A stretch of DNA of 64,000 nucleotides from Neobacillus sp. PS3-34 (lineage in GTDB: Bacteria > Bacillota > Bacilli > Bacillales > Cytobacillaceae), in contig NZ_CP133267.1 of NCBI RefSeq assembly GCF_030915465.1, forward strand, positions 4,329,001 through 4,393,000, read 5' to 3'. The notes beneath the pieces are model-generated. The model worked only from the letters and a program-made list of their open reading frames with translations, was not told the DNA's origin and did no database searches. This document shows, piece after piece, positions 1-64,000 of this stretch. The translations under genes and the position numbers were made by a program. How positions within the stretch are numbered: position 1 is the stretch's first letter; every line of letters starts with the position of its first letter.

Positions 1-1092
1 AAATCGTTTCAAGCAGAACCCCGGTTAAAAACATAGAAATGCCAATGCACGTATTCGCTACAGTTGCAGAAAAAGCAAAATAGGCCCATGCAGCCATGAT
101 GGCATGGTTTCCATCACGGCTGTATCCATTAACGTATTTCCAACGCCACTGAAGACAGTCAGTATTCCAAACATTATTACTACGAGTGCAAAGGAATGGA
201 CCTGGCTAATGGAAGATAAAACCACTCCTTCCATAAGGAGGCATAAAAATGCAAAGGGAAGATAATAATTTCTAATTTTTGAAGAAAGTATGGGGCTAAG
301 AATTAACCCAGTCCCAAGCACACTGTAAAGAATTCCAACTCCCAGTCCCCCCATATGAAATACTTTTACGGCGTAGACACTTAACAGGACATTTTCTATT
401 CCATTAATCAAAGGGTTCAACAAGTCGAATGTCAACAGCATTAATACAAACGATGAGGCAAGAGCAAGTGAAAGAATACCATTTTTCTTAGGAACTTCAT
501 GTCTTGTTGTTTGAACTTCTTTTGATTCCAGAGTAGGAATAGAACTTATTATCCAACCTGCCGATACAAACGACAAAATATTAATTACAAAGGCAGCACT
601 TGGCCAACAAAAATGCAACGACTCCACCGCTCAATGCCCCGATTATTAATACAAATCCTAAAGAAACTTGTTCCCACGAATTCACTTCCTTAATGCGGCC
701 AGTTTGAACGATGGCGGGAATGCCTGCTTTCCTGGCTGGACCATACAATGCTTCACCAGATGAGAGTAAAAATGAGCCAGTATACACAATCCACATATCA
801 TCTGCAGTATTGATAAACAAAAAAGAGATGGCAATTATTGCTCGAATAAAATCAGTGGTAAACATTAATTTTTTTCTAGTCCATTTATGGGCAAATTTGC
901 TGCTTAAGGGCCGAAAAGGAGAAAGGGAATCATTCGCAATCCCATCGTAATACCCACTGCCATTCCCGACCCTGTAATTTCCAAAATGATTGTCAGTAAT
1001 GCAACCTGACTGAAACGATCACCGATACCATTAACAATTCCAGCAAAGAATAATTTCCGATAGGAGTTTTCCTCTTTTAGGGTTTGAAACAC
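1..1092 (-). CDS. MFS transporter, N-terminal part, cut by window edge and frameshifted
   Basis: Integral membrane major facilitator transporter; substrate unknown. A likely GTG start lies at 1092 behind a GAGGTGA ribosome binding site. The N-terminus has the family's first-helix pattern (NGIGDRFSQVALL), followed by the GPARKAGIPAIV and PSAAFVINILSF segments and a later ANTCIGISMFLTGVLLET segment that runs off the window at base 1. The frame breaks three times, near 909-912, 602-605 and 83-86, each time on a GGCC. Adding C residues there restores one continuous MFS protein. Identity as MFS is fairly sure; whether the breaks are real is doubtful because the same context breaks many other genes here. 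Confidence 0.75.
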
Positions 1093-1118
1093 AAGAAATC
1101 ACCTCAATAATCATGTGA

Positions 1119-1158
1119 ATCTAATTCAATAATAATCTAATTAGATAATAATCTAATT
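1119..1158. promoter_or_regulatory. Three ATCTAATT direct repeats with 16-bp period
   Basis: ATCTAATT occurs at 1119-1126, 1135-1142 and 1151-1158, exactly 16 bp apart. The middle copy is part of the palindrome TCTAATTAGA (1136-1145). The block lies 27-66 bp upstream of the GTG start of the leftward MFS gene and between it and the rightward gene at 1258, so it is a plausible operator. No regulator is assigned. Confidence 0.4.
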
Positions 1159-1257
1159 GATAAATTTTGTAAATAAAATTCCGAAAAAATATATTCGTAC
1201 TGGCTGCATAATAAATAATGAACTTAATATAAATAACAGTGATAGGGGGAGTCGGAG

Positions 1258-1545
1258 ATGGCGAATAGGTATGTACTAAGATTTTTTTATGATGAAGAAC
1301 ATACAATAGCTGTGCCAGTGAAAGCGGATAATGCAGAAATGGTTTCCCAAAAGGTTATTTCTTCATATCTTAAGAAAGATTCATGGATTTCATTTCCTGT
1401 CAGGGACAAATATAATAGAGTGATGGGATCGGAACTTATTTCGGTAAATTTGTTAAAGGTAAAGTACTTTAAAGTAGAGATACCCACAAAGCTTTATCAG
1501 GACAAATTTGATGAAACCGATTTTATTGAGCTGTGTGATTCCTGA
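1258..1545 (+). CDS. Hypothetical protein, 95 aa
   Basis: An unrecognised small soluble protein, rich in aromatic and charged residues, with no signal peptide or membrane helix. The ATG follows a GGGGGAGTCGGAG purine-rich site, and an intrinsic terminator lies 27 bp after the stop, so it looks like a monocistronic gene. It is divergent from the MFS transporter, sharing an intergenic region with ATCTAATT repeats. No function can be inferred. Confidence 0.7.
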   Translation: MANRYVLRFFYDEEHTIAVPVKADNAEMVSQKVISSYLKKDSWISFPVRDKYNRVMGSELISVNLLKVKYFKVEIPTKLYQDKFDETDFIELCDS

Positions 1546-1571
1546 CATACCTAAGATAACAATACCCATTT

Positions 1572-1607
1572 AACGCTGAGCCTTCATCTTAAGGTTCAGC
1601 GTTTTTT
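1572..1607 (+). terminator. Rho-independent terminator
   Basis: ACGCTGAGCCTT pairs with AAGGTTCAGCGT around a short loop and is followed by a T run. It closes the 95-aa gene. Confidence 0.85.
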
Positions 1608-1712
1608 AGTTAAGCGTGCGAGATAGGTATCGTAAAAAAATTCCATTATATTTATTAAAAGATAAAATTTACCAAAAAATACTTGCTAATATGATGCCTC
1701 TTCAATACAATA

Positions 1713-1736
1713 AAAAATGACAACAATGTCATTTTT
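1713..1736. promoter_or_regulatory. Palindromic operator candidate upstream of tetR
   Basis: AAAAATGACA and its exact reverse complement TGTCATTTTT are separated by 4 bp and end about 24 bp before the TTG start of the TetR gene. This is the usual place and form of a TetR autoregulatory operator. It could also act as a weak hairpin. Confidence 0.45.
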
Positions 1737-1759
1737 ATTTCGTTCTGGAGGATTAAGTT

Positions 1760-2394
1760 TTGACACCTAAAATATCTAAAAGCGAGAAAGAAAAAAGGCG
1801 AATGCATATCATCCATTCTGCAACGGAGGTATTTGTACGTAAAGGTTTTGTAACCTCAACCATGCAGGATATTGTGGATGAAACAGGCATGAGCCGCGGC
1901 TGGGTTTATATTTATTTTTCAAGCAAAGAGGAAATCATGAAGGCTATTTTGGCCAAAATGACAAAGAAACAGAAGCACAGATTACAAACCTCTCAACAAG
2001 TGGACTTCCAATCTGGCAAGGTCTGTGTGGGATAATCGACGTATTGGAACAGCAACTGAATAATGCTGGTGATGATTTAGCCATTGTTATATATGAATAC
2101 TTTATCAGCGGATGGAAGCAGCCGGAGCGTCGTTCATTTCTTGAGGAGCACTACCGAAAGCAGCATGATTACCTCATTACCTATTTACAAAAAGGAGTTA
2201 CAAACGGTGAGTTTACACCAAAAGCTGACGTTGAGGTCATTGTTAAAATGATCACCTCTTATTTTGAGGGCGTTCTGCTTCACACCAAAGCTGCTGGCAA
2301 CAAAAATGTACGTGTTGAAGCACAACTCAGACTTTTCAAATTGGTTTTAAAAGATATTTTACAAGTTAAAGGTATGGGAGGGGAATCTAAATGA
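1760..2394 (+). CDS. TetR/AcrR family regulator (YfiR-like), frameshifted
   Basis: A DNA-binding repressor. The N-terminal helix-turn-helix is clear: AEVF-type helix, then TMQDIVDETGMSRGWVYIYFSSKEEI at about residues 34-59. The C-terminal ligand domain follows (YFISGWKQPERRSFLEEHY). The overall pattern resembles B. subtilis YfiR, which also sits next to an MFS gene. Translation starts at TTG (1760) behind TGGAGGATT. The frame breaks at GGCC 1951-1954; one added C gives a 211-aa protein that crosses the break smoothly (ILAQNDKETEAQI). The stop overlaps the next gene's ATG (ATGA), so it probably controls that exporter. Confidence 0.85.
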
Positions 2395-3664
2395 CTATTT
2401 TTAAAAATAGGCTTTTCACAAAATTGTTTTTAGCTACATTTACGTCACAGCTTGGATCGACGATCGGCAATGTAGCATTTGCTTTTTATTTACTGGATCA
2501 TTTTAGTAAACAGCCATTTTACGCAACGATTGCGGAGTTAATGTATTCATTGCCGATTTTATTTGTTTTCTTTTTGGTCGGGGTAGCTGCAGATAGGCTG
2601 GACAGAAAAAAAATTGCTGTAAACTCAGATTGGATTCGGGCGGGTTTAACTGTCCTCTTATTAGCTGTTATTTACTTCAACATTTTATGGCTGGTTTTTG
2701 TCATTTTATTTATACGAAGCACCGTATCCAAATTCTTCGCTCCCGCTGAAATGAGTATTTTACAGGGCGTTCTTGATAAAGAGCAGTATATGCAGGCATC
2801 AGGCCTCAATCAAACTGTTATGGGATTATTTATGCTTTTTGGAATGGGGATGGGGCCATTTCGTATCATTATTTAGGATTAATGGGAACTGTGATGATTG
2901 ATGGAATTAGCTTTGTCATATCTGCATTCTTAATTGGCAGCTGCAATATTCCTCTTGATGCACGACTTCCAAATGGAAAAACACATATTAAAGAAATCAA
3001 TATTTCTACCGTGCTCACTGATTTTAAAGATGGACTAAAGTATATTCTTGATTACAAGCTCTTAAAATCGATTGTTTCTGGATTTTTAGTTTTTGGTCTA
3101 ATTAATGGTGGTTTTGCCGTTCTTCCGCTTTTTACAATGAAATACAAAATGGCGCCAGACAATTATGAGCAGTATTCTTCCATGTTTTCTATTTTTTTAG
3201 GAATTGGCTTTGTAGTGGGGAGCGGGATTGGCAATCGACTTATTCAAACATTTAAGGTTCATAGAGTATTAATTGGTGGAGTACTCCTAACCGGAGTTTT
3301 TACACTTATTTTAGGCACTCTGGAAAACATATGGCTCTATTTTACACTGGTCTTCATTATGGGTGTAATTTTAGCGCCGGTGAATGTGGCTCTTTCAGGA
3401 TGGATGACAGAGTTAGTAGATCCAAAGTTTATGGGAAGAGTTTCAGGTTGGGTTGATCCTTTGATGATGTTAGCCCATTCTGTTTCCCTAGGAATCATTG
3501 CGGTCATTTTCCCGGCCTATATAAAAATGGAAACCATATATTACGCCATCGGCATTCTTATGTTGGGTGTGGGGAGTTATTATCTTATCGTTTTACCGAA
3601 GCTGACAAGGAATCAAACAAAAGCAACGGACAGCCCTGAATTATCAACCGCTACACTTAAGTAA
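2391..3664 (+). CDS. MFS efflux transporter (YfiS-like), frameshifted
   Basis: A major facilitator drug-efflux-type permease in the cytoplasmic membrane, about 424 aa with roughly 12 helices. The VGVAADRLDRKKI loop between helices 2 and 3 is typical. It is translationally coupled to the TetR gene (ATGA overlap), and the pair resembles yfiR-yfiS, suggesting regulated export of a toxic compound. The frame breaks at GGCC 2854-2857; adding one C yields GPISYHYLGLMG, joining the two halves. A strong terminator follows the stop. The substrate is unknown. Confidence 0.85.
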
Positions 3665-3681
3665 GTATGCATATAATTATA

Positions 3682-3720
3682 AAAAAATGAAGCTCTTCCA
3701 ATGGAAGAGCTTCATTTTTT
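3682..3720. terminator. Bidirectional terminator
   Basis: A perfect hairpin (ATGAAGCTCTTCC / GGAAGAGCTTCAT, 3-nt loop) flanked by A and T runs. It can end both the rightward MFS operon and the leftward tRNA-Arg gene. Confidence 0.9.
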
Positions 3721-3724
3721 CTAG

Positions 3725-3798
3725 TGTCCCAGAGAGGATTCGAACCTCCGACCTACAGTTTAGGAAACTGTTGCTCTATCCTACTGAGCTACTGAGAC
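3725..3798 (-). tRNA. tRNA-Arg (anticodon CCU)
   Basis: A 74-nt cloverleaf. The acceptor arms GTCTCAG/CTGGGAC pair, the D arm contains AGCTCAGTAGG, and the anticodon stem ACAGT/ACTGT encloses the loop TTCCTAA, giving anticodon CCU (reads AGG). The T arm has GGTTCGAATCC. CCA is not encoded. Confidence 0.95.
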
Positions 3799-3950
3799 AT
3801 TATTTAAGGTGCATTATTAATTATACTTCTGGAACACCAAATGTCAATACAAAAATGTTTCGATTGAAAAACTAATCCGGTAAGAAGGTAGGCAACTAGT
3901 TTAATAGCATAATTATATTATGTAAACAAGACATATGATAATCTGTAATA

Positions 3951-3979
3951 TTGACATTTTTTAAAAATTCACTTATTAT
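3951..3979 (+). promoter_or_regulatory. SigA-type promoter of the S-box operon
   Basis: TTGACA (3951-3956) and TATTAT (3974-3979) are separated by 17 bp and lie about 37 bp upstream of the riboswitch aptamer. Confidence 0.75.
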
Positions 3980-4015
3980 CATTTTGAATAATTAAAAAAC
4001 TCAAAAAATAATTGT

Positions 4016-4166
4016 CTTCTTATCAAGAGAGGTGGAGGGACTGGCCGCTTTGAAGCCTCGGCAACAGGTTCGTATGAATACTGTGCCAAATCCATCAAAC
4101 AGTATCCTGTTTGAAAGATAGGAAGAGGGTAGTTAAAAGCTCTCTTCTTGTCGGGAGTTTTTTTTA
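4016..4166 (+). promoter_or_regulatory. SAM-I (S-box) riboswitch with terminator
   Basis: The S-box core AGAGAGGTGGAGGGACTGGC and the later GGCAACA segment are present. P1 forms between CTTCTTATC (4016-4024) and GATAGGAAG (4117-4125). A terminator hairpin with a T run follows at 4135-4166, and its 5' arm can alternatively pair with the GGAAGAGGG end of the aptamer. High SAM should therefore stop transcription of the two downstream genes, linking them to sulfur supply. Confidence 0.95.
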
Positions 4167-4227
4167 TTGTTCAAATCCAAGTTTTACACTTGGAAAAGTT
4201 GTGATTCAGACAGAGGAGAGATGAGAA

Positions 4228-5274
4228 ATGAAATTCGGATTTTGGCTGCCTATTTTTGGCGGATGGCTGAGAAATGTTGAGGATGAAAAAATGCCGCCAA
4301 CCTTTGATTATGTAAAAGAAGTGGTTCAGTCAGCAGAAAAATGGGGTTACTCAACGACATTGGTAGCTGAATTGAATTTAAACGATATTAAAGGACCTGA
4401 GCATGATTCCCTGGAAGCATGGTCAACCGCAGCTGCCCTGGCGGCTGTAACTGATACAATAGAAATCATGGCCGCTGTTCGTCCTGGATTTCATAATCCT
4501 GCCATAACGGCAAAAATGGCGGCGAATATCGATCAGATCAGTAAGGGAAGATTTTCTTTAAACGTGGTTTCCGCCTGGTGGGAAGAGGAAGCCCGACAAT
4601 ATGGAGGCATTTTTACCGAACATGATGAGAGGTATGAAAGGACAAAAGAATTCATTGATGTTTTGAAGGGGCTTTGGACAAAAGATTCTTTTACGTATAA
4701 AGGGCAGTTTTATCATGTTAAGGATGCAAAACTTGCCCCTAAGCCAATACAGCGCCCGAATCCGATTTTATATGCTGGCGGTGAAAGTGAAAAAGGCAAA
4801 CAGACAATCGTAGAAAAGTGTGACGCGTATGTGATGCATGGCGGGACAGTGGAAGAAATTCAAAAGAAAGTGGACGAAATGAAAGCGCGCCGTTCAATAA
4901 CGCACAATATCCCACTGTCTTCTTTTGGAATGGCGGCCTATGTCATTTGCCGAGATACGGAAGAGGAAGCGCAGGCTGAACTAAAAAAAATCACCACTGT
5001 AAAAGAATCAAGCGCTTATTCAGGCTTTAACGATTTTACGAACAAATCTCAGCTTGAGCAAAAAATTCAACTTCAGGATTATTCTGTATCAAATAGGGGT
5101 TTAAGGCCAAACCTGGTAGGGACTCCTGACCAGATAGCAGACCGGATTTTGGAATATGAAGCTGCAGGATTGGACTTATTGCTGCTTCAATTTTCTCCAC
5201 AGCTTGAGGAAATGGAGCGGTTTGCAAGGGAAGTAATGCCATTAGTCGAAAAAAGAAAAACAATAGTACACTAA
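4228..5274 (+). CDS. LLM-class flavin-dependent monooxygenase (organosulfur type)
   Basis: A 348-aa bacterial luciferase-like TIM-barrel enzyme that would use reduced FMN and oxygen. Visible family motifs are the N-terminal FGFWLPIFGGW, the AAVRPGFHNP segment, ISKGRFSLNVVSAWW and YAGGESEKGK. It resembles the SsuD/SfnG group, which splits C-S bonds of alkanesulfonates or sulfones. The S-box leader supports a role in obtaining sulfur from organic compounds. It starts at ATG behind AGAGGAGAGA. The gene is followed after 38 bp by an ATP-grasp ligase in the same unit. No flavin reductase or transport genes are adjacent, so the actual substrate is open. Confidence 0.88.
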   Translation: MKFGFWLPIFGGWLRNVEDEKMPPTFDYVKEVVQSAEKWGYSTTLVAELNLNDIKGPEHDSLEAWSTAAALAAVTDTIEIMAAVRPGFHNPAITAKMAANIDQISKGRFSLNVVSAWWEEEARQYGGIFTEHDERYERTKEFIDVLKGLWTKDSFTYKGQFYHVKDAKLAPKPIQRPNPILYAGGESEKGKQTIVEKCDAYVMHGGTVEEIQKKVDEMKARRSITHNIPLSSFGMAAYVICRDTEEEAQAELKKITTVKESSAYSGFNDFTNKSQLEQKIQLQDYSVSNRGLRPNLVGTPDQIADRILEYEAAGLDLLLLQFSPQLEEMERFAREVMPLVEKRKTIVH

Positions 5275-5312
5275 AATAGGAATTATTTTAACATACGAAA
5301 GGGGTTTCTGAA

Positions 5313-6245
5313 TTGAAAAAGGTATATGTAATCCACGAAAATAGTGAATGGACCATCCATCTTACAAAAAGGCTTGAGGAACTGGAGGTACCGTATGAAG
5401 AATGGCATCTTGACCAGGGAACACTCGATCTTTCAACTGAACCGCCGGAAGGGATTTTTTACAGCCGGATGAGTGCCTCCTCCCATACCCGCGATCACAG
5501 GTATGCAGCTGAATTTACCGCACAGGTTCTAGGATGGCTAGAAGCACATGGCCGTAAGGTTTATAATGGTTCCCGCGCACTTCAGCTTGAAATCAGCAAG
5601 GTCTTGCAATATTTGGTGCTGAACAAGCACGGAATACGCACACCAAGGACAGTTGCCGCAGTTGGAAAAGAACAAATACTCGAGGCTGCCAGAACATTTG
5701 AGGGAAAAGCTTTTATAACGAAGCACAACCGCGCAGGAAAAGGTCTAGGGGTTCAGTTATTTCAAACCTTTGATGCTTTAAGATTGTATGTGGAGAGTCC
5801 TGCTTTTGAAGAACCAGTTGATGGCATCACTTTAATCCAGGAATACATCCAGGCACCTGAAAGCTTTATTACACGCTGTGAATTTGTTGGTGGAAGGTTT
5901 GTCTATGCTGTAAAGGTAGATACGTCTGAAGGCTTTGAACTATGTCCTGCAGATGCTTGTCAAATCGGTGATTTATTCTGCCCCGTTGGAGAAGAAATAG
6001 AAGAAAAGCCTAAATTTCAAATTATCGAAGGCTTCAATGATCCGATTCTTAAAAAGTATGAAGAATTCCTTTCCGCAAATGGCATCCAGATTGCAGGAAT
6101 TGAGTTTATTCGCAACGCAAATGATGAAATTTATACGTATGATATTAACTCAAATACAAACTATAATCACGAAGCGGAAGCGAAGGCTGGCAAATATGGC
6201 ATGCTAGAACTTGCAAAATATTTAAAGGCCGAATTGGATAAGTAA
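5313..6245 (+). CDS. RimK-like ATP-grasp ligase
   Basis: A 310-aa cytosolic ATP-grasp protein. The middle and C-terminal parts carry the nucleotide-binding lysine region (AFITKHNRAGKGLGVQ, about residues 133-148), the IQEYIQAPESFITRCEF strand and the metal-binding end (IAGIEFI...YDINSNTNYN). Members of this fold join a carboxylate to an amine or thiol through an acyl phosphate; RimK adds glutamate. The start is TTG at 5313 behind GAAAGGGG. It is the last gene of the S-box operon, before a strong terminator. What it ligates, and why it is controlled by SAM, is unknown. Confidence 0.8.
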   Translation: MKKVYVIHENSEWTIHLTKRLEELEVPYEEWHLDQGTLDLSTEPPEGIFYSRMSASSHTRDHRYAAEFTAQVLGWLEAHGRKVYNGSRALQLEISKVLQYLVLNKHGIRTPRTVAAVGKEQILEAARTFEGKAFITKHNRAGKGLGVQLFQTFDALRLYVESPAFEEPVDGITLIQEYIQAPESFITRCEFVGGRFVYAVKVDTSEGFELCPADACQIGDLFCPVGEEIEEKPKFQIIEGFNDPILKKYEEFLSANGIQIAGIEFIRNANDEIYTYDINSNTNYNHEAEAKAGKYGMLELAKYLKAELDK

Positions 6246-6250
6246 TATAT

Positions 6251-6298
6251 TAATGGTAAAAAAATCGCCCTCAAAAAAGGGCGATTTTTTTACCATTA
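6251..6298 (+). terminator. Rho-independent terminator of the S-box operon
   Basis: A perfect 20-bp inverted repeat (TAATGGTAAAAAAATCGCCC and its complement, 8-nt loop) with an internal T run begins about 6 bp after the ATP-grasp stop. Confidence 0.9.
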
Positions 6299-6378
6299 AA
6301 AAGCTGTTCAAAAACCTCTAATTTAATTCTATTATGTAAATAGAAAATTAAAAATACAAGAAGCGGAGATACAAGAAC

Positions 6379-6540
6379 ATGAAATTCAAAAATTTCCAAG
6401 AAAAGAGGAAAAAAAGTTCAGATGGAATTGGTAAGCACATTTTATTGGAAATAGCGGAAGAAATCGTTTCTTGTTTAATTGAATTTCTTTTCGGACTACT
6501 GTTGCGTTCAATTCGTGCAATCATCCACTTTTTCCATTAA
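6379..6540 (+). CDS. Small basic hypothetical protein, 53 aa
   Basis: ATG at 6379 behind GCGGAG, stop at 6538-6540. The N-terminus is strongly basic (KFKNFQEKRKKSS), followed by an amphipathic to hydrophobic C-terminal half (IVSCLIEFLFGLLLRSIRAIIHFF), so it may sit at the membrane. It lies between the S-box operon terminator and a convergent gene. Codon use looks like that of its neighbours. No family recognised. Confidence 0.5.
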   Translation: MKFKNFQEKRKKSSDGIGKHILLEIAEEIVSCLIEFLFGLLLRSIRAIIHFFH

Positions 6541-6559
6541 CATGTAAACCAAGTTTTCC

Positions 6560-7060
6560 TCAAACCCAACTTTTATACCATCCATCATTTGTTATAGATT
6601 TAAAGAAATAGTAGAGTCCTGTCTGGATTGTAAGATAAATACAGAAGGAATAATAAATGCTATAGCCGTTTTTATAGGTAAAAACATTCGCCTTGGAAAG
6701 AATAAATTCCACGGCAGCCGAAAGCATGGACCAAATTAAAATATAAAGTACAAGTTTATACGATCTAATATTCAGTTTTCGGTGAAAATAAATAAAAGCA
6801 TAAGCAAAAGGCGGGTAAAGGAAATAAACAAAAAAATCCATTAAATCATAGACTGGCCCATCCATAATATCGTAAAAATCAAACGCCTTGGCTCCAAAAG
6901 AATTATCGAACACGCTGGCAACCGTAACACCATACAGCATAACTAGTACAATAGTCTGTCTTGAAAAGGGTTTAGGCAAAAAGAAGAAACCAATCCAAAT
7001 AATGCAGATGCTGAATAATACAACCCAATCATTTAAATCGAAAGCTTTTTCAACAATCAT
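6560..7060 (-). CDS. Multi-pass membrane protein, 166 aa
   Basis: About five hydrophobic helices with short loops; the C-terminus ends in aromatic residues (YYFFKSITNDGWYKSWV). The layout is like the small CBO0543-type Bacillus membrane proteins, but I do not recognise a function. A GGAGG site lies before the ATG, and the gene starts 3 bp after the stop of a similar membrane protein, so the two are co-transcribed and may form a complex. Confidence 0.7.
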   Translation of the reverse strand: MIVEKAFDLNDWVVLFSICIIWIGFFFLPKPFSRQTIVLVMLYGVTVASVFDNSFGAKAFDFYDIMDGPVYDLMDFFVYFLYPPFAYAFIYFHRKLNIRSYKLVLYILIWSMLSAAVEFILSKANVFTYKNGYSIYYSFCIYLTIQTGLYYFFKSITNDGWYKSWV

Positions 7061-7063
7061 TTT

Positions 7064-7525
7064 TTAAGCGTCCTCCAATTTGATAAACAATTGGTATAAA
7101 CAATATGTACTGAGATATAAGCTATAAAAATAAAGCAGTGACCAAAATAAATTCCACCACTCATATGTATAAAGCCCAACTGTTTTACCAATTTCATCCA
7201 CCACTGCCATACATACCGCAAAAAAACCTCCAGATAAAAGAATTAAATATTTAGCGGCTACCATCCCCCTGGAAATCTTAAAACTTAATACCAAAAAAGC
7301 AGGAACAATCAAAGTCTTCCATAAAATAAATGAAATATAGTGGGTTGTCTTGTCACTTACCGTAAAGCCTTTAAAATTCTCGGAAATTAGAAGATAGAAA
7401 TGTGAATTCAATAAACAAACTGTTAGGAACAAGAATGAAGCCTTTATTAAGCCTAATTTATTCCCAGTTGATAATAAACTGAGGAAAATAATCCACGTTA
7501 AGGTGAAATATAAACAAATTATCAT
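7064..7525 (-). CDS. Multi-pass membrane protein, 154 aa
   Basis: About five predicted membrane helices. The frame is open further upstream, but the ATG at 7525 is preferred because it has GAGG eight bases before it and begins directly with a hydrophobic helix (MIICLYFTLTWIIFL). The polypeptide is of the same size and style as the downstream 166-aa protein, suggesting a paralogous or paired set. It diverges from the serine hydrolase gene at 7672. Confidence 0.65.
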   Translation of the reverse strand: MIICLYFTLTWIIFLSLLSTGNKLGLIKASFLFLTVCLLNSHFYLLISENFKGFTVSDKTTHYISFILWKTLIVPAFLVLSFKISRGMVAAKYLILLSGGFFAVCMAVVDEIGKTVGLYTYEWWNLFWSLLYFYSLYLSTYCLYQLFIKLEDA

Positions 7526-7671
7526 TATTTTAACCTCGGGAAAATGACTTTTATTATTTTCACCTTCTTTTGGAGGAAATATAACTAAGAAAAATTTATG
7601 GTTAGGTTTTTTTAATCTGTATAAGAATATAGGTGGGTAAATACCTTGACTAGAAAGCTGAGGTCTATCAT

Positions 7672-8737
7672 ATGTATTATGGAAACCGAAAACTTTACAC
7701 CTTATTAGCATTAATCTTATTTATTTTTCCAGTCTGTCAGCAGCACGGGATAATATACGACATAGTAGCAAAAGAAAGAAGAGCATCTGCCTTGGAGCCT
7801 GATACAAAGCAAATGAATAAGATCCGTTCCTATTTAAAAAATAACGATATTAATGGAAGTATTGCTGTCATGTCGGGGAATAAATTAATAGTTAACGAAG
7901 GGAACGGTTTTGCTGATTTCGAAAAAAAAATACGGAATCATCCTGAAACTACCTTTCCAATTGCTTCAATCACTAAGTCACTTGTAGCCACTAGTTTTAT
8001 GCAGCTGGAAGAACGGGGATTGGTAAATCTTCAGGATCCTGTTTCGAAATATATTGACCATTTCCCTAATGGTGAAAATATAACAATCCAACACTTATTA
8101 ACAAATACTTCGGGTATTCGGCGATTGCATTCAATCAGGAAAAATAGCACACCTAAAGATATAATCGAAGAAATAAAAAAAAGGCTGTCCGTTTTCAAGC
8201 AGGGACCAGGTGGGATTACAAAGACACTAATTATATGGTATTAGGATACATTTTAGAGAAAATCACAGGCATTTCATTACATTCCTATATTGATAAAAAC
8301 ATTTTTAAGCGGGCATCTATGAACCATTCCGGCTTTATTAGCAAAGAAAATCCCGTACCATATGCAGCTATGGGATATTTCAAGGATCAGAATCAGTTTC
8401 AGCCCGTAAAAGAAATTAATATTTTTTTGCTTTACGGAGCAGGAGATATTTACTCCACTGCTTCGGATTTATGTAAATACGATTTATCCCTAATGAACGG
8501 GCAACTCATATCAAAAAAATCATTGAGAAAAATGCTGAGGCCGGATCAAAATCGGGTTATGGACTTGGGATGTATGTAAAACATAATTATATTTTTAGCA
8601 GAGGATATTTGGGGGGATGGAATTCAATTCACGTTATTTTTAATGGTAAAACATCTGTCGTAGTTTTATTGAACGTCCGAAATCAAAAAACAGATATCCT
8701 TAAAATTGCAAAAGATATATACAGGCTGGCAGTATAA
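7672..8737 (+). CDS. Serine hydrolase, beta-lactamase class C/PBP4* family, frameshifted
   Basis: An exported or membrane-anchored penicillin-binding-type hydrolase of about 355 aa. It opens with a signal/anchor segment (LYTLLALILFIFPVC). The catalytic S-x-x-K is in PIASITKSL and is followed by MQLEERGLVNLQDPVSKYI and the ITIQHLLTNTSGI region typical of the family. After the first break the second motif reads WDYKDTNYMVLGYILE, where the usual YxN is Y-K-D. Breaks lie near 8205 (GGGACC context) and at GGCC 8539-8542; restoring one base at each gives an intact protein ending at 8737 with the GYLGGWNS region near the C-terminus. The target (cell wall peptide or another ester) is unknown. Confidence 0.8.
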
Positions 8738-8754
8738 AGTGACCAAAAAACAGA

Positions 8755-8780
8755 AAATACCGCCACATAGGCGGTATTTA
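8755..8780. terminator. Hairpin, possible terminator
   Basis: AAATACCGCC and GGCGGTATTT form a perfect stem with a 5-nt loop just after the serine hydrolase stop. The T run is weak on the plus strand. Confidence 0.5.
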
Positions 8781-8952
8781 AAGTAAGGTTGCATAAGTAA
8801 CATGCACTTGAAATTCTTTCCTGTGCATGTTATTATGAAAGCCGGCATATGTACTTTTATTTATTACGATATAATTACTCTATAATAACATTAACACATT
8901 TCTCGTTCAATGTCAAACGTGAGGCCGAAATATATTTCTGGAGAGTGGTTAC

Positions 8953-11283
8953 ATGAGTGAAATCCAGCATAAAGAATGGCAAAACGAACAAAACCGTGTG
9001 GATTATGTTGCAAAGGAAATAAATAATAAAGTTGCTAGACTCAGAAAAAATGCTGGAGAAATTAGCTCAGATGTTTTTCAACTACGCAAGACATTCTGGG
9101 AGGATGTAACAGTCAATTTTGATGAGCCAGATGATATTCTAGAAACTCATACCAGCATCAAACAGCAGGCAGAATTGCTTTCAGAGCGGGAACGTACTCA
9201 TAAACAAATGGACAAGCAGCTCAAGACCCTTGCACGATTAAAGTACTCTCCTTATTTTGGACGGATTGATTTTCATGAAAAAGGAGAGACCGCTGCAGAG
9301 ACTGTATATCTCGGTATCGCTTCGTTTATGGATAAAAACGATGAAAACTTCCTTATTTATGATTGGCGTGCCCCAATATCCAGCCTTTACTATGATTATT
9401 CACCGGGACCTGCACAATACGCGACACCGGAAGGGATAATTGAAGGGGAGATGGAGTTAAAAAGACAGTTTATTATTCGAGAATCTCATATAAAAGGAAT
9501 GTTCGAAACAGGCGTGACCATTGGTGATGAAATGCTGCAGGAAGTACTTGGCAATAACGCGAGTACTCAAATGAAAAGCATTGTCGCTACGATTCAAAAA
9601 GAACAAAACCAAATTATCCGTAACGAAACCAGCAGGCTTCTTTTTGTTCAAGGCGTCGCGGGAAGTGGGAAAACCTCTGCTGCTTTACAAAGAGTGGCAT
9701 ATTTACTTTATCGATATCGCGGAACCATTACATCAGAAAATATTCTGCTTTTTTCTCCTAATCCACTTTTTAATAGTTATGTCGCTACTGTTCTCCCAGA
9801 ACTTGGGGAGGAGAATATGCAGCAAACCACTTTTCAGGAATACTTGACCAGCAGACTTGGAAATGAATTTGAGGTGGAAGATCCATTTAGCCAAATGGAA
9901 TATTTACTTTCTAATTCCGATAATAATTACAAAGTGCGTGTAGATGGAATCCGCTACAAAGCTTCTCTTAATTTTAAAAACAATATTGATCAATATGTTC
10001 AATACCTTTCCGGAGAAGGACTAATTTTTCGAGACATTACATTTAGAAAGGCAACGATCTTCTCCAAAAAGGAAATAGAAGAATTCTTTTATACCCTTGA
10101 CAGGAATTATTCAATACCTAATCGTATGCAACTTGTAAAGGAATGGCTTTTAAAGGAATTGAAAAGGAAAGTTAAGCAGGAACGTTCGAAAAGCTGGGTC
10201 GAGGAAGAAGTACAATTTTTGGATAAAGATTTTTATGTGGAAGCATTTAAAAAGCTTCAAGAAAAGAGCCGATATAATGAAAATACATTTGATGATTTTG
10301 AAAGGGAACAAAGGCTATTAGCTGAAATGGTTGTTAAGGAAAAATTCAAGCCTGTGTTTAGGCGGGTTAAAAAAATGAAATTTATTGATTTGCCAGCGAT
10401 TTACCTGCAACTATTTAAGATGCCTGTGGAATCAGCCCAGCTGGTTCCCGAAAATTGGGTGGATATCTGTGCAACGAGCTTATTAAAGCTAAGGAATTTA
10501 GAAATTGCCTATGAAGATGCCACACCGTTTGTTTATTTGCAGGATTTAATAGAAGGAAGAAAATCGAATACCTCTGTTCGGCACATTTTTATAGATGAAG
10601 CCCAAGATTATTCTCCTTTCCAATTTGCATATATTCAAATGCTTTTCCCTTATAGCAAGATGACTCTGCTTGGGGACTATAATCAGGCAATTTTTTCTGG
10701 TGCAACGGGTTCGGCAACCGTGTTAACCAATCCTCCAAAGGATGGTGCAGATTTAGAAACCATTGAATTAATGAGGACTTACCGTTCTACAAGACAAATT
10801 GTTGAGTTTACAAAGCATTTAATTGTAGGTGGAGACAAAATAGAGCCCTTTAACCGGAATGGAAATAAACCCGTCATTTCATTCACGGATACTACTCATT
10901 TAAATCAAAAAATTATTAACACTATTGAGAATCTGAAAAAGGAAGGACACCGGACGATTGCTGTTATTTGCCTTACGGCTGGGGAAAGTAAACGTGCTTA
11001 TGAGGCCATCAGAGAAAGAATTTCTTGCCGATTGATTGAAAAAGGGACGGTCTCTTATGAAAAAGGAGTCTTAATCCTTCCAGCTTATTTGGCCAAGGGG
11101 ATAGAATTTGACGCAGTCATACTTTATGATAGTTCGCTTTATAAACGTGAAAGTGAACGGAAACTATTTTACACAGCCTGTACACGTGCGATGCATGAGC
11201 TGCGCCTTTTTGCCACAAACGGCTTGAGCCCATTAATGGAAGCTGTTCCAACAGAACTTTATATAATAAAGAAAACTCGGTGA
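8953..11283 (+). CDS. helD: RNA polymerase recycling motor HelD
   Basis: A 776-aa UvrD/Rep-like superfamily 1 ATPase. The N-terminal coiled coil (about residues 1-100), followed by YFGRIDF and the IYDWRAPISSLYYDY segment, is specific to HelD, which enters the RNA polymerase channels and releases stalled enzyme from DNA and RNA. Walker A is GVAGSGKTSAALQR (about residues 234-247), Walker B is FIDEAQDYSPFQ, and the helicase motifs LLGDYNQAIF, MRTYRST and FYTACTRAMHEL follow. The length matches B. subtilis HelD (YvgS). It is monocistronic, starting at ATG behind TGGAGAG. Confidence 0.95.
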   Translation: MSEIQHKEWQNEQNRVDYVAKEINNKVARLRKNAGEISSDVFQLRKTFWEDVTVNFDEPDDILETHTSIKQQAELLSERERTHKQMDKQLKTLARLKYSPYFGRIDFHEKGETAAETVYLGIASFMDKNDENFLIYDWRAPISSLYYDYSPGPAQYATPEGIIEGEMELKRQFIIRESHIKGMFETGVTIGDEMLQEVLGNNASTQMKSIVATIQKEQNQIIRNETSRLLFVQGVAGSGKTSAALQRVAYLLYRYRGTITSENILLFSPNPLFNSYVATVLPELGEENMQQTTFQEYLTSRLGNEFEVEDPFSQMEYLLSNSDNNYKVRVDGIRYKASLNFKNNIDQYVQYLSGEGLIFRDITFRKATIFSKKEIEEFFYTLDRNYSIPNRMQLVKEWLLKELKRKVKQERSKSWVEEEVQFLDKDFYVEAFKKLQEKSRYNENTFDDFEREQRLLAEMVVKEKFKPVFRRVKKMKFIDLPAIYLQLFKMPVESAQLVPENWVDICATSLLKLRNLEIAYEDATPFVYLQDLIEGRKSNTSVRHIFIDEAQDYSPFQFAYIQMLFPYSKMTLLGDYNQAIFSGATGSATVLTNPPKDGADLETIELMRTYRSTRQIVEFTKHLIVGGDKIEPFNRNGNKPVISFTDTTHLNQKIINTIENLKKEGHRTIAVICLTAGESKRAYEAIRERISCRLIEKGTVSYEKGVLILPAYLAKGIEFDAVILYDSSLYKRESERKLFYTACTRAMHELRLFATNGLSPLMEAVPTELYIIKKTR

Positions 11284-11418
11284 TTGCCGAGCCTTAAAGC
11301 AGGGCAAAAACGTATTTGCACTTATGCGTTCAGAATTTTATGTACATAAATTCTGGTTAACCAAAAAGCGAATAGGAGGATGGGGCAGCTTGGACAAAGC
11401 TGTTCCTTTTCAAAACAA

Positions 11419-11651
11419 AAGGCGCAAGCGCCCTGTTTAGCCCTGACAGGCATAAGACGAATCGCGCAGTCATCCTCGGAAAAGCTATCGCTTTTCCTTC
11501 GTGCGATGCGTATGCTGTCGAAGCGTTCCTTGTCCTGATTTCTGAAGTGATTTGGCTTATGACCCCGAGGGGCTGGGTGCTCCTCGAAAAAGCTATCGCT
11601 TTTTCTTCGTGCGAAGCATATGCTGCCGACGTTTTCCTTGTGGAGCTAGAT
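11419..11651. repeat. Interspersed repeat element, GCGCAAGCG...GGAGCTAGA type
   Basis: A non-coding GC-richer segment that begins with the palindrome GGCGCAAGCGCC and ends with GGAGCTAGA. A shorter element at 61655-61800 begins with GCGCAAGCG and ends with GGAGCTAGAC, so they look like one family. Two internal hairpins of the AAAGCTATCGCTTT type lie at 11473-11506 and 11581-11613. Similar GGAGCTAGAC-ended intergenic repeats are common in Bacillus-group genomes as I recall. No open reading frame is supported. Confidence 0.65.
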
Positions 11652-11707
11652 TAATACAATTTGTAGAAGTTATCTGCACCATTTAATTTTATAATTTCTT
11701 TGGTGAT

Positions 11708-11744
11708 GAAAAAAGGTGCAAACCAAATGGTTCGCACCTTTTTT
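11708..11744. terminator. Bidirectional hairpin terminator
   Basis: AAAAAAGGTGC and GCACCTTTTTT enclose a second stem AACC/GGTT. It can act in either direction. The nearest leftward candidate is the small frame at 11803-11907. Confidence 0.7.
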
Positions 11745-11774
11745 CAGTCTCCATATAAGAGAATCTTGAGAAGG

Positions 11775-11907
11775 TTACAATTTGCATGGGGTCGTATCGA
11801 TCTTAAGTATATCGATTACAGACGAGCGTTCCAATGCACCGCTCAGCAAATGCCCCTTCGTCATTTGCATTGCCAATAACTAACCTTTGAGTCGCTGTTA
11901 ACTCCAT
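11775..11907 (-). other. Possible very small gene, frame uncertain
   Basis: An AGGAGG site precedes ATG 11907, giving a 34-codon frame that stops at 11803. An overlapping frame starts at ATG 11870 and stops at 11775 (31 codons, ending KIDTTPCKL). One indel would join them. A terminator lies just downstream on this strand. Neither product is recognised, so this is only a candidate. Confidence 0.25.
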
Positions 11908-12084
11908 TTTGGACCAGTCCCTCCTGTTTTGTTTTGGCCTTGCACTCTTTATTTACCCTTGATAAATACCAATAAACATTAAATTAACAAAAAATTTATT
12001 ATTTTTAATTAAAGGCTGTTTTCTAAAAGATTGTTGTTTTGTAAATAGGTTTTAAAAAACAAATCGTTGAAAAAGAAGTTTATT

Positions 12085-12267
12085 GGAACGGAAAGTGCGA
12101 GCTCCTCGAAAATGCTCTCGCATTTCCTTCGTGCGGTGTTGATTCTAGGAAGCTGATTCAACGTCCTGCGGGAGCAGCGGGACAGGTGAGACCCCACAGG
12201 AGCTGTGCGCCGAGGAGGCTCACCGCCCGCCCCGCGGAAAGCGAGCATCCTGGAGTGAAAATCAACT
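12085..12267. repeat. GC-rich Bacillus-type interspersed repeat
   Basis: A segment with sharply higher GC than its surroundings, containing CCTGCGGGAGCAGCGGGACA, GTGAGACCCC, GAGGAGGCTCACCGCCCGCC and GCGGAAAGCGAGCATCCTGG. GTGAG and GAGGCTCAC arms can fold together. I recognise this as a repeat found between genes in many Bacillaceae. Its left part holds another hairpin of the AAATGCTCTCGCATTT type. An open frame across it is accidental. Confidence 0.7.
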
Positions 12268-12421
12268 ACCCCTTATATAGCAACAAAGTATACGAAAACA
12301 GCCTAATTAAAATATAAAATATCACCATGTATTAATACCTGGTGATAATTATCACATCGTTTTCTAAAATATAACGTTACAATGGATGAGATTCAACCAC
12401 CTATAAATATGAAAAGAGGTA

Positions 12422-13393
12422 TTGGCTTTGAATTTTCCACAATTAAAAATTGGCCATATGACACCAAAAGTTCCTATATTACAGGGCGGCATGGGTGTTG
12501 GGATATCATTAAGCGGACTTTCTTCGGCGGTAGCGAATGCAGGGGGCATTGGCATCATTTCGGGAACAGGCATATCTATAGAAGAGTTGAGAACCCATAT
12601 CCAAAAGGCTAGGCAAATAATGAAAGGTAAGGGGTATCTAGGTGTAAACGTATTATTTGCTATGAATGATTTCGCTGAAAAGATGAAGGCTGCCCTGGAG
12701 GAAAGAGTAGATTTTATTATTTCTGGTGCCGGCATTTCCAGGGACATGTATTCATGGGGGAAGGAAGCAGGGATTCCTGTTCTATCGATTGTTTCTTCTG
12801 CTAAATTGGCAAAATTATCAGAGCGCCTGGGTGCAGCAGCTGTTGTTGTAGAAGGTTTTGAGGCCGGCGGACATCTAGGGACGGACAGGCCAATGTTTGA
12901 TATCCTGCCCGAGGTTGTGGAGGCAGTCAATATTCCTGTTATTGCTGCTGGCGGTATTTTAACAGGGGAGGATCTTGCCAAAGCCCTGAATATGGGAGCA
13001 TCAGGAGTCCAAATGGGAACAAGATTTGTTGCCAGTGAAGAATGTGATGCACCTCTTTCTTTTAAGCAAAAATATGTAGAGGCGAAAAAGGAAGATCTGG
13101 TCCTTGTAAAAACAACCGTCGGCTTGCAGGGCAGGGCTATAAAAAATAAATTCACCGAAATGATTAGCGGTGACAGCAAATTAAAAATCGCTAAATGCCT
13201 GGATTGCTTAAAAAATTGCTCCTATCGTTTTTGTACACTTGATTCATTAAAAATGTCACTAGATGGTGATACAGAGAACGGGCTTGTATTTGCTGGCTCA
13301 AGAGTAGCAGAAATAAAAGACATTCTTCCTGTTCAAAAAATAATAGATACAATTATGGCGGAATATAGACTGGCAGCTACCAAGTTTGCCTGA
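12422..13393 (+). CDS. Nitronate monooxygenase / FabK-like flavoprotein
   Basis: A 323-aa FMN-binding TIM-barrel protein of the 2-nitropropane dioxygenase family. Family signatures: PILQGGMGVGISL at the N-terminus, the GGIGIISG strand, VEGFEAGGHLG, PVIAAGGI and GASGVQMGTRFVAS, which bind the flavin phosphate. Such enzymes oxidise nitronates to carbonyl compounds and nitrite; related members (FabK) are enoyl-ACP reductases. A C-terminal cluster of cysteines (CLDCLKNCSYRFC, about residues 259-271) resembles a metal or iron-sulfur site, as in some clostridial members. The start is TTG at 12422 with AGAGGT upstream. It is a single gene closed by a terminator. Confidence 0.85.
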   Translation: MALNFPQLKIGHMTPKVPILQGGMGVGISLSGLSSAVANAGGIGIISGTGISIEELRTHIQKARQIMKGKGYLGVNVLFAMNDFAEKMKAALEERVDFIISGAGISRDMYSWGKEAGIPVLSIVSSAKLAKLSERLGAAAVVVEGFEAGGHLGTDRPMFDILPEVVEAVNIPVIAAGGILTGEDLAKALNMGASGVQMGTRFVASEECDAPLSFKQKYVEAKKEDLVLVKTTVGLQGRAIKNKFTEMISGDSKLKIAKCLDCLKNCSYRFCTLDSLKMSLDGDTENGLVFAGSRVAEIKDILPVQKIIDTIMAEYRLAATKFA

Positions 13394-13422
13394 GAAATTT
13401 AAATCCATAATTAGCATAAAGA

Positions 13423-13455
13423 GAGCCAGCCGTAAACAATCGGCTGGCTTTTTAT
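13423..13455 (+). terminator. Rho-independent terminator
   Basis: AGCCAGCCG/CGGCTGGCT stem with an 8-nt loop and a T run, after the nitronate monooxygenase gene. Confidence 0.9.
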
Positions 13456-13525
13456 ATTTAAAATTCGTTTAAATGGAAGGATGTGTTTATAATGGAAATA
13501 AGTATTAAAAGGGGAGAGGATACAT

Positions 13526-13960
13526 ATGAAAGAACAAAGCTTAAAAAATCACGCTCGGATTCACCCGCCTTACCATTATGTTGGTTCAATCCTTATGGTT
13601 TTTACACTTATCGGCTCAATCGTCCATCTGATTTTTTCTCTTAAAGATGGAGATGGGGTTTTCGCTGCAATTTTGCTGGTAACGGGTTCAATGGGATTGG
13701 TTTTAACCTTTGCACTTGTACGCCTATATTCCCTGAAGGTACAAGATAGGGTTATTCGTACTGAGGAGAATTTTCGGCTTTATCGTTTAACGGGAAAGAC
13801 TCTTGATCCACAAGTAACGATTGGGCAGATCATTGCATTAAGATTTGCGAATGATGCTGAATTTCCAACGTTATATGAAAAAGCTATTAACGAAAAATTA
13901 CTACCTGCCGAAATTAAAAAAACGGTTAAAGACTGGCGTGCAGATAACCTGCGGGTTTAA
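13526..13960 (+). CDS. DUF6526 family membrane protein
   Basis: A 144-aa protein with two membrane helices (about residues 20-40 and 48-68) and a cytosolic C-terminal part containing ALRFANDAEFPTLYEKA and a terminal KDWRADNLRV, typical of the DUF6526 family. A GGGGAGAGG site precedes the ATG. It is 34 bp before an ABC ATPase and probably in the same operon, which suggests a link to the exporter, but the family has no known function. Confidence 0.75.
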   Translation: MKEQSLKNHARIHPPYHYVGSILMVFTLIGSIVHLIFSLKDGDGVFAAILLVTGSMGLVLTFALVRLYSLKVQDRVIRTEENFRLYRLTGKTLDPQVTIGQIIALRFANDAEFPTLYEKAINEKLLPAEIKKTVKDWRADNLRV

Positions 13961-13994
13961 TTACTAAAAAGGGGCGGAAAGGAAGCAGCTAAGT

Positions 13995-14906
13995 ATGATC
14001 GAAGTTAAAAATCTGGTAAAACGATACGGAAGTTTTACTGCTGTAAACGATGTTAGTTTTACAGTTGAAAAAGGGGAAGTTTTGGCCTTTCTTGGACCAA
14101 ATGGTGCAGGAAAGACTACAACGATCGAAATGCTCGTTTGTCTACGTAAGCCGGACGGAGGGACTGCTCTGCTGTCTGGTTTTGATATCATTAAGGAGCA
14201 AAAAAAAATTAAAGATGTAATAGGGATACAGTTGCAATCAACTTCTCTATTCGAATTATTAACAGTTAAGGAAATTATCGAAATGTATGCAAGTTTTTAT
14301 CCTAAGCATGTATCGATTCCAGATTTAATTGATGAAATGATTCTGGCAGAAAAACAAAATGAACGGGTGAAGGCACTCTCCGGAGGACAAAAACAAAGAT
14401 TGGCTATTGCTCTGGCTCTTATTCACGACCCGGAAATTATCTTCCTTGATGAACCGACTACAGGCCTTGATCCTCAGGCAAGACGTACTCTTTGGGACAT
14501 TATCCTAAAACTTAAAGAAAAGGGTAAAACGATCGTACTCTCCACTCATTATATGGATGACGCCCATGTTCTTTGTGACCGAATCGGCATAATGGATAAA
14601 GGTGAATTAATTGCTCTTGATACTCCAGATGCGCTCGTTAAACAGCTTCAATCCGACAGTGCGGTTGAGTTTCGAGGTAGTCTTTCTATTGATGAGAATT
14701 ACCTTGCGTCTCTGGATGGCGTCAAACAGGTTAGCAGGAGAGAAGAAGTTTTCACACTCTATACCGATCATTTGCAGAATACGTTAACCTCTCTAATCGG
14801 ATATGCTTCCGAGGAAGGTATATTATTATCCGATTTAAAAACAAGAACCGCGACGTTAGAGGATGTATTTATTCATATGACTGGAAGGAGGCTTCGTGAA
14901 GAATGA
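13995..14906 (+). CDS. ABC-2 type exporter, ATP-binding subunit
   Basis: A 303-aa ABC ATPase that drives the permease encoded next. Walker A is GPNGAGKTT (about residues 36-44), signature LSGGQKQR, Walker B IIFLDEPTTGLD and H-loop STH. A C-terminal extension of about 80 residues is typical of the CcmA/DrrA-like subfamily that exports drugs, lipids or bacteriocins. The last codons overlap the permease start by 4 bp (ATGA), so the two subunits are translationally coupled. The substrate is unknown. Confidence 0.93.
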   Translation: MIEVKNLVKRYGSFTAVNDVSFTVEKGEVLAFLGPNGAGKTTTIEMLVCLRKPDGGTALLSGFDIIKEQKKIKDVIGIQLQSTSLFELLTVKEIIEMYASFYPKHVSIPDLIDEMILAEKQNERVKALSGGQKQRLAIALALIHDPEIIFLDEPTTGLDPQARRTLWDIILKLKEKGKTIVLSTHYMDDAHVLCDRIGIMDKGELIALDTPDALVKQLQSDSAVEFRGSLSIDENYLASLDGVKQVSRREEVFTLYTDHLQNTLTSLIGYASEEGILLSDLKTRTATLEDVFIHMTGRRLREE

Positions 14907-16000
14907 GAGCATATTGGCAATTAACATTGGCGCAGCTAAGGATTTTTTTGCGAAACCGGCAGGTGCTTTTCTGGACACTGTTTTTTCCAATTGTGCTAAT
15001 GCTGACCATGGGATCGTTTTTAGGTAATGGAAATGATCTGTCAATATCTATAGGGGTTGTCGACCATGATGGAACGGACGCCTCAAAAGGGCTTTTAAAT
15101 TCATTTAAGGGTGCCGGAACTATCGAAATAGATTTATTCTCATCAAAAGAAAAAGCAATAAAGAGTGTAAAAAAAGGCGATAATCAGCTTGCTTTGGAAA
15201 TACCTAAAGGCTTTTCAGAACAGGTTATCAGTAAAACAACTGACCATGCACTCGATATCCCTGTCTATTATAACGAAACAAACATGGCTGCCTCTCAGCT
15301 CGGCATAACGGTAATTTCTCAAATGATCGATACTGCAAGCAAAAAAGCGGTCAATTATAAACCGATTTTAAAAGTCTCTTCCAAAGGAATTGAAGCAGTC
15401 AAACTCCGCTATATTGATTTTCTTGTACCAGGAATTGTCGCCATGATGATTATGAGCAATAACATGAACGGGGTGGCCGGACAGATTTCCGCGTGGCGCG
15501 AACGGGGAATTTTGAGAAGGATGCAAGGAACCAGGCTTAAGGCTTCCACCTTTATAGCTGCACAAATTACAGCACGGCTCATATTAAATGGTACACAGGC
15601 ATTGCTTGTCCTATTAATTGCAAACCTTGTTTTTGATTTATCTGTAAAGGGATCATGGCTGGTGCTTATTGGGCTCGTTGTTCTCGGGACACTTGCCTTT
15701 ATGGCAATCGGCTTTATCATTGCGGGTATTGCTAAAACTCCCGAAAGCGCCGGACCGATTGCCGCCTTTCTATCGTTCCCAATGCTCTTTTTGGGAGGCG
15801 TCTTTTTCCCTATCAAAAATATGCCTGATTTCCTCCAGCCAATTGTTAAGCTGCTGCCAATCTCTCATTTAAGCAACGCACTCAGAGAGACGATGAATTT
15901 AGGCACACCCGTTGCAACCCTTTGGCCTGAATTTGCGATTTTATTCGGTTGGCTCGCAGTGGCATTTGCCATTGCAAGCTACACATTCAAGTGGGAATAA
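14903..16000 (+). CDS. ABC-2 type exporter, permease subunit
   Basis: A 365-aa membrane subunit. One N-terminal helix (about residues 22-42) is followed by a roughly 150-residue extracytoplasmic domain and then five or six helices in the C-terminal half. The GQISAWRERGILRRMQGTRLKAS coupling segment and the PMLFLGGVFFPIKNMP motif near the end are typical of ABC2 membrane proteins of the YhgE/DrrB type. It pairs with the upstream ATPase. Immediately behind its stop lies the tail of an unrelated gene (16002-16118). Confidence 0.92.
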   Translation: MRAYWQLTLAQLRIFLRNRQVLFWTLFFPIVLMLTMGSFLGNGNDLSISIGVVDHDGTDASKGLLNSFKGAGTIEIDLFSSKEKAIKSVKKGDNQLALEIPKGFSEQVISKTTDHALDIPVYYNETNMAASQLGITVISQMIDTASKKAVNYKPILKVSSKGIEAVKLRYIDFLVPGIVAMMIMSNNMNGVAGQISAWRERGILRRMQGTRLKASTFIAAQITARLILNGTQALLVLLIANLVFDLSVKGSWLVLIGLVVLGTLAFMAIGFIIAGIAKTPESAGPIAAFLSFPMLFLGGVFFPIKNMPDFLQPIVKLLPISHLSNALRETMNLGTPVATLWPEFAILFGWLAVAFAIASYTFKWE

Positions 16001-16001
16001 A

Positions 16002-16118
16002 ACGCAGCGTGATGTATGGGATACACAGTGGGACATGACCTTCGCCTTAATCGGTGCGAGGGTTTCATATGTAAGCTTACGTGGAATCCACACGAAACAA
16101 TTAGAAAACAAACAGTAA
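16002..16118 (+). pseudogene. Remnant 3' end of a DUF2238 (YjdF-like) membrane protein gene
   Basis: An in-frame stretch with no start of its own reads RDVWDTQWDMTFALIGARVSY and ends at TAA 16116-16118. DVWDTQWDM followed by a hydrophobic ALIGA segment is, as I recall, the conserved C-terminus of DUF2238/YjdF inner membrane proteins (about 200 aa). Only the last 38 or so codons remain, placed directly after the ABC permease stop and before a terminator. This suggests a deletion that removed the rest of the gene when the ABC operon was joined to it. Confidence 0.6.
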
Positions 16119-16154
16119 AAATCCGGACAATTAACTCTGTCCGGATTTTTTTTT
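16117..16154. terminator. Rho-independent terminator
   Basis: AAATCCGGACA / TGTCCGGATTT stem with flanking A and T runs. It ends the ABC operon and can also serve the leftward ArsR gene. Confidence 0.9.
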
Positions 16155-16162
16155 AGTTATCA

Positions 16163-17077
16163 CTAAAGGCTAAGATATTTTTTTAAGTATCCGGCTAATT
16201 CGTCGACTCCTGCAGAGCGGAGTATATATTCATCATGTCCGCAGTCCTCGGAAACAAGGACACTGATTAAACCCGCGGACCTTAGAGCCATTATGTGATG
16301 ATGGACTGTACTTTTAGAAACCTCAAGCCCCGTTAAAAGACTGGAAAAATTTTTAGGTCCTTCTGTCAGTTTTTTTAAAATTTTCAACCGGTTCTCATCA
16401 GAGACAGCCTTTGCCAGGCGGAGCAAAGCTTTACTTGGGGCAAAAGAATCATCATTTGGCAAATCAACAGAATAAAAAACAAGAAAAATGGATTGATGCC
16501 TATGGTAGGTAATAAAAGGCGATTGGTGGTAGCTGGGAATTAAAATGATTTTTTCAAGACTCTCAAAAGACGGAATGCGTATCCCGCCAGAGACTTTTTC
16601 CACAAATTCAATGGAATCTGTTATTTTCGCTTTAGTAATGCTTTGGGCATTCTTTTGGAGAGTTTCCACAATTAAAGGATCGATATCCGTGAAATATTGG
16701 TTTTGCCATTTTGAAAGCAGGCTGACATAAACATCACGCAATTTTCCTAAATCATTTGGAAGAGCCTCGTCCACAATCGGAGAAAGCTTCTCATACATTT
16801 CTCCGGGTGTCAGCTTTTTTAGCCAAATAAGGAACTCGTTTACATTTTCCTTATTTGGAGACAGCCAGATTAATAGAAATAAATAACTGAAACAGCATGC
16901 TTCCTCATTAAATCCCACAATATATTCTTTAAATTCCTCATCAAGGACAGTTGAAACCCTTTTGTACCAGTCGATACCTAAATCGGCGTTTTTAATCATT
17001 TTTTTATCAATATATAATTTTAGGCTGATTGCCAGTTCGTAAACCGGAGTAAAATCTCCCTGGACTTTATATGACAT
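16163..17077 (-). CDS. ArsR-family transcriptional regulator with N-terminal DUF5937-like domain
   Basis: A 304-aa protein whose C-terminal 90 residues form a winged helix of the ArsR type (AKAVSDENRLKILKKLTEGPKNFSSLL, then LEVSKSTVHHHIMALRSAGLI). The long N-terminal part is the uncharacterised domain often fused to such regulators. ATG 17077 is chosen over the upstream TTG because GGAG stands nine bases before it. The gene is divergent from a flavodoxin-like quinone reductase and an MDR oxidoreductase, which it probably controls, perhaps in response to electrophiles or quinones. No metal-binding cysteine pair is evident. Confidence 0.8.
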   Translation of the reverse strand: MSYKVQGDFTPVYELAISLKLYIDKKMIKNADLGIDWYKRVSTVLDEEFKEYIVGFNEEACCFSYLFLLIWLSPNKENVNEFLIWLKKLTPGEMYEKLSPIVDEALPNDLGKLRDVYVSLLSKWQNQYFTDIDPLIVETLQKNAQSITKAKITDSIEFVEKVSGGIRIPSFESLEKIILIPSYHQSPFITYHRHQSIFLVFYSVDLPNDDSFAPSKALLRLAKAVSDENRLKILKKLTEGPKNFSSLLTGLEVSKSTVHHHIMALRSAGLISVLVSEDCGHDEYILRSAGVDELAGYLKKYLSL

Positions 17078-17239
17078 TTCCTCACACTCCAAACTTCATT
17101 ATTTCAAGCATATCAAATAATCGATAAAAATAAAACGTTCCATGTTTGGGATTTTTTTCTTGCACTTTCAATTAATTCGATTATAATTAAAAATATATTT
17201 AGTTCTATACAAATAGAACGAATAAAAGGGATGAATAAG

Positions 17240-17908
17240 ATGAATGTATTGCTTGTAGTTGCTCATCCGGAGCCTTTGTCATTAAACGGTGCTTTAAAAG
17301 AAATAGCGGTACAGGAATTGACCGAGGCAGGCCATGATGTTGTGGTATCAGATTTATACGAAATGAAATTCAAGGCTGCAGCAGATAAGAATGACTTCAT
17401 TGAATTAAAAAATCCAGATAAATTAAATTACATCCTTGAACAATATTATGCTTTTGAGAATGGTACATTTGCTAAGGATATAAGGTTGGAGCAAGAAAAA
17501 ATTCAAAAAGCCGACATTATCATCTTCCAATATCCAATGTGGTGGTCTGATCCGCCTGCGATATTAAAGGGGTGGTTTGACAGGGTGATTTCCTACGGCT
17601 TTGCCTACGGTCCTGGTGCATACGACCAAGGCAACTTGAAAGGGAAAAAAGCAATGCTGTCCATTACGACTGGGGGTGCCGATTTAAACAATTACGGTGT
17701 TGATTCATTAAAAGGAAGAATGGAAGATTTATTGTTTAATGTCCAGCATGAAAAATTGTACTATACCGGCATGGACATTATTGAACCATTTGTCATGCCT
17801 TCTGGTACAAATGAGGCAAAGAGAGACTCATATATAAAGGACTACATCATTCGGCTTCGCACACTTGAAACCTTGCCTGTCATACCATACAGGCCTCTCA
17901 GACTATGA
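17240..17908 (+). CDS. NAD(P)H-quinone oxidoreductase, flavodoxin-like fold
   Basis: A flavoprotein of about 222 aa in the NQO1/MdaB/KefF group, which reduces quinones by two electrons and limits oxidative cycling. It begins with the flavin-phosphate loop VAHPEPLSLNGAL and has the typical IIFQYPMWWSDPPAILKGWFDRV and LSITTGG segments. ATG 17240 is favoured over the ATG nine bases upstream because AAGGG then has normal spacing. It is the first gene of a two-gene unit divergent from an ArsR-type regulator. Confidence 0.88.
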   Translation: MNVLLVVAHPEPLSLNGALKEIAVQELTEAGHDVVVSDLYEMKFKAAADKNDFIELKNPDKLNYILEQYYAFENGTFAKDIRLEQEKIQKADIIIFQYPMWWSDPPAILKGWFDRVISYGFAYGPGAYDQGNLKGKKAMLSITTGGADLNNYGVDSLKGRMEDLLFNVQHEKLYYTGMDIIEPFVMPSGTNEAKRDSYIKDYIIRLRTLETLPVIPYRPLRL

Positions 17909-17978
17909 AAATGGGAAATTAAAGACTGTGTCACATGTGTAAATTAAACATTTTACAAAAAAAGAGGAGGAAATAATA

Positions 17979-18968
17979 ATGAAAGCAATCACTGTAAATG
18001 TCGATGAGAAAAATTCACTTAAACTGGAGGATGTACAAAAACCTTTAATTGGAACTGAAGAAGTTTTAATTGCTGTGCGTGCTGCGGCATTAAATCACAG
18101 AGATCTATATATGAATGAACAATGGCAGGCATTAAAAGGATATGGGTCCTTCATTGCAGGCGGAGATGCTTCAGGTGTAATTGTTGAAACCGGAAGCAGT
18201 GTTGCAGGATGGAAAGAAGGGGATGAAGTGATCATCAATCCACAATTAACTGATGAAGAAGATGAAAATGTGTTTCCTTCCTTTTTAGGAGGGCCAACCG
18301 ATGGCACTTTTGCTGAATTTGTAAAAGCACCTGCAAGTTTCATTTTAAAAAAACCGGAATACTTAACATTTGAAGAAGCTGCTGCAGTTCCACTTGCATT
18401 AAGCACAGCTTGGGGGAATACCACTGTACAGGGGAAACTTGAAAAGGGTGAAACACTTCTTCTCCAGGGAATTGGCGGAGGAGTTGCAACATTCATCTTA
18501 CAGCTTGCAGTTAGGATGGGAGTAAACGTGATCGTGACATCAAGCTCCGATGCAAAAATTGAAAAAGCGAAACAACTCGGAGCTATACACGGAATCAATT
18601 ATAAAAAAGAGAATGTAGCTGAAAAGGTAATGGAATTTACTCAAGGGAAAGGAGCAGATGCAGTAATCGACGGAAATGGAAAAGGTTCAATTGAATCAAG
18701 TATTCAATCTTTGTCTGATTATGGTAGATTGCTTCTATTCGGATCTTCGTCAGGGCCTATTGAAAAGGAACAGATAGAAAATGTAAATTATCTCTTCACG
18801 GGAATGGTAGCACAAGCCGATTTAGAAGCTGCACTTTCCTTTTATGAAGAATATGAAATTAGGCCGATAATGTCCCAAAGGGTTTATTCAATCGAGGAAT
18901 ACAAAGAAGCATATGAGGAATTGAAAGAGGGAAGGCAATTTGGGAAGATTGTGTTTAAGATGAATTAA
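17979..18968 (+). CDS. MDR-superfamily NADPH-dependent oxidoreductase (quinone oxidoreductase/YogA-like)
   Basis: A 329-aa medium-chain dehydrogenase/reductase. A GroES-like N-terminal domain (ALNHRDLYMNEQ, GGDASGVIVETGSSV) is followed by a Rossmann domain with GIGGGVATFILQLA in place of the common GAGGVG loop. The cysteine and histidine ligands of catalytic zinc are not evident, so it is probably a zinc-free quinone or enone reductase. An AAGAGGAGGAAA site precedes the ATG. It is co-oriented with the quinone reductase, 70 bp downstream of it, and closed by a terminator. Confidence 0.87.
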   Translation: MKAITVNVDEKNSLKLEDVQKPLIGTEEVLIAVRAAALNHRDLYMNEQWQALKGYGSFIAGGDASGVIVETGSSVAGWKEGDEVIINPQLTDEEDENVFPSFLGGPTDGTFAEFVKAPASFILKKPEYLTFEEAAAVPLALSTAWGNTTVQGKLEKGETLLLQGIGGGVATFILQLAVRMGVNVIVTSSSDAKIEKAKQLGAIHGINYKKENVAEKVMEFTQGKGADAVIDGNGKGSIESSIQSLSDYGRLLLFGSSSGPIEKEQIENVNYLFTGMVAQADLEAALSFYEEYEIRPIMSQRVYSIEEYKEAYEELKEGRQFGKIVFKMN

Positions 18969-18981
18969 AAAGAAATGATCG

Positions 18982-19011
18982 GCGGCTCTCCCTTGGAAAG
19001 CTGCTTTTTTT
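18982..19011 (+). terminator. Rho-independent terminator
   Basis: GCGGCTCTCC/GGAAAGCTGC stem with one mismatch, 3-nt loop, then a T7 run. Confidence 0.8.
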
Positions 19012-19073
19012 GTACAAATTAAGTTTCCTTCTTTCAAATTCGATTGTGGGAAGGAAATTAGGCTACGAAATGA

Positions 19074-19098
19074 AAAAAGAGAAAATCCTTATTTTCTC
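19074..19098 (-). terminator. Terminator of the BA3454-like gene
   Basis: On the minus strand GAGAAAAT and ATTTTCTC form a stem around AAGG, followed by a T6 run; the stop codon of the gene lies inside the stem. Confidence 0.7.
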
Positions 19099-19223
19099 CA
19101 TTGATCTTGAACCTGCTGCATTGCAAGGCGTGAAATTTCTTCTTCAGATGTATTTTTTGCTGCAATAACATTTGTAAGATAATTTTTTCCTTCAAAATTT
19201 ACTGTGATATTAACTTGTACCAT
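19089..19223 (-). CDS. BA3454 family stress response protein, 44 aa
   Basis: A very short protein, MVQVNITVNFEG at the start and EEEISRLAMQQVQDQWRK at the end, which matches the pattern of the BA3454 family of small Bacillus proteins linked to stress responses. An AAGGAAGA site stands seven bases before the ATG, and the stop is embedded in a terminator. It has a short beta-rich first half and a helical second half. The molecular role is unknown. Confidence 0.75.
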   Translation of the reverse strand: MVQVNITVNFEGKNYLTNVIAAKNTSEEEISRLAMQQVQDQWRK

Positions 19224-19387
19224 TTTAGAATCTTCCTTTCTTATTTTCTTAAAATAACTGTTGTTATTTTTTATATACCAACTCGCAAACTATCCTAAAC
19301 CTTAAGGCCACAAGATAATATGTTCTTTATTAAGAATAGCACAAAATTAACTGTTAATATACATACATTTTTTACAATTAATTGACA

Positions 19388-19416
19388 AAAACCGACTTAC
19401 TTGAGCAAGCCGGCTA
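19388..19416 (-). terminator. Terminator of the 78-aa gene
   Basis: On the minus strand AGCCGGCTTG pairs imperfectly with AAGTCGGTT, followed by a T run. Confidence 0.6.
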
Positions 19417-19422
19417 AAATTT

Positions 19423-19659
19423 TTATACTTCTATCATCAAAAATTCTTCTGCAAACTGTTGAACCTTAAGGCGGTTAATTTTTTGTTTTTTTGCTGTTAT
19501 TTCTGCATTTGTGATGTACGAAAATGCGAATGCATCCTTTTTAAGGTCCTTAATGGTGGTGTCCCCCTTAAGTAACTGAATGGCAAGGTTTTTTACAATT
19601 TGATTCTCTGAAGACTGATACATGATAAATGCAATACATGTTAATTTATCCAACTCCAT
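19423..19659 (-). CDS. Hypothetical protein, 78 aa
   Basis: A soluble, mostly helical small protein rich in lysine, with no recognised family. An AAAGGAGGAAG site directly precedes the ATG and a terminator follows, so it is very likely expressed as a single gene. Nothing in the neighbourhood gives a functional clue. Confidence 0.7.
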   Translation of the reverse strand: MELDKLTCIAFIMYQSSENQIVKNLAIQLLKGDTTIKDLKKDAFAFSYITNAEITAKKQKINRLKVQQFAEEFLMIEV

Positions 19660-19885
19660 CTTCCTCCTTTAAGAAATCAAACGTACGTTCGGTAATCAAT
19701 TCGACATAACTGATGTTAATTCCTGTAAAATAATGTGAAAATTCCAAGGAATTTGTTAACATATTTTTCTTGAACAATATTGGACTAAAGTCTGAGAAAA
19801 GTTACTGCTTACTGATGAAGATTAGAGATGAAATAAATTTTATAATAAAAGCAGATAATCGATTTAATTAGAGGGAGAGATTGGA

Positions 19886-20599
19886 ATGAAAAATGAGATG
19901 GTTGTGATGATAACAGGTGCATCAAAGGGTCTTGGCAGGGCATTAACGCTTGCCTTTGCAAAAGAAGGAGCTAAATTAGCCATTTGCGCAAGAGGAGAGA
20001 GCCTCTTGCATCAAATTAAACGGGAAGCAGAAAATTCAGGTGCTGCAGAAGTGCTGGCAGTTAGGGCAGACGTGGCAAATTCAAGGGATGTTGAGCGGTT
20101 TGTCGCTTTGACAGAGGAAACATTTGGGAAAATTGATGTGTTAATTAACAATGCATCCATCCTGGGTCCAAGTCCAATGCCTTTTTTGCTTGATTACCCA
20201 GAGGAAGATTTCCTGGAAGTATTAAGAGTAAATGCAACCAGTCCTTTTTTAGTCACGAGAAGAGTGCTTCCAGGAATGCTGCTTAGAAATGAAGGATCTG
20301 TGATTAATGTGACTTCTGAAGCCGGAAATGTTGGATATGCTGGCTGGGGTGCCTATGGGATATCGAAATTCGCGGTAGAAGGGCTAACCGAAACATGGGC
20401 TGATGAAGTAAGTGAAACTAATGTAAGAGTGAATATGGTTGATCCGGGAGAGATGGATACAGAAATGCATCAGCTTGCAGTTCCAGATTGCGATTACGAG
20501 CTTGCTAATCCTCATGATCTTGTCGGTGTGTTCCAATATCTCGCTTCGGATCGTTCAAAAGGTGTTAACGGACAGCGGTTCCAGGCCAGAATTCCATGA
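19886..20599 (+). CDS. Short-chain dehydrogenase/reductase (SDR)
   Basis: A 237-aa Rossmann-fold oxidoreductase of the classical SDR type. The cofactor loop is TGASKGLG (residues 10-17), the NNAS motif follows at about 91-94, and the catalytic Ser-Tyr-Lys is in VTSEAGNVGYAGWGAYGISK. The CARGE segment after the second strand suggests NADP preference. It is the first gene of a tight operon with a QueA-like protein (15-bp gap) and a VOC protein, so it probably acts on the same unknown small molecule. Confidence 0.9.
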   Translation: MKNEMVVMITGASKGLGRALTLAFAKEGAKLAICARGESLLHQIKREAENSGAAEVLAVRADVANSRDVERFVALTEETFGKIDVLINNASILGPSPMPFLLDYPEEDFLEVLRVNATSPFLVTRRVLPGMLLRNEGSVINVTSEAGNVGYAGWGAYGISKFAVEGLTETWADEVSETNVRVNMVDPGEMDTEMHQLAVPDCDYELANPHDLVGVFQYLASDRSKGVNGQRFQARIP

Positions 20600-20614
20600 A
20601 AGGGAGGAATAACT

Positions 20615-21637
20615 ATGCTGCAGGATACCTTAGCTTTCCATCTGCCTGATTCTCTTAACGCAAGCATGCCACCTGAAAGAAGAGGAATTAGAAGGGATCA
20701 GGTCCGGATGATGGTATTGGACAGAAAAACAGGAATCACCTCACATGACCGGTTTGATCAATTAGGCAATTATTTAAAATCTGGAGATGTTCTCGTTATT
20801 AATAGCAGCCGAACACTGCCGGCAATATTAAAGGCTAAAAAGCATAAGGACAACTTCAGTGAGGAAGTCGAAGTCAGACTTGCGCGCAGAATAAACGGGG
20901 CAACCTGGGAAGCGCTGGTGGTCTCTGAAACCAGTCATCCGGGTGATCGGCTTGTTTTTTCAGAGGACCTTAGCGGGAATATCATCAAAAAAAATGATAA
21001 TTCTCCTCTTGTCACCATTCTATTTTCAAAAACCGGAAATGAATTATTTCAGCATATTTATTCCGTTGGTGAACCTGTAAGGTATGAATATATTAATCAT
21101 CCTTGGGAGCTGGATTATTACCAGACAGTTTTTGCCGCACAGCCTGGTTCCGTAGAAATGCCTTCGGCTGGCAGGGCATTCAGCTGGGAGCTATTATTCA
21201 AGCTTCAGCGTCAGGGTGTGAAAATTACCTCTATGCAGCTTCACACTGGACTAAGTTATTTATTGGATGATAAATGGGATCATTCGCCTGAAGCCAATCA
21301 TGAAGAGTACTTTATTCCATCAGAGTCCTGGACTACGATTATGGAAGCAAAGCTTTCGGGTGGGAGAATTATTGCTGTTGGAACTACCGTAGTAAGAGCC
21401 CTAGAGTCTGCAATGAACAGCGGATCCCTGTCAGGATGGACGAATCTGTATATAACACCTGAATACCAATTAAAAGCGGCTGATGCAATTATTACAGGCC
21501 TTCACGAACCTGAAGCGAGCCATTTAGCGATGCTGTCCGCATTTGTGGAAAAGGATAAACTGTTCAATGCCTATCAGGAAGCTATTCTTGAACAATACCT
21601 GTGGCATGAATTCGGGGATATAAATCTAATTATTTGA
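20615..21637 (+). CDS. Divergent QueA-like protein (SAM:tRNA ribosyltransferase-isomerase family)
   Basis: A 340-aa protein with the full QueA scaffold. Canonical QueA transfers the ribosyl part of SAM to 7-aminomethyl-7-deazaguanine in tRNA. Several conserved blocks are kept (MVLDRKTG, LVINSSRTLPA, GGRIIAVGTTVVRALE, YITPEYQLKAADA, FGDINLII), but others are altered: PTAGLHFT reads PSAGRAFS, HVGLGTF reads HTGLSYL, and NFHLPKSSL reads GLHEPEASHL. Canonical queA normally lies with tgt and ruvB; here the neighbours are an SDR and a VOC protein. It is therefore likely a paralog with a changed substrate. GGGAGG precedes the ATG. Confidence 0.8.
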   Translation: MLQDTLAFHLPDSLNASMPPERRGIRRDQVRMMVLDRKTGITSHDRFDQLGNYLKSGDVLVINSSRTLPAILKAKKHKDNFSEEVEVRLARRINGATWEALVVSETSHPGDRLVFSEDLSGNIIKKNDNSPLVTILFSKTGNELFQHIYSVGEPVRYEYINHPWELDYYQTVFAAQPGSVEMPSAGRAFSWELLFKLQRQGVKITSMQLHTGLSYLLDDKWDHSPEANHEEYFIPSESWTTIMEAKLSGGRIIAVGTTVVRALESAMNSGSLSGWTNLYITPEYQLKAADAIITGLHEPEASHLAMLSAFVEKDKLFNAYQEAILEQYLWHEFGDINLII

Positions 21638-21646
21638 GGTGAAAAC

Positions 21647-22006
21647 ATGTTGAAATTTCACCATTATTCTCTTGAAGTTGATAATTTAAGTGAATCTATA
21701 AAATTTTATAAGGATGTTTTAGGATTCCAGGAAGCTGAGCGTATAGAGTTTGAAGAGGAGGAGATTCAATTTCTGACATTGGGAGATTTCAAACTGGAAC
21801 TTGTAAAAGCAGCTGCAGCTTACAACCAAACAGAGAGCATACACATCTGCTTTGAAACAGAAAATTTCTATGAAATACTTGCCCGTTTTGAAAACTACAA
21901 AATAAAGCCTGTTGAAGGACCATACACATTGAAAAATGGCTGGAAAACCGTCTTTTTCTCAGGACCTTCCAATGATCTTATAGAAATACTATCACGTAAT
22001 AATTAA
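21647..22006 (+). CDS. VOC family protein (glyoxalase-like)
   Basis: A 119-aa vicinal oxygen chelate protein made of two beta-alpha-beta-beta-beta halves. Likely metal ligands are His near residue 5-6 (FHHYSLEV), Glu in KLELVKA, His in SIHICFE and Glu in LIEILSR, the usual His/Glu quartet. The family includes glyoxalases, epimerases and dioxygenases. It lies 9 bp behind the QueA-like gene behind a TGAGGTG site and is the last gene of that operon. Confidence 0.85.
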   Translation: MLKFHHYSLEVDNLSESIKFYKDVLGFQEAERIEFEEEEIQFLTLGDFKLELVKAAAAYNQTESIHICFETENFYEILARFENYKIKPVEGPYTLKNGWKTVFFSGPSNDLIEILSRNN

Positions 22007-22102
22007 ATAACTAGTAAATTTTTCACAAATAAATGCTAATACAGTTGTAAATTGATTATTTAATATGATATTTTATATAATAATGAATAGAAAAAATTAA
22101 AA

Positions 22103-22355
22103 ACGATGAAGAGGAAAGTAATTATTGCTGCAATCCATAGCGAATCAGGGGTGGTGGGAGCCTGGTGAGGAAGCATTAATGAAGAACACCTCAGAGTTTC
22201 TAACCGAAAAGGATTTTCCCTAGTAGGCTTGGACGTCACCAGCACGTTATTGGCTGGAAGCATGCTTTTGCTTGCAAAGTTGGTCTTTCATGACAATTTG
22301 GGTGGTACCGCGGAAATTAAACCTTTCGTCCCTTTTCGGGATGAAGGGTTTTTAT
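22103..22355 (+). promoter_or_regulatory. T-box leader of asnS (Asn specifier)
   Basis: The T-box sequence GGGTGGTACCGCGG (from about 22300) is followed by a terminator hairpin (CTTTCGTCCC/GGGATGAAGG plus T run, 22321-22355). Stem I begins near GATGAAGAGGAAAGTA, and the probable specifier codon is AAC at 22185-22187 in the GAACACC context, which fits asparagine. Uncharged tRNA-Asn should allow read-through into asnS. Confidence 0.92.
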
Positions 22356-22388
22356 TTTTATATACATATGTTTTAGGAGGTAACAACG

Positions 22389-23779
22389 ATGAAAAAAACA
22401 GTAATTAAGGATTTATTCAGAAATCAGGAAAGCTATGCAGACCAAAAAGTTCAGTTATCCGGTTGGATTCGGACTGTAAGGGATTCCAAAACTTTTGGTT
22501 TTATTGAATTAAATGATGGTACTTTTTTTAAGGGTGTACAAGTGGTATTTGATGACCAGCTGGAAAACTTTAAAGAAATTGCCAAGCTGCCTATCAGTTC
22601 TTCTATAACGGTCGAAGGAACTTACGTATTAACACCGCAAATGAAGCAGCCTTTTGAAATCAAAGCAGAAAAAATTATCATTGAAGGAAATTCAAACGCA
22701 GATTATCCATTGCAGAAGAAAAAGCATACCTTCGAATACTTAAGAACGATTGCACATCTTCGCCCAAGAACTAATACTTTTTCAGCTGTTTTCAGAGTAA
22801 GATCACTTGCTTCTTATGCTATTCACAAATTCTTTCAGGACAAAGGCTTTGTCTACGTACACACACCAATCATTACTGGAAGTGATACAGAAGGAGCTGG
22901 AGAGATGTTCCGGGTTACTTCTCTGGATTTTGATAAGCTTCCAAAAACAGAAGAAGGAAAAGTGGATTTAAGCAAGGATTTCTTTAACAAAGAAACGAAC
23001 CTGACAGTAAGCGGGCAATTATCGGCGGAAACCTTTGCACTTGCATTCCGTAATGTCTATACATTCGGCCAACTTTTAGAGCTGAAAACTCAAACACGGC
23101 GCGGCATGCTGCTGAATTCTGGATGATTGAGCCTGAAGTAGCATTTGCAGAATTAGTAGATGTAATGGACCTTTCTGAAGAGATGGTTAAATATGTGATC
23201 GGCTATGTTCTTGAACAAGCTCCTGAGGAAATGGCGTTCTTCAATAGCTTCATTGACAAAACGTTAATGGAAAGACTGAATAATGCATATGGGTCTGATT
23301 TCGGCAGAGTTACTTATACTGAAGCAATCGAAATTTTAAAGAATTCAGGAGAAAAATTCGATTATCCTGTCGATTGGGGATTGGATCTTCAAACAGAGCA
23401 TGAGCGCTATTTGTGTGAAAAAGTTTATAAGCGCCCGGTATTTGTGACCGATTATCCAAAAGAGATAAAAGCATTTTATATGAGAACAAATGAAGATAAC
23501 AAAACTGTTGCAGCTACAGACTTGTTGGTTCCAGGAATCGGAGAGCTTATCGGCGGAAGCCAACGGGAAGAACGCGAAGAAGTATTGGCTAGCCGAATTG
23601 AAGAGCTTGGGATGGATAGGGAAGATTACTGGTGGTACCTTGAACTGCGTAAGTACGGAGAAACCAAGCATTCAGGATACGGCCTAGGATTTGAACGTCT
23701 TATCATGTATTTGACAGGAATGACCAATATCCGCGATGTTATTCCTTTCCCAAGAACAACTGGAAATGCAGAGTTTTAA
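22389..23779 (+). CDS. asnS: Asparaginyl-tRNA synthetase, frameshifted in this sequence
   Basis: A class II aminoacyl-tRNA synthetase that charges tRNA-Asn. The N-terminal OB-fold anticodon-binding domain ([21 protein letters not shown]) is followed by the catalytic domain with motif 2 region and motif 3 ([16 protein letters not shown]). Restored length is about 463 aa, normal for the long Bacillus form. The frame breaks at GGCC 23067-23070, turning the conserved [23 protein letters not shown] into nonsense; one added C repairs it exactly. Because the enzyme is needed for protein synthesis, the break is almost surely an artefact. Controlled by a T-box leader. Confidence 0.95.
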
Positions 23780-23787
23780 TACGAAAG

Positions 23788-23815
23788 AAAGGGAGCCCCA
23801 GAGGCTCTCTTTTTA
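23788..23815 (+). terminator. Rho-independent terminator of asnS
   Basis: AGGGAGCC/GGCTCTCT stem followed by a T run. Confidence 0.85.
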
Positions 23816-23957
23816 CATTAATGAAATAGATACTCTATGAAGCCTATTATTAGACATTTAAAATTAATAGATGTAAATTAAAATGGATATAAGAAACGTT
23901 AAAGTTATGAATTTGCATATAATATTTCTTTCACATAATGGAGAGGGGCTTTTTTAT

Positions 23958-24995
23958 TTGAGCACAGTCGGGAAACCAAAAAAAGATGAAATCAATGTAG
24001 CTGGTCTTGAATTTGAGTGGGATATAGCTGAGGGGAAATTTTTATTTGAAAAAGAAGATGCAGTGCTTTTTTGGATTTCTACTGCGATGAAAACTTTTTT
24101 TGATACGATTGAAGAAGTTTCCGGGGAAGATGCTGCAAGTGTAGTCCTTGAAACTACAGGATTTCGTCAAGGAATTGTGGTGGGTGAATATTTCCGGGAA
24201 TTAAAAGGTGTCAGTATTTCTGAAGCAACCGCATTAATACCAAATACATATGCATCTGCGGGCTGGGGAAAGGCGCAAATTATTGATTTTAATGAAGAAT
24301 CACATACAGTGTCAGTACAGTTAAGTGACAGCTGGGAATACAAAATTAATAAAGCACAGGGTAAAAAGGTTGGAGGCACTTTTCTTGCAGCCCATTATGC
24401 GGGGATTTTTTCTGGTTTATTTGGAACCAATGTTTGGTTTGATGTCCGTAAAGACCAAATAAGAGGAGATGGGTATAGCCAATTCGAATATTACCCTTCC
24501 TCCATAACGGTCTCAAAAAACATGCACCAGCTAGCCAGACTGAAGGAGTCTGAGCACATTCAACAGCTGGAAGCACTGGTCGAAGATAAAACGAAGGATT
24601 TACAAGGTCTAGTTAAACAAATTTCGTCTCCTATCATTCCAGTCCTAGAAGGAATAGTAGTTGTGCCCTTAATTGGAAAGTATGATGAAAGCCGTTCAGA
24701 GGATCTATTAGTAAAAACACTTTATAATCTTCCCAAATATCGAGCTAAATTCCTCGTTTTAGATTTAACCGGCTTAGATATGGAAATGAGTAATTATAGT
24801 GCGGAATTTATACACAAACTGGGAGCAGCCGCTTCTTTAATTGGAGTGAACACTATCTTGGTCGGAATTTTTGCTGAATTAGCCAAAAATATGACCAAGT
24901 CGCAAATCAGCCTATCTAAATTCCCTTGTTTTCAAACTCTTCAGCATGGGATTTACCATGCTCTAGCAGAAGATGGGAGAAAAATCGTCGGATAG
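23958..24995 (+). CDS. V4R-like sensor plus STAS domain protein (RsbR-like)
   Basis: About 345 aa. The first 200 residues look like a V4R-type ligand-binding domain with its preceding helix (AVLFWISTAMKTFFDTIEE, then ETTGFRQGIVVGEYF and GIFSGLFGTNVWFDV). A short coiled coil (QQLEALVEDKTKDLQGLV) leads to a C-terminal STAS domain (VVPLIGKYDESR, LVLDLTGLDMEM). That order is found in RsbR-type stressosome co-antagonists. The threonine of the DLTG site is kept; the usual second region reads VNTILVGI. TTG 23958 is preferred because GGAGAGGGG precedes it. No rsbS or rsbT is nearby. Confidence 0.7.
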   Translation: MSTVGKPKKDEINVAGLEFEWDIAEGKFLFEKEDAVLFWISTAMKTFFDTIEEVSGEDAASVVLETTGFRQGIVVGEYFRELKGVSISEATALIPNTYASAGWGKAQIIDFNEESHTVSVQLSDSWEYKINKAQGKKVGGTFLAAHYAGIFSGLFGTNVWFDVRKDQIRGDGYSQFEYYPSSITVSKNMHQLARLKESEHIQQLEALVEDKTKDLQGLVKQISSPIIPVLEGIVVVPLIGKYDESRSEDLLVKTLYNLPKYRAKFLVLDLTGLDMEMSNYSAEFIHKLGAAASLIGVNTILVGIFAELAKNMTKSQISLSKFPCFQTLQHGIYHALAEDGRKIVG

Positions 24996-25013
24996 AAGGG
25001 TAATAGGAAATGC

Positions 25014-25045
25014 AAAAAGCCTGCATAAAATCATGCAGGCTTTTT
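25014..25045. terminator. Bidirectional terminator
   Basis: AAAAAGCCTGCAT/ATGCAGGCTTTTT hairpin between convergent genes. Confidence 0.9.
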
Positions 25046-25055
25046 AACATGAACA

Positions 25056-25286
25056 TTATATTTTTTGCTGCTTACCAGCAACTTCATCAGCTAAACTCAG
25101 GAACATGCCAAATCCAAAAAAGACCATTGAAGCTATAACTACGCCAATTCCAAAAACAGACATATAATAGTTTGGGTTGAAATCGCTTACAAATAAGCTT
25201 ATAAAAAAGATAATAACTCCTAAAATTATACCGTAGGTCGCGATTTTTTTCGCTGCTAATAATGGCTTCATTTGATTTACATGCAT
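25056..25286 (-). CDS. Small membrane protein, 76 aa
   Basis: Two predicted membrane helices (IATYGIILGVIIFFISLFV and a second ending in FFGFGMFLSLA) with charged ends. The ATG at 25286 is preferred over the one three codons upstream, because the AAGGGG site would otherwise touch the start codon. It faces the STAS gene across a shared terminator. Function unknown. Confidence 0.65.
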   Translation of the reverse strand: MHVNQMKPLLAAKKIATYGIILGVIIFFISLFVSDFNPNYYMSVFGIGVVIASMVFFGFGMFLSLADEVAGKQQKI

Positions 25287-25454
25287 TTTTAACATCCCCT
25301 TTTACTGAATATTCTACTCTTTGTCACAAATTTGTCAAACTTTTTTTGAAAATAAAATTTTATATAAAATATGCTTGCAATTTTAGTTGGATACAGTTAT
25401 ATGCCATTGCAAAGGGAGGAGGATGAATTTTACTTTCAGTTATATTCTATTCTT

Positions 25455-25874
25455 TTAATTCATATCTTCGGGTCTGCTGTGTGTAACATATGTCCCCGCT
25501 ATTAAATCATGAATAGCGCGTTTATCTTCTCTGGTTCCGACCATTAATGCACTGGCTATTAATCCGATTCCAAGTGTCACAGTGTAAACAAGAGCACCAA
25601 CCACAATTCTCAAAAACATTGTTCCAAAACTTACATTACTTCCATCTAGCTTAACTATTCTTATGCCTAGAATTCTTTTTCCAACAACATATCCAGACCA
25701 AATTACGGGAATAATGAGACTATAAAGAAATTGCAAAAAGTCAGCAAGCCAATTGCGTGTTCCAGCTGCATCCCCAAGAATTAAAGCGCACACTAATCCC
25801 AAAGGTAAACTAACGAGCAGCCCATCTAAAACTGAAGCACCCAGACGTACCCAAAAACCCGCATTCCGCTCCAT
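25455..25874 (-). CDS. RDD family membrane protein
   Basis: A 139-aa protein of the RDD family, with the opening GFWVRLGASVLDGLLV (Arg and Asp in helix 1), the GKRILGIRIVKLDG segment and the C-terminal RAIHDLIAGTYV motif. RDD proteins are small membrane proteins, some proposed to move ions. It is a single gene. A second RDD protein lies at 37456. Confidence 0.85.
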   Translation of the reverse strand: MERNAGFWVRLGASVLDGLLVSLPLGLVCALILGDAAGTRNWLADFLQFLYSLIIPVIWSGYVVGKRILGIRIVKLDGSNVSFGTMFLRIVVGALVYTVTLGIGLIASALMVGTREDKRAIHDLIAGTYVTHSRPEDMN

Positions 25875-26044
25875 TTTTTTCCCCCATTCTTAAATTCATT
25901 AATTTACAAACAAAGGAATTTTCATTTAAGTTTATGAGGAAGATGACTAAAAAAGAAATTATAATTGGAAATGGAATAAGCAGTTTTGGCCTAAAAATAC
26001 TGTCTGTTCATTCAAGTCAGCAAGTTTCTGATGGAAACAATTTA

Positions 26045-26062
26045 ACCCCCTATAAAAGGGGG
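26045..26062 (-). terminator. Terminator of the SASP gene
   Basis: CCCCCT and AGGGGG arms around TTTAT on the minus strand, just after the spore protein gene. Confidence 0.55.
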
Positions 26063-26076
26063 CAGGAGAGTTACAC

Positions 26077-26328
26077 TTATTTATTTTCTAAATTTCCCTT
26101 AGCCATCTTAATCAATTCCTGGACCATCCTGCCACCAAGTTTTCCGCCCGTTTTTCCTGCTTCATAGGCAGTTAGCTGTCCATTATAGCCCCTGCTTAAA
26201 GGAACTCCATTCTCTTTAGCTATTTCAAATTTTGCGTCCTCTGGTTTTTCAGTTCCTGCAACTTTAGCTTTTAATTCGTCCAGGGCTTTTCGTGCTTCTG
26301 GTACAAGTATTTTTCTTCTTTTACCCAT
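26077..26328 (-). CDS. Alpha/beta-type small acid-soluble spore protein
   Basis: An 83-aa DNA-binding spore protein that coats and protects forespore DNA. The germination protease cleavage region KFEIAKENG (consensus E-I-A-x-E) is followed by the second conserved block (GYNGQLTAYEAGKTGGKLGGRMVQ). The N-terminus is more basic and longer than in SspA/SspB, as in the minor SASPs. A GGAGG site precedes the ATG. It should be transcribed in the forespore by SigG. Its presence shows that the organism forms endospores. Confidence 0.93.
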   Translation of the reverse strand: MGKRRKILVPEARKALDELKAKVAGTEKPEDAKFEIAKENGVPLSRGYNGQLTAYEAGKTGGKLGGRMVQELIKMAKGNLENK

Positions 26329-26535
26329 CTTGATCCCTCCTTCCCATAGTTTGCCCTGTGTAAAAAATAAATATCTTCCTTTCGATTGAAATATTTTATT
26401 ATTAAAGAACTCCTTTAAAAAAATCTATTTTCTTAAAGTCGAATTCTGTTAAACTATGTTGTACTCTATATAGGAGCTAAAATGAAATTTTTAGCTTTTA
26501 GACAACAAAAGTTAATCATTGAAGGGAGCATACAA

Positions 26536-27446
26536 TTGCAAAAACCCATTTATGTACAAACGACCATCCAAACTCCAATGAATGAAATTTGGGACCATAC
26601 ACAGAATCCTAATCTGCACACAGAATGGGATCTCCGCTTCACTGAAATCACCTATCTTAAGCGGGAGGAAAGTGAGCCCCAGAGATTTTTATATAAAACA
26701 AAAATCGGTTTTGGATTGGAAATTGCAGGTACAGGTGAAAGCAGCGGGACAATAATGAAAGAAACGGGGGAGAGGGTATCATCTCTTAAATTTGAAACAG
26801 ACAACCCTATTTCATTGATAATGAAAGGACGAGGGTATTGGAAATACACTCCCAAAGGAGACATGGTTATATTTGAAACACAATACGACTATGAGACTCG
26901 ATATAGCAAAGTGGGAAAGCTGATCGATTCTACTATTTTTGGCCGTTAATGGGCAGAGCTACAGCATGGAGCTTTGACTCTTTAAAAATATGGCTTGAAA
27001 AAGGGTATCATCCTAGGCTTCTTCTGCAAAAAACACTGACATATTGGAGTGTCTGTTTCTTGCTGGCTTTCATATGGATTTATCAAGGACTTGTTCCGAA
27101 AATGATCAACACTCATCCCGAGGAAGTTAAAATGCTATTGACATTAATCAAGATACCTATGGATGGAGAATTGGCAATAAGGTACATAGGCTTGGCGGAA
27201 GTACTATTTGGCATTGTCTGGTTATTGCCCTTTCAAAAACGAGGGCTTTTTCTTATCCATATCATCATGATATTATCTCTTACTTTATCAGCCTGGCTGG
27301 CCAACCCGCAAAGCTTTATCATGCCGTTTAATCCAATTACCCTCAATCTGGCCCTGATGTTCCTGTCGATTATCGGGTATTTAAATAGCAGCAACCTGCC
27401 TTTAGCAAGAAATTGCAAAAGAAGCAAAAGGGGGACGATGAATTGA
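26536..27446 (+). CDS. yndG: SRPBCC-DoxX fusion membrane protein (YndG-like), frameshifted
   Basis: The first 150 residues form an SRPBCC/START-like ligand pocket (EIWDHTQNPNLHTEWDLRF), and the rest is a four-helix DoxX-like membrane domain. The frame breaks at GGCC 26941-26944; one added base gives IFRPLMGRATAWSFDSLKIW, a continuous 303-aa protein. Two starts are possible: ATG 26482 with TAGGAG, or TTG 26536 with GGGAG; the latter matches where the domain begins. It heads a unit with yndH- and yndJ-like genes, the B. subtilis order. Function unknown. Confidence 0.75.
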
Positions 27447-28066
27447 CTTCCATATATCGGTCCCATCTTGGGGATTCCTATCAAAGTCTGCATCCAAAGC
27501 TGCAGCATCGCTATGATATTACAGAGCAATCTTCGTTCCATGGGACAGGAAGAATGGAGAACATTTCAGGGGGGATTTTCCTAGTAAGGCAGCTGTTTAA
27601 ATTAGGTACTAGATACCGGCTGTTTTTTTCTGAGAGGGGGAGTGATGTCCCTTTTACCATCTATAATAATGCCTTTGAAAATGAAGCTGGAGAGAAGTTA
27701 GTGAAATGGAATAGGGAATTTTCCTTTAAAGGTAAAAAACGCTACTTTGATGCTGTCATGCAATTAAATGATAAGCAAAATGAAATCATTGATTACTTTG
27801 GTATACCGCATCTCCTTGTTTCTACCTTAAACTTTCAAGTTGGCAATAAAGGATCTATGATTATTACCTCCAAGAAGCAATGGCTTAATGCGTTCGGCAG
27901 AAAAATTCCCCTACCGAAATTTCTTTACGGAGAGGCGAGAATCATCGAATCCTTTGATGAGAGACGAAACTGTTATTGCGTTAATGTCAATGTAAGCAAT
28001 CCACTGCTAGGTACACTGTTTTCATATCAAGGCTATTTTACAGAAATGGAAAGTGGAAAAAAATGA
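27443..28066 (+). CDS. yndH: DUF4166 domain protein (YndH-like)
   Basis: A 208-aa protein with the DUF4166 pattern: SIYRSHLGDSYQSLHPKLQHRY at the start, the HGTGRM segment and a C-terminal GYF strand. TTG 27443 is chosen because AAGGGGG stands eight bases before it and TTGA overlaps the preceding stop; the frame is open slightly upstream. It lies between the YndG-like and YndJ-like genes and overlaps the next ATG by 4 bp, so the three proteins are translationally coupled. Function unknown. Confidence 0.78.
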   Translation: MTSIYRSHLGDSYQSLHPKLQHRYDITEQSSFHGTGRMENISGGIFLVRQLFKLGTRYRLFFSERGSDVPFTIYNNAFENEAGEKLVKWNREFSFKGKKRYFDAVMQLNDKQNEIIDYFGIPHLLVSTLNFQVGNKGSMIITSKKQWLNAFGRKIPLPKFLYGEARIIESFDERRNCYCVNVNVSNPLLGTLFSYQGYFTEMESGKK

Positions 28067-29687
28067 AACGGAATTTATTATTCGGAATTACCACTTACCT
28101 TTTATATCTAGTTTTCAGCTGGATATACCTTTTTCCGGCAGAAGCATTGCTATTATTTTCAATACTAGTAGTTGTTCCCTTTTCGTTCATGCTGATTGAT
28201 AAGAAAAAGAGGGACCATTCACTTCTTCCGCTAACAGGATGGGTGTGCAGATTTTATCCCTTTGCAGCACTTGGAGCGCTGTTTTCTTTAGTCACTGATG
28301 AATATTTATTTTCTTTATTGTGGCTAGGATTTACCTTTCTAACTGCATTATTCGGACTTTTGAGGTTTGCAGAGAGAGGGCAAGGCTTCTATCTGAATTG
28401 TCAATTGATAGCGGGCTTATGTATTTAAGTTTAGGTGGATTATGGTTTCTTACTTACACTGCACATATTAAGGTGATGGATTTTTCCATTATTACGAACC
28501 TGCTCACAGCGATGCATTTCCATTACTCCGCTTTCATCATTCCAATTCTGGCAGGCTTTCTAGGCAGAAAGCAGTTGAGGTATAAAAAATTATATTCTGC
28601 CGTAACCATTGCCTTGATCTTATCCCCTCTAACCATTGCGGCTGGGATTAGCTTTTCAAGAGCAATTGAATTTACTTCTGTCCTGATTTATCTGGCAGCT
28701 ATTTACGCATATTGTTTTCTGGTTTTCACTACACCATTTCGGAAAAAGCTTGCCAGGATATTTATTTCTATTTCGTCTGCCGTTCTCATGATAACAATTT
28801 GCTTTTCGCTTCTTTACTCATGGGGGAGACTGCAGAATGCTGCTTCTATCTCTATACAGTCGATGATATTTATCCACGGGGCAGTCAATGCTTTTGGGGT
28901 AGTCCTGCCTGCACTGATTGGATGGTTAATAGAAGGAACTGAGGATGGGCTTTCTTCCTTTTACGGAAAACCGATGAGCCGCTTAGTAGGCAATAGGGCG
29001 ATTGGAGGTTCTTTTTTAAAAAAGAAAAAATTAATTGATTCAAATATTTATGATGGCCTTATTAATAGGATGAAGAATTTCGCTTCGGACAAATTTGATG
29101 AAAGTAAACTATCTCCTTTAATTGCCGATTTTTATGAGAATACAAAGAAATATTCGCTAAAAGCCAATATTCGCTGGTCCGTCTGGTTTAAGCCTTTGGC
29201 GTACCTGTATGAAAAAATTAGCCGGCATATTCAGCAAATCCATTTATCCATGGGAGGAGTCTGGGAACCCATGGAAGGGGATATTATCGGCGTAAATTCA
29301 CAAGAAGATGGAAGGAACCATGTAAGGGCATGGATTCGGAAGAATGGCAGGGGTGAGGCGATTTTTGTAGCCCTCTATTCTGAGCACCATCATAGAGGAA
29401 TAACTTATATGAATGTCGCATTGCCGTTGCCATATTCCAATATGACAGGCATACTAAAAATGCAAAATGTCGATAATAATCTTATGTTAACTAGTAAATC
29501 AAATAATGTAGTTGCAGGAGATGAGGGGATATATCTGTTTACACGTTTCTTCACTGTCCGCTTGCCGCTTGCTGAATCATTTTTAATTAAACAAACAAGC
29601 ACTACTACATTATCAGCAAACCACAAGATGTGGATTTTTGGCATTCAATTTCTTGAGATTGAGTATATCATTGAAAAAAGCCACTAA
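28063..29687 (+). CDS. yndJ: YndJ family membrane protein, frameshifted
   Basis: About 541 aa. The first 300 residues contain about nine membrane helices, and the soluble C-terminal part has DIIGVNSQEDGRNHVRAWIRKNGRG and an end rich in beta strands, as in B. subtilis YndJ (about 550 aa). The frame breaks near 28390-28405 (AGAGGGCAAGG context, not a GGCC); one added base joins FAERG to LLSELSIDSGLMYLSLGGLW. It is the last gene of yndGHJ, and its stop overlaps the terminator stem. Role unknown; the neighbours suggest handling of a lipid-like or other hydrophobic ligand. Confidence 0.78.
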
Positions 29688-29706
29688 TGAAAATTAGCGG
29701 CTTTTC
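29674..29706. terminator. Terminator between yndJ and the convergent permease
   Basis: AAAAGCCACTAAT/ATTAGCGGCTTTT stem with a GAAA loop. Confidence 0.8.
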
Positions 29707-29714
29707 AGAGTTTA

Positions 29715-31177
29715 TTAATTCGAAAGATCGCAGTCTTCCAGTTTAACTATTTTTGTTTTCTTAACTAGCTTATATCCCAGCCAAAAGACAAGGAACAATG
29801 GCAGGCCAATATAGGAAACCATGATGCCGTTCCAGTCAATATGATCTCCCATGAAAGCAGAGTAATTTTGACCAAGAATGACAATTCCACAAAGTACAAA
29901 AGCAAATATCGGCCAAAAGGGAAGAACGATGATTTGTATGGAAGTTCATTTAAATCCTTGCCCTGCGCAATAAATGCTTTTCGGAAACGATAATGGCTGA
30001 TCGCAATTCCAAGCCATGCAATGAAACCAGACATTCCAGAAGCATTTAACAGCCATACGTAAACCGTACCTTCCCCGTATAAGGAAGCAAGAAAAGCAAT
30101 TGTACCCACGAGTGTGGTTACAATCAAGGCGTTTACAGGGACACCGTTTTTATTTAATTTACCAAGGAATTTAGGCGCCCATCCTTCACGCGCCAGATCC
30201 CACAGCATTCTGGTAGAAGCATACATACCAGAATTTCCTGCAGATAATACAGCTGTTAAAATGATTGCATTCATAACAGAGGCTGCAAAGGCAATGCCTG
30301 CTTTTTGAAATACAATTGTAAACGGACTTACTGTTACTTCTCCACTGGCAAGATTTGCGTTTGTATAAGGAATAAGAAGTCCGATAACGAGAATGGCAAG
30401 CACATAAAACAATAGAATGCGCCAGAAAACTTGCTTTACAGCACGAGGAATGTTTTTCGAAGGATCCTCTGTCTCTCCTGCAGCCACACCCAATAGCTCA
30501 GTACCCTGGAAAGAGAATCCAGCCGCCATAAAAATGCCCAGCATGGTCATGAACCCTCCATGGAAAGGGGCATCCCCAAGCGTAAAATTCTTAAATCCAA
30601 CCGCACTGTCTCCCATTATTCCAAAAATCGTTAAAAAGCCGAAAATAATAAAAATGATAACAGTTATTACTTTGATGAGTGAAAACCAATATTCCGCTTC
30701 TCCAAAACCTTTAACAGACAGGTAGTTCAATAAGAACATAATAACCAGGAAAATACTGCTCCAAATAATAGAAGGTGTATGAGGGAACCAAAACTTCATA
30801 ATAATCGTAACAGCCGACAGTTCTGCCGCAATGGTTATTGCCCAGTTATACCAATAATTCCAGCCAAGCGCGAACCCTAAAGATGGATCAACAAATTTCG
30901 TAGCATACGTACTGAAGCTTCCTGCTACAGGCATATATGCAGCCATTTCAGCAAGGCTTGTCATTAAAAAGTAAACCATGATTCCAATCAGGACATAGGA
31001 TAAAAGGGCACCTCCAGGACCAGCAGTATGGATTGCACCACCGCTCGCTAAAAATAAGCCTGTACCAATGGTGCCGCCAAGCGAAATCATCGTCAGGTGG
31101 CGAGCTTTAAGGGATCGCTTTAATCCGGAAGGTTCTTTTGTTCCATGATTTTTTTCTCTGTGATGTGTTGTTTGCAT
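29715..31177 (-). CDS. Lysine permease, amino acid-polyamine-cation superfamily, frameshifted
   Basis: A 12-helix amino acid transporter of the AAT/LysP type, restored length about 487 aa. Helix 1 carries MISLGGTIGTGLFLASG, and the AGFSFQGTELLGVAAGETEDP segment is typical. The lysine riboswitch in front makes lysine the likely substrate. The frame breaks at GGCC 29911-29914 near the C-terminus; one added C extends the protein through GPIFAFVLCGIVILGQNY to a TAA at 29715-29717. As given, the last two helices read out of frame. Confidence 0.9.
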
Positions 31178-31222
31178 TTGATAATTACTCCTTTTTTAAT
31201 ATTTTTGGAAGGAGAAGGAAAT

Positions 31223-31495
31223 AAAAAAATGCCCTCGAAGCAGATTCGACGGCATTATCAATATCCCGCATCATACCTTCCGAAAGATAGCTCAACACGT
31301 TTGACTGGTAAGGTAAAAACGTGACAGTTCTGTTCCTGTTCGGAAACAGCCCCAGCATGCCTTGAGAGAACAAGAACACACTTCGGCAGCTTTTCCTTTC
31401 AACCGGAGTCTAAGGTTATCTCTAAACCTCGTACGATTTACTATTAAAAGCCGCGACCTCTACCTCATCGGTTGGATGAGGATTTGCTATATTTA
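31223..31495 (-). promoter_or_regulatory. Lysine riboswitch (L-box) with terminator
   Basis: The minus strand shows the L-box core GAGGTAGAGGTCGCG (complement of 31451-31465), the later AAAGCTGCCGAAG and GCTGGGGCTG segments, and then a terminator (AATGCCGTCGAA/TTCGAGGGCATT plus T7, 31223-31257). Lysine binding should stop transcription of the permease. Confidence 0.95.
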
Positions 31496-31511
31496 ATTGA
31501 TATAGTTTTAA

Positions 31512-31539
31512 ATTATAAGGAAATAATAATAAAAGTCAA
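31512..31539 (-). promoter_or_regulatory. Promoter of the lysine permease
   Basis: On the minus strand TTGACT (31539-31534) and TATAAT (31517-31512) with a 16-bp spacer, just upstream of the L-box. From here to 31706 nothing else is seen apart from the next gene's AT-rich promoter region. Confidence 0.75.
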
Positions 31540-31706
31540 TCCGTATTTTGAAGTGTTGTATAATCATTCATACACCTGTAAAAAAATACAATCTCTAAAT
31601 AACAGATAACTTTAAATTATTGTAAAAAACTATTATATTTACAAGGAGATGGAGAATCTGTATCATTTTTTAAAGATATATTTGTATGTTTGAGGAGGAC
31701 ACTTTG

Positions 31707-32522
31707 ATGCGGATTCTTGGATTATTTGTTGGATCCTTGATCATTGTAATTGCGTTTAATCTGTTTTTAATTCCACACAAAGTAATGAGCAGCGGCATGA
31801 GCGGAGTGTCGATGATATTGGCGATGGTGACACCCATCAATACCGGACTTGCAAATTTTCTGTTGAACTTCCCATTGCTGGTTATTGGCTTTTGGAAGCT
31901 GGGAAAGAAATTTATTGGCAATACGATTTTATCTGTTTTGGTTATATCAATTGGACTTTATTTAGTACCGGTCCAAGGAATTGTACATGATAAAATTCTT
32001 TCGTCTATTTTCGGTGGTGCTTTGACAGGGCTGGGTGTTGGTATTGTTTTCAGGGGATCGGGATCAACGGGAGGCTTTGATATCATCGGAATGATTGTTT
32101 CAAGGAAAAGTGATTTCCCGCTTGGTGCACTGCTTTCCGGGATGAATGCAGTAGTGATTGTCGTCAGCGGCTTTCTCTTTGATTGGGATTCGGCGCTTTA
32201 TACGCTCGTATCGATTTTTGTGACTGGAAAGGTAGTTGATGCGGTTTACACGCATCATGTTAAGCTGACATTGATGATAATAACAGAAAAGGGTGAAGAA
32301 ATGCGTCAGCATTTTCTAACCAATGTTTATCGTGGGCTGACTGTCATGAATGGAGTGGGCGGATACTCGAATGAACAGCGCAGCATCCTTATTGCAGTAA
32401 TTTCTCGCTACGAGCTTGCTGAAGTAAAAAGGCTGATTGCAGAAGTCGATCCGTCAGCATTTGTAAATATAACAGAAACTATTGAAGTCATGGGATTATT
32501 TCATCGTCCAAGCCATAATTAA
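31707..32522 (+). CDS. YitT family membrane protein (DUF2179 C-terminus)
   Basis: About 271 aa: five or six membrane helices (IPHKVMSSGMSGVSMIL, RGSGSTGGFDIIGMIVSRK motifs) followed by a cytosolic DUF2179 ferredoxin-like domain (VYRGLTVMNGVGGYSNEQRSILIAVISRYE). The ATG at 31707 is chosen because the GAGGAGG site lies inside the extension that the upstream ATG would add. Bacillus genomes carry several YitT paralogs of unknown function. Single gene with a strong terminator. Confidence 0.88.
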   Translation: MRILGLFVGSLIIVIAFNLFLIPHKVMSSGMSGVSMILAMVTPINTGLANFLLNFPLLVIGFWKLGKKFIGNTILSVLVISIGLYLVPVQGIVHDKILSSIFGGALTGLGVGIVFRGSGSTGGFDIIGMIVSRKSDFPLGALLSGMNAVVIVVSGFLFDWDSALYTLVSIFVTGKVVDAVYTHHVKLTLMIITEKGEEMRQHFLTNVYRGLTVMNGVGGYSNEQRSILIAVISRYELAEVKRLIAEVDPSAFVNITETIEVMGLFHRPSHN

Positions 32523-32552
32523 GAAAGAGCAAAGGTGCTCTTTCTTTTTTTT
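32522..32552 (+). terminator. Rho-independent terminator
   Basis: AGAAAGAGCA/TGCTCTTTCT with an AAGG loop and a T8 run. Confidence 0.92.
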
Positions 32553-32664
32553 GGCTTAATTAACCTAACCCATCTTCTCAGAAGGGTTGACAAAATGGGT
32601 AAATAAACCAATGATTAATATGTGTAATATGTTTATTTGGTTGCTTTAAAAAGGAGAGGTTCTT

Positions 32665-32907
32665 GTGTTTATAAATTTTTCAAAACAACAGAAAGATCAA
32701 ATGCTTTCTGATATACAAAGGTTTTTCTATGAAGAAAGAGATGAGGAGATTGGAATCCTTGCTGCAGAAAACGTGCTGGAATTTTTCAAAAAGCATATAC
32801 GCCCTCATTTTTATAATGAAGGGATAAGAGATTCAAAGAAGATGATTGATGAAAAGCTCGGTACATTAGAAGAAGACTTTTATTTACTTGAAAGACCGGT
32901 AAAATAG
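32665..32907 (+). CDS. DUF2164 family protein
   Basis: An 80-aa protein matching DUF2164: FSKQQKDQMLSDIQRFFYEERDEEIG, AAENVLEFFKKHI and the terminal LEEDFYLLERPV. It is all-helical and acidic. The start is GTG behind AAAAGGAGAGG. No function is known for the family; some carry it near housekeeping genes. Confidence 0.8.
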   Translation: MFINFSKQQKDQMLSDIQRFFYEERDEEIGILAAENVLEFFKKHIRPHFYNEGIRDSKKMIDEKLGTLEEDFYLLERPVK

Positions 32908-33028
32908 CGAAGAAAAACCGAGTGTAAATTATTCATTAGTTTTTAACGGTAAAGATGTTTTAACTTTAAAAAGCAGGGTATATATATTTAGTTAATAATA
33001 TAGATACATAGGTAAAAGGGAGTTTGGA

Positions 33029-33787
33029 ATGAGAATTTTCAACAGATCAATTTTTATCGCCTTGGCTGCTGTCAGCCTTGCCATTTTTGGATGGAAAACA
33101 ATTAACACCTACGGCTTTACCTCTAAATTTGCAAGCAAAGAATATGCCCGACAAGAAAACTTAGAGAAGAAATTACTTGCTCTTGAAGCAAAACAGCTTC
33201 CACCTTTACCGGATCACGCCATGCTGGATGTACCCTTAATTAAGCAGATGGATGCTCCAAGGCTTTATAATGGGTGCGAGGTAACAAGCCTCACGATGGT
33301 ATTAAATTACCATGGTTATAAAGTTTCAAAAAATGAGCTGGCAAAAAAAATTAATAGAGTTCCCCTAAATATGCCGCCAAACCTGAAGGGAAATCCAAAC
33401 GAAGGCTTTGTCGGAAATATGGAGGACGGTCCTGGACTTGGTGTTTTTCATGGTCCAATTGTCGAATTGGCTAAAAAGTACGCTGGAGATAGAGTAGTAG
33501 ATTTAACGAACCAGCCATTTTCAAAGATTTTAAATAAAGTGGCCCACGGAAATCCAGTCTGGATTATTACAACGACAAGATTTGCACCGGTTTCGTTATT
33601 TCAGAAATGGAATACACCTCAGGGTACAATTGAAATTACGTTTAGCCAGCACAGCGTGGTGATTACAGGATACGATAAAGATTATATCTATATTAATGAT
33701 CCGTACGGTTTTAAAAACAGAAAACTAAACCGTGATAATTTCATCAAAGCCTGGGAACAAATGGGGAAGCAGGCAGTATCCCTATAA
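33029..33787 (+). CDS. C39-family cysteine peptidase-like protein, exported
   Basis: A 252-aa protein with an N-terminal signal/anchor (IFIALAAVSLAIFGW) and a papain-like C39 domain. The catalytic Cys is in NGCEVTSLTMVLNYHG (about residue 83), the His in FSQHSVVITGYD and the Asp/Asn in YINDPYG. Members of this group act outside the cell, possibly on wall peptides or other proteins; unlike bacteriocin-processing C39 domains it is not fused to an ABC transporter. Single gene behind AAAGGGAG. Confidence 0.85.
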   Translation: MRIFNRSIFIALAAVSLAIFGWKTINTYGFTSKFASKEYARQENLEKKLLALEAKQLPPLPDHAMLDVPLIKQMDAPRLYNGCEVTSLTMVLNYHGYKVSKNELAKKINRVPLNMPPNLKGNPNEGFVGNMEDGPGLGVFHGPIVELAKKYAGDRVVDLTNQPFSKILNKVAHGNPVWIITTTRFAPVSLFQKWNTPQGTIEITFSQHSVVITGYDKDYIYINDPYGFKNRKLNRDNFIKAWEQMGKQAVSL

Positions 33788-33807
33788 TTTCATACTAATC
33801 ACTAATG

Positions 33808-33836
33808 GAAAAAAGCCCTAAAATGGGTTTTTTTTC
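33808..33836 (+). terminator. Terminator of the C39 gene
   Basis: AAAAAAGCCC/GGGTTTTTTTT stem with a 6-nt loop. Confidence 0.7.
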
Positions 33837-33917
33837 ATTTTTACTTAACCGGTGCTTCTTCAGGGAATTTAATAAAAGTATAACAAAATTCTTTTCTTAT
33901 TAATTTGAGATTTAAAA

Positions 33918-33945
33918 TAAATAAAACGCCGCTTTATTGCGGCGC
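33918..33945 (-). terminator. Terminator of the PPOX gene
   Basis: On the minus strand GCGCCGC/GCGGCG around AATAAA, then TTTTATTT. Confidence 0.85.
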
Positions 33946-33950
33946 TAATA

Positions 33951-34373
33951 CTATAGTTCGAGACAATCTGGTTTTTTTCCTTCATTATTCATCAATCTTA
34001 TTTGTGTGGGTGCAATGGAAAGAATAATATAGTTCGGATCATCCGGACCTTTAAACCAATGTTCAAATTCCTCGTTCCAAAGCTTCCTTTTTAAATCGTT
34101 TGATTCGTTAATTGAAGCTTTCCCTTCAATTTCCAGAAATGAATCTCCTAAGCCTTCGCCTTCATAGCCAATTAAAATATGGACATATGGATTTTTTTCA
34201 ATTTCTTCTACCTTATGAGTCTCTTTGCTTGTAGCAGTATAAAGATTCAATTCATCGTGAAAAAATGTCATATAACGTGAATGAGGTTTATTGTATTGAA
34301 CAGTTGCCATCGTACCCAATTTATTTTTATCCAAGATTTTAAGCGCTTTTTCCTTCATTTCCTGCTGGTCCAT
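33951..34373 (-). CDS. Pyridoxamine 5'-phosphate oxidase-like general stress protein (YdaG-like)
   Basis: A 140-aa FMN-binding split-barrel protein. The opening KALKILDKNKLGTMATVQYNKPHSRYMTF and the ending IAPTQIRLMNN match the general stress protein 26 group, of which B. subtilis YdaG is a member. Full pyridoxamine oxidase residues are not evident, so it probably binds flavin or another cofactor. GGAGTG precedes the ATG. The SigB-like promoter in front fits a general stress gene. Divergent from sigX. Confidence 0.85.
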   Translation of the reverse strand: MDQQEMKEKALKILDKNKLGTMATVQYNKPHSRYMTFFHDELNLYTATSKETHKVEEIEKNPYVHILIGYEGEGLGDSFLEIEGKASINESNDLKRKLWNEEFEHWFKGPDDPNYIILSIAPTQIRLMNNEGKKPDCLEL

Positions 34374-34405
34374 TGTACCACTCCTTCATAATTTATCCTT
34401 CCTAT

Positions 34406-34431
34406 TATTCCTCTAATTTGTAGGTCTAAAC
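34406..34431 (-). promoter_or_regulatory. Candidate SigB promoter
   Basis: On the minus strand GTTTAG (34431-34426) and GGAATA (34411-34406) with a 14-bp spacer, close to the SigB consensus GTTTaa/GGGWAt, about 33 bp upstream of the general-stress gene. Confidence 0.6.
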
Positions 34432-34493
34432 AAATTTTTCTGAACTGGCATTCCCTAATGTTTTGCTGGTTTTTTGGGTTGTTTTAGTAAATC

Positions 34494-34520
34494 TGTAACT
34501 TTTAAGTAAAATCAAGCGAC
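34494..34520 (+). promoter_or_regulatory. ECF (SigX-type) autoregulatory promoter
   Basis: TGTAAC (34494-34499), a 17-bp spacer and CGAC (34517-34520) match the SigX/SigW class consensus, directly upstream of sigX-rsiX. Confidence 0.8.
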
Positions 34521-34536
34521 ATAATACTTTGATAGG

Positions 34537-35099
34537 ATGGTGAGCAATTTGTATGAAAAGTTTCAGGAACTTTATGAAAAATACCATGAGGATCTCTTTT
34601 CCTTTTTATATTATTTGGTAAACAATCACGAACTGGCCAGGATCTGGCTCAGGAGGTTTATATAAAGGTTTTGAAATCTTATGAAAATTTTAAAGGGAAC
34701 AGCAGCGAAAGAACTTGGCTTTTTTCAATCGCAAGAAACACCGCAGTCGATTATTTCCGTAAACAGGCTGGGTGGAAAAAAAGGATTTTTAGTTCATTTG
34801 ACTGGGCTAATCAGGAATTAGTTGATCCTGCCCCATTGCCAGAAGAAATTGCTCAAAAAAGCGAACAGGCTAAAAGCTTATATTTATGTCTGGAAAAATG
34901 TTCGATTGATCAAAAGATGGTTTTAGTACTTCGTTACCTTCAAACCATGTCAATTAGCGAAACAGCTTCCGCCCTGGGCTGGTCAGAAAGCAAGGTGAAG
35001 ACTACCCAGCATAGAGCGTTAAAAAAGGTTAAAGGATTATTGGAAGAAATCAGCAGGAGGGAGGAACATAGATATGATCAGCAAAAAATGTTCAGATAA
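34537..35099 (+). CDS. sigX: ECF RNA polymerase sigma factor SigX, frameshifted
   Basis: An extracytoplasmic-function sigma factor of about 183-187 aa. Region 2 reads LYEKFQELYEKYHEDLFSFLYYL, then LAQDLAQEVYIKVLKSYENFKG after correction; region 4 is ISETASALGWSESKVKTTQHRALKKVK. The frame breaks at GGCC 34635-34638 and one added C restores region 2. The start is ATG 34537 or TTG 34549. It is followed, with a 26-bp overlap, by an RsiX-like anti-sigma gene, which identifies it as SigX. In B. subtilis SigX controls cell-envelope modification genes such as dltA and pssA. Confidence 0.9.
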
Positions 35100-36204
35100 A
35101 AATCTGGAATACCTTCTAAAACAAATGCCGCCCATCCAGGACAAACGACCATCACAAATAATCTACCGCAATATTCAGCTAGTTCTGGCTAAAAAACAGA
35201 AAAGAAAAAGAGTAATCCCTATTCTGGCCGCTGCAGCTGCCTTCTCCATTCTGCTAATCCTTACACCTGCTCTTTTTCAAGAGGTCAGCCTATCCGGTCA
35301 TACAAACAAAAAAGAGAATTATCCTATTCTTCAAGAATATTCCCAAAAACATAAAGATCGACCCACCAGGAGTGAAACCAATATCATAACCAAGGTAAAA
35401 AAAGACCAGGATATCCTTATATTTGGTGTTCCAGATCAACAAGGTCAAAATGTAATACCGTTAAGCTTGATAATAAAAAAGCAGGATATCCCCTATGTCG
35501 AGCTGCTATATGAATACAAAGGGGAGTTTGAACCAAGAAAATTGGGGCTTGGTCACTATTTTTTAACTGATTTTAATCTCAAGGAGGGTAAAGGCAAAGA
35601 TATTCTGATTGATGTCCCGGAAAAAAACGATATAAATCTTGGCAGTGTCTATAATAATATTTTTAATCAGTCTGTATTTGAATCCTTCCGCGGATCAGGT
35701 TATATGAATGCTCAATATTTTACAGGTGGGAAACGGGGGATTTTGTTTGGGGAAATGGCTGAACCTGAAAACGGGATATCGCTTTCCGGATACGAAAACA
35801 AAGGGTATTTAATTTTTCAGAAGGATAAAGATGCACCTGAATTTTTAGCCCCATCACCTTTTAATTCCAAAAGTTTTTATGCTGCGTTAATGGACATGCG
35901 CAAAAGTAAGGAGGAATGGCACCTTCAATCTTCTATTCCGGAAAATGTAGCAATAGAAAAATCCGTAGGGAATGAGAAATTGAAACAAGTAGTGGTTTTC
36001 TTTAAAAAAGGTACTGAATTGGAGGATATCCCGAAAAATCGGCTGATGTTTGAAGCAATTATGTTGGCCGCAAAGGAGTTCGGCTACCAGTCAATCAGTT
36101 TTGAAGGTATCAAGAAACCACAAAGGATTGGAAATATACAGCTGCACAAGAAGAACAAAGTACCACTTGCACCTAATCCTATTAACGAAGTCATTGTCAA
36201 TTAA
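35074..36204 (+). CDS. rsiX: Anti-sigma-X factor RsiX-like
   Basis: A 376-aa single-pass membrane protein. The N-terminal 50 residues face the cytosol and would bind SigX, the helix is VIPILAAAAAFSILLILTPALF (about residues 47-68), and the rest is extracytoplasmic with a GerMN-like repeat. The C-terminal pattern MFEAIMLAAKEFGYQSISFEG...PLAPNPIN closely follows B. subtilis RsiX. The ATG lies behind GGAGGAAC inside the 3' end of sigX, so the two are translationally coupled. Confidence 0.88.
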   Translation: MISKKCSDKNLEYLLKQMPPIQDKRPSQIIYRNIQLVLAKKQKRKRVIPILAAAAAFSILLILTPALFQEVSLSGHTNKKENYPILQEYSQKHKDRPTRSETNIITKVKKDQDILIFGVPDQQGQNVIPLSLIIKKQDIPYVELLYEYKGEFEPRKLGLGHYFLTDFNLKEGKGKDILIDVPEKNDINLGSVYNNIFNQSVFESFRGSGYMNAQYFTGGKRGILFGEMAEPENGISLSGYENKGYLIFQKDKDAPEFLAPSPFNSKSFYAALMDMRKSKEEWHLQSSIPENVAIEKSVGNEKLKQVVVFFKKGTELEDIPKNRLMFEAIMLAAKEFGYQSISFEGIKKPQRIGNIQLHKKNKVPLAPNPINEVIVN

Positions 36205-36316
36205 TTACCTTCATAACATGTGGAAATTACTTTTAATGTGATTCATATTTTTAAAATGTGGTAGTATGAAAGGGTAATGGATCATGGAACTACTTTATTA
36301 GATTAGGATGATATAG

Positions 36317-37002
36317 ATGAGCAAAGATATTAAAATCGGCCTCTTATTAGACGTAGAAACAACAGGTTTAAGGCGGGCGCCGATGAGGTAATTGAGTTAG
36401 GTATTATTCAATTTACATATCATAAGGATACCGGAGAATTTTTGGACATTTTGGATGAGCAATCATTTTTGCGTGAGCCTCTATCCAGAACAGCAAAAAC
36501 AAATTACCCGAGTGCCTTTCGGATTCACGGCATCCCATATAGCCATGTGGAGGGTAAAACATTTGATGATCAAAAGGTCAGAGAGCTGCTAAATCAAGCG
36601 GACTCAGTCTTTGCCCACAACGCTTCATTTGACCGCAGCTTTATGTTCCATATGTATCCTGAAATTAATGAGCTTAAATGGTACTGCACGATGCGCAATG
36701 TGGCCTGGAAATCATATGGATTCGCGAACAGTAAGCTTCTTACTCTAGTTGAAGCACATAATATCACAAATTATCAATCCCATAGGGCAATGGATGATAT
36801 CAAACTACTTATGCAGCTTTTAAAAACACAGGCTCCTTCAGGTAATCTTTATTTAAAAGAGGTAGTTTCAAAGCGACCGATGCGTAAATATGAACCTGCT
36901 TCCAGCAAAAAACGAAGCAGCTGGGAAACTGAAATATTAAAAAAATCTACTGATGAAACGGCATCTGCATCCGAATGGAGCAATTTTAAGAGTAAAAATT
37001 AA
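36317..37002 (+). CDS. DnaQ-like 3'-5' exonuclease (DEDDh), frameshifted
   Basis: About 228 aa with the ribonuclease-H-like exonuclease fold. Exo I is LLLDVETTGL, Exo II is FAHNASFDRSFM, and Exo III has HRAMDDIKLLMQLL, giving the D-E-D-D-h catalytic set. The frame breaks near 36372-36382 (AGGCGGGCGCCG context); one added base joins DVETTGLR to GADEVIELGIIQF. It is not part of PolC; it resembles stand-alone exonucleases that trim DNA or RNA. ATG 36317 has AGGATG upstream. The C-terminal tail is basic and serine-rich. Confidence 0.8.
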
Positions 37003-37080
37003 TCTATACAAATGGAAGATTTGAAACTAATGAGCTTCCTTTACGTAAATATTATAACTTTATTTGAAAGGAGAATGACG

Positions 37081-37284
37081 ATGACTCAAAAAGGATGTAT
37101 GAAATGCGGCAGCATGGATGCAGCCCAAAAAGAGGTTGCCATGACAGGAACAGGACTCTCAAAATTGCTTGATGTACAAAACAATAAATTCCTTGTGGTT
37201 TATTGCAAAAAATGCGGATACTCTGAATTCTATAAAAAGGATTCGTCCCTAGCTGGAAATATCCTCGATTTATTTTTAGGATAA
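37081..37284 (+). CDS. Zinc-ribbon protein, 67 aa
   Basis: A small protein with two CxxC knuckles (CMKCGS and CKKCGY) that would bind one zinc ion, followed by a short hydrophobic tail (AGNILDLFLG). The frame is open upstream, but ATG 37081 has AAAGGAG seven bases before it and fits the domain. Likely a nucleic-acid-binding or scaffold protein; families of this type in Bacillus are uncharacterised. Confidence 0.75.
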   Translation: MTQKGCMKCGSMDAAQKEVAMTGTGLSKLLDVQNNKFLVVYCKKCGYSEFYKKDSSLAGNILDLFLG

Positions 37285-37296
37285 TGAAAACTCTTT

Positions 37297-37328
37297 AAAC
37301 AATACCTGAGAGATGGTATTGTTTTTTT
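37297..37328 (+). terminator. Rho-independent terminator
   Basis: AAACAATACC/GGTATTGTTT with an 8-nt loop and a T run. Confidence 0.88.
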
Positions 37329-37455
37329 ATTTTTGGCAATCCTGACGAATTTTTATTTTATACTTGGCAGCTTGTGCTGCAATGCCCTTTTTACATACAT
37401 TTTCCGCCAAAGATCCATACTAATTAACAAATGCGATAAAGGTGAGGGATGGGTT

Positions 37456-37929
37456 TTGGAGCATGATTTGGAATATGGAGGTTTTTGGAGAAGGTTTTTG
37501 GCAAGCTTGATTGATGGAATCGTTATTTCATTAATTTACACTCCAATTGAAATGGTATTTGGAACTATTTATTACGGCTCTTTTCAAGCATATTGGATTT
37601 TTTCACAGGATAATCAGTTTCCATATAATCCTTACACAACATGGACAAACCTTATAACCTTAGTGATTTCGGCAATTTATTATATTGTAATGACTAGTTC
37701 AAATCTGCAGGCTACTATTGGAAAGAAAATCTTAAAAATGAAAGTGGTTAATGACCAAGGTGAACGCATCTCAAAAGGAAAAGCATTGGTAAGATTTATA
37801 GGATATTTTATTTCAGCCCTTCCTTTATTTCTTGGATATATCATTGCGGCTTTTACTCGCAAGAAGAGAGCTTTACATGATATTATCGCAAAAACATATG
37901 TAATGAAAACAGGTAAACAGCAAACCTAG
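37456..37929 (+). CDS. RDD family membrane protein
   Basis: About 157 aa. GGFWRRFLASLIDGIVIS is the diagnostic first helix with Arg and Asp, followed by ATIGKKILKMKVVNDQG and the terminal RALHDIIAKTYV. The frame is open from 37333, but TTG 37456 with GGTGAGGG upstream matches the start of the domain; the extra 41 residues would not. Longer than the RDD protein at 25455, with a large second loop. Confidence 0.8.
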   Translation: MEHDLEYGGFWRRFLASLIDGIVISLIYTPIEMVFGTIYYGSFQAYWIFSQDNQFPYNPYTTWTNLITLVISAIYYIVMTSSNLQATIGKKILKMKVVNDQGERISKGKALVRFIGYFISALPLFLGYIIAAFTRKKRALHDIIAKTYVMKTGKQQT

Positions 37930-37956
37930 AAATGTTTCAGTAATTGGGCTAAAGAG

Positions 37957-37985
37957 TATAATATAAATATAAATATAAATATAAA
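37957..37985. repeat. Hexanucleotide repeat (TATAAA)4
   Basis: Four perfect TATAAA copies at 37962-37985, preceded by TATAA, between the RDD gene and the acyl-CoA dehydrogenase start at 38019. The tract overlaps a likely promoter position. Confidence 0.7.
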
Positions 37986-38018
37986 TGTGTACTTATGGAG
38001 ATAGGAGAGGCGTGTTGG

Positions 38019-39170
38019 ATGAGTTTATTAGAGAACAAAACGATAGAAGATCGGCTTCAAACGATGGGTCAGCTAGCCAAAAATTTTTCTAGCCGTGCCT
38101 CTAAGTACGACGAAGAAGGTAAATTTCCCTTTGAAAATATCCAGGATCTGAAAGATGCAGGTTATACCACCTTAACAGTTCCCAAACAATATGGGGGGGC
38201 TGAAATTTCACTTTATGAATTGATTCGTCTTCAGGAGAAATTAGCTGAAGGTGATGGGGCGACAGCCCTTTCTATTGGATGGCATATGGGAATCATTAAA
38301 AATCTGGGAGAGAAAAAGAGATGGAATGAGCCTGTATTTGCCATGGTATGTGAAGAAGTTAATAAAGGGGCACTAATTAATAGCGCTGCTACCGAGCCAC
38401 AAACCGGCAGTCCTACCAGAGGAGGCAGGCCTCAGACTACTGCCGTTCAGGAGAACGGAAAATGGATGTTAAACGGCCGTAAAACATTTACCACCATGTC
38501 ACCTGTACTTGATTTCTTCATAGTTAGTGCAGCCATACATGGAACAGAAGAAGTAGGAAATTTCCTTATACCACGAAACACAAAAGGTATTTTAATAGAA
38601 GATACATGGGACAGCATTGCTATGAGAGGTACTGGAAGCCACGATTTGATTTTGCAGGATGTGGTGATTGATAATGAGAAATTGGTAGAGACGCTGGGAA
38701 AGGGTGATAAGAAACCAAACGGTTGGCTTCTCCATATCCCAGCATGCTATCTGGGGATTGCTAAAGCTGCTCAAAAGTATTCCATTCAATTCGCCAAGGA
38801 ATACTCACCTAACAGCATTACAGGAACAATCATCGATCTGCCGGCTGTTAAACAAAAAATCGGGGAGATGGAACTGCACGCTATGCAGGCGTCCCATTTT
38901 CTGTATTCTGCAGCTAAGCAATGGGATGAGGCCGCAGAAGAAGAAAAACAAAAAATGGGTCCTTTATTAGGTGCTGTTAAGCTTTCCGTTACAAATACAG
39001 CTATAAATATTGTTGACCTTGCGATGAGGGTTGTGGGTGCAAGAAGTCTATCATTAAAAAACCCCTTACAACGCTATTATCGTGATGTGCGTGCAGGGCT
39101 CCACAATCCCCCAATGGATGATATGACCATTCAATTACTTGCTCAACAAGCTATTTCAGCAAAAGAGTAA
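38019..39170 (+). CDS. Acyl-CoA dehydrogenase family protein (YdbM-like)
   Basis: A 383-aa flavoprotein that oxidises an acyl-CoA at the alpha-beta bond or acts in a related reaction. N-terminal helical domain (FPFENIQDLKDAGYTTLTVPKQYGG), middle beta domain (NSAATEPQTGSPTRGGRPQTTA, NGRKTFTTMS), and C-terminal helical bundle with VVGARSLSLKNPLQRYYRDVRAG. The classic catalytic Glu is not obvious, and the size fits the YdbM/DszC-like branch. ATG 38019 is chosen because GGAGAGG stands eight bases before it. A hexamer repeat lies in the leader. Confidence 0.85.
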   Translation: MSLLENKTIEDRLQTMGQLAKNFSSRASKYDEEGKFPFENIQDLKDAGYTTLTVPKQYGGAEISLYELIRLQEKLAEGDGATALSIGWHMGIIKNLGEKKRWNEPVFAMVCEEVNKGALINSAATEPQTGSPTRGGRPQTTAVQENGKWMLNGRKTFTTMSPVLDFFIVSAAIHGTEEVGNFLIPRNTKGILIEDTWDSIAMRGTGSHDLILQDVVIDNEKLVETLGKGDKKPNGWLLHIPACYLGIAKAAQKYSIQFAKEYSPNSITGTIIDLPAVKQKIGEMELHAMQASHFLYSAAKQWDEAAEEEKQKMGPLLGAVKLSVTNTAINIVDLAMRVVGARSLSLKNPLQRYYRDVRAGLHNPPMDDMTIQLLAQQAISAKE

Positions 39171-39238
39171 TATGGTGGAAATAAACAATATTAATTTACT
39201 ATTAATTTGAGCACCCTATTTTCAAAGGGGTGATTTTA

Positions 39239-39400
39239 ATGCCACGAGGAAAAGAATTAGAACAGCTTCCAATGGCAAATTCAGCTCCATCTGCTGGATA
39301 TGATAAAGGAAGAATGAAAAGGGATGACCTAAACAGTATTACCCAGCACGAACAGCCAGAACCAGCGGATGTGGAAAAAGAGAACGAGGATATGATATAA
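39239..39400 (+). CDS. Small hydrophilic hypothetical protein, 53 aa
   Basis: ATG 39239 behind AAAGGGGTGAT. The protein has PRGKELEQLPMANSAPSAGYDKGRMKRDD and an acidic tail ending ENEDMI, likely disordered. It lies between the acyl-CoA dehydrogenase and a convergent SASP gene and has a terminator after it. Small disordered proteins like this are often sporulation-related in Bacillus, but there is no direct evidence here. Confidence 0.6.
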   Translation: MPRGKELEQLPMANSAPSAGYDKGRMKRDDLNSITQHEQPEPADVEKENEDMI

Positions 39401-39404
39401 ACGG

Positions 39405-39440
39405 TAAAGGCAGGAATTTATTTCCTGCCTTTAACATTTT
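39405..39440. terminator. Terminator between convergent small genes
   Basis: TAAAGGCAGGAA/TTCCTGCCTTTA hairpin followed by AACATTTTT. Confidence 0.75.
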
Positions 39441-39618
39441 TATTCTTCATTTAATTCTGATATATCCACAACTGTGCGCTCCTCGAGGGGCCACGTAAAT
39501 GGACTGTTGCTGTCCGCCCATCTTCATTTAATTGATCAATCCAAACAGAGGCTCCATTATATTTAACCTCTACATCTGCAGAAGAAGATAAAATTTGTTT
39601 TAGTCTTCTTTCGTTCAT
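39440..39618 (-). CDS. SspH-type small acid-soluble spore protein, frameshifted
   Basis: A 59-aa spore core protein of the H family: MNERRLKQILSSSADVEVKYNGASVWIDQLN at the start and, after correction, EERTVVDISELNEE at the end. The break is at GGCC 39489-39492 (a G4CC run on the plus strand); restoring one C gives the expected HLRGP-LEERTV joint. GGGGAG precedes the ATG. SspH proteins are made in the forespore. Not visible as a long frame because of the break. Confidence 0.82.
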
Positions 39619-39824
39619 TTTTTTTCACTCCCCATCATGTTTTCACCTTATTGTTCGATTTTTCGGCTTTTTTATTCCTTCTTTTATTTTAATTAATATT
39701 TGAATGGCAAGAAGATAAATAGATAGTTAAAAGAAGGCCACAATGTGATAAAATAAATACTTGTTAACCTAATAAACATCCATCAGCGAATTGAAAAATA
39801 CAACAAGTTTGGACGTGGCAGTGT

Positions 39825-40103
39825 ATGAACAAAGAGTTAATTAATGTAATGGAAGAAATCGTAACGACCTTGGTAACGGTCAGCATGCTTAGCCCAGATT
39901 ATCAGACTTTTTGCCAGTGTAATAAATGCCGAAATGATATCATGGCGCTAAGCCTGAATACACTTCCAAGCCACTACGTGACAACAGAAGAAGGCCGTAA
40001 ATTGGTTTTCGAACAGCTTAATACAAACGAAAATCGTAAATGGATCAATAAAAGAATCATTAGTGCCATTCACACAGTTGGGAAATATCCTAAACATGAT
40101 TAA
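39825..40103 (+). CDS. ComFB family protein
   Basis: A 92-aa protein matching the late competence development protein ComFB family: NVMEEIVTTLV, then FCQCNKCRNDIMALSLNTLPSHYVTTEEG. In B. subtilis comFB lies in the comF operon; cyanobacterial homologues bind cyclic di-nucleotides. The two cysteines of CNKC may bind zinc. Here it stands alone, with a weak ribosome binding site and a terminator after it. Confidence 0.82.
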   Translation: MNKELINVMEEIVTTLVTVSMLSPDYQTFCQCNKCRNDIMALSLNTLPSHYVTTEEGRKLVFEQLNTNENRKWINKRIISAIHTVGKYPKHD

Positions 40104-40114
40104 CTGTGAATTAT

Positions 40115-40144
40115 AAAAAAGACCTAATTTGGTCTTCTTTTTTT
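40115..40144 (+). terminator. Rho-independent terminator
   Basis: AAAAAAGACC/GGTCTTCTTTTT hairpin. Confidence 0.85.
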
Positions 40145-40225
40145 GGTCAAAAAACTTCACAAAATTAGATTAGTGGATTACAATAAATAAAACATATAAA
40201 ACCGATAAGATAGGTGGGAATAATT

Positions 40226-40645
40226 ATGCGAAACAAGACAATACCTCAGCCACTTGTCCGTACCAATCAATGGTTTATTGTAATCAGTGTATTAATTTCA
40301 TGGTTTACACAACTGGAATGGATACTCGCTATCCCACTCGCTGCTGGGCTAATGGGTTTGTTTTTTGGCTTCAACCCAGTAATGCGTCTGGCAAAAGTTT
40401 TTTTGAAAAAGGCACCAAGTGAATACATTCCTGAGGATTGGGATCAGCAGCAATTTAATCAAACAATCGCTGTAGTTTGCCTTGGCGGGGGACTAGCGTG
40501 TTTTCTGTTTAACTGGTATATTGCAGCTTATATTTTCACAGCTATGGTAGCTCTGGCCGCCGGCATCGCCTTAATGGGTTTTTGCATCGGGTGTTTTATC
40601 AGGTATCAATGGAAGCAATATCAATATAGAAATTCATTAAAATAA
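40226..40645 (+). CDS. DUF4395 family membrane protein
   Basis: A 139-aa protein with four helices in two hairpins. The DUF4395 marks are IPQPLVRTNQW near the N-terminus, NPVMRLAK, and YIPEDWDQQQFNQTIAVV between the hairpins; GCFIRYQWK ends the fold. ATG 40226 is preferred with GGTGGG seven bases before it. In other genomes DUF4395 is found near thioredoxin-like or sulfurtransferase genes, but not here. Confidence 0.82.
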   Translation: MRNKTIPQPLVRTNQWFIVISVLISWFTQLEWILAIPLAAGLMGLFFGFNPVMRLAKVFLKKAPSEYIPEDWDQQQFNQTIAVVCLGGGLACFLFNWYIAAYIFTAMVALAAGIALMGFCIGCFIRYQWKQYQYRNSLK

Positions 40646-40658
40646 AATTAGCACAATG

Positions 40659-40684
40659 AGCACTCCGTGGAGTGCTTTTTCTTT
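40659..40684 (+). terminator. Rho-independent terminator
   Basis: AGCACTCC/GGAGTGCT with a 2-nt centre and a T run. Confidence 0.8.
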
Positions 40685-40776
40685 TATCTCATTTAATTTA
40701 AATAGTTTAAAATTTTTGATTATGATACCATTGGAGCAGGAATTTACATGATTCTTCAAATGAAGAGGTGAATAGT

Positions 40777-42552
40777 ATGGGCAAACTTTCACAGGATTAT
40801 TTATTAATCAGATCGGCTTTTCCTGCGAAGGCAGATTACATTCGTTTCCCTGTTACAGTTCAAAAACTGGCGGAAATACTCTATTGCACACCAAGGAATG
40901 CCAAGAACATATTATTGAAAATGATTGAACTTAAATGGATAGGTTTCGAACCTGGCAAGGGAAGGGGAAATGCTTCACAACTTTGTTTTCTTGCCAATAT
41001 GAAAGAGTTATTAATAGAAGAAACAAAAAGTCTGGCTTTAGCTGGTAAAATGGATGAAGCTTTAATATTAATTAAAAAGTACGGGGACGATGAGAGCAAA
41101 AGTACATTTATAAGCTGGCTTTCCGATTTTTTTGGTTATAAGGTTTCTTCAGATAAGGATCGATATCTGGAAACACTTAGGATGCCGATTTACCGGCGAA
41201 TAAACACGCTTGATCCTGCTTCCTGCTTTTACCGGCTTGACGCACATATGATAAAACAAATTTATGATACTTTAGTGGAATATAATTATGAAACTCGAAA
41301 ATTAACAGGCAGGCTCGCCCATCATTGGAAAAAAAATATTGATGCAACACAATGGATCTTTTATATTCGCAAGGGGATAAAGTTTCATAATGGTAAAGAG
41401 TTTAATGCCGAAGATGTGATATTTTCTCTCAACCGATTAAAATCTGAATTCCCAAATCAAAATTGGCTCGTAAAAGAAATTGAGGAAATTTTACCCCTAT
41501 CCAAATATTCTGTTTGTATTAAATTAAAAAAGCCAAATTATGTGCTACCACAATACTTTGCCTATACACCTACTTCCATAAAATCATCGGATGGAGCAGC
41601 TTTTAATGGCACAGGTCCATATAGATTAAAGGAAAATACATCGGGAAAATGCGTTTTAGAGGCATGGGATTACCATTTTTCTGGAAGAGCTTTGGTAGAC
41701 CAAGTAGAATTGATTCATATCCCTGAAGGAGAAGAAATAATTTCTGAAGAAGATGGGAGGCTTTTGCAAATTCACGCAGGCGAAGGAGAGAAAGAAAGGG
41801 AAGATAGCTGGAATGGCACAGAAAATTTTTTGGCAGGAAGTACGGTTCTTACTTTAAATTTAAAGAAGGAATCACCGCTAAACGATCATCGATTTCGGAT
41901 TGCTCTATCCAAGCTTATAAACCGGCGTCAGCTTTTGGTTGAACTAGGTGAACCTCGTTTTTACCCTGCATCAGGGTTCCATGTGAATATGCTTCCGACC
42001 ATAACCGATAGAGATTTCTCTCAAATCCAGGGATTGAATCTTCTTAAAGAATCAATTTATGACGGTGAGGAATTAACCATCTATACTTACAGACGCCATC
42101 AGACAGATGCACTTTGGCTCAAACATTACTTAGTGTCCTTCGGCATCAAATTGAACGTTTCCATATTTTCATGGGATGATCTGCAGCGTGCAGAGGTGCA
42201 AATGCAGGCTGATATGATTTTATTTGAAGCTGTCTTAAGTGAAGGAGATATCCAATTTTTTGATTTGCTGCAATCAGGATACAGCTTTATAAAAAACCAT
42301 TTAAATGAAGAGCTTTATGACGATATTAATAACTGCGTCGATTCGTTAGTGGCCGAGGCATCTTTTGAAGTAAGATTACAAAAGATACACGGTCTCGAGA
42401 AAAGGTTAAAGGAAAGTGCTGCAGTGATTTTTCTTTGCCATAAAAATGTGATTGCTTCCTCACATCCCAGCCTAAAGGGGGTTAAAGTCAATGAAAAAGG
42501 CTGGATCGATTTTAAGGATGTCTGGATTGACGATGTGAGTTTTGAAAAATAG
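40777..42552 (+). CDS. SgrR-family regulator (HTH plus solute-binding domain)
   Basis: A 591-aa protein. The N-terminal 110 residues form an SgrR-type winged helix (VQKLAEILYCTPRNAKNILLKM), and the rest is a family 5 oligopeptide/solute-binding domain (LDPASCFYRLDAHMIKQIYDTLVEY, WIFYIRKGIKFHNGKEFNAEDVIFSLNRL). Such proteins sense a small molecule in the cytosol and control a transporter; E. coli SgrR responds to sugar-phosphate stress. ATG 40777 has AGAGGTG in front. The convergent MFS gene is a possible target. Confidence 0.88.
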   Translation: MGKLSQDYLLIRSAFPAKADYIRFPVTVQKLAEILYCTPRNAKNILLKMIELKWIGFEPGKGRGNASQLCFLANMKELLIEETKSLALAGKMDEALILIKKYGDDESKSTFISWLSDFFGYKVSSDKDRYLETLRMPIYRRINTLDPASCFYRLDAHMIKQIYDTLVEYNYETRKLTGRLAHHWKKNIDATQWIFYIRKGIKFHNGKEFNAEDVIFSLNRLKSEFPNQNWLVKEIEEILPLSKYSVCIKLKKPNYVLPQYFAYTPTSIKSSDGAAFNGTGPYRLKENTSGKCVLEAWDYHFSGRALVDQVELIHIPEGEEIISEEDGRLLQIHAGEGEKEREDSWNGTENFLAGSTVLTLNLKKESPLNDHRFRIALSKLINRRQLLVELGEPRFYPASGFHVNMLPTITDRDFSQIQGLNLLKESIYDGEELTIYTYRRHQTDALWLKHYLVSFGIKLNVSIFSWDDLQRAEVQMQADMILFEAVLSEGDIQFFDLLQSGYSFIKNHLNEELYDDINNCVDSLVAEASFEVRLQKIHGLEKRLKESAAVIFLCHKNVIASSHPSLKGVKVNEKGWIDFKDVWIDDVSFEK

Positions 42553-42586
42553 TAAAGCAGGATGGTTTTTTCATCCTGCTTTACTC
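42552..42586. terminator. Bidirectional terminator
   Basis: TAAAGCAGGATG/CATCCTGCTTTA with a T-rich loop between convergent genes. Confidence 0.88.
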
Positions 42587-42587
42587 G

Positions 42588-43805
42588 TTATCGAAGTTTC
42601 CAAAGTGGAGTTCTTAAATAGATAAGGAAGAAGACAATATTCCAGATTGCTGAACCGATGAATATTGGTATTGGACCAAACCAAAGCAGCGCAAAGCCTG
42701 CAAAGTACATTGCCAACGGCATCGCCGTTCTAAAGAGTGTTCCCGTAATACCGCCAATTCTTCCCATAAGGTGTGGAGATGTTTGTTCGTGCCGGATTGT
42801 ATAGGATGTAATAATATAAAATGAAAGTGAAATTCCATTTAAAAATAATCCAAGAGTAAAGACGTATAGACTTTGTCCTGCAGAGAAGATCAGATAAGAA
42901 AGACTGCTTAACAGGAATGACACCCCAAATAAGCCGCCGATACCAGTTTTTTGCCGTAATCGTGAAGCAAGCAAGCTTCCAAGCCCACCTCCGGCACCAG
43001 ACATTGATAGGACGATTGCCAATAGAGAAGACGATAGATGGAGAACATCTTTAGCATAAAATATAACAGTCGTACTGACGACAATCATCGAGCAATTGAT
43101 AAAAATAATAAATAATGTCATCGTATAAAGAGTTGTATTTGTTTTAAAGGCAGCCCAGCCCTCGGACAGTTCCCTCCAGAAGTTTTCCTGTTTCCTTTTC
43201 ATGTCATGATTTATTTCCATTTGCCATAACAGCACTATACAAATTAAATAGGCAAAAGCAGAAATGAAAATACCATTTGAAATATCAGCAAAAAGAAATG
43301 CCAGTCCGGACAATGCCGGGCCCATTATACTTACGAGTGTCTCCATTAAACTAAATTTCGCATTGGCACTAGTAAGTTTTTCTGAAGGCACGATTAATTT
43401 TGTCAGGCTAATTTGAGCGTTAAAATATCCATAATTAAAGGTCATTAACAAAAATCCAATCATGTAATAAATAAACATCCATTCATTTTGTGATCGAAAT
43501 AGAAATCCCATTGTAAACAAAAGAATCGCCTGAGTAGCAGTCATCCACAGAACCCATTTTTTCTTATTGACCCGATCTACAAGAACACCGACAAAAATTC
43601 CAAAGATAAAATTTGGTAACAATTCTGCTGTTCGCATCGATGTCATTGCGACAGGAGAATGGGTCATATCATACATAACAAGTGGCAGGACAATTTCATA
43701 GACCTTGTTTCCTATGGTTAATAATAGAGAACTAAGCAACAGCATTGAAAATGATTTATTTTCCATTCGTACTGTCTTATTTCGAGAAATGATTTGAGCT
43801 TGCAT
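42588..43805 (-). CDS. MFS transporter
   Basis: A 405-aa, 12-helix major facilitator (MFS_3-like, as in macrolide and siderophore exporters). GVLVDRVNKKKWVLWMTATQ is the loop 2-3 motif, and GGLGSLLASRLRQK its counterpart in the second half. ATG 43805 has GGAGTGA upstream and is preferred over an ATG eight codons earlier. It faces an SgrR-like regulator across a shared terminator. Substrate unknown. Confidence 0.88.
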   Translation of the reverse strand: MQAQIISRNKTVRMENKSFSMLLLSSLLLTIGNKVYEIVLPLVMYDMTHSPVAMTSMRTAELLPNFIFGIFVGVLVDRVNKKKWVLWMTATQAILLFTMGFLFRSQNEWMFIYYMIGFLLMTFNYGYFNAQISLTKLIVPSEKLTSANAKFSLMETLVSIMGPALSGLAFLFADISNGIFISAFAYLICIVLLWQMEINHDMKRKQENFWRELSEGWAAFKTNTTLYTMTLFIIFINCSMIVVSTTVIFYAKDVLHLSSSLLAIVLSMSGAGGGLGSLLASRLRQKTGIGGLFGVSFLLSSLSYLIFSAGQSLYVFTLGLFLNGISLSFYIITSYTIRHEQTSPHLMGRIGGITGTLFRTAMPLAMYFAGFALLWFGPIPIFIGSAIWNIVFFLIYLRTPLWKLR

Positions 43806-43988
43806 TTTTCTTTCACTCCAATTCAACATTTATGTTTTTATTTTAAATTGGAGTTCATTATTAAAAAATTCCATATTTATTCTTTTGTTTTTCTGCTTTT
43901 ATTTAACATTCTCCTGTCGTTATGAATTAAAAGTAGAAATATATAAGGCAAGTTTTCCAGTAAATTAACTGATAAGGTAAAATACGAA

Positions 43989-44014
43989 AAGGCCGCCAAT
44001 GGCAGCCTTTTTAA
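43989..44014 (-). terminator. Terminator of the 62-aa gene
   Basis: On the minus strand AAAGGCTGCC/GGCGGCCTTT around ATT, then a T-rich tail. Confidence 0.8.
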
Positions 44015-44203
44015 TTATTTATCATATGGATAATCAATTCTGTTACCGTTAATGGTTCCCGAGCTTTGCGGGTCTTTAACAGAATTCATATAGCTTTCAA
44101 ACTCATCTTGAACCTCTTTTGGTGCTCCGGGCTTTAAATGCCAGTTTCCAGGTTCATCGACAAAATAAGGGCTTTTTGTAAATTCCGGTCGAATTTCAGG
44201 CAT
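44015..44203 (-). CDS. Small hypothetical protein, 62 aa
   Basis: A hydrophilic, proline-rich protein (MPEIRPEFTKSPYFVDEPGNWHLKPGAP) without membrane segments. GAGGTGAT precedes the ATG, and a terminator follows the stop, so it is a real transcription unit. No family recognised. Confidence 0.7.
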   Translation of the reverse strand: MPEIRPEFTKSPYFVDEPGNWHLKPGAPKEVQDEFESYMNSVKDPQSSGTINGNRIDYPYDK

Positions 44204-44421
44204 ATTATCACCTCATTTCTTCCTATTTATATTCCCCATAGGCACCGTTAAAAAACATTAGTAACATCAATAAAATGTAAAGCAATTTTTTAAAAAATAA
44301 GGAAAAAAACATATTGCATATCAGCTATTTACGGGAGTATGATATCTAAGGAAACAGAGAGAAAATGCCAAAAATTTGATATTTACAATCAGGGATTTCC
44401 CCATTGAAAGAAGATGGATGC

Positions 44422-45681
44422 ATGAATCAGCCAGAGAAAATTAATCGTTTGAACGAACGAAATAGCATAAAAAACGGAATTGCTTCAACTATTGTCATGA
44501 ATGTTAGCAATAACTATTTTTCCCTTTTTGCGATTGGAGTGCTGGGCGCAACAAATTATCAGGTTGGCTTAATAAACTCCCTGCCGCAATTCATTGGTAT
44601 GTTTGCCATGATTGTTTGTTCAATGATGATGAATGGAATGCAAGAAAAAAAGCGTTTTACAGGTTACTCGATATTCTTTACGAGGCTTTTTTTGGTTTTT
44701 ATGTTTTTTATCCTGTATATTCCTTCAGATTTTCAAAGCTGGGCATTTGTCATTCTGGTTGGATTTATGAATTTTCCTGGCGCCTTTTCAAATCTTAGCT
44801 GGCAGTCTTTTATAGGAGATTTGATTCCCGATCACAGGAGAAGCTCTTTTTTCAGTGACCGAAATCGTGTTTTAACGATTGTAGGAATGATTACGACGTT
44901 TATAATTGGAGTTATCCTTCAGCAATTCGATAAGAGCAATTCGCTTCCTTATAAAATTTTATTTCTGGGCGCGTTTATATTTGGAATCATCGAAGTATAT
45001 TATTTAAACAAGCATATTGAGCCTAAAAGAACTGTAGAAAAAAGAACGAAAAAAGTTCAGGGATTTATAGATTGGTCAGCCTTTAAAGATAAACCATTTG
45101 CTTATTTCTTAATTTGCAGTCTTTTCTTTAATTTTGCGTGGCAAATGGCCTGGTCTTTATTCAGCATTTACCAAATCAAAGAAGCACATGCAACAGGACT
45201 ATGGATTAGCCTGTTTACGGTAGCAAACCAGATTGCCCAGATCGCCAGTTACCGCTGGTGGGGAAAAATGGCTGATAAGCACAGCAATGCAAAAATGTTA
45301 ATTTTTGCGGCGCTTGGCATGGCATCAGCTCCCATACTTACCATTTTGTCAGATAACCTAATTTATTTGGTACTCGTAAACGCATCATCTGGATTATTTG
45401 TTTCCGGGACCGTGCTTATTTTATTTAACCAATTACTAGAAGTTACGAACGAACATAATAGAGGCGCATATATTGCCAATTATAATATTTTATTGGCTAT
45501 CATTGGTTTCATTGCCCCTCAATTTGGGGTATTTCTTCTTGAATCAACCAGTATGGATCTAGCCATGACACTATCAAGTATACTAAGGGCTGCTAGTGCC
45601 ATTCCATTTTTTATCCTTTACTCTTATATGAAGAAGAATAAACTAATAACACATTTACTAAGCAAATCATCAACTAATTGA
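44422..45681 (+). CDS. MFS transporter
   Basis: A 419-aa, 12-helix transporter. NYQVGLINSLPQFIGMFAMI in helix 2 and LSWQSFIGDLIPDHRRSSFFSDRNRVL in the first half resemble the group of Bacillus permeases next to small group-specific proteins. ATG 44422 with AAGAAGATGG in front is slightly better than TTG 44404. The following 79-aa gene is 18 bp downstream and probably co-transcribed. Substrate unknown. Confidence 0.85.
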   Translation: MNQPEKINRLNERNSIKNGIASTIVMNVSNNYFSLFAIGVLGATNYQVGLINSLPQFIGMFAMIVCSMMMNGMQEKKRFTGYSIFFTRLFLVFMFFILYIPSDFQSWAFVILVGFMNFPGAFSNLSWQSFIGDLIPDHRRSSFFSDRNRVLTIVGMITTFIIGVILQQFDKSNSLPYKILFLGAFIFGIIEVYYLNKHIEPKRTVEKRTKKVQGFIDWSAFKDKPFAYFLICSLFFNFAWQMAWSLFSIYQIKEAHATGLWISLFTVANQIAQIASYRWWGKMADKHSNAKMLIFAALGMASAPILTILSDNLIYLVLVNASSGLFVSGTVLILFNQLLEVTNEHNRGAYIANYNILLAIIGFIAPQFGVFLLESTSMDLAMTLSSILRAASAIPFFILYSYMKKNKLITHLLSKSSTN

Positions 45682-45699
45682 ATCTAAGGGGATTTTCCG

Positions 45700-45939
45700 A
45701 TGAGCGAATGCAAATTAAATCATTCAGTAGAAGATGTTAGAAAAAAATTTGAAACCCAGACAGCATTTCTTCCGTCTTATATACAGGAGGCTTTTCCATC
45801 TTTTATAAACGCAGGGCCAAACCAGCCTGACCTCAACGAAGTGTTCCATTATTTTAAAAAATATGACCTATCTTCTGAAAGTGAAAGAAAAGTGCGGGAT
45901 AATGGCCTAAAAGATATTTTTGCGAAATATCACGAATAA
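45700..45939 (+). CDS. Small hypothetical protein, 79 aa
   Basis: A charged, helical protein (VEDVRKKFETQTAFLPSYIQEAF, then PDLNEVFHYFKKYDLSSESER) of a kind restricted to Bacilli; no function known. AAGGGG lies eight bases before the ATG. It follows the MFS gene closely and is closed by a terminator, so it is likely the second gene of that unit. Confidence 0.7.
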   Translation: MSECKLNHSVEDVRKKFETQTAFLPSYIQEAFPSFINAGPNQPDLNEVFHYFKKYDLSSESERKVRDNGLKDIFAKYHE

Positions 45940-45968
45940 AGTCAGAAAAAATAAAGTTTAATGGGTGG

Positions 45969-46002
45969 AATCAATTGGCATCCATATTGATTTTATTTTT
46001 TC
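45969..46002 (+). terminator. Rho-independent terminator
   Basis: AATCAAT/ATTGATT stem with a T-rich tail. Confidence 0.65.
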
Positions 46003-46069
46003 TAAATATGTGATATAGTAGTTGAGGTTCGTTTACCGTTAGTTACTGGTAAGTGAGAGGAGAAATAAA

Positions 46070-48004
46070 ATGAAAAAACTTATACTGCCGAAGGAAATGA
46101 AAAACAGCCATATCGCCTTTTTCATGACTGCTGTTGTGCTTTTCTGGATAAAAACATATACGGCATACAAAATCGAATTTAACCTTGGGATTGATAATTC
46201 CCTGCAGCAATTTTTACTGTTCATTAACCCAATCAGTTCAGCGCTATTCTTTTTTGGCTTAGGCCTATTATTTAAAAAGCGCGCAAAAATGTTCATTATC
46301 ATTACGAACTTTCTTTTGTCATTCCTGCTTTATGCAAATATTGTGTATTATCGGTTCTTTAATGATTTTGTTACAGTACCGGTATTAATGCAGACCAAAA
46401 CAAATGCAGGGCAGCTGGGGGACAGTGCACTATCATTAATGTCAGTGTTCGATATTTTATATTTTACAGATACTGCATTGTTGATTGTACTTGCACTTAA
46501 AGTGTTCAATAAAATTACCGAGACTAATAGAAAACCTTTTAAGATTGTATTATTATTTTCAATCGCTGCTTTCCTCTTTAATCTTGGGCTTGCAGAAAAG
46601 GATCGTCCTCAATTATTGTCACGATCTTTTGACCGTGCCTATTTAGTAAAATATCTAGGTGCCTATAACTTTACTATTTATGATATTATCCAGAACATCA
46701 AATCATCCAGTCAGCGTGCTCTTGCTGACAGCAGTGATATTACAGATGTTGAAAACTATCGGAAAGCGAACTATTCTCAGCCAAATCCAGCTTATTTTGG
46801 TAAAGCAAAAGGCATGAATGTAATTTATGTATCTATGGAGTCATTGCAGAACTTTGTTATTGGTTACAAGCTGAATGGACAGGAAGTAACACCTTTCTTA
46901 AATTCACTTGCACATGACAATAATACATTTTACTTTGATAACTTTTACCATCAAACAGGGCAAGGTAAAACATCAGATGCAGAATTCCTAATGGAAAACT
47001 CTCTGTATCCTATGGCACAAGGTTCTGTATTTGTTAATAAGGCACAGAATACCTACCATGCAAGCCCTGCCATCTTAAAAGGTCACGGCTATAATTCTGC
47101 CGTGTTCCATGGAAACTATAAAACATTCTGGAACCGTAACGTTATGTACAAGGCTCTTGGATATGACCAATTCTTTGATGCAGAATACTATGACATGTCA
47201 GAAGAAAATACAAAGAACTATGGCATGAAGGATAAACCGTTCTTTTCAGAATCAATGCCAATGCTTAAAAGCTTAAAGCAGCCTTTTTATACAAAGTTCA
47301 TTTCACTGTCTAACCACTTCCCATTTGAAATGGATCCGCAGGATACGGACTTTCCTGCAGGAAATTTCGGTGATGATGTTGTTAATCAGTATTTCCAGTC
47401 TGCCCATTATATGGACCAGGCACTGGAGCAATTCTTTAACGATTTGAAAACTTCCGGCCTATATGACCATACTATTGTTGTTCTGTATGGTGACCATTAC
47501 GGTATTTCTGAAAACCATGATGACGCAATGGCAAAAGTTTTGGGTGTGGATGAAATTACTCCAACTCAAAGCGCAGCCCTTCAGCGCGTACCATTGTATA
47601 TTCACGTTCCAGGCGTAAAAGGCGGCATACAGCATCAGGTCGGCGGTGAAGTAGATGTCCGCCCAACCGTTCTTCACCTATTAGGTATTGATACAAAGGA
47701 CTTTATGGAATTTGGTTCTGATTTATTATCCAAACAGCACCGTAATTTTGTCCTTTTCCGAAATGGTGATTTTGTTTCGACTGATGTATCTCAATTGAAC
47801 GAAAAATGCTACCAGAACGCTACTGGCGAACTAGCAACAGGAACACCATGTAAAGAGATTGATGAAAAAGTGAAGACTGAGCTTGATATGTCAGATGAAG
47901 TTGTTTATAAGGATCTATTAAGATTCTATAAACCACAAGGCTTTACACCTATCAACCCTCAGGATTACGAATATCTTTCACCAAAAGAAAAGAAGTCAAA
48001 ATAA
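46070..48004 (+). CDS. ltaS: Lipoteichoic acid synthase LtaS family
   Basis: A 644-aa membrane enzyme that polymerises glycerol phosphate from phosphatidylglycerol onto the LTA chain. Five N-terminal helices are followed by an extracellular sulfatase-like domain. Metal and catalytic sites: VSMESLQ (Glu), GQGKTSDAEF with the catalytic Thr, VVLYGDHYG (Asp-His) and SLSNHFPFE (His). Bacillus has several paralogs (LtaS, YfnI, YqgS, YvgJ); which one this is cannot be decided here. The SigX locus in this window also acts in envelope remodelling, but no ECF promoter is seen in front of this gene. Confidence 0.92.
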   Translation: MKKLILPKEMKNSHIAFFMTAVVLFWIKTYTAYKIEFNLGIDNSLQQFLLFINPISSALFFFGLGLLFKKRAKMFIIITNFLLSFLLYANIVYYRFFNDFVTVPVLMQTKTNAGQLGDSALSLMSVFDILYFTDTALLIVLALKVFNKITETNRKPFKIVLLFSIAAFLFNLGLAEKDRPQLLSRSFDRAYLVKYLGAYNFTIYDIIQNIKSSSQRALADSSDITDVENYRKANYSQPNPAYFGKAKGMNVIYVSMESLQNFVIGYKLNGQEVTPFLNSLAHDNNTFYFDNFYHQTGQGKTSDAEFLMENSLYPMAQGSVFVNKAQNTYHASPAILKGHGYNSAVFHGNYKTFWNRNVMYKALGYDQFFDAEYYDMSEENTKNYGMKDKPFFSESMPMLKSLKQPFYTKFISLSNHFPFEMDPQDTDFPAGNFGDDVVNQYFQSAHYMDQALEQFFNDLKTSGLYDHTIVVLYGDHYGISENHDDAMAKVLGVDEITPTQSAALQRVPLYIHVPGVKGGIQHQVGGEVDVRPTVLHLLGIDTKDFMEFGSDLLSKQHRNFVLFRNGDFVSTDVSQLNEKCYQNATGELATGTPCKEIDEKVKTELDMSDEVVYKDLLRFYKPQGFTPINPQDYEYLSPKEKKSK

Positions 48005-48010
48005 TACTGG

Positions 48011-48042
48011 CAGAGTGAAGATCATTCTTCACTCTGTTTTTT
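48011..48042 (+). terminator. Rho-independent terminator of ltaS
   Basis: CAGAGTGAAGA/TTCTTCACTCTG followed by T7. Confidence 0.92.
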
Positions 48043-48161
48043 TATACCCCGCCTGAGGGTCTACACTTTTTCTAATCTTGAGCTAAGGGGAATGGCGTGA
48101 TAAAATAATTACAGAACAAACATTCGTATGTTCTGATTGTACAATAACAGAGGGGAGTTAT

Positions 48162-50448
48162 ATGGCTATGCCTGAAGAATATAAGATTTCAGTCCGCCCC
48201 CTTGTAGAATATGTGTTCCGGCAGGGCAGCATCGACTCCCGTTTCCATCCCAGTTCCTCTATGACCGATGGAACAAGAGCTCATCAAAAAATTCAAAAAA
48301 CCTATCGGGAATGTGATCAAAAAGAAGTTCCTCTAAAAACAAGCGTTAAGCATAAAAGTCTGCTTTTTCATATTGAGGGGAGATGTGATGGCATTATTGC
48401 ACTTCCTGAGGGGAAAATGATGATTGATGAAATCAAATCAACTTCAGGCAGACTTGAAGGAATTTCAGAAGATTCGCATCCAGTACACTGGGCACAGGCT
48501 ATTTGTTATGCCTTTATGTTTGCAAAAGAAAAGCAGCTCGATCAAATAACAGTCCAGTTAACTTATTACCAAATTGCTGAAGAAGAAATTAAGCAGTTTA
48601 AAAAAACCTTTCTCTTTGATGAATTGGAGAAATTTCTAGGTAATATAATTGAAATCTACTACCCATTTGCCAAATTAATAATAAATCATAGAACACTGAG
48701 CATTCAAAGCATAAAAAATATAAATTTTCCTTTTGACTCATTTCGGCAGGGCCAAAAGAAACTTGCCGCTTCTGTTTATGCATCTATTAGGGACGACAAA
48801 GAATTATATGTAAATGCGCCTACAGGGGTTGGCAAAACCATTTCAACCCTGTTTCCGTCTATAAAAGCAATGGGTGAAGGTATGGTTAAACGGATTTTCT
48901 ACCTAACTGCCAAAACAATTACAAGGCAGGCTGCAGAAGAAAGCCTGAGCTTAATGATTAAGAAAGGCCTAGTCTTGAAAGCCGTGACAATAACAGCTAA
49001 GGAGAAAGTTTGCTTTAATGACCAGACTGTTTGCCAGAAAGACCTTTGTCCATTCGCAGATGGTTATTATGACAAAGTTAACTCAGCCATTTTGGATATT
49101 TATGAACACGAAAATCTTATGGACAGAATGACAATTGAAAAGTATGCGAGAAAACATTCCATTTGCCCCTTTGAGTTTTCTCTGGATCTTGCATATATAG
49201 CTGATGTGATTATTTGTGATTATAATTACGTTTTTGACCCTCGGGTTTATTTAAAGCGGTTTGCCGATGAACAAAAAAAGTGGTCTATTTTATTAATAGA
49301 CAAGGCCCACAATTTAATTGACCGGGCGAGAGGAATGTTTTCTGCACGTCTAGTTAAATCGGCTTTTCTATTAATAAAAAAGGCTTATAAAGGGAGAAAC
49401 AAGCCTATTTATGAATGCTCAAAGAAAATTAATCAATATTTTATCGATTTAAGGAAAAAAGCGAATAAAAGAGGGGAATGCATCCTAGATGGACTGCCTG
49501 ATGCTCTTATTAATCATCTCGAGGAATTCATTGAATACGCGGAGGGTGAGCTAGCTGCAGGAGGAAACGATTCTGTTCTTCTGGATGTTTACTTTTCTTC
49601 GCTTGCGTTCGTTAAAATCTCTAAATTTTATAATGACCGTTATGTTACCTTTGCCGAGCTTGATCGGAACGATGTAAACCTGAAGCTTTATTGCATTGAT
49701 CCATCTGAATTATTAAGTAAGATGGGAAAAGGTTATAAATCCAAAATTTATTTTTCTGCCACGCTCCGCCATAGATTATTTTAAGGAAATGCTGGGAGCT
49801 GAAGAAACTGCTTATCAATTTGCCATCCCCAGCCCTTTTTCCAGCAGCCAGTCAGAGATATTTATTAGTCCTATTTCAACAAGATATCGGGACAGGGAAA
49901 GGTCGATAAGCCCCATTTCAACTATTATTAGGGATCTGGTTAGTGAAAGGCCAGGCAACTATTTTATATTTTTTCCTTCCTATCAGTACATGAAAGATGT
50001 TTATGAGCTATTCGTAAAGGAGAACCCTTTTATGGATACGATAATCCAGCTTGGGCAAATGGCAGAAGATGAAAGAGAAAGCTTTTTAAAACAATTTCGT
50101 ACCGACAGGGAGAAACCTCTGATTGGCTTTGCAGTAATGGGCGGCATATTCTCGGAGGGGGTGGATTTAAAGGGCGACAGGCTTAAAGGCGTGGTTGTAG
50201 TAGGAACAGGCTTGCCACAAATATGTCTTGAACGAAACATAATTATGGACTATTTTTCAAGTCAAGGAAAAAACGGCTATGATTATTCCTACATTTATCC
50301 TGGCTTTAACAAAGTTTTACAGGCTGGTGGCCGCCTTATCCGATCTGAACAGGATACAGGAACGATCGTTCTGATAGATGACCGTTTCCTTGAAAAAAGA
50401 TATCTAAACCTCTTACCTACAGAATGGAAGGATTTCAACATCATATGA
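48162..50448 (+). CDS. PD-(D/E)XK nuclease-XPD/DinG-like helicase fusion, frameshifted, DKAH box
   Basis: About 762 aa. The N-terminal 170 residues form a Cas4/RecB-like nuclease (GRCDGII and IDEIKST, with Asp and Glu-x-Lys). The helicase part has Walker A NAPTGVGKTISTLFP, four cysteines spaced as an iron-sulfur cluster (KVCFN, TVCQ, DLCPF, SICPF), and a C-terminal half with GGRLIRSEQDTG. The Walker B box reads DKAH, not DEAH, because codon 49302-49304 is AAG, so ATPase activity is in doubt. The frame breaks near 49758-49768 (CTCCGCCATAG); adding two bases gives FSATLSPIDYFKEMLG. GAGGGGAG precedes the ATG. Confidence 0.82.
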
Positions 50449-50490
50449 ACTTAACAACATCTTAAAAAGTATTTTTTAGAGGAGAACATA

Positions 50491-51384
50491 ATGAATCACA
50501 AAAATACACAGTTGGTCTCAAGCCTCATCCTCATGATTTTGCTGTTAACTGGATGTGCTGCCACAGAAACGGGCCAGCATCAAAATAACAATGTTATTAG
50601 TGAAAATAATTCTAGCCCACAATCAGTCAAACCCAATAAAATAGAACCAAAAAATGAAGTAAAAAAGCAGGAAAAATCGCTTAACAAAAACCTACATGAA
50701 GCTACTGTCGTAAAAAACGTTGATGGCGATACGATCGTTATCAATTTGAATGGCAGGGAAGAGAAAGTCAGAATGCTTTGTATCGATACCCCAGAGACAC
50801 ACCATCCCCGCCTCGGGGTACAGCCATACGGTCCTGAAGCATCCAGCTTTACAGAAAAGACACTTTATGTTGGCAGGAAGATTCAAGTAGAAACGGGCAT
50901 TGGGGACGGCAGGGACAAGTATGGAAGGCTTCTGGCTTATATTTACACGGACGGTAAAATGTTTAATGAAACTCTTTTAGAAAAAGGGCTGGCCCGGGTT
51001 GCGTATGTTTATGCACCCAATACTAAATATGTAGATGAGTTTTATGCCATTCAAAAGAAGGCACAGAATCAGGGCATTGGAATCTGGTCAGTTGAAAATT
51101 ATGCGAGGGAAGACGGTTTTCATGCTGATTCTTCCAATAACCCTAAGCAAAATACTTCTGTTAGCCAAACGACTGGCTCTTCTTCACGGGGCAATTATGT
51201 AAACAATCCATCAGACGATAAAGAAGCAAATAATAGCTGTAAGGGAAAAATTAAAGGGAATGTGAATTCTCATATTTATCATGTACCCGGAGGTTCCTAT
51301 TATGACACATCAATGGATAATATCATGTGGTTTTGCAGTGAAAAAGAAGCCGTTGAGGCTGGATACAGAAAATCAAAAAGGTAA
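50491..51384 (+). CDS. Thermonuclease-family lipoprotein
   Basis: A 297-aa secreted nuclease anchored by lipid: signal peptide with lipobox LLTGC (Cys about residue 22), a linker rich in Asn and Lys, and a staphylococcal nuclease domain (VVKNVDGDTIVINLNGREEKVRMLCIDTPE, about residues 72-101, then GRDKYGRLLAYIY with catalytic Arg). A C-terminal module (CKGKIKGNVNSHIYHVPGGSYYD...WFCSEKEAVEAGYRKSK) resembles the extracellular module found on Bacillus nucleases. AGAGGAG precedes the ATG. Confidence 0.92.
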   Translation: MNHKNTQLVSSLILMILLLTGCAATETGQHQNNNVISENNSSPQSVKPNKIEPKNEVKKQEKSLNKNLHEATVVKNVDGDTIVINLNGREEKVRMLCIDTPETHHPRLGVQPYGPEASSFTEKTLYVGRKIQVETGIGDGRDKYGRLLAYIYTDGKMFNETLLEKGLARVAYVYAPNTKYVDEFYAIQKKAQNQGIGIWSVENYAREDGFHADSSNNPKQNTSVSQTTGSSSRGNYVNNPSDDKEANNSCKGKIKGNVNSHIYHVPGGSYYDTSMDNIMWFCSEKEAVEAGYRKSKR

Positions 51385-51406
51385 TTAAAAGGGTAAGGCG
51401 GCCTTC

Positions 51407-51443
51407 AAAAGGCAATACTTTAATCGGGTATTGCCTTTTTATT
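51407..51443 (+). terminator. Rho-independent terminator
   Basis: AAAAGGCAATAC/GTATTGCCTTTTT with a 9-nt loop. Confidence 0.88.
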
Positions 51444-51520
51444 ATCAATGTAACGCCAATGTTTAAAAAAGCGGTAAGCAGGATAGAGATTTATACATTT
51501 TAAAAATGGAGGAACCGGTA

Positions 51521-52054
51521 ATGAGAGATGTTACTCTAACACAGATTTTTGAACACCATATTGCCCAGAAGTTTTTAAACCGGTCCGGAATTGCCCATGC
51601 GGTTGCTGTTGCCTACCATGCATTTCATTTAGCAGAGGAACATAATGTTGATACTGATGTAGCAGCAAAAGCTGGTTTATTACATGATATCGGCCACTTC
51701 ACTTGGTATAAAAATGGGAAATGGGACTATGAGCTATATAAAAAAAATGACATTCATGCGATAAAAGGGGCAGAAAGAGCACACAAGCTTCTTATCCGAC
51801 TCGGTGAAAATCCAATTAAAGCAAAAGAGATTGCGTTAGCTATTCTTTTCCATACCGATTCGTTTTTACCCACCAATGATATTGTCCGGACACCACTTCA
51901 AGAGGTAGTAAAGTGGGCAGATGAAAAAGATGAAGAAGAAGGCGGCCAGCACCATTATCGGAAAATTAGTGTCGATAGGGCCAGAAACAGTCTTAGCAGA
52001 CTGGACGAAATGATAGACAGGAAAATCACACAAAAAAATCAAAAAATAAATTAG
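51521..52054 (+). CDS. HD-domain phosphohydrolase-like protein
   Basis: A 177-aa metal-dependent HD-domain protein. GIAHAVAVAYHAFHLAEEHN gives the first His, AGLLHDIGHFTWY the HD pair, and AILFHTDSFLP the next His, as in small HD hydrolases acting on nucleotides or other phosphates. ATG 51521 is chosen because GGAGG lies eight bases before it; the frame is open 15 bp upstream. The substrate is unknown. Confidence 0.85.
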   Translation: MRDVTLTQIFEHHIAQKFLNRSGIAHAVAVAYHAFHLAEEHNVDTDVAAKAGLLHDIGHFTWYKNGKWDYELYKKNDIHAIKGAERAHKLLIRLGENPIKAKEIALAILFHTDSFLPTNDIVRTPLQEVVKWADEKDEEEGGQHHYRKISVDRARNSLSRLDEMIDRKITQKNQKIN

Positions 52055-52131
52055 GTTAAAGTTGCGAATATGGCAGTTCCAATTAGATAATATAAATAAG
52101 TTATTTGACTGAAAACAAAGGGGGATAGGGG

Positions 52132-52602
52132 ATGAGTGAACTATTATTTAAACAATTCGAGCTTACAAGAGGATTTTTGCTAAAGGCAATCACAGGAATT
52201 GATCGAGAAACAGCAGATATTCAACCTGAAGGCTTTAATAACACGATCCATTGGCACATAGTCCATGTATTGACGGTAACTGAGCAATTTATGTTTGGTT
52301 TCCCCAAAAAATCAAAAAATCTGGCAGTAAATTATCTTGAACTTTTTGCTAATGGAACCAAGCCTTCTGATTGGTCTGAGCAAGTTCCTACTATAGAAGA
52401 ATTAACCTTACACTTAAAAGAACAGCTTACCCGACTAAAAGAAATACCTTCCACAAGCCTTGGCGAAGCATTGAAAAAGCCTTTTCTCGGCCTTGAAACA
52501 TATGGGGAACTAGCTAACATGGCTTTATTCCATGAAGGAAACCATCTTGGTCAGATTAGTGCTATGAAAAAACTAGTGGCAAAGAACATGCTTAATAAAT
52601 AA
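52132..52602 (+). CDS. DinB family protein
   Basis: A 156-aa four-helix-bundle protein of the DinB/YfiT group. Likely metal ligands are His in NTIHWHIVHV and His in FHEGNHLGQI. These proteins are metal-dependent, and some are thiol (bacillithiol) S-transferases. An AAGGGGGATAGGGG site precedes the ATG. It is closed by a terminator shared with the convergent gene. Confidence 0.88.
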   Translation: MSELLFKQFELTRGFLLKAITGIDRETADIQPEGFNNTIHWHIVHVLTVTEQFMFGFPKKSKNLAVNYLELFANGTKPSDWSEQVPTIEELTLHLKEQLTRLKEIPSTSLGEALKKPFLGLETYGELANMALFHEGNHLGQISAMKKLVAKNMLNK

Positions 52603-52610
52603 AGAAAGAA

Positions 52611-52647
52611 AAAAGATGGGTGCCCTGGCAGGGCTTCCATCTTTTTT
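52611..52647. terminator. Bidirectional terminator
   Basis: AAAAAAGATGG/CCATCTTTTTT with an inner GCCCTGGCAGGGC hairpin. Confidence 0.88.
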
Positions 52648-52650
52648 GCA

Positions 52651-53126
52651 TTATATTTTTTTGAATCCTTCTTCTTCAAGATATTCGACGGCTTCTTCGT
52701 AAGTATTAAAAGTATTATCCAGATTAAGACCGAAATAAATATTCCACATTTCGTCTTCTTCAATTAGGGTAAGGGAATTATTTTCTTCGTCTGCCCAACG
52801 TTCTTCCTGCTGGTCTTCAATAATCGCTTCTTCCTCAACAGAATTTTCGTTTGGAGAAAGGGAACGAATGGAAGCGCTGATTAATTGTCTAAGTTCATCA
52901 CCTGAGAAGTCGCGAATATTAACAAGGCCTTTTCGTCAGTTTGATAGCCGGATAAATTTCCCGCATATACAAAACCATTCCCATTAGGATGCAAATGATA
53001 AACAATATTCTTTTTGTCTGAAACGCTATCTTCAAAGTGAAAATTAACCCTTTTAAGGGAAACATCTTTTCTTTCTAATTCCGGAAATGATTCAATAATT
53101 GCTAATTTTTCTTCAAATGTAAGCAT
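52651..53126 (-). CDS. Hypothetical acidic protein, about 158 aa, frameshifted
   Basis: A protein with an N-terminal folded part (TFEEKLAIIESFPELERKDVSLKRVNFHFE, then VYHLHPNGNGFVYAG) and an acidic C-terminal half (EEEAIIEDQQEERWADEENN, then TYEEAVEYLEEEGFKKI). The frame breaks at GGCC 52926-52929; one added C joins DEKA to LVNIRDFSGDELRQLI. TTGGAGG lies before ATG 53126. I recognise it only as a Bacilli-type protein of unknown function. The very acidic C-terminus suggests a soluble protein. Confidence 0.7.
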
Positions 53127-53210
53127 GTGTGCCTCCAATGTTATAAGTATCATTTTATTTTAACATAATCATCTTAAAAGCAAAGAAAGCAATTCTGCAT
53201 TTACAAAAAG

Positions 53211-53234
53211 AAAAACGCCTGAACGGCGTTTTTC
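53211..53234 (-). terminator. Terminator of the YjcZ gene
   Basis: AAAACGCC/GGCGTTTT around a 6-nt centre, with T-rich tail on the minus strand. Confidence 0.85.
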
Positions 53235-53248
53235 CTGGAAGATTGGAA

Positions 53249-53344
53249 TTAGTAGCCTCTTACCATAGAAGAACCTACAATAATCAATAAAATAAAAAGC
53301 ACCACGATTAACGCAAAATTACTTGAACCACCATGTCCACCCAT
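53249..53344 (-). CDS. YjcZ family sporulation protein, 31 aa
   Basis: A miniprotein beginning MGGHGGSSNF followed by a single membrane helix (ALIVVLFILLIIVGSS) and a short basic end. Glycine-rich start plus FALIVVLFILLIIVG is the mark of the YjcZ/SscA family of spore-coat-associated peptides. A perfect GGAGGTGA site precedes the ATG. Followed by its own terminator. Too short for most gene finders. Confidence 0.88.
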   Translation of the reverse strand: MGGHGGSSNFALIVVLFILLIIVGSSMVRGY

Positions 53345-53609
53345 TTTTTTTCACCTCCGCCGAATCATTGATACATCCTATGCAAAAAAAAATACTCGTG
53401 ATTGGACAGACACACTAGGATTTTTAACTATCTTTAAAAAAAAGAAGACAAAAATACTTTAAGTTAGAATGTCTATTTGCCAGCAAAAACAGCGGAAGTT
53501 GTAATAACATATTTATCAAGAAAATATTACCCAAATTAAAGGAATGGAAATGATAAAAACAGAATTCCTATATTTCACAGAAAAAGTTAAACGTTAGGGA
53601 TGAGGAAAA

Positions 53610-54037
53610 ATGAGAAGGGTTGACGTTGTTTATGTCCTAATTAAGGATGAAGCAAATGAAAAAATATTAACGGTAAAAAACGTGAGGAAAACAGGGTTTG
53701 ATTATACCCTCCCTGGGGGAGCGGTCGAAACAGGGGAAAACCTCGCTCAGGCAGCGATCCGTGAGGTCAAAGAAGAAACCGGGCTGGATGTAGAAATCGG
53801 AGAATTATTATCCTTGAATGAAGCATTCTACTCAGAGAGTGGCAATCATGTTCTGTTTTTTACATTTGCAGGAAAACGAACCGGAGGAGAGCTTACGATT
53901 TCCAGGCGGACGAAATTTCGGAAATCCTCTGGATGGATTATTCCTTTGGCGATAAACAGATTAAGAATTTTGGAGATGGCTTAAAAACTTTTTTTTCGAA
54001 ACAATCAGCTCCCTATTATTTTAGAGGGACACTGTAA
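53610..54037 (+). CDS. Nudix hydrolase, frameshifted
   Basis: About 142 aa. The Nudix box is GGAVETGENLAQAAIREVKEETGLDVEIGE (G-x5-E-x7-R-E-x2-E-E-x-G), so it should hydrolyse a nucleoside diphosphate linked to another group. The frame breaks near 53906-53911 (AGGCGGACG context, no GGCC); one added base gives DEISEILWMDYSFGDKQIKN and a stop at 54035-54037. GGGATGAGG precedes the ATG. The substrate is unknown. Confidence 0.85.
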
Positions 54038-54063
54038 GTTCACTATAAAGAATATTAATTGAG

Positions 54064-54097
54064 GAACCGCCGGCAAGATGCAGGCGGTTATTTTTTG
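54064..54097 (+). terminator. Terminator of the Nudix gene
   Basis: AACCGCC/GGCGGTT with an 11-nt loop and a T6 run. From here to 54367 there is no gene, only a palindrome and the oxidase terminator. Confidence 0.8.
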
Positions 54098-54104
54098 GCT
54101 ATTA

Positions 54105-54136
54105 GGAAAGTATAAACTTTCTAGTTTATACTTTCC
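54105..54136. other. Perfect 13-bp palindrome
   Basis: GGAAAGTATAAAC and its exact complement GTTTATACTTTCC flank a 6-nt loop. No T run follows on either strand, so it is not an ordinary terminator; it may be an operator or a structured RNA element. Confidence 0.5.
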
Positions 54137-54245
54137 TATCACTCATAAGTGCACTACGCCTCTGTCTTCGCCCTTAAAGGCTCGCCAATCGGTGAGTTTT
54201 CTTTATTCTAGGTCTCAACTTGGTTCATCTCTTTGGTAGCAATAA

Positions 54246-54273
54246 ATAAAAAGATCCGGCATTATACCGGATC
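54246..54273 (-). terminator. Terminator of the cytochrome oxidase operon
   Basis: On the minus strand GATCCGG/CCGGATC stem followed by TTTTTATTTATT, about 95 bp after the subunit I stop. Confidence 0.8.
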
Positions 54274-54367
54274 ACAAAAGGGGGAAGTGGTATTGCATCT
54301 GTTATTATCATAATAAGAATAAATGAACAAACTATGAATGAAAATGAAAGAATTCTTTAATAAGATT

Positions 54368-55833
54368 CTAAGAAGCATTTTTAAAAGATTTTGTTGTTGT
54401 CTTTTTGCCAGGCTGTTTTAATCCTACAATAAATCTAATTGTAAAAATTAATGAGGCAATCACTACCATGATTCCGCACAGTGCTCCAACCTGATCCGTT
54501 CCAATCCACTGGGGCAAATGATCTGCCCATCTTCTGGGAGCACTTAATTTTCCTGCATAAAGGAAAGAGCCAACTAATCCTGTGAAAAAAGCGAAATATA
54601 TTGAAATTCCAAAGTTATCATAGCTATTCTGTTTCTGTTTTCCTTCTGTTTTGCTGAAATAATACATAAAACCAAATATCATCGCTACTACACCCATTCC
54701 CATATAAGTGTGGAAATGGCCCGGGACCCATTTCGTGTTGTGCATAATATGGTTGATAACAATCGTAGCATCAATGATAGCCGGAACCGCACCAGCAACC
54801 CATCCAAACATTGAAAGGAAAAACATGCTCGATGCAAAGTCCCACTTAATTCCAGAACGGTAAACAATCATAAGTGCTCCATAGGCTGTGACCACCATTA
54901 CTGGAAGACCATTGGCATAAGAAAAAATCTGACCGACAATTAACATCCATTGTGGAACAGCAAAATCCATTAATAAATGATGTGTGTAAATCATTAATGT
55001 AAACAGGGTGGAAAAGTTCCAGGCTATCAAAAATGCTTTATTCGATTTCCATGGCCTGCCTGTATACTCTGATAACACCTCGTAAACGGCAATAACAGCC
55101 ATATAAATAGTACAGTTGGCAAAAATATGTCCGAATGCATAGGTTAAATGCTTGGCAAACATTGGATCAAAAGTAAACGAAGGATATATGATATTAATTA
55201 TTGAAAAGACAAGTGCTGTTGCACCAGCAAGTATTCCTGTAGAATTTGCGATTATCACCATAGTGGTCGCTACTGCTGCTGGAGGGGGCCATAACCCTTC
55301 TTCCCCCTGAAGATGTAATCCCAGCCAAGTGATTTCCCTAGACCTCCGTATTCCTTTATCAGCCTTGTTGCAAGATAAGCGTACATGATTAAATAACCAG
55401 ATCCTAAAATTAGGAGGCCGAATAAGTATAGCAGTGCCCCTGTTGTCCCATTTAGTTTTGACGAAAAAGAGGGAAGAGGATATAAAAATGTCCATCCATC
55501 TGAAAATTGGTACCCAAAAATAGCAGTTAATATCATGGCAACTCCGATAAAAGATAATGCAAGGTTGATAAAAAATATTTTTGCATTCAATTCGATATGC
55601 CTTGAAAGGAAATACCACATAATTGCACTTCCTCCGAGTGCCGCTATGCCTATCATGCCAGTTCCGTGCATTGTCATAAGCTTATAAAACCATTGCGGTG
55701 AAATTTTATACAAATTTCCTTGACTTAAAAGCATGATTACACCGAATGTCATCATCAAAACAAGAATGACAGAAGTCGCTACCAACGCAAGGACAACCCC
55801 ACGCTTAATGGAAGGGCTTACTTCTCTATTCAT
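54368..55833 (-). CDS. cbaA: ba3-type cytochrome c oxidase subunit I, frameshifted
   Basis: A 12-13 helix haem-copper oxidase core subunit of about 488 aa, reducing oxygen to water and pumping protons. Haem and copper ligands visible: MTMHGTGMIG, YTHHLLMDFA (CuB histidines) and PGHFHTYMGMG. It belongs to the B-type (ba3) branch with high oxygen affinity. The frame breaks at GGCC 55287-55290 (a G5CC run); restoring one C gives GKKGYGPPPAAVATTMVIIANSTG. It overlaps the end of the subunit II gene by 8 bp. Confidence 0.9.
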
Positions 55834-56371
55834 GTCCCATCCTCCCTTTTTCTTTTACTACAATATCTTTCATCATGAGGTGGTGGCCGGTACTGCAATA
55901 TTCGAGACACAAGATTTTATAGGTACCCGGCTTTTTAAATGTAATATAAACATCATTTGTATATCCCGGCATAGCCTGTGTCTGGCTTATTAAATGCATA
56001 TTCTCATCATAAAGTCCAAATCCATGTGTAACATCCTTGCTTGTAACACGAAATTGAACTGGTTCTCCGACATAAAAATTTTCCTCACTCAAATCCCATG
56101 CAAATTGGTATCCCTTCACATCGACTACCTTCATATCTTCAGCAGCTAATACGTGAGGTTTGTGATAAGGAAGTCTGCTAAGCGACACGGCTGATGCAAA
56201 CCCCATTACCGCTAAAAGTCCAATAAAATAGTATTTTCTAATCTTGTAGCCCTTTTCCTGAATAGGAGCATAATCCTTTTGCCTTCGGGATTCACCGTAA
56301 ACGAAGGAAAAAGCGAGTGCGATCAGGAAAACGAAAAAAATAGTAGCGTACCATGCAATTGACTGATACAT
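55826..56371 (-). CDS. cbaB: ba3-type cytochrome c oxidase subunit II
   Basis: A 181-aa protein with a helix at the N-terminus (about residues 5-25) and a second near 45-60, followed by a cupredoxin domain holding the CuA centre. The copper ligands are His in DVTHGFGLY and the CLEYCSTGHHLMM stretch (two Cys, Glu carbonyl, His, Met). It takes electrons from cytochrome c and passes them to subunit I. GGGGGG precedes the ATG. Its 3' end overlaps cbaA, so both are translated from one mRNA. No subunit IIa gene was recognised. Confidence 0.93.
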   Translation of the reverse strand: MYQSIAWYATIFFVFLIALAFSFVYGESRRQKDYAPIQEKGYKIRKYYFIGLLAVMGFASAVSLSRLPYHKPHVLAAEDMKVVDVKGYQFAWDLSEENFYVGEPVQFRVTSKDVTHGFGLYDENMHLISQTQAMPGYTNDVYITFKKPGTYKILCLEYCSTGHHLMMKDIVVKEKGRMGHE

Positions 56372-56461
56372 GTTAATCCCCCCATTGCTTAATGCTCAGA
56401 TGGTGGCCCCCAACCGGTCATCAGATGCACTACCATTTTAATCCTAATAATTTTAGAAATT

Positions 56462-56477
56462 TGTGAGATAAATCATA
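56462..56477. promoter_or_regulatory. FNR-like box upstream of the cytochrome oxidase
   Basis: TGTGA-GATAAA-TCATA, one base off the Bacillus FNR consensus TGTGA-N6-TCACA, about 90 bp upstream of the oxidase operon. The 56372-56762 stretch otherwise holds only AT-rich promoter sequence and a 15-codon frame at 56389-56436. Confidence 0.4.
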
Positions 56478-56762
56478 CTTATACTATGATATGGCTGCAT
56501 TTTTAAATTTCTTAGTTTAAACCTACTCTTGTAGTGGAAAATCAAAGATTAAAGACTACGAGAATGGAGCGATGAACTTTGATCAATTTTCATTCAAATA
56601 TAGAAAGTAAACAGCTGGGCCTTCCATTAAAAGCACTTGGGGGAAACAGCTCTGGTTAATGAGAAAATTATTTAATTTTGAAACTAACCCCCACAATCCT
56701 AATATCCGTTCCGAACTCTTTGTTGATAAAAAAATCTAAATAATCAAAATGGAGGTTCGGTA

Positions 56763-56894
56763 ATGGAATGTATAGGAATAGATATTGACCAATTATTAGA
56801 AGCTACCATTAATATAGAAACAGAGAATCAAAGTGTATTTATAGTAAATGATGTAGAAATTGACCAACTTCTTGATAGGACGAGGGACTGGTAA
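56763..56894 (+). CDS. Small acidic hypothetical protein, 43 aa
   Basis: ATG 56763 has a perfect GGAGG seven bases before it, and a strong terminator follows the stop, so it is very likely a real gene. The sequence contains a short internal duplication, IDIDQLLEA near the start and EIDQLLDR near the end, each with an acidic residue just before the LL. No family recognised. It lies between the cytochrome oxidase operon and a repeat-filled region. Confidence 0.7.
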   Translation: MECIGIDIDQLLEATINIETENQSVFIVNDVEIDQLLDRTRDW

Positions 56895-56959
56895 TTGTTT
56901 AAAAAATGATCGGTAGGAAATACAATTAACTTTTTAAAAAAATATCTTTAACTAAAGGG

Positions 56960-56995
56960 GAAACGGCAGAAGTGAATCTGCCGTTTCTTTTTTTC
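56960..56995 (+). terminator. Rho-independent terminator
   Basis: GAAACGGCAGA/TCTGCCGTTTC with a 6-nt loop and T7. Confidence 0.92.
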
Positions 56996-57309
56996 AATCT
57001 AGTTTTTAATTTTTTACTCCGTGATTTCAAAATTCTCACTTTGGCTATTAAAAGTTCACTTCTGAGGTGCAAATATTAACATCACACGGAGAAACACATA
57101 CCATTTCACAAAGGAAATATCGTGTGTTTTTTGTGGTTATAGCAAAGTTTTTATACATCTTTGCGACCTTTTTACATATGATTTCACAGTGTAATTCTAA
57201 AGGATAGAAATAATTATTGGACATTATGTTAATTTGTTGTGATTAATGGTGTAAATCCTACGAGGATTTGAACATCTTGCGGAAATTAACAAAGCAAATG
57301 CCAGGTCTG

Positions 57310-57788
57310 TTCGGACAGGAGAAGAAGGAAATGCCAGATGATAGTCCGAATGCAAGGTTTATTCGGACAGGAGAAGCCGATAATTACCTGAGATAGTCTG
57401 AATGAACGGGGTATTCGGACAGGAAAAGAAGAAAATGCCTGATGATAGTCCGAATGGTGGGCTTATTCAGACAGGACAAGCTGATAATTACCTGTGATAG
57501 TCCGAATGCCAGGCTATTCGGACAGGAGAAGAAGGAAAAGACTGCTGATAGTCCGAATGCGAGGCTTATTCAGACAGGAGAAGAAGGAAACGCCTGTTGA
57601 AAGTCCGAATGTGAGGCTTATTCGGACAGGAAAAGAATAAAATGCCTGCTGATAGTCCGAATACGAGGCTTATTCAGACAGGAGAAGAAGGAAAGGCCTG
57701 CTGATAGTCCGAATGCAAGGTTTATTCAGACAGGAGAAGCCGTTAACTACCTGCGATAATCCGAATGAAGGTGTTATTCAAACGCATA
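57310..57788. repeat. Nine 52-bp tandem repeats with inner inverted repeats
   Basis: Units start at 57310, 57362, 57414, 57466, 57517, 57569, 57621, 57673 and 57725, with a tenth cut short at 57777. Each begins TTCGGACAGG (or TTCAGACAGG) and has GTCCGAA about 40 bases in, so each can fold on itself or with its neighbour. Two variants occur: GAAGAAGGAAATGCCTG-type (units 1, 3, 5, 6, 7, 8) and GAAGCCGATAATTACCTG-type (units 2, 4, 9). Confidence 0.92.
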
Positions 57789-57878
57789 ACTTGGTTTTAC
57801 GAGAACGTTTAAAAAGTAAAACGGTTAAAATCAGGATACTTCTTAAAAAAAACAATCTATCCCAATAGAGCATAAAAG

Positions 57879-57914
57879 AAAGAATGGCTTGAAGAAAACT
57901 TCAAGCCATTCTTT
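57879..57914. terminator. Perfect 16-bp hairpin
   Basis: AAAGAATGGCTTGAAG and its exact complement around AAAA, with modest T content after it. It is probably a terminator for whatever is transcribed across the repeats. Confidence 0.6.
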
Positions 57915-58140
57915 AAGTGTATTAATATCCTTCGTTTAAATTGGCGAATTGAGTGTGATTGGTAGTGAGATTCCTCCTGCGATATACAGTTTTGCACCTC
58001 ACAAGTGAACTCGTTTATTGGCTTTCCAGTGTTTTTGTATGCTTATCATCCTCTTACTTAGAGCTCAAGTGTACTTTTTAATGAACGTAAAAGTTCTGAT
58101 ATTAAAATTAATTGAACTTTATTACAATCAACAGATTAGC

Positions 58141-58650
58141 TCAATCTTCATTTTTCCTGATTTGAATGTCATCAGTGAATTTATCCTCATGTTCATTTTT
58201 CAGAAAAAGTACCGCTGCCTTTCCATCACTTGGCGAACCATCTGAAAAATTCATCGGAAACAAGGAAAAAAACATTATATAAAAGGAGAAATAAATAAAT
58301 TGATACCAAAAAATTGAGCCTTCTAAAACCCCAAAAGAGATTAGACTGTAAATAACAAAAATACCTACGAAGTTAAACAGGGATCCCCCAAGATAGATCA
58401 GTGTATTTGAAATACGATTATCATATATTAATGATTTAAATTCACATGATCCATTCCAAAAGTAATATTTCCTCACTTCGATTTTCCCTAAGGAAAACAA
58501 TTTCTTTCCACAACCAATGATGATTTTTCTCTCAGTTCCACCAAAAATAGAAACAAAAAAAATATGACCACTCAAATGGATAAAGGTTACAATCGGTAGA
58601 ATCAGGAAAAATGAAATAAAAAATTTAATAATATCGGCTATATCAAGCAT
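58141..58650 (-). CDS. M50 (site-2 protease)-like membrane protein with broken HExxH
   Basis: About 169 aa with four or five helices. The first helix ends in FIHLSGHIFF where site-2 proteases have FIHELGH, so the catalytic Glu is missing. NTLIYLGGSLFNFVGIFVIYSL and FPMNFSDGSPSDGKAA are like the second half of the M50 core, including the Asp region. ATG 58650 is chosen because GAGGAGG lies six bases before it. It may be a non-proteolytic relative; the rest of the fold looks intact. It follows the repeat segment and diverges from the paa cluster. Confidence 0.65.
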   Translation of the reverse strand: MLDIADIIKFFISFFLILPIVTFIHLSGHIFFVSIFGGTERKIIIGCGKKLFSLGKIEVRKYYFWNGSCEFKSLIYDNRISNTLIYLGGSLFNFVGIFVIYSLISFGVLEGSIFWYQFIYFSFYIMFFSLFPMNFSDGSPSDGKAAVLFLKNEHEDKFTDDIQIRKNED

Positions 58651-58876
58651 GTATATCCTCCTCTTCATTGCTGTTACTTCGTGATGTTCTTTTATCGAGG
58701 GCTGTTATATTCGTACCCGTTAGAGGGCGTAGATAACTAGTAATATTTATCAGGTAAAATATTTAGGCTTTAGAGGAAATGCACTTCTTTAAATAAGTAA
58801 ATTTTCTGAAAAATAATTTGACTTTTCACTATTTTCAAGTTATTTTTGTATTAAACATATAACACTTATCTTAATA

Positions 58877-58893
58877 AACGATAAATAATCGTT
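58877..58893. promoter_or_regulatory. Operator-like palindrome upstream of paaA
   Basis: AACGAT-AAATA-ATCGTT, about 37 bp before the paaA start codon. It has the form of a TetR-type binding site, and paa clusters of Gram-positives are often controlled by a TetR-type PaaR. No such gene is in the window. Confidence 0.45.
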
Positions 58894-58930
58894 ATACGAA
58901 TTACAGCCAAAAAAACAGGAGGTGGATAAA

Positions 58931-59898
58931 ATGGAACATACCGTTTTGGATGATCAGATGAGTGAAGAGGAAAAGCAACATCGCTTCATGAAACGCATTG
59001 ATGCAGGGGAAAAGATTGAAGCGGATGATTGGATGCCGGATGAATACCGGAAAACACTCATTAAGCTAATTTCGATGCATGGTATAAGCGAAATCATGGG
59101 AGCGCTGCCTGAAAAGGAATGGGTACCAAAAGCTCCATCATTAAAAAGAAAGCTTGGGATTATGGCCAAGGTACAGGATGAAATGGCGATGGCCAGCTAT
59201 TACTAAGGGTAGCCGAAGACCTTATGAAGCCGTATGGCAAAAACCGCGAAAATATAATGCAGGATTTGTTTAGCGGAGATTTAAAATTCCATAATGTTTT
59301 CCATATGGAGGCGCCAACTTGGGCGGATGCAGGACTGATCGGCTGGCTTGTGGATGGGGCAGCAATTATCACACAAACCAATATGTTGGATGCTTCTTAT
59401 GGTCCATATGCACGGGCTTTAAAGCGGATTTGCGCAGAAGAGGTTTTTCATGCCCAGCATGGTGAAGCTATTATTATGGCGCTTGCAGAAGGAACTCCTT
59501 TACAAAAAGAAATGGTACAGGAATCACTGAACCGCTGGTGGGAAGCATTGTTAATGTTTTTTGGACCCGGCGATGCAACTACGACTGGGACTTCAAAGCA
59601 GGATATTACAATTAAATATAAAATCAGGACAAAAACAAACGAGGACCTTAGACAGGATTTCTTTACAAAATATATTCCGCGAGTTCTGTCGCTCGGGCTC
59701 AAGCTTCCTGATGAAACGATGCATTTTGACCAAGAAAGCGATCATTGGATTTACCGTCAGCCAGACTGGAGCAAGTTTAAGGAGATAATAAAAAATAAAG
59801 GTCCGAAATCAGAATCCCGGTTGAGGCTCCGAAAAATTTCATACGAAACCAACGACTGGGTGAGAGAAGCACTAAGTTCTAAAACTACAAGTCCATGA
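58931..59898 (+). CDS. paaA: 1,2-phenylacetyl-CoA epoxidase subunit PaaA, frameshifted
   Basis: The catalytic di-iron subunit of the phenylacetyl-CoA epoxidase, about 322 aa. Iron ligands are in helices such as DEMAMAQLLL (after repair), ICAEEVFHAQHGE (E-x-x-H), and the FHNVFHMEAPTWADAG and WWEALLMFFGPGD segments. The frame breaks at GGCC 59191-59194; one added C gives MAQLLLRVAEDLMKPYG. AGGAGGTGG stands before ATG 58931. It is the first gene of paaABCD and starts aerobic phenylacetate breakdown via CoA thioesters. Confidence 0.95.
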
Positions 59899-59922
59899 TA
59901 TTTATAGGAAGGGGGGATTCCG

Positions 59923-60263
59923 ATGACAGAAGGTTTTTACACGGAATATGAAGTATTTAGCCGCCGTTCGGACACGACACCGCTCCAATACCAGTTTTCC
60001 CTGCTTGCCCCAAACGAAGAGCTCGCATTGGTAATGGCCAGGAAAATTTTATGCGCCGTGAACCTGCTGCTGATATCTGGGTAGTTAAAAGAACAGATAT
60101 TAGAAAAATGACACCTGAGGAAAAGGAGTCGTTGAAAAGGCTGGACAATAAAGATTATCGAAATACCAAGGGTTATGGATACTTGAAAAAGAAATGGCGC
60201 CATTATGAACAAGGGATGCTGGATGAGAATGAAATTATGTCGTGGGGAGGGAAAAAGCCTTAA
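59923..60263 (+). CDS. paaB: 1,2-phenylacetyl-CoA epoxidase subunit PaaB, frameshifted
   Basis: A 113-aa subunit of the epoxidase complex, needed for its function. EYEVFSRRSDTTPLQYQFSLLAPNEELALVMA at the start, and, after repair, QENFMRREPAADIWVVKRTDIRKM. The frame breaks at GGCC 60036-60039, and one added C repairs it exactly. GGAAGGGGGGA precedes the ATG. The TAA overlaps the paaC start by one base (TAATG). The C-terminal tail is longer than in E. coli PaaB, as in other Bacilli. Confidence 0.93.
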
Positions 60264-61084
60264 TGAAGATTATCAATGCAGATGAAGCTTTGAAAAATAA
60301 TGCGTATAAATCAGCGTTGACAGAACTATTATATCAGCTTGCCGATGATGACTTCATTCTTGCCTACCGCGGTTCAGAATGGCTCGGTCTTGCCCCGCAT
60401 ATCGAGGAAGACGTTGCCTTCTCATCTATCAACCAGGATACAATGGGCCATGCAGCCATGTTTTATCAGCTTCTTGAAGAGCTTGGTGAGGGAAAGATGG
60501 ATGACCTTGCACATTCCCGCTTGCCTTCAGCGAGAAGAAATGCTTGCTTGTTGGAAATTGTAAATGGTACGGGCCATTATCTTGATGAACCAAGGTATGA
60601 TTGGGCGTTTGCAGTTGTCCGCCATTATTTTTCTACAGTGGCAAAAAAAATCCGTATGGAATCTCTGAAAAACTCTTCCTATCAGCCACTTGCCGATACA
60701 GCAGCACGAGTAAATATTGAACTGTATTATCACATGCTGCATTGGAAAACCTGGTTTCAACAGCTCATGCTTGCCGGCGGCGAAGCGAGAACTAGGATGG
60801 AGAAAGCAATTAACAATGTGATGGCAGATTTTGAAGGCGTTTTAACATTAGGGACAAACGGGCAGGATATCGTTAAATTTGCAATAATCGAGCATGACCA
60901 AGCAATGAAAAAACGCTGGGTTTCAATAATGCAGCCTGTTTTTGTAGGGGTAAATGCTAGCTTGCCAGAAACCTTTGGCATGAGAAGCGGAAATGGCCGC
61001 AATGGAGAACATACGAAGGATTTGGAAAACGCGCTTGAAACATTAAATGAAGTGTATAGCCTGGACCCTGCGGCAAGCTGGTAA
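60263..61084 (+). CDS. paaC: 1,2-phenylacetyl-CoA epoxidase subunit PaaC
   Basis: A 273-aa structural ferritin-like subunit that pairs with PaaA. YQLADDDFILAYRGSEWLGLAPHIEEDVAFSSINQDTMGHA at the N-terminus is typical. The start is ATG 60263 in the TAATG overlap, with GGGGAGG upstream; a longer frame from GTG 60242 is open but unlikely. Metal-binding residues are partly kept, as usual for PaaC. Confidence 0.95.
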   Translation: MKIINADEALKNNAYKSALTELLYQLADDDFILAYRGSEWLGLAPHIEEDVAFSSINQDTMGHAAMFYQLLEELGEGKMDDLAHSRLPSARRNACLLEIVNGTGHYLDEPRYDWAFAVVRHYFSTVAKKIRMESLKNSSYQPLADTAARVNIELYYHMLHWKTWFQQLMLAGGEARTRMEKAINNVMADFEGVLTLGTNGQDIVKFAIIEHDQAMKKRWVSIMQPVFVGVNASLPETFGMRSGNGRNGEHTKDLENALETLNEVYSLDPAASW

Positions 61085-61143
61085 TGAGAAGTTTGCAAAA
61101 TATTCTTGAATAAAACCTTAAAACATTTAAGGGACTGATTAAT

Positions 61144-61647
61144 GTGCATAATGTATCTGCCGAAGAATTAACGCACCAAGTATTGAAAGCGCTTCAAAAA
61201 GTACATGATCCTGAAATTTCGACTGTTTCCATCGTAGATCTTGGAATGCTTGAAGCAATCGAAATCACCTCTGATATTATTCGGGTGAAGCTGGTTCCGA
61301 CATTTCTTGGATGCCCGGCACTGGAAATCATTCGTCAAAATGTTGAAAGTGCTTTGAAATCCATTTCGGAAGAAAAAACGCTTGAAATTCTATTTATCTA
61401 TCACGTTCCCTGGACATCGGATCGAATTTCTGAGGAAGGAAGGGTTCGTCTTAAGGAATTTGGAATAGCTCCACCACCAAGATTTTTGACTGAAACAGGC
61501 AGCTGGGAAGTGGATTGCCCATACTGTGATTCTCCTTATACAACTCTAGAAAACCTCTTCGGCCTAACTGCGTGCAGGAGCATTCTTTACTGCAGGTCCT
61601 GCAAAAATCCTTTTGAAGCTATGAAACCTATGTCTATTAATATGTAA
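61144..61647 (+). CDS. paaD: Phenylacetate degradation protein PaaD
   Basis: A 167-aa protein with a DUF59/MIP18 domain (VLKALQKVHDPEISTVSIVDLGML, then LVPTFLGCPALEII) and a C-terminal zinc ribbon (CPYC and CRSC). PaaD is needed to supply or mature the di-iron or iron-sulfur centres of the epoxidase system. The start is GTG 61144 with AAGGGA in front. It lies 59 bp behind paaC in the same operon. E. coli paaE (reductase) is not next to it here. Confidence 0.93.
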   Translation: MHNVSAEELTHQVLKALQKVHDPEISTVSIVDLGMLEAIEITSDIIRVKLVPTFLGCPALEIIRQNVESALKSISEEKTLEILFIYHVPWTSDRISEEGRVRLKEFGIAPPPRFLTETGSWEVDCPYCDSPYTTLENLFGLTACRSILYCRSCKNPFEAMKPMSINM

Positions 61648-61654
61648 AAATATT

Positions 61655-61800
61655 AAAGCGCAAGCGTCCGTTTAGCGACGTATGGACTGGACCACTCCGA
61701 ACGAGATAAAGGAAACACGAAGAACGTAAGTGATTCGATGTTGACTTATCGTAAGGAGGAGAGGGAAGTCCACTAGTCGCTGGGCGCTGGAGCTAGACAT
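61655..61800. repeat. Interspersed repeat element, GCGCAAGCG...GGAGCTAGAC type
   Basis: Starts GCGCAAGCGTCCG and ends GGCGCTGGAGCTAGAC; its ends match those of the element at 11419-11651. Inner parts TAGCGACGTATGGACT and AGTCCACTAGTCGCTG can pair, so it folds as a long hairpin. It sits between paaD and the EthD gene and may affect mRNA processing there. Confidence 0.7.
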
Positions 61801-61859
61801 CAGTACAATTAGAAAATGATATTTTTTATCAAACAAAAAACTTTGAGGAGAGATGAAGA

Positions 61860-62168
61860 ATGATTAAAATGATCGCCCTTTACAAACACCCGGAAAATAA
61901 GGAAGTTTTCGACGAGTACTATAAAGGTACACATACACCTATCACTGAGAAAATACCTGGCCTCCGCAAAATGGAAGTAACTAAGATTATTGGCAGCCCA
62001 ATGGGGGGAGAAGGAAAGTATTACTTGATGTGTGAAATGTATTATGACGATATGGCTTCCTTTAAAGCTGCAATGAAAACCGATGAAGCAAAAGCTTCAG
62101 GGAAGGATGCAATGAAATTCGCTGGCGATTTAATTACTTTAATGATTGGCGAAGAAGTAAATGAGTAA
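61860..62168 (+). CDS. EthD family protein
   Basis: A 102-aa dimeric ferredoxin-like barrel protein: YKHPENKEVFDEYYKGTHTPITEKIPGLRKMEV is the EthD pattern, with His of GTHTP in the pocket. Members occur in degradation clusters for aromatic and ether compounds; here it likely assists a step of phenylacetate breakdown. GAGGAGAGA precedes the ATG, and the stop overlaps the next gene by 8 bp. Confidence 0.87.
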   Translation: MIKMIALYKHPENKEVFDEYYKGTHTPITEKIPGLRKMEVTKIIGSPMGGEGKYYLMCEMYYDDMASFKAAMKTDEAKASGKDAMKFAGDLITLMIGEEVNE

Positions 62169-62937
62169 TTTCGAATATATCGAAACAAGGGTAGAAGGCA
62201 ATATTGGATTTATCGAGCTTAACCGCCCCAAAGTGCTTAATGCCTTAAACCGTGGAATGATTTCCGAGATTTTAGCCGCGATGGATAATTTCGATCGGAA
62301 TGATGATGTCAGGGCAATGATTTTAAGCGGTAAAGGAAGATGCTTCGCCGCTGGCGCAGACATCGACGAAATGGCGGAAGCAGGTTCTGTGGATATTGAG
62401 TTGATGAATCAGTTTACAGACTGGGACCGCATCGCCTGGATCAAGAAACCGATCATAGGCGCTATTCATGGCTTTGCGCTTGGCGGAGCCTTTGAACTTG
62501 CACTTTGCTGTGATTTGCTGATTGCTTCCGAGGATGTTGAATTTGGTTTTCCCGAGGTACTTCTGGGAGTGATGCCTGGTGCCGGCGGAACGGTCCGTCT
62601 AACCAAATTAGCTGGAAAGACTAAGGCGATGGAATGGCTTTTTACGGGAAGAAGGATTTCAGCCAGCGAGGCGCTGCATTTCGGGATTATTAATAAAGCA
62701 GTTTCCAAAGAACTTCTTCTGGAAGAAGCCGTCCGCTTTGCGAATTCGATTGCGGTGCAGCCTCCTCTTTCGATTCGCTTTATTAAAGAATCTGTTTTAA
62801 AAGCAATCGATGCCAGCATTTATGAAGGCATGCAATTTGAACGTAAAAACTTCTCTATGCTTTTTTCCTCACAAGATCAAAAAGAGGGAATGAAAGCGTT
62901 TATCGAAAAAAGAAAAGCAAATTTCACAGGCAAATAA
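62161..62937 (+). CDS. paaF: Enoyl-CoA hydratase/isomerase (PaaF-like)
   Basis: A 258-aa crotonase-fold enzyme. The oxyanion-hole strands are AAGADIDEM and GAIHGFALGGAFELALCCD, and a catalytic Glu is present in FGFPEVLLGVMPGAGGTVRL (P-E-V-x-L-G). This residue set fits a hydratase such as PaaF, which hydrates 2,3-dehydroadipyl-CoA. It overlaps the EthD gene by 8 bp and lies 13 bp before a second crotonase gene. The exact step is inferred from the cluster. Confidence 0.85.
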   Translation: MSNFEYIETRVEGNIGFIELNRPKVLNALNRGMISEILAAMDNFDRNDDVRAMILSGKGRCFAAGADIDEMAEAGSVDIELMNQFTDWDRIAWIKKPIIGAIHGFALGGAFELALCCDLLIASEDVEFGFPEVLLGVMPGAGGTVRLTKLAGKTKAMEWLFTGRRISASEALHFGIINKAVSKELLLEEAVRFANSIAVQPPLSIRFIKESVLKAIDASIYEGMQFERKNFSMLFSSQDQKEGMKAFIEKRKANFTGK

Positions 62938-62950
62938 GGGGGCTACATAC

Positions 62951-63723
62951 GTGTTTGAAACAGTTCATTATGAAGTACGCGGCCCGGTTGCCTGGCTGAC
63001 GCTCAATCGGCCGAAAAATTAAATGCTTTTAATGAAAAATTAAATAAAGAGGTACAGCTTGCCGTAAAGGAAGCCTCCAGAAATGATGAAGTAAGGGCTG
63101 TTGTAATTACCGGGGCTGGCCGTGCGTTTTGTTCTGGCCAGGACTTGGAAGGTGTTGACGAAGGCCTGAATCTTGGAGAAGTTTTAAGGAGACGTTATAA
63201 CCCAATGGTCCTTGAGATCGAAAAATGTGAAAAGCCGGTGATTGCGGCCATTAATGGAGTAGCAGCTGGCGCGGGTCTTAGCCTTGCCCTTGCATGTGAC
63301 TTCCGAATTGCCTCTGAGAAAGCGAGTTTAATAGAAGCGTTTATTCATGTCGGTCTTATTCCGGATGCGGGCAATCTATATTACCTTCCACGTCTCATTG
63401 GCCATGCAAAAGCAATGGAGCTAGCTGTATTAGGTGAAAAGATTTCTGCAGCTGAAGCTTATAATCTTGGACTTGTAACTCGGACTGTTTCTGCGGATAC
63501 ATTTTACGAAGAGGTTTCTTCCTTCGCAGAAAGGCTTGCGTCCATGCCTACAAAAGCAATTGGCCTTATTAAACGAAACTTAAAAGCAAGCTGGCACTTA
63601 AGCCTGGAAGAGTTTTTGGAAAAAGACGCCCAGGGACAGAGAATTGCTGGACAGACAGAGGATCACAAGGAAGGCGTAAAGGCATTCCTTGAAAAAAGAA
63701 AAGCTGTTTTTAAAGGCCGCTAA
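62951..63723 (+). CDS. paaG: Epoxyphenylacetyl-CoA isomerase (PaaG-like), frameshifted
   Basis: A 257-aa crotonase-fold protein. CSGQDLEG and [20 protein letters not shown] form the oxyanion hole; the later region reads [21 protein letters not shown] with Asp in place of the hydratase Glu, which is typical of PaaG isomerases. They turn the epoxide into the oxepin-CoA. The frame breaks at GGCC 63009-63012; one added C gives [21 protein letters not shown] start at 62951. It follows the PaaF-like gene directly. Confidence 0.9.
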
Positions 63724-63770
63724 TATTTCTAAGCTTTTTATATATCAAACCCACTAAGGAGCTGAAGCAA

Positions 63771-64000
63771 ATGACAACTGTTAAAGATAAAAAACTGGAA
63801 CCTTTAGAAACGAAAAGAAATTCCTATCAGTTAATCATAAATGGTGAACGTAAGGACAGCTTTTCAGGAGAAACCTTTACTACCTATAACCCGGCAACAG
63901 GAGAAGCAGTTGCAACTGTATCGAAAGCGAGCAAAGAGGATGCAGAGCATGCCGTAATGGCTGCGAGAAATGCGTTCGATTTTGGAAAATGGCGGCACTT
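63771..64000 (+). CDS. Aldehyde dehydrogenase, N-terminal part (window edge)
   Basis: 76 codons of an NAD(P)-dependent aldehyde dehydrogenase ([44 protein letters not shown]). AAGGAGC precedes the ATG. The gene runs off the window, so the catalytic Cys cannot be seen. Given its place behind paaG, it could oxidise phenylacetaldehyde or act on the ring-cleavage semialdehyde. Confidence 0.88.

What the first reader, a model, noticed from the sequence alone, without database searches (positions are those of the whole stretch)
83..63012. Sixteen frame breaks fall exactly on GGCC
At least 21 breaks of otherwise sound genes can be mapped by rejoining family motifs. Sixteen lie on GGCC: 83, 602, 909, 1951, 2854, 8539, 23067, 26941, 29911, 34635, 39489, 52926, 55287, 59191, 60036 and 63009. 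In 15 of these one added base (normally a C) restores the frame, gives a gene length divisible by three, and recreates conserved motifs, for example GPTFRAEN in AsnRS. The one at 602 needs two Cs or a shorter T run. Essential genes are hit. I infer that the source data lose a base where a GGCC is followed by further C or preceded by further G. A GGCC-specific methyltransferase (HaeIII/BsuRI type) that disturbs long-read base calling would explain this; if so, the organism carries such a modification system outside the window. Not all GGCCC sites fail (62981 is intact).
Basis: partly seen in the sequence, partly recalled or inferred. Interest (0 to 1): 0.7.

Follow-up and report, generated by a model that had tools for sequence, protein, structure and literature searches.

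The report
Methylated GGCC sites misread in sequencing
The broken genes in this bacterial genome are very probably reading errors, not mutations: bases were dropped at GGCC sites, and the genome carries a gene for an enzyme predicted to mark exactly those sites chemically.

Summary
Confirmed and extended. All 16 coordinates carry GGCC. Outside the window GGCC ranks first of 136 four-base words at lost-base breaks (58 of 100, background 0.062, p 2e-43). Two control genomes gave 1 break in 258 kb covered, against 126 in 456 kb here. GGCCC/GGGCC is the most depleted five-base word (316 seen, 536 expected), in coding and noncoding DNA alike. PolC, IF-2, PheT and AsnRS, each with no intact second copy found, are split there, so the breaks are not in the living cell. 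One other methylase-bearing assembly (G150) repeats the GGCC pattern; four more that I sampled have no breaks. G051, with a different C5-methylase, breaks at CCWGG instead (5 of 7). Base-calling loss at GGm5CC, most likely in nanopore data, is inferred; no reads or platform record were available. The kind of artefact is known; this instance and its methylase are new.

The parts
61..205 (-). frame break in an MFS-type transporter gene; GGCC at 83
   Evidence: stop-bounded interval, codon model break at 119
584..630 (-). second break of the same transporter gene; GGCC at 602; other frame offset
   Evidence: MFS_1 match in the upstream piece, below Pfam's cut-off
907..1018 (-). third break of the same transporter gene; GGCC at 909
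1882..2032 (+). break between TetR_N and TetR_C_17 parts of a regulator; GGCC at 1951
2813..2864 (+). break in an MFS transporter; GGCC at 2854
   Evidence: homology to a G013 protein, 86% and 68% identity on the two sides
8534..8552 (+). break in a gene of unassigned function; GGCC at 8539
   Evidence: homology
23060..23078 (+). break in the AsnRS gene; GGCC at 23067
   Evidence: 13 relatives' proteins; TIGR00457 split 2-219 and 213-455, no other match over the cut-off in the genome
26907..26946 (+). break upstream of a DoxX_3 domain; GGCC at 26941
   Evidence: upstream piece has no Pfam match
29903..29996 (-). break in a permease-like gene; GGCC at 29911
   Evidence: homology
34590..34665 (+). 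break in a SigX-type sigma factor gene; GGCC at 34635
   Evidence: NF007220 positions 3-30 and 17-178 in two frames
39451..39500 (-). break in an H-type small acid-soluble spore protein gene; GGCC at 39489
   Evidence: TIGR02861 positions 1-40 of 58 in the upstream frame; rest read by eye
52881..52938 (-). break in a gene of unassigned function; GGCC at 52926
   Evidence: homology to a G003 protein; codon model
55273..55681 (-). break in a cytochrome/quinol oxidase subunit I gene; GGCC at 55287
   Evidence: PF00115 positions 3-141 and 163-423 in two frames
59179..59203 (+). break in paaA; GGCC at 59191
   Evidence: TIGR02156 positions 1-72 and 68-289; homology
59961..60081 (+). break in paaB; GGCC at 60036
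   Evidence: TIGR02157 positions 1-37 and 31-89; homology
62974..63022 (+). break in paaG; GGCC at 63009
   Evidence: TIGR02280 from position 17 in the downstream frame; upstream frame read by eye

Best explanation
The frame breaks are errors of the deposited sequence. The bacterium methylates GGCC (most likely GGm5CC on both strands) with an M.HaeIII-like methylase of a type II restriction-modification pair outside the window. In the native DNA that was sequenced, the modified C changes the raw signal, so the base caller shortens the C or G run at GGCCC/GGGCC, or miscalls the site, and the consensus inherits the error because reads fail at the same place. Shown: the breaks, their concentration at GGCC, the depletion of GGCCC in coding and noncoding DNA, the broken single-copy essential genes, the methylase and endonuclease genes, a second assembly with the same pattern, and methylase-bearing assemblies without it. 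Inferred: that the methylase is active on GGCC, that the platform was nanopore, and that no adequate short-read correction was made.
For: GGCC first of 136 words at lost-type breaks outside the window: 58 of 100 by homology; 27 of 76 within 25 bases by codon model, p 2e-10. Breaks 126 in 456 kb covered against 1 in 258 kb for G013 and G023. GGCCC 316 of 536 expected against 0.83-1.03 in G003, G013, G023, G051, G056, G075, G134. Coding 115 of 219, noncoding 35 of 60. Relatives have GGCCC or GGGCC at 12 of 64 GGCC breaks (background 0.017) and Gly-Pro at 20 of 64 (background 0.027). AsnRS, PolC, IF-2, PheT split, no intact second copy; PheS, AddA, LonB, TrmFO, YhaM, AdhE split too. The only PF00145 hit is M.HaeIII-like. 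G150, with the methylase: GGCCC 69 of 116, GGCC at 6 of 15 lost-type breaks (background 0.029). G023, G056, G134, G075, with the methylase: 0 breaks in 254.7 kb covered together. Passages of PMC6591954: about 70% of consensus errors of then-current ONT callers in K. pneumoniae lay in Dcm motifs.
Against: No reads, platform or methylation data. Passages of PMC12345217: GGCC-centred nanopore errors in 2 of 10 P. aeruginosa isolates, mostly G-to-A changes, with no GGCC methylation found, so GGCC errors may arise without this cause, and the error type differs. 42 of 100 lost-type breaks outside the window lack GGCC; 19 of these hold CGCC/GGCG, which I read as the same sites miscalled because relatives have GGNCC at 8 of 18, though GGCC itself at only 2 of 18; the rest are unexplained. 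Runs of C also rank high (CCCC 17 of 76 within 15 bases). GGCC is enriched at breaks of the other frame offset by homology (6 of 17) but not by the codon model nor in the first, smaller homology set (0 of 5). A small sample of relative G009 also shows 8 GGCCC against 15 expected (40 kb). Two genes matching PF02384 (N6-methylase) exist and were not examined.
Confidence: 0.9

Rival explanations
1. Sequence-context error without methylation: the caller shortens GGCCC whatever its modification, for example as a short homopolymer effect.
For: CCCC is the second word at lost-type breaks by the codon model (17 of 76 within 15 bases). GGCC errors with no methylation found are reported in passages of PMC12345217.
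Against: Other GC runs are not depleted (CGCCC, AGCCC, TGCCC, GCCCC at 0.98-1.11). Another break-rich assembly, G051, has GGCCC at 60 of 58 expected and breaks at CCWGG. The two assemblies sampled with the GGCC pattern both carry the methylase.
Confidence: 0.08
2. Same cause, but a platform other than nanopore.
For: No platform record was available.
Against: Motif-bound consensus errors from base modification are documented for nanopore in passages of PMC6591954, PMC10687267 and PMC12392509. I made no search for other platforms.
Confidence: 0.08
3. Real mutations: slippage at methylated GGCCC, or cut-and-repair scars of the endonuclease.
For: The endonuclease gene is present and by kind would cut GGCC (site inferred).
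Against: Split single-copy PolC, IF-2, PheT and AsnRS (essentiality recalled from B. subtilis). Noncoding sites are depleted as much as coding ones. Four methylase-bearing relatives have no breaks.
Confidence: 0.01
4. Selection against GGCCC because of the restriction system.
For: Bacillota loci with the methylase show mild depletion, 235 of 289 expected (0.81).
Against: G000 is at 0.51-0.59, methylase-bearing G023, G056, G134, G075 at 0.83-0.98, and avoidance would not break frames.
Confidence: 0.02

Closest known systems
Dcm-motif (CCWGG) consensus errors in nanopore assemblies (PMC6591954, passages seen)
   Same: errors of the consensus bound to the site of a 5-methylcytosine methylase the caller was not trained on
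   Different: here the motif is GGCC with a neighbouring C or G, and the effect seen is mainly base loss that breaks frames
GGCC-centred nanopore errors in two P. aeruginosa isolates (PMC12345217, passages seen)
   Same: residual errors nearly all at GGCC
   Different: there mostly G-to-A substitutions, 25 to 46 positions per genome, and no matching methylase found
Motif-specific modification errors in Listeria (PMC10687267, passages seen)
   Same: lineage-specific motif errors tied to a modification system in the genome
   Different: motifs GCAGC and GCTGG, mismatches rather than losses
HaeIII / BsuRI / Gva14018I restriction-modification systems, GGCC (PMC7559349 and PMC4081073, passages seen)
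   Same: methylase aligned along M.HaeIII including its target-recognition stretch
   Different: endonuclease has no Pfam match, and the two genes are divergent; site and activity untested

Membership tests
GGCC-specific C5-methylase (M.HaeIII family) | C5 cytosine methylase domain | tested here: met
   PF00145 235 bits over positions 1-319 of 324; TIGR00675 over its cut-off
GGCC-specific C5-methylase (M.HaeIII family) | target-recognition region like M.HaeIII | tested here: met
   best PDB match 1dct, E 4e-61, one alignment 136-422 to 25-318 through the recognition stretch; next best family covers the catalytic part
GGCC-specific C5-methylase (M.HaeIII family) | methylates GGCC | not testable with these tools
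   only indirect: GGCC is the word at which the assembly fails
Type II restriction-modification pair | cognate endonuclease gene next to the methylase | tested here: met
   PADLOC REase_II, 796 bits, residues 1-572; divergent neighbour in 16 of 50 Bacillota methylase loci
BsuRI system proper | endonuclease homologous to R.BsuRI | not tested
   no BsuRI sequence in any result; length 573 aa fits the recalled 576; the 1985 paper is not held
Druantia (types II/IV) | methylase is part of a Druantia system | tested here: inconclusive
   DruE4 and DruK-like genes follow, and the methylase's best PADLOC model is DruM; but 1 of 50 Bacillota methylase loci has a DruE match in the DNA held
Modification-induced base-calling artefact | errors concentrated at the motif of a methylase in the genome | tested here: met
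Modification-induced base-calling artefact | errors vanish with short reads or amplified DNA | not testable with these tools
   no reads available

The most novel reading that the evidence does not exclude
Frame-break scars and missing words in finished assemblies are a readable record of the methylome: the word at which an assembly breaks names the site of its C5-methylase without any raw signal. Two assemblies break at GGCC and carry the M.HaeIII-like gene; a third with another C5-methylase breaks at CCWGG. Species-representative genomes may hold a predictable, correctable class of false pseudogenes, and the method could assign sites to uncharacterised methylases in bulk.
Probability: 0.6. 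Interest if true: 0.5.

Novelty: new member of a known kind. Interest (0 to 1): 0.38.

Why it matters
This genome stands as the sequence of its species in a public collection. From 316 GGCCC seen against 536 expected in 864 kb, and a baseline of about 0.87 in relatives, I estimate some 150 to 220 losses in that sample, or roughly 850 to 1,250 in the whole genome; this is extrapolation. Automatic annotation would call many of these genes pseudogenes, including parts of replication, translation and the phenylacetate pathway. The pattern also points to the site of an unnamed methylase, and the same word-and-break test can be run on any finished assembly.

Tried and rejected
Real mutation, programmed frameshifting and selection against GGCCC were considered and rejected (single-copy essential genes split, noncoding sites equally depleted, sound methylase-bearing relatives). 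I first suspected that the methylase was a Druantia DruM; the neighbourhood survey gave DruE near 1 of 50 Bacillota methylase loci, so I treat the Druantia-like genes as a defence-island neighbour. A second motif (CGCC/GGCG) among non-GGCC breaks looked like another methylase; no PF01555 gene was found, and relatives' codons point to the same Gly-Pro/GGNCC sites, so I read it as a second way of miscalling, not proven. The recognition site of G051's methylase could not be told from its closest models or structures, and six-base words around CCWGG are not clearly depleted there. The CCWGG motif in G051 was noticed after seeing the breaks. The codon model has a background of its own: 10 to 18 calls per 100 kb in G003, G013 and G023 against 29 in G000, partly overlapping genes. 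Of the nine other methylase-bearing genomes, five were sampled (G023, G056, G075, G134, G150) and four not (G066, G144, G145, G163). One of ten gene pairs sent to NCBIfam had no match at the threshold used (L163).
Full report
What the window is. The window is G000:C1:4329001-4393000 of a one-contig genome of 4,899,526 bases.

The observation. GGCC stands at 16 of 16 named coordinates, and all 16 stop-bounded joining intervals hold GGCC, with chance probabilities summing to 2.54. Seven sites are supported by homology to relatives' proteins, six by one protein family split over two frames, two more by a family match on one side and reading by eye (39489, 63009), and eleven by a codon-usage model. 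The sites 83, 602, 909 and 26941 rest on the weaker lines only. In the homology scan of the window 7 of 8 lost-type breaks hold GGCC (0.7 expected, P 7e-8), and one break of the other type does not.

Genome-wide tests. I fetched 40 stretches of 20 kb outside the window for these tests. With relatives' open reading frames as queries, 456 kb of 864 kb is covered and holds 108 lost-type and 18 other breaks. The same scan gives 1 break in 134 kb of G013 and 0 in 124 kb of G023. Outside the window 58 of 100 lost-type breaks hold GGCC against a background of 0.062 (p 2e-43), first of 136 words. A codon model that uses no relatives gives the same first rank, 27 of 76 within 25 bases (p 2e-10), and no such rank in G013, G023 or G003, with 0 of 16, 1 of 30 and 1 of 6. 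For breaks of the other offset the evidence is mixed: 6 of 17 with GGCC, 0 of 5, no enrichment by the codon model.

Missing words. GGCCC/GGGCC is the most depleted five-base word in G000, 316 seen and 536 expected, 126 and 245 in the first 20 stretches outside the window. Relatives lie between 0.82 and 1.08, except a 40-kb sample of G009 with 8 against 15. Coding and noncoding DNA are alike, 115 of 219 and 35 of 60. GGCCA is in excess (1,310 against 1,103), as expected if a run was shortened. At GGCC breaks, relatives have GGCCC or GGGCC in 12 of 64 cases (background 0.017) and a Gly-Pro pair in 20 of 64 (background 0.027).

Breaks without GGCC. Of 100 lost-type breaks outside the window 42 lack GGCC; 19 of these hold CGCC/GGCG (background 0.124). 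Relatives have GGNCC at 8 of the 18 that could be aligned (background 0.044), but GGCC itself at only 2 of 18. My reading, not proven, is that the same modified sites are sometimes miscalled by loss plus substitution. The remainder are unexplained.

The breaks are not in the cell. AsnRS is split at 23067, and no other place in the genome passes the family cut-off. PolC, IF-2 and PheT are split at GGCC, and whole-genome searches show only the two halves of each at high score. PheS, TrmFO, AddA, LonB, YhaM and AdhE are split as well; 9 of 10 gene pairs tested could be named. That PolC, IF-2, PheT and AsnRS are essential is recalled from B. subtilis.

The methylase. PF00145 finds one gene in the genome, at 4,779,104-4,780,117, about 386 kb past the window. 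Its best solved relative is M.HaeIII (1dct, E 4e-61), aligned through the target-recognition stretch. A divergent 573-aa gene matches PADLOC's type II restriction enzyme model over its whole length (796 bits) and no Pfam family. M.HaeIII makes GGm5CC on both strands (passage of PMC7559349). The next genes resemble DruK and DruE of Druantia. Of 50 Bacillota loci with the methylase, 17 have the endonuclease, 16 of them divergent, and 1 has DruE. No PF01555 gene was found; two PF02384 genes were and not studied.

The natural experiment. At E up to 1e-120, 10 of 193 genomes of the family have the methylase. I sampled five besides G000. G023, G056, G134 and G075 have no breaks in 254.7 kb covered together and GGCCC at 0.83-0.98. 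G150, of another genus, has 22 breaks in 124 kb covered; GGCC is first at lost-type breaks (6 of 15, background 0.029), and GGCCC is its most depleted word (69 of 116). Three of its seven other-type breaks hold GGCC too (my count). So the methylase is present wherever I saw the pattern but is not enough for it, as expected if the sequencing method must also allow it. G051, not among the ten, has 7 breaks in 32.6 kb covered; 5 of 7 hold CCAGG or CCTGG (background 0.020, p 6e-8, motif chosen after seeing them), and GGCCC is at 60 of 58. It has one PF00145 gene of unknown site.

Literature. From passages only: about 70% of consensus errors in a K. pneumoniae nanopore benchmark lay in Dcm motifs (PMC6591954); modification-bound motif errors are described in Listeria (PMC10687267); methylation caused 6.5% of errors in another set (PMC12392509); and GGCC-centred errors occurred in two of ten P. 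aeruginosa isolates without a matching methylation being found (PMC12345217). Passages of PMC11649196 concern frame effects of indels in general. PMC11610573 I saw in a listing with the start of its abstract only. My searches listed no paper that I recognised as tying base loss at GGCC to an M.HaeIII-like methylase; the library is partial.

Verdict. The breaks are an artefact of the deposited sequence that reports a real GGCC-type modification system. The step from methylated site to lost base, and the platform, are inferred.

Noticed in passing
G051 loci L243-L248: Frame breaks of this assembly fall on CCWGG (5 of 7), not GGCC; its single PF00145 gene (L252 1492-2847 +) has an unknown site.
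   Followed up: partly
G150 loci L219-L223, L229-L242: A second methylase-bearing assembly with GGCC-bound breaks and GGCCC depletion; listed contamination 13%.
   Followed up: yes
L014 11196-12302 and 12318-17918, minus strand: DruK-like nuclease and DruE4-like helicase genes close to the GGCC-type restriction-modification pair.
   Followed up: partly
L035, L036, L037: The methylase/endonuclease island is 99.95-100% identical over more than 6 kb between L035 (Heyndrickxia sporothermodurans) and each of L036 (Bacillus sp. PS06) and L037 (Cytobacillus firmus), which suggests recent transfer.
   Followed up: partly
non-GGCC breaks, e.g. L116 10121-10140, L129 16281-16300, L170 11559-11581: CGCC/GGCG stands at 19 of 42 lost-type breaks without GGCC; perhaps the same sites miscalled by loss plus substitution.
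   Followed up: partly
window 8157-8214 and 49755-49779: Two frame breaks without GGCC, the second with the other frame offset.
   Followed up: no
G000:C1:3409398-3411716: Weak PolC-profile matches in three open frames of 158, 264 and 460 aa, perhaps another DNA polymerase III alpha gene (DnaE type) in pieces.
   Followed up: no
protein P0068: A 509-aa protein listed under the chytrid Batrachochytrium dendrobatidis is 61% identical to the endonuclease over 78% of it; probably bacterial contamination of that record.
   Followed up: no
G163:C77:51519-52832: A methylase relative with two stops inside, perhaps decayed or misread.
   Followed up: no
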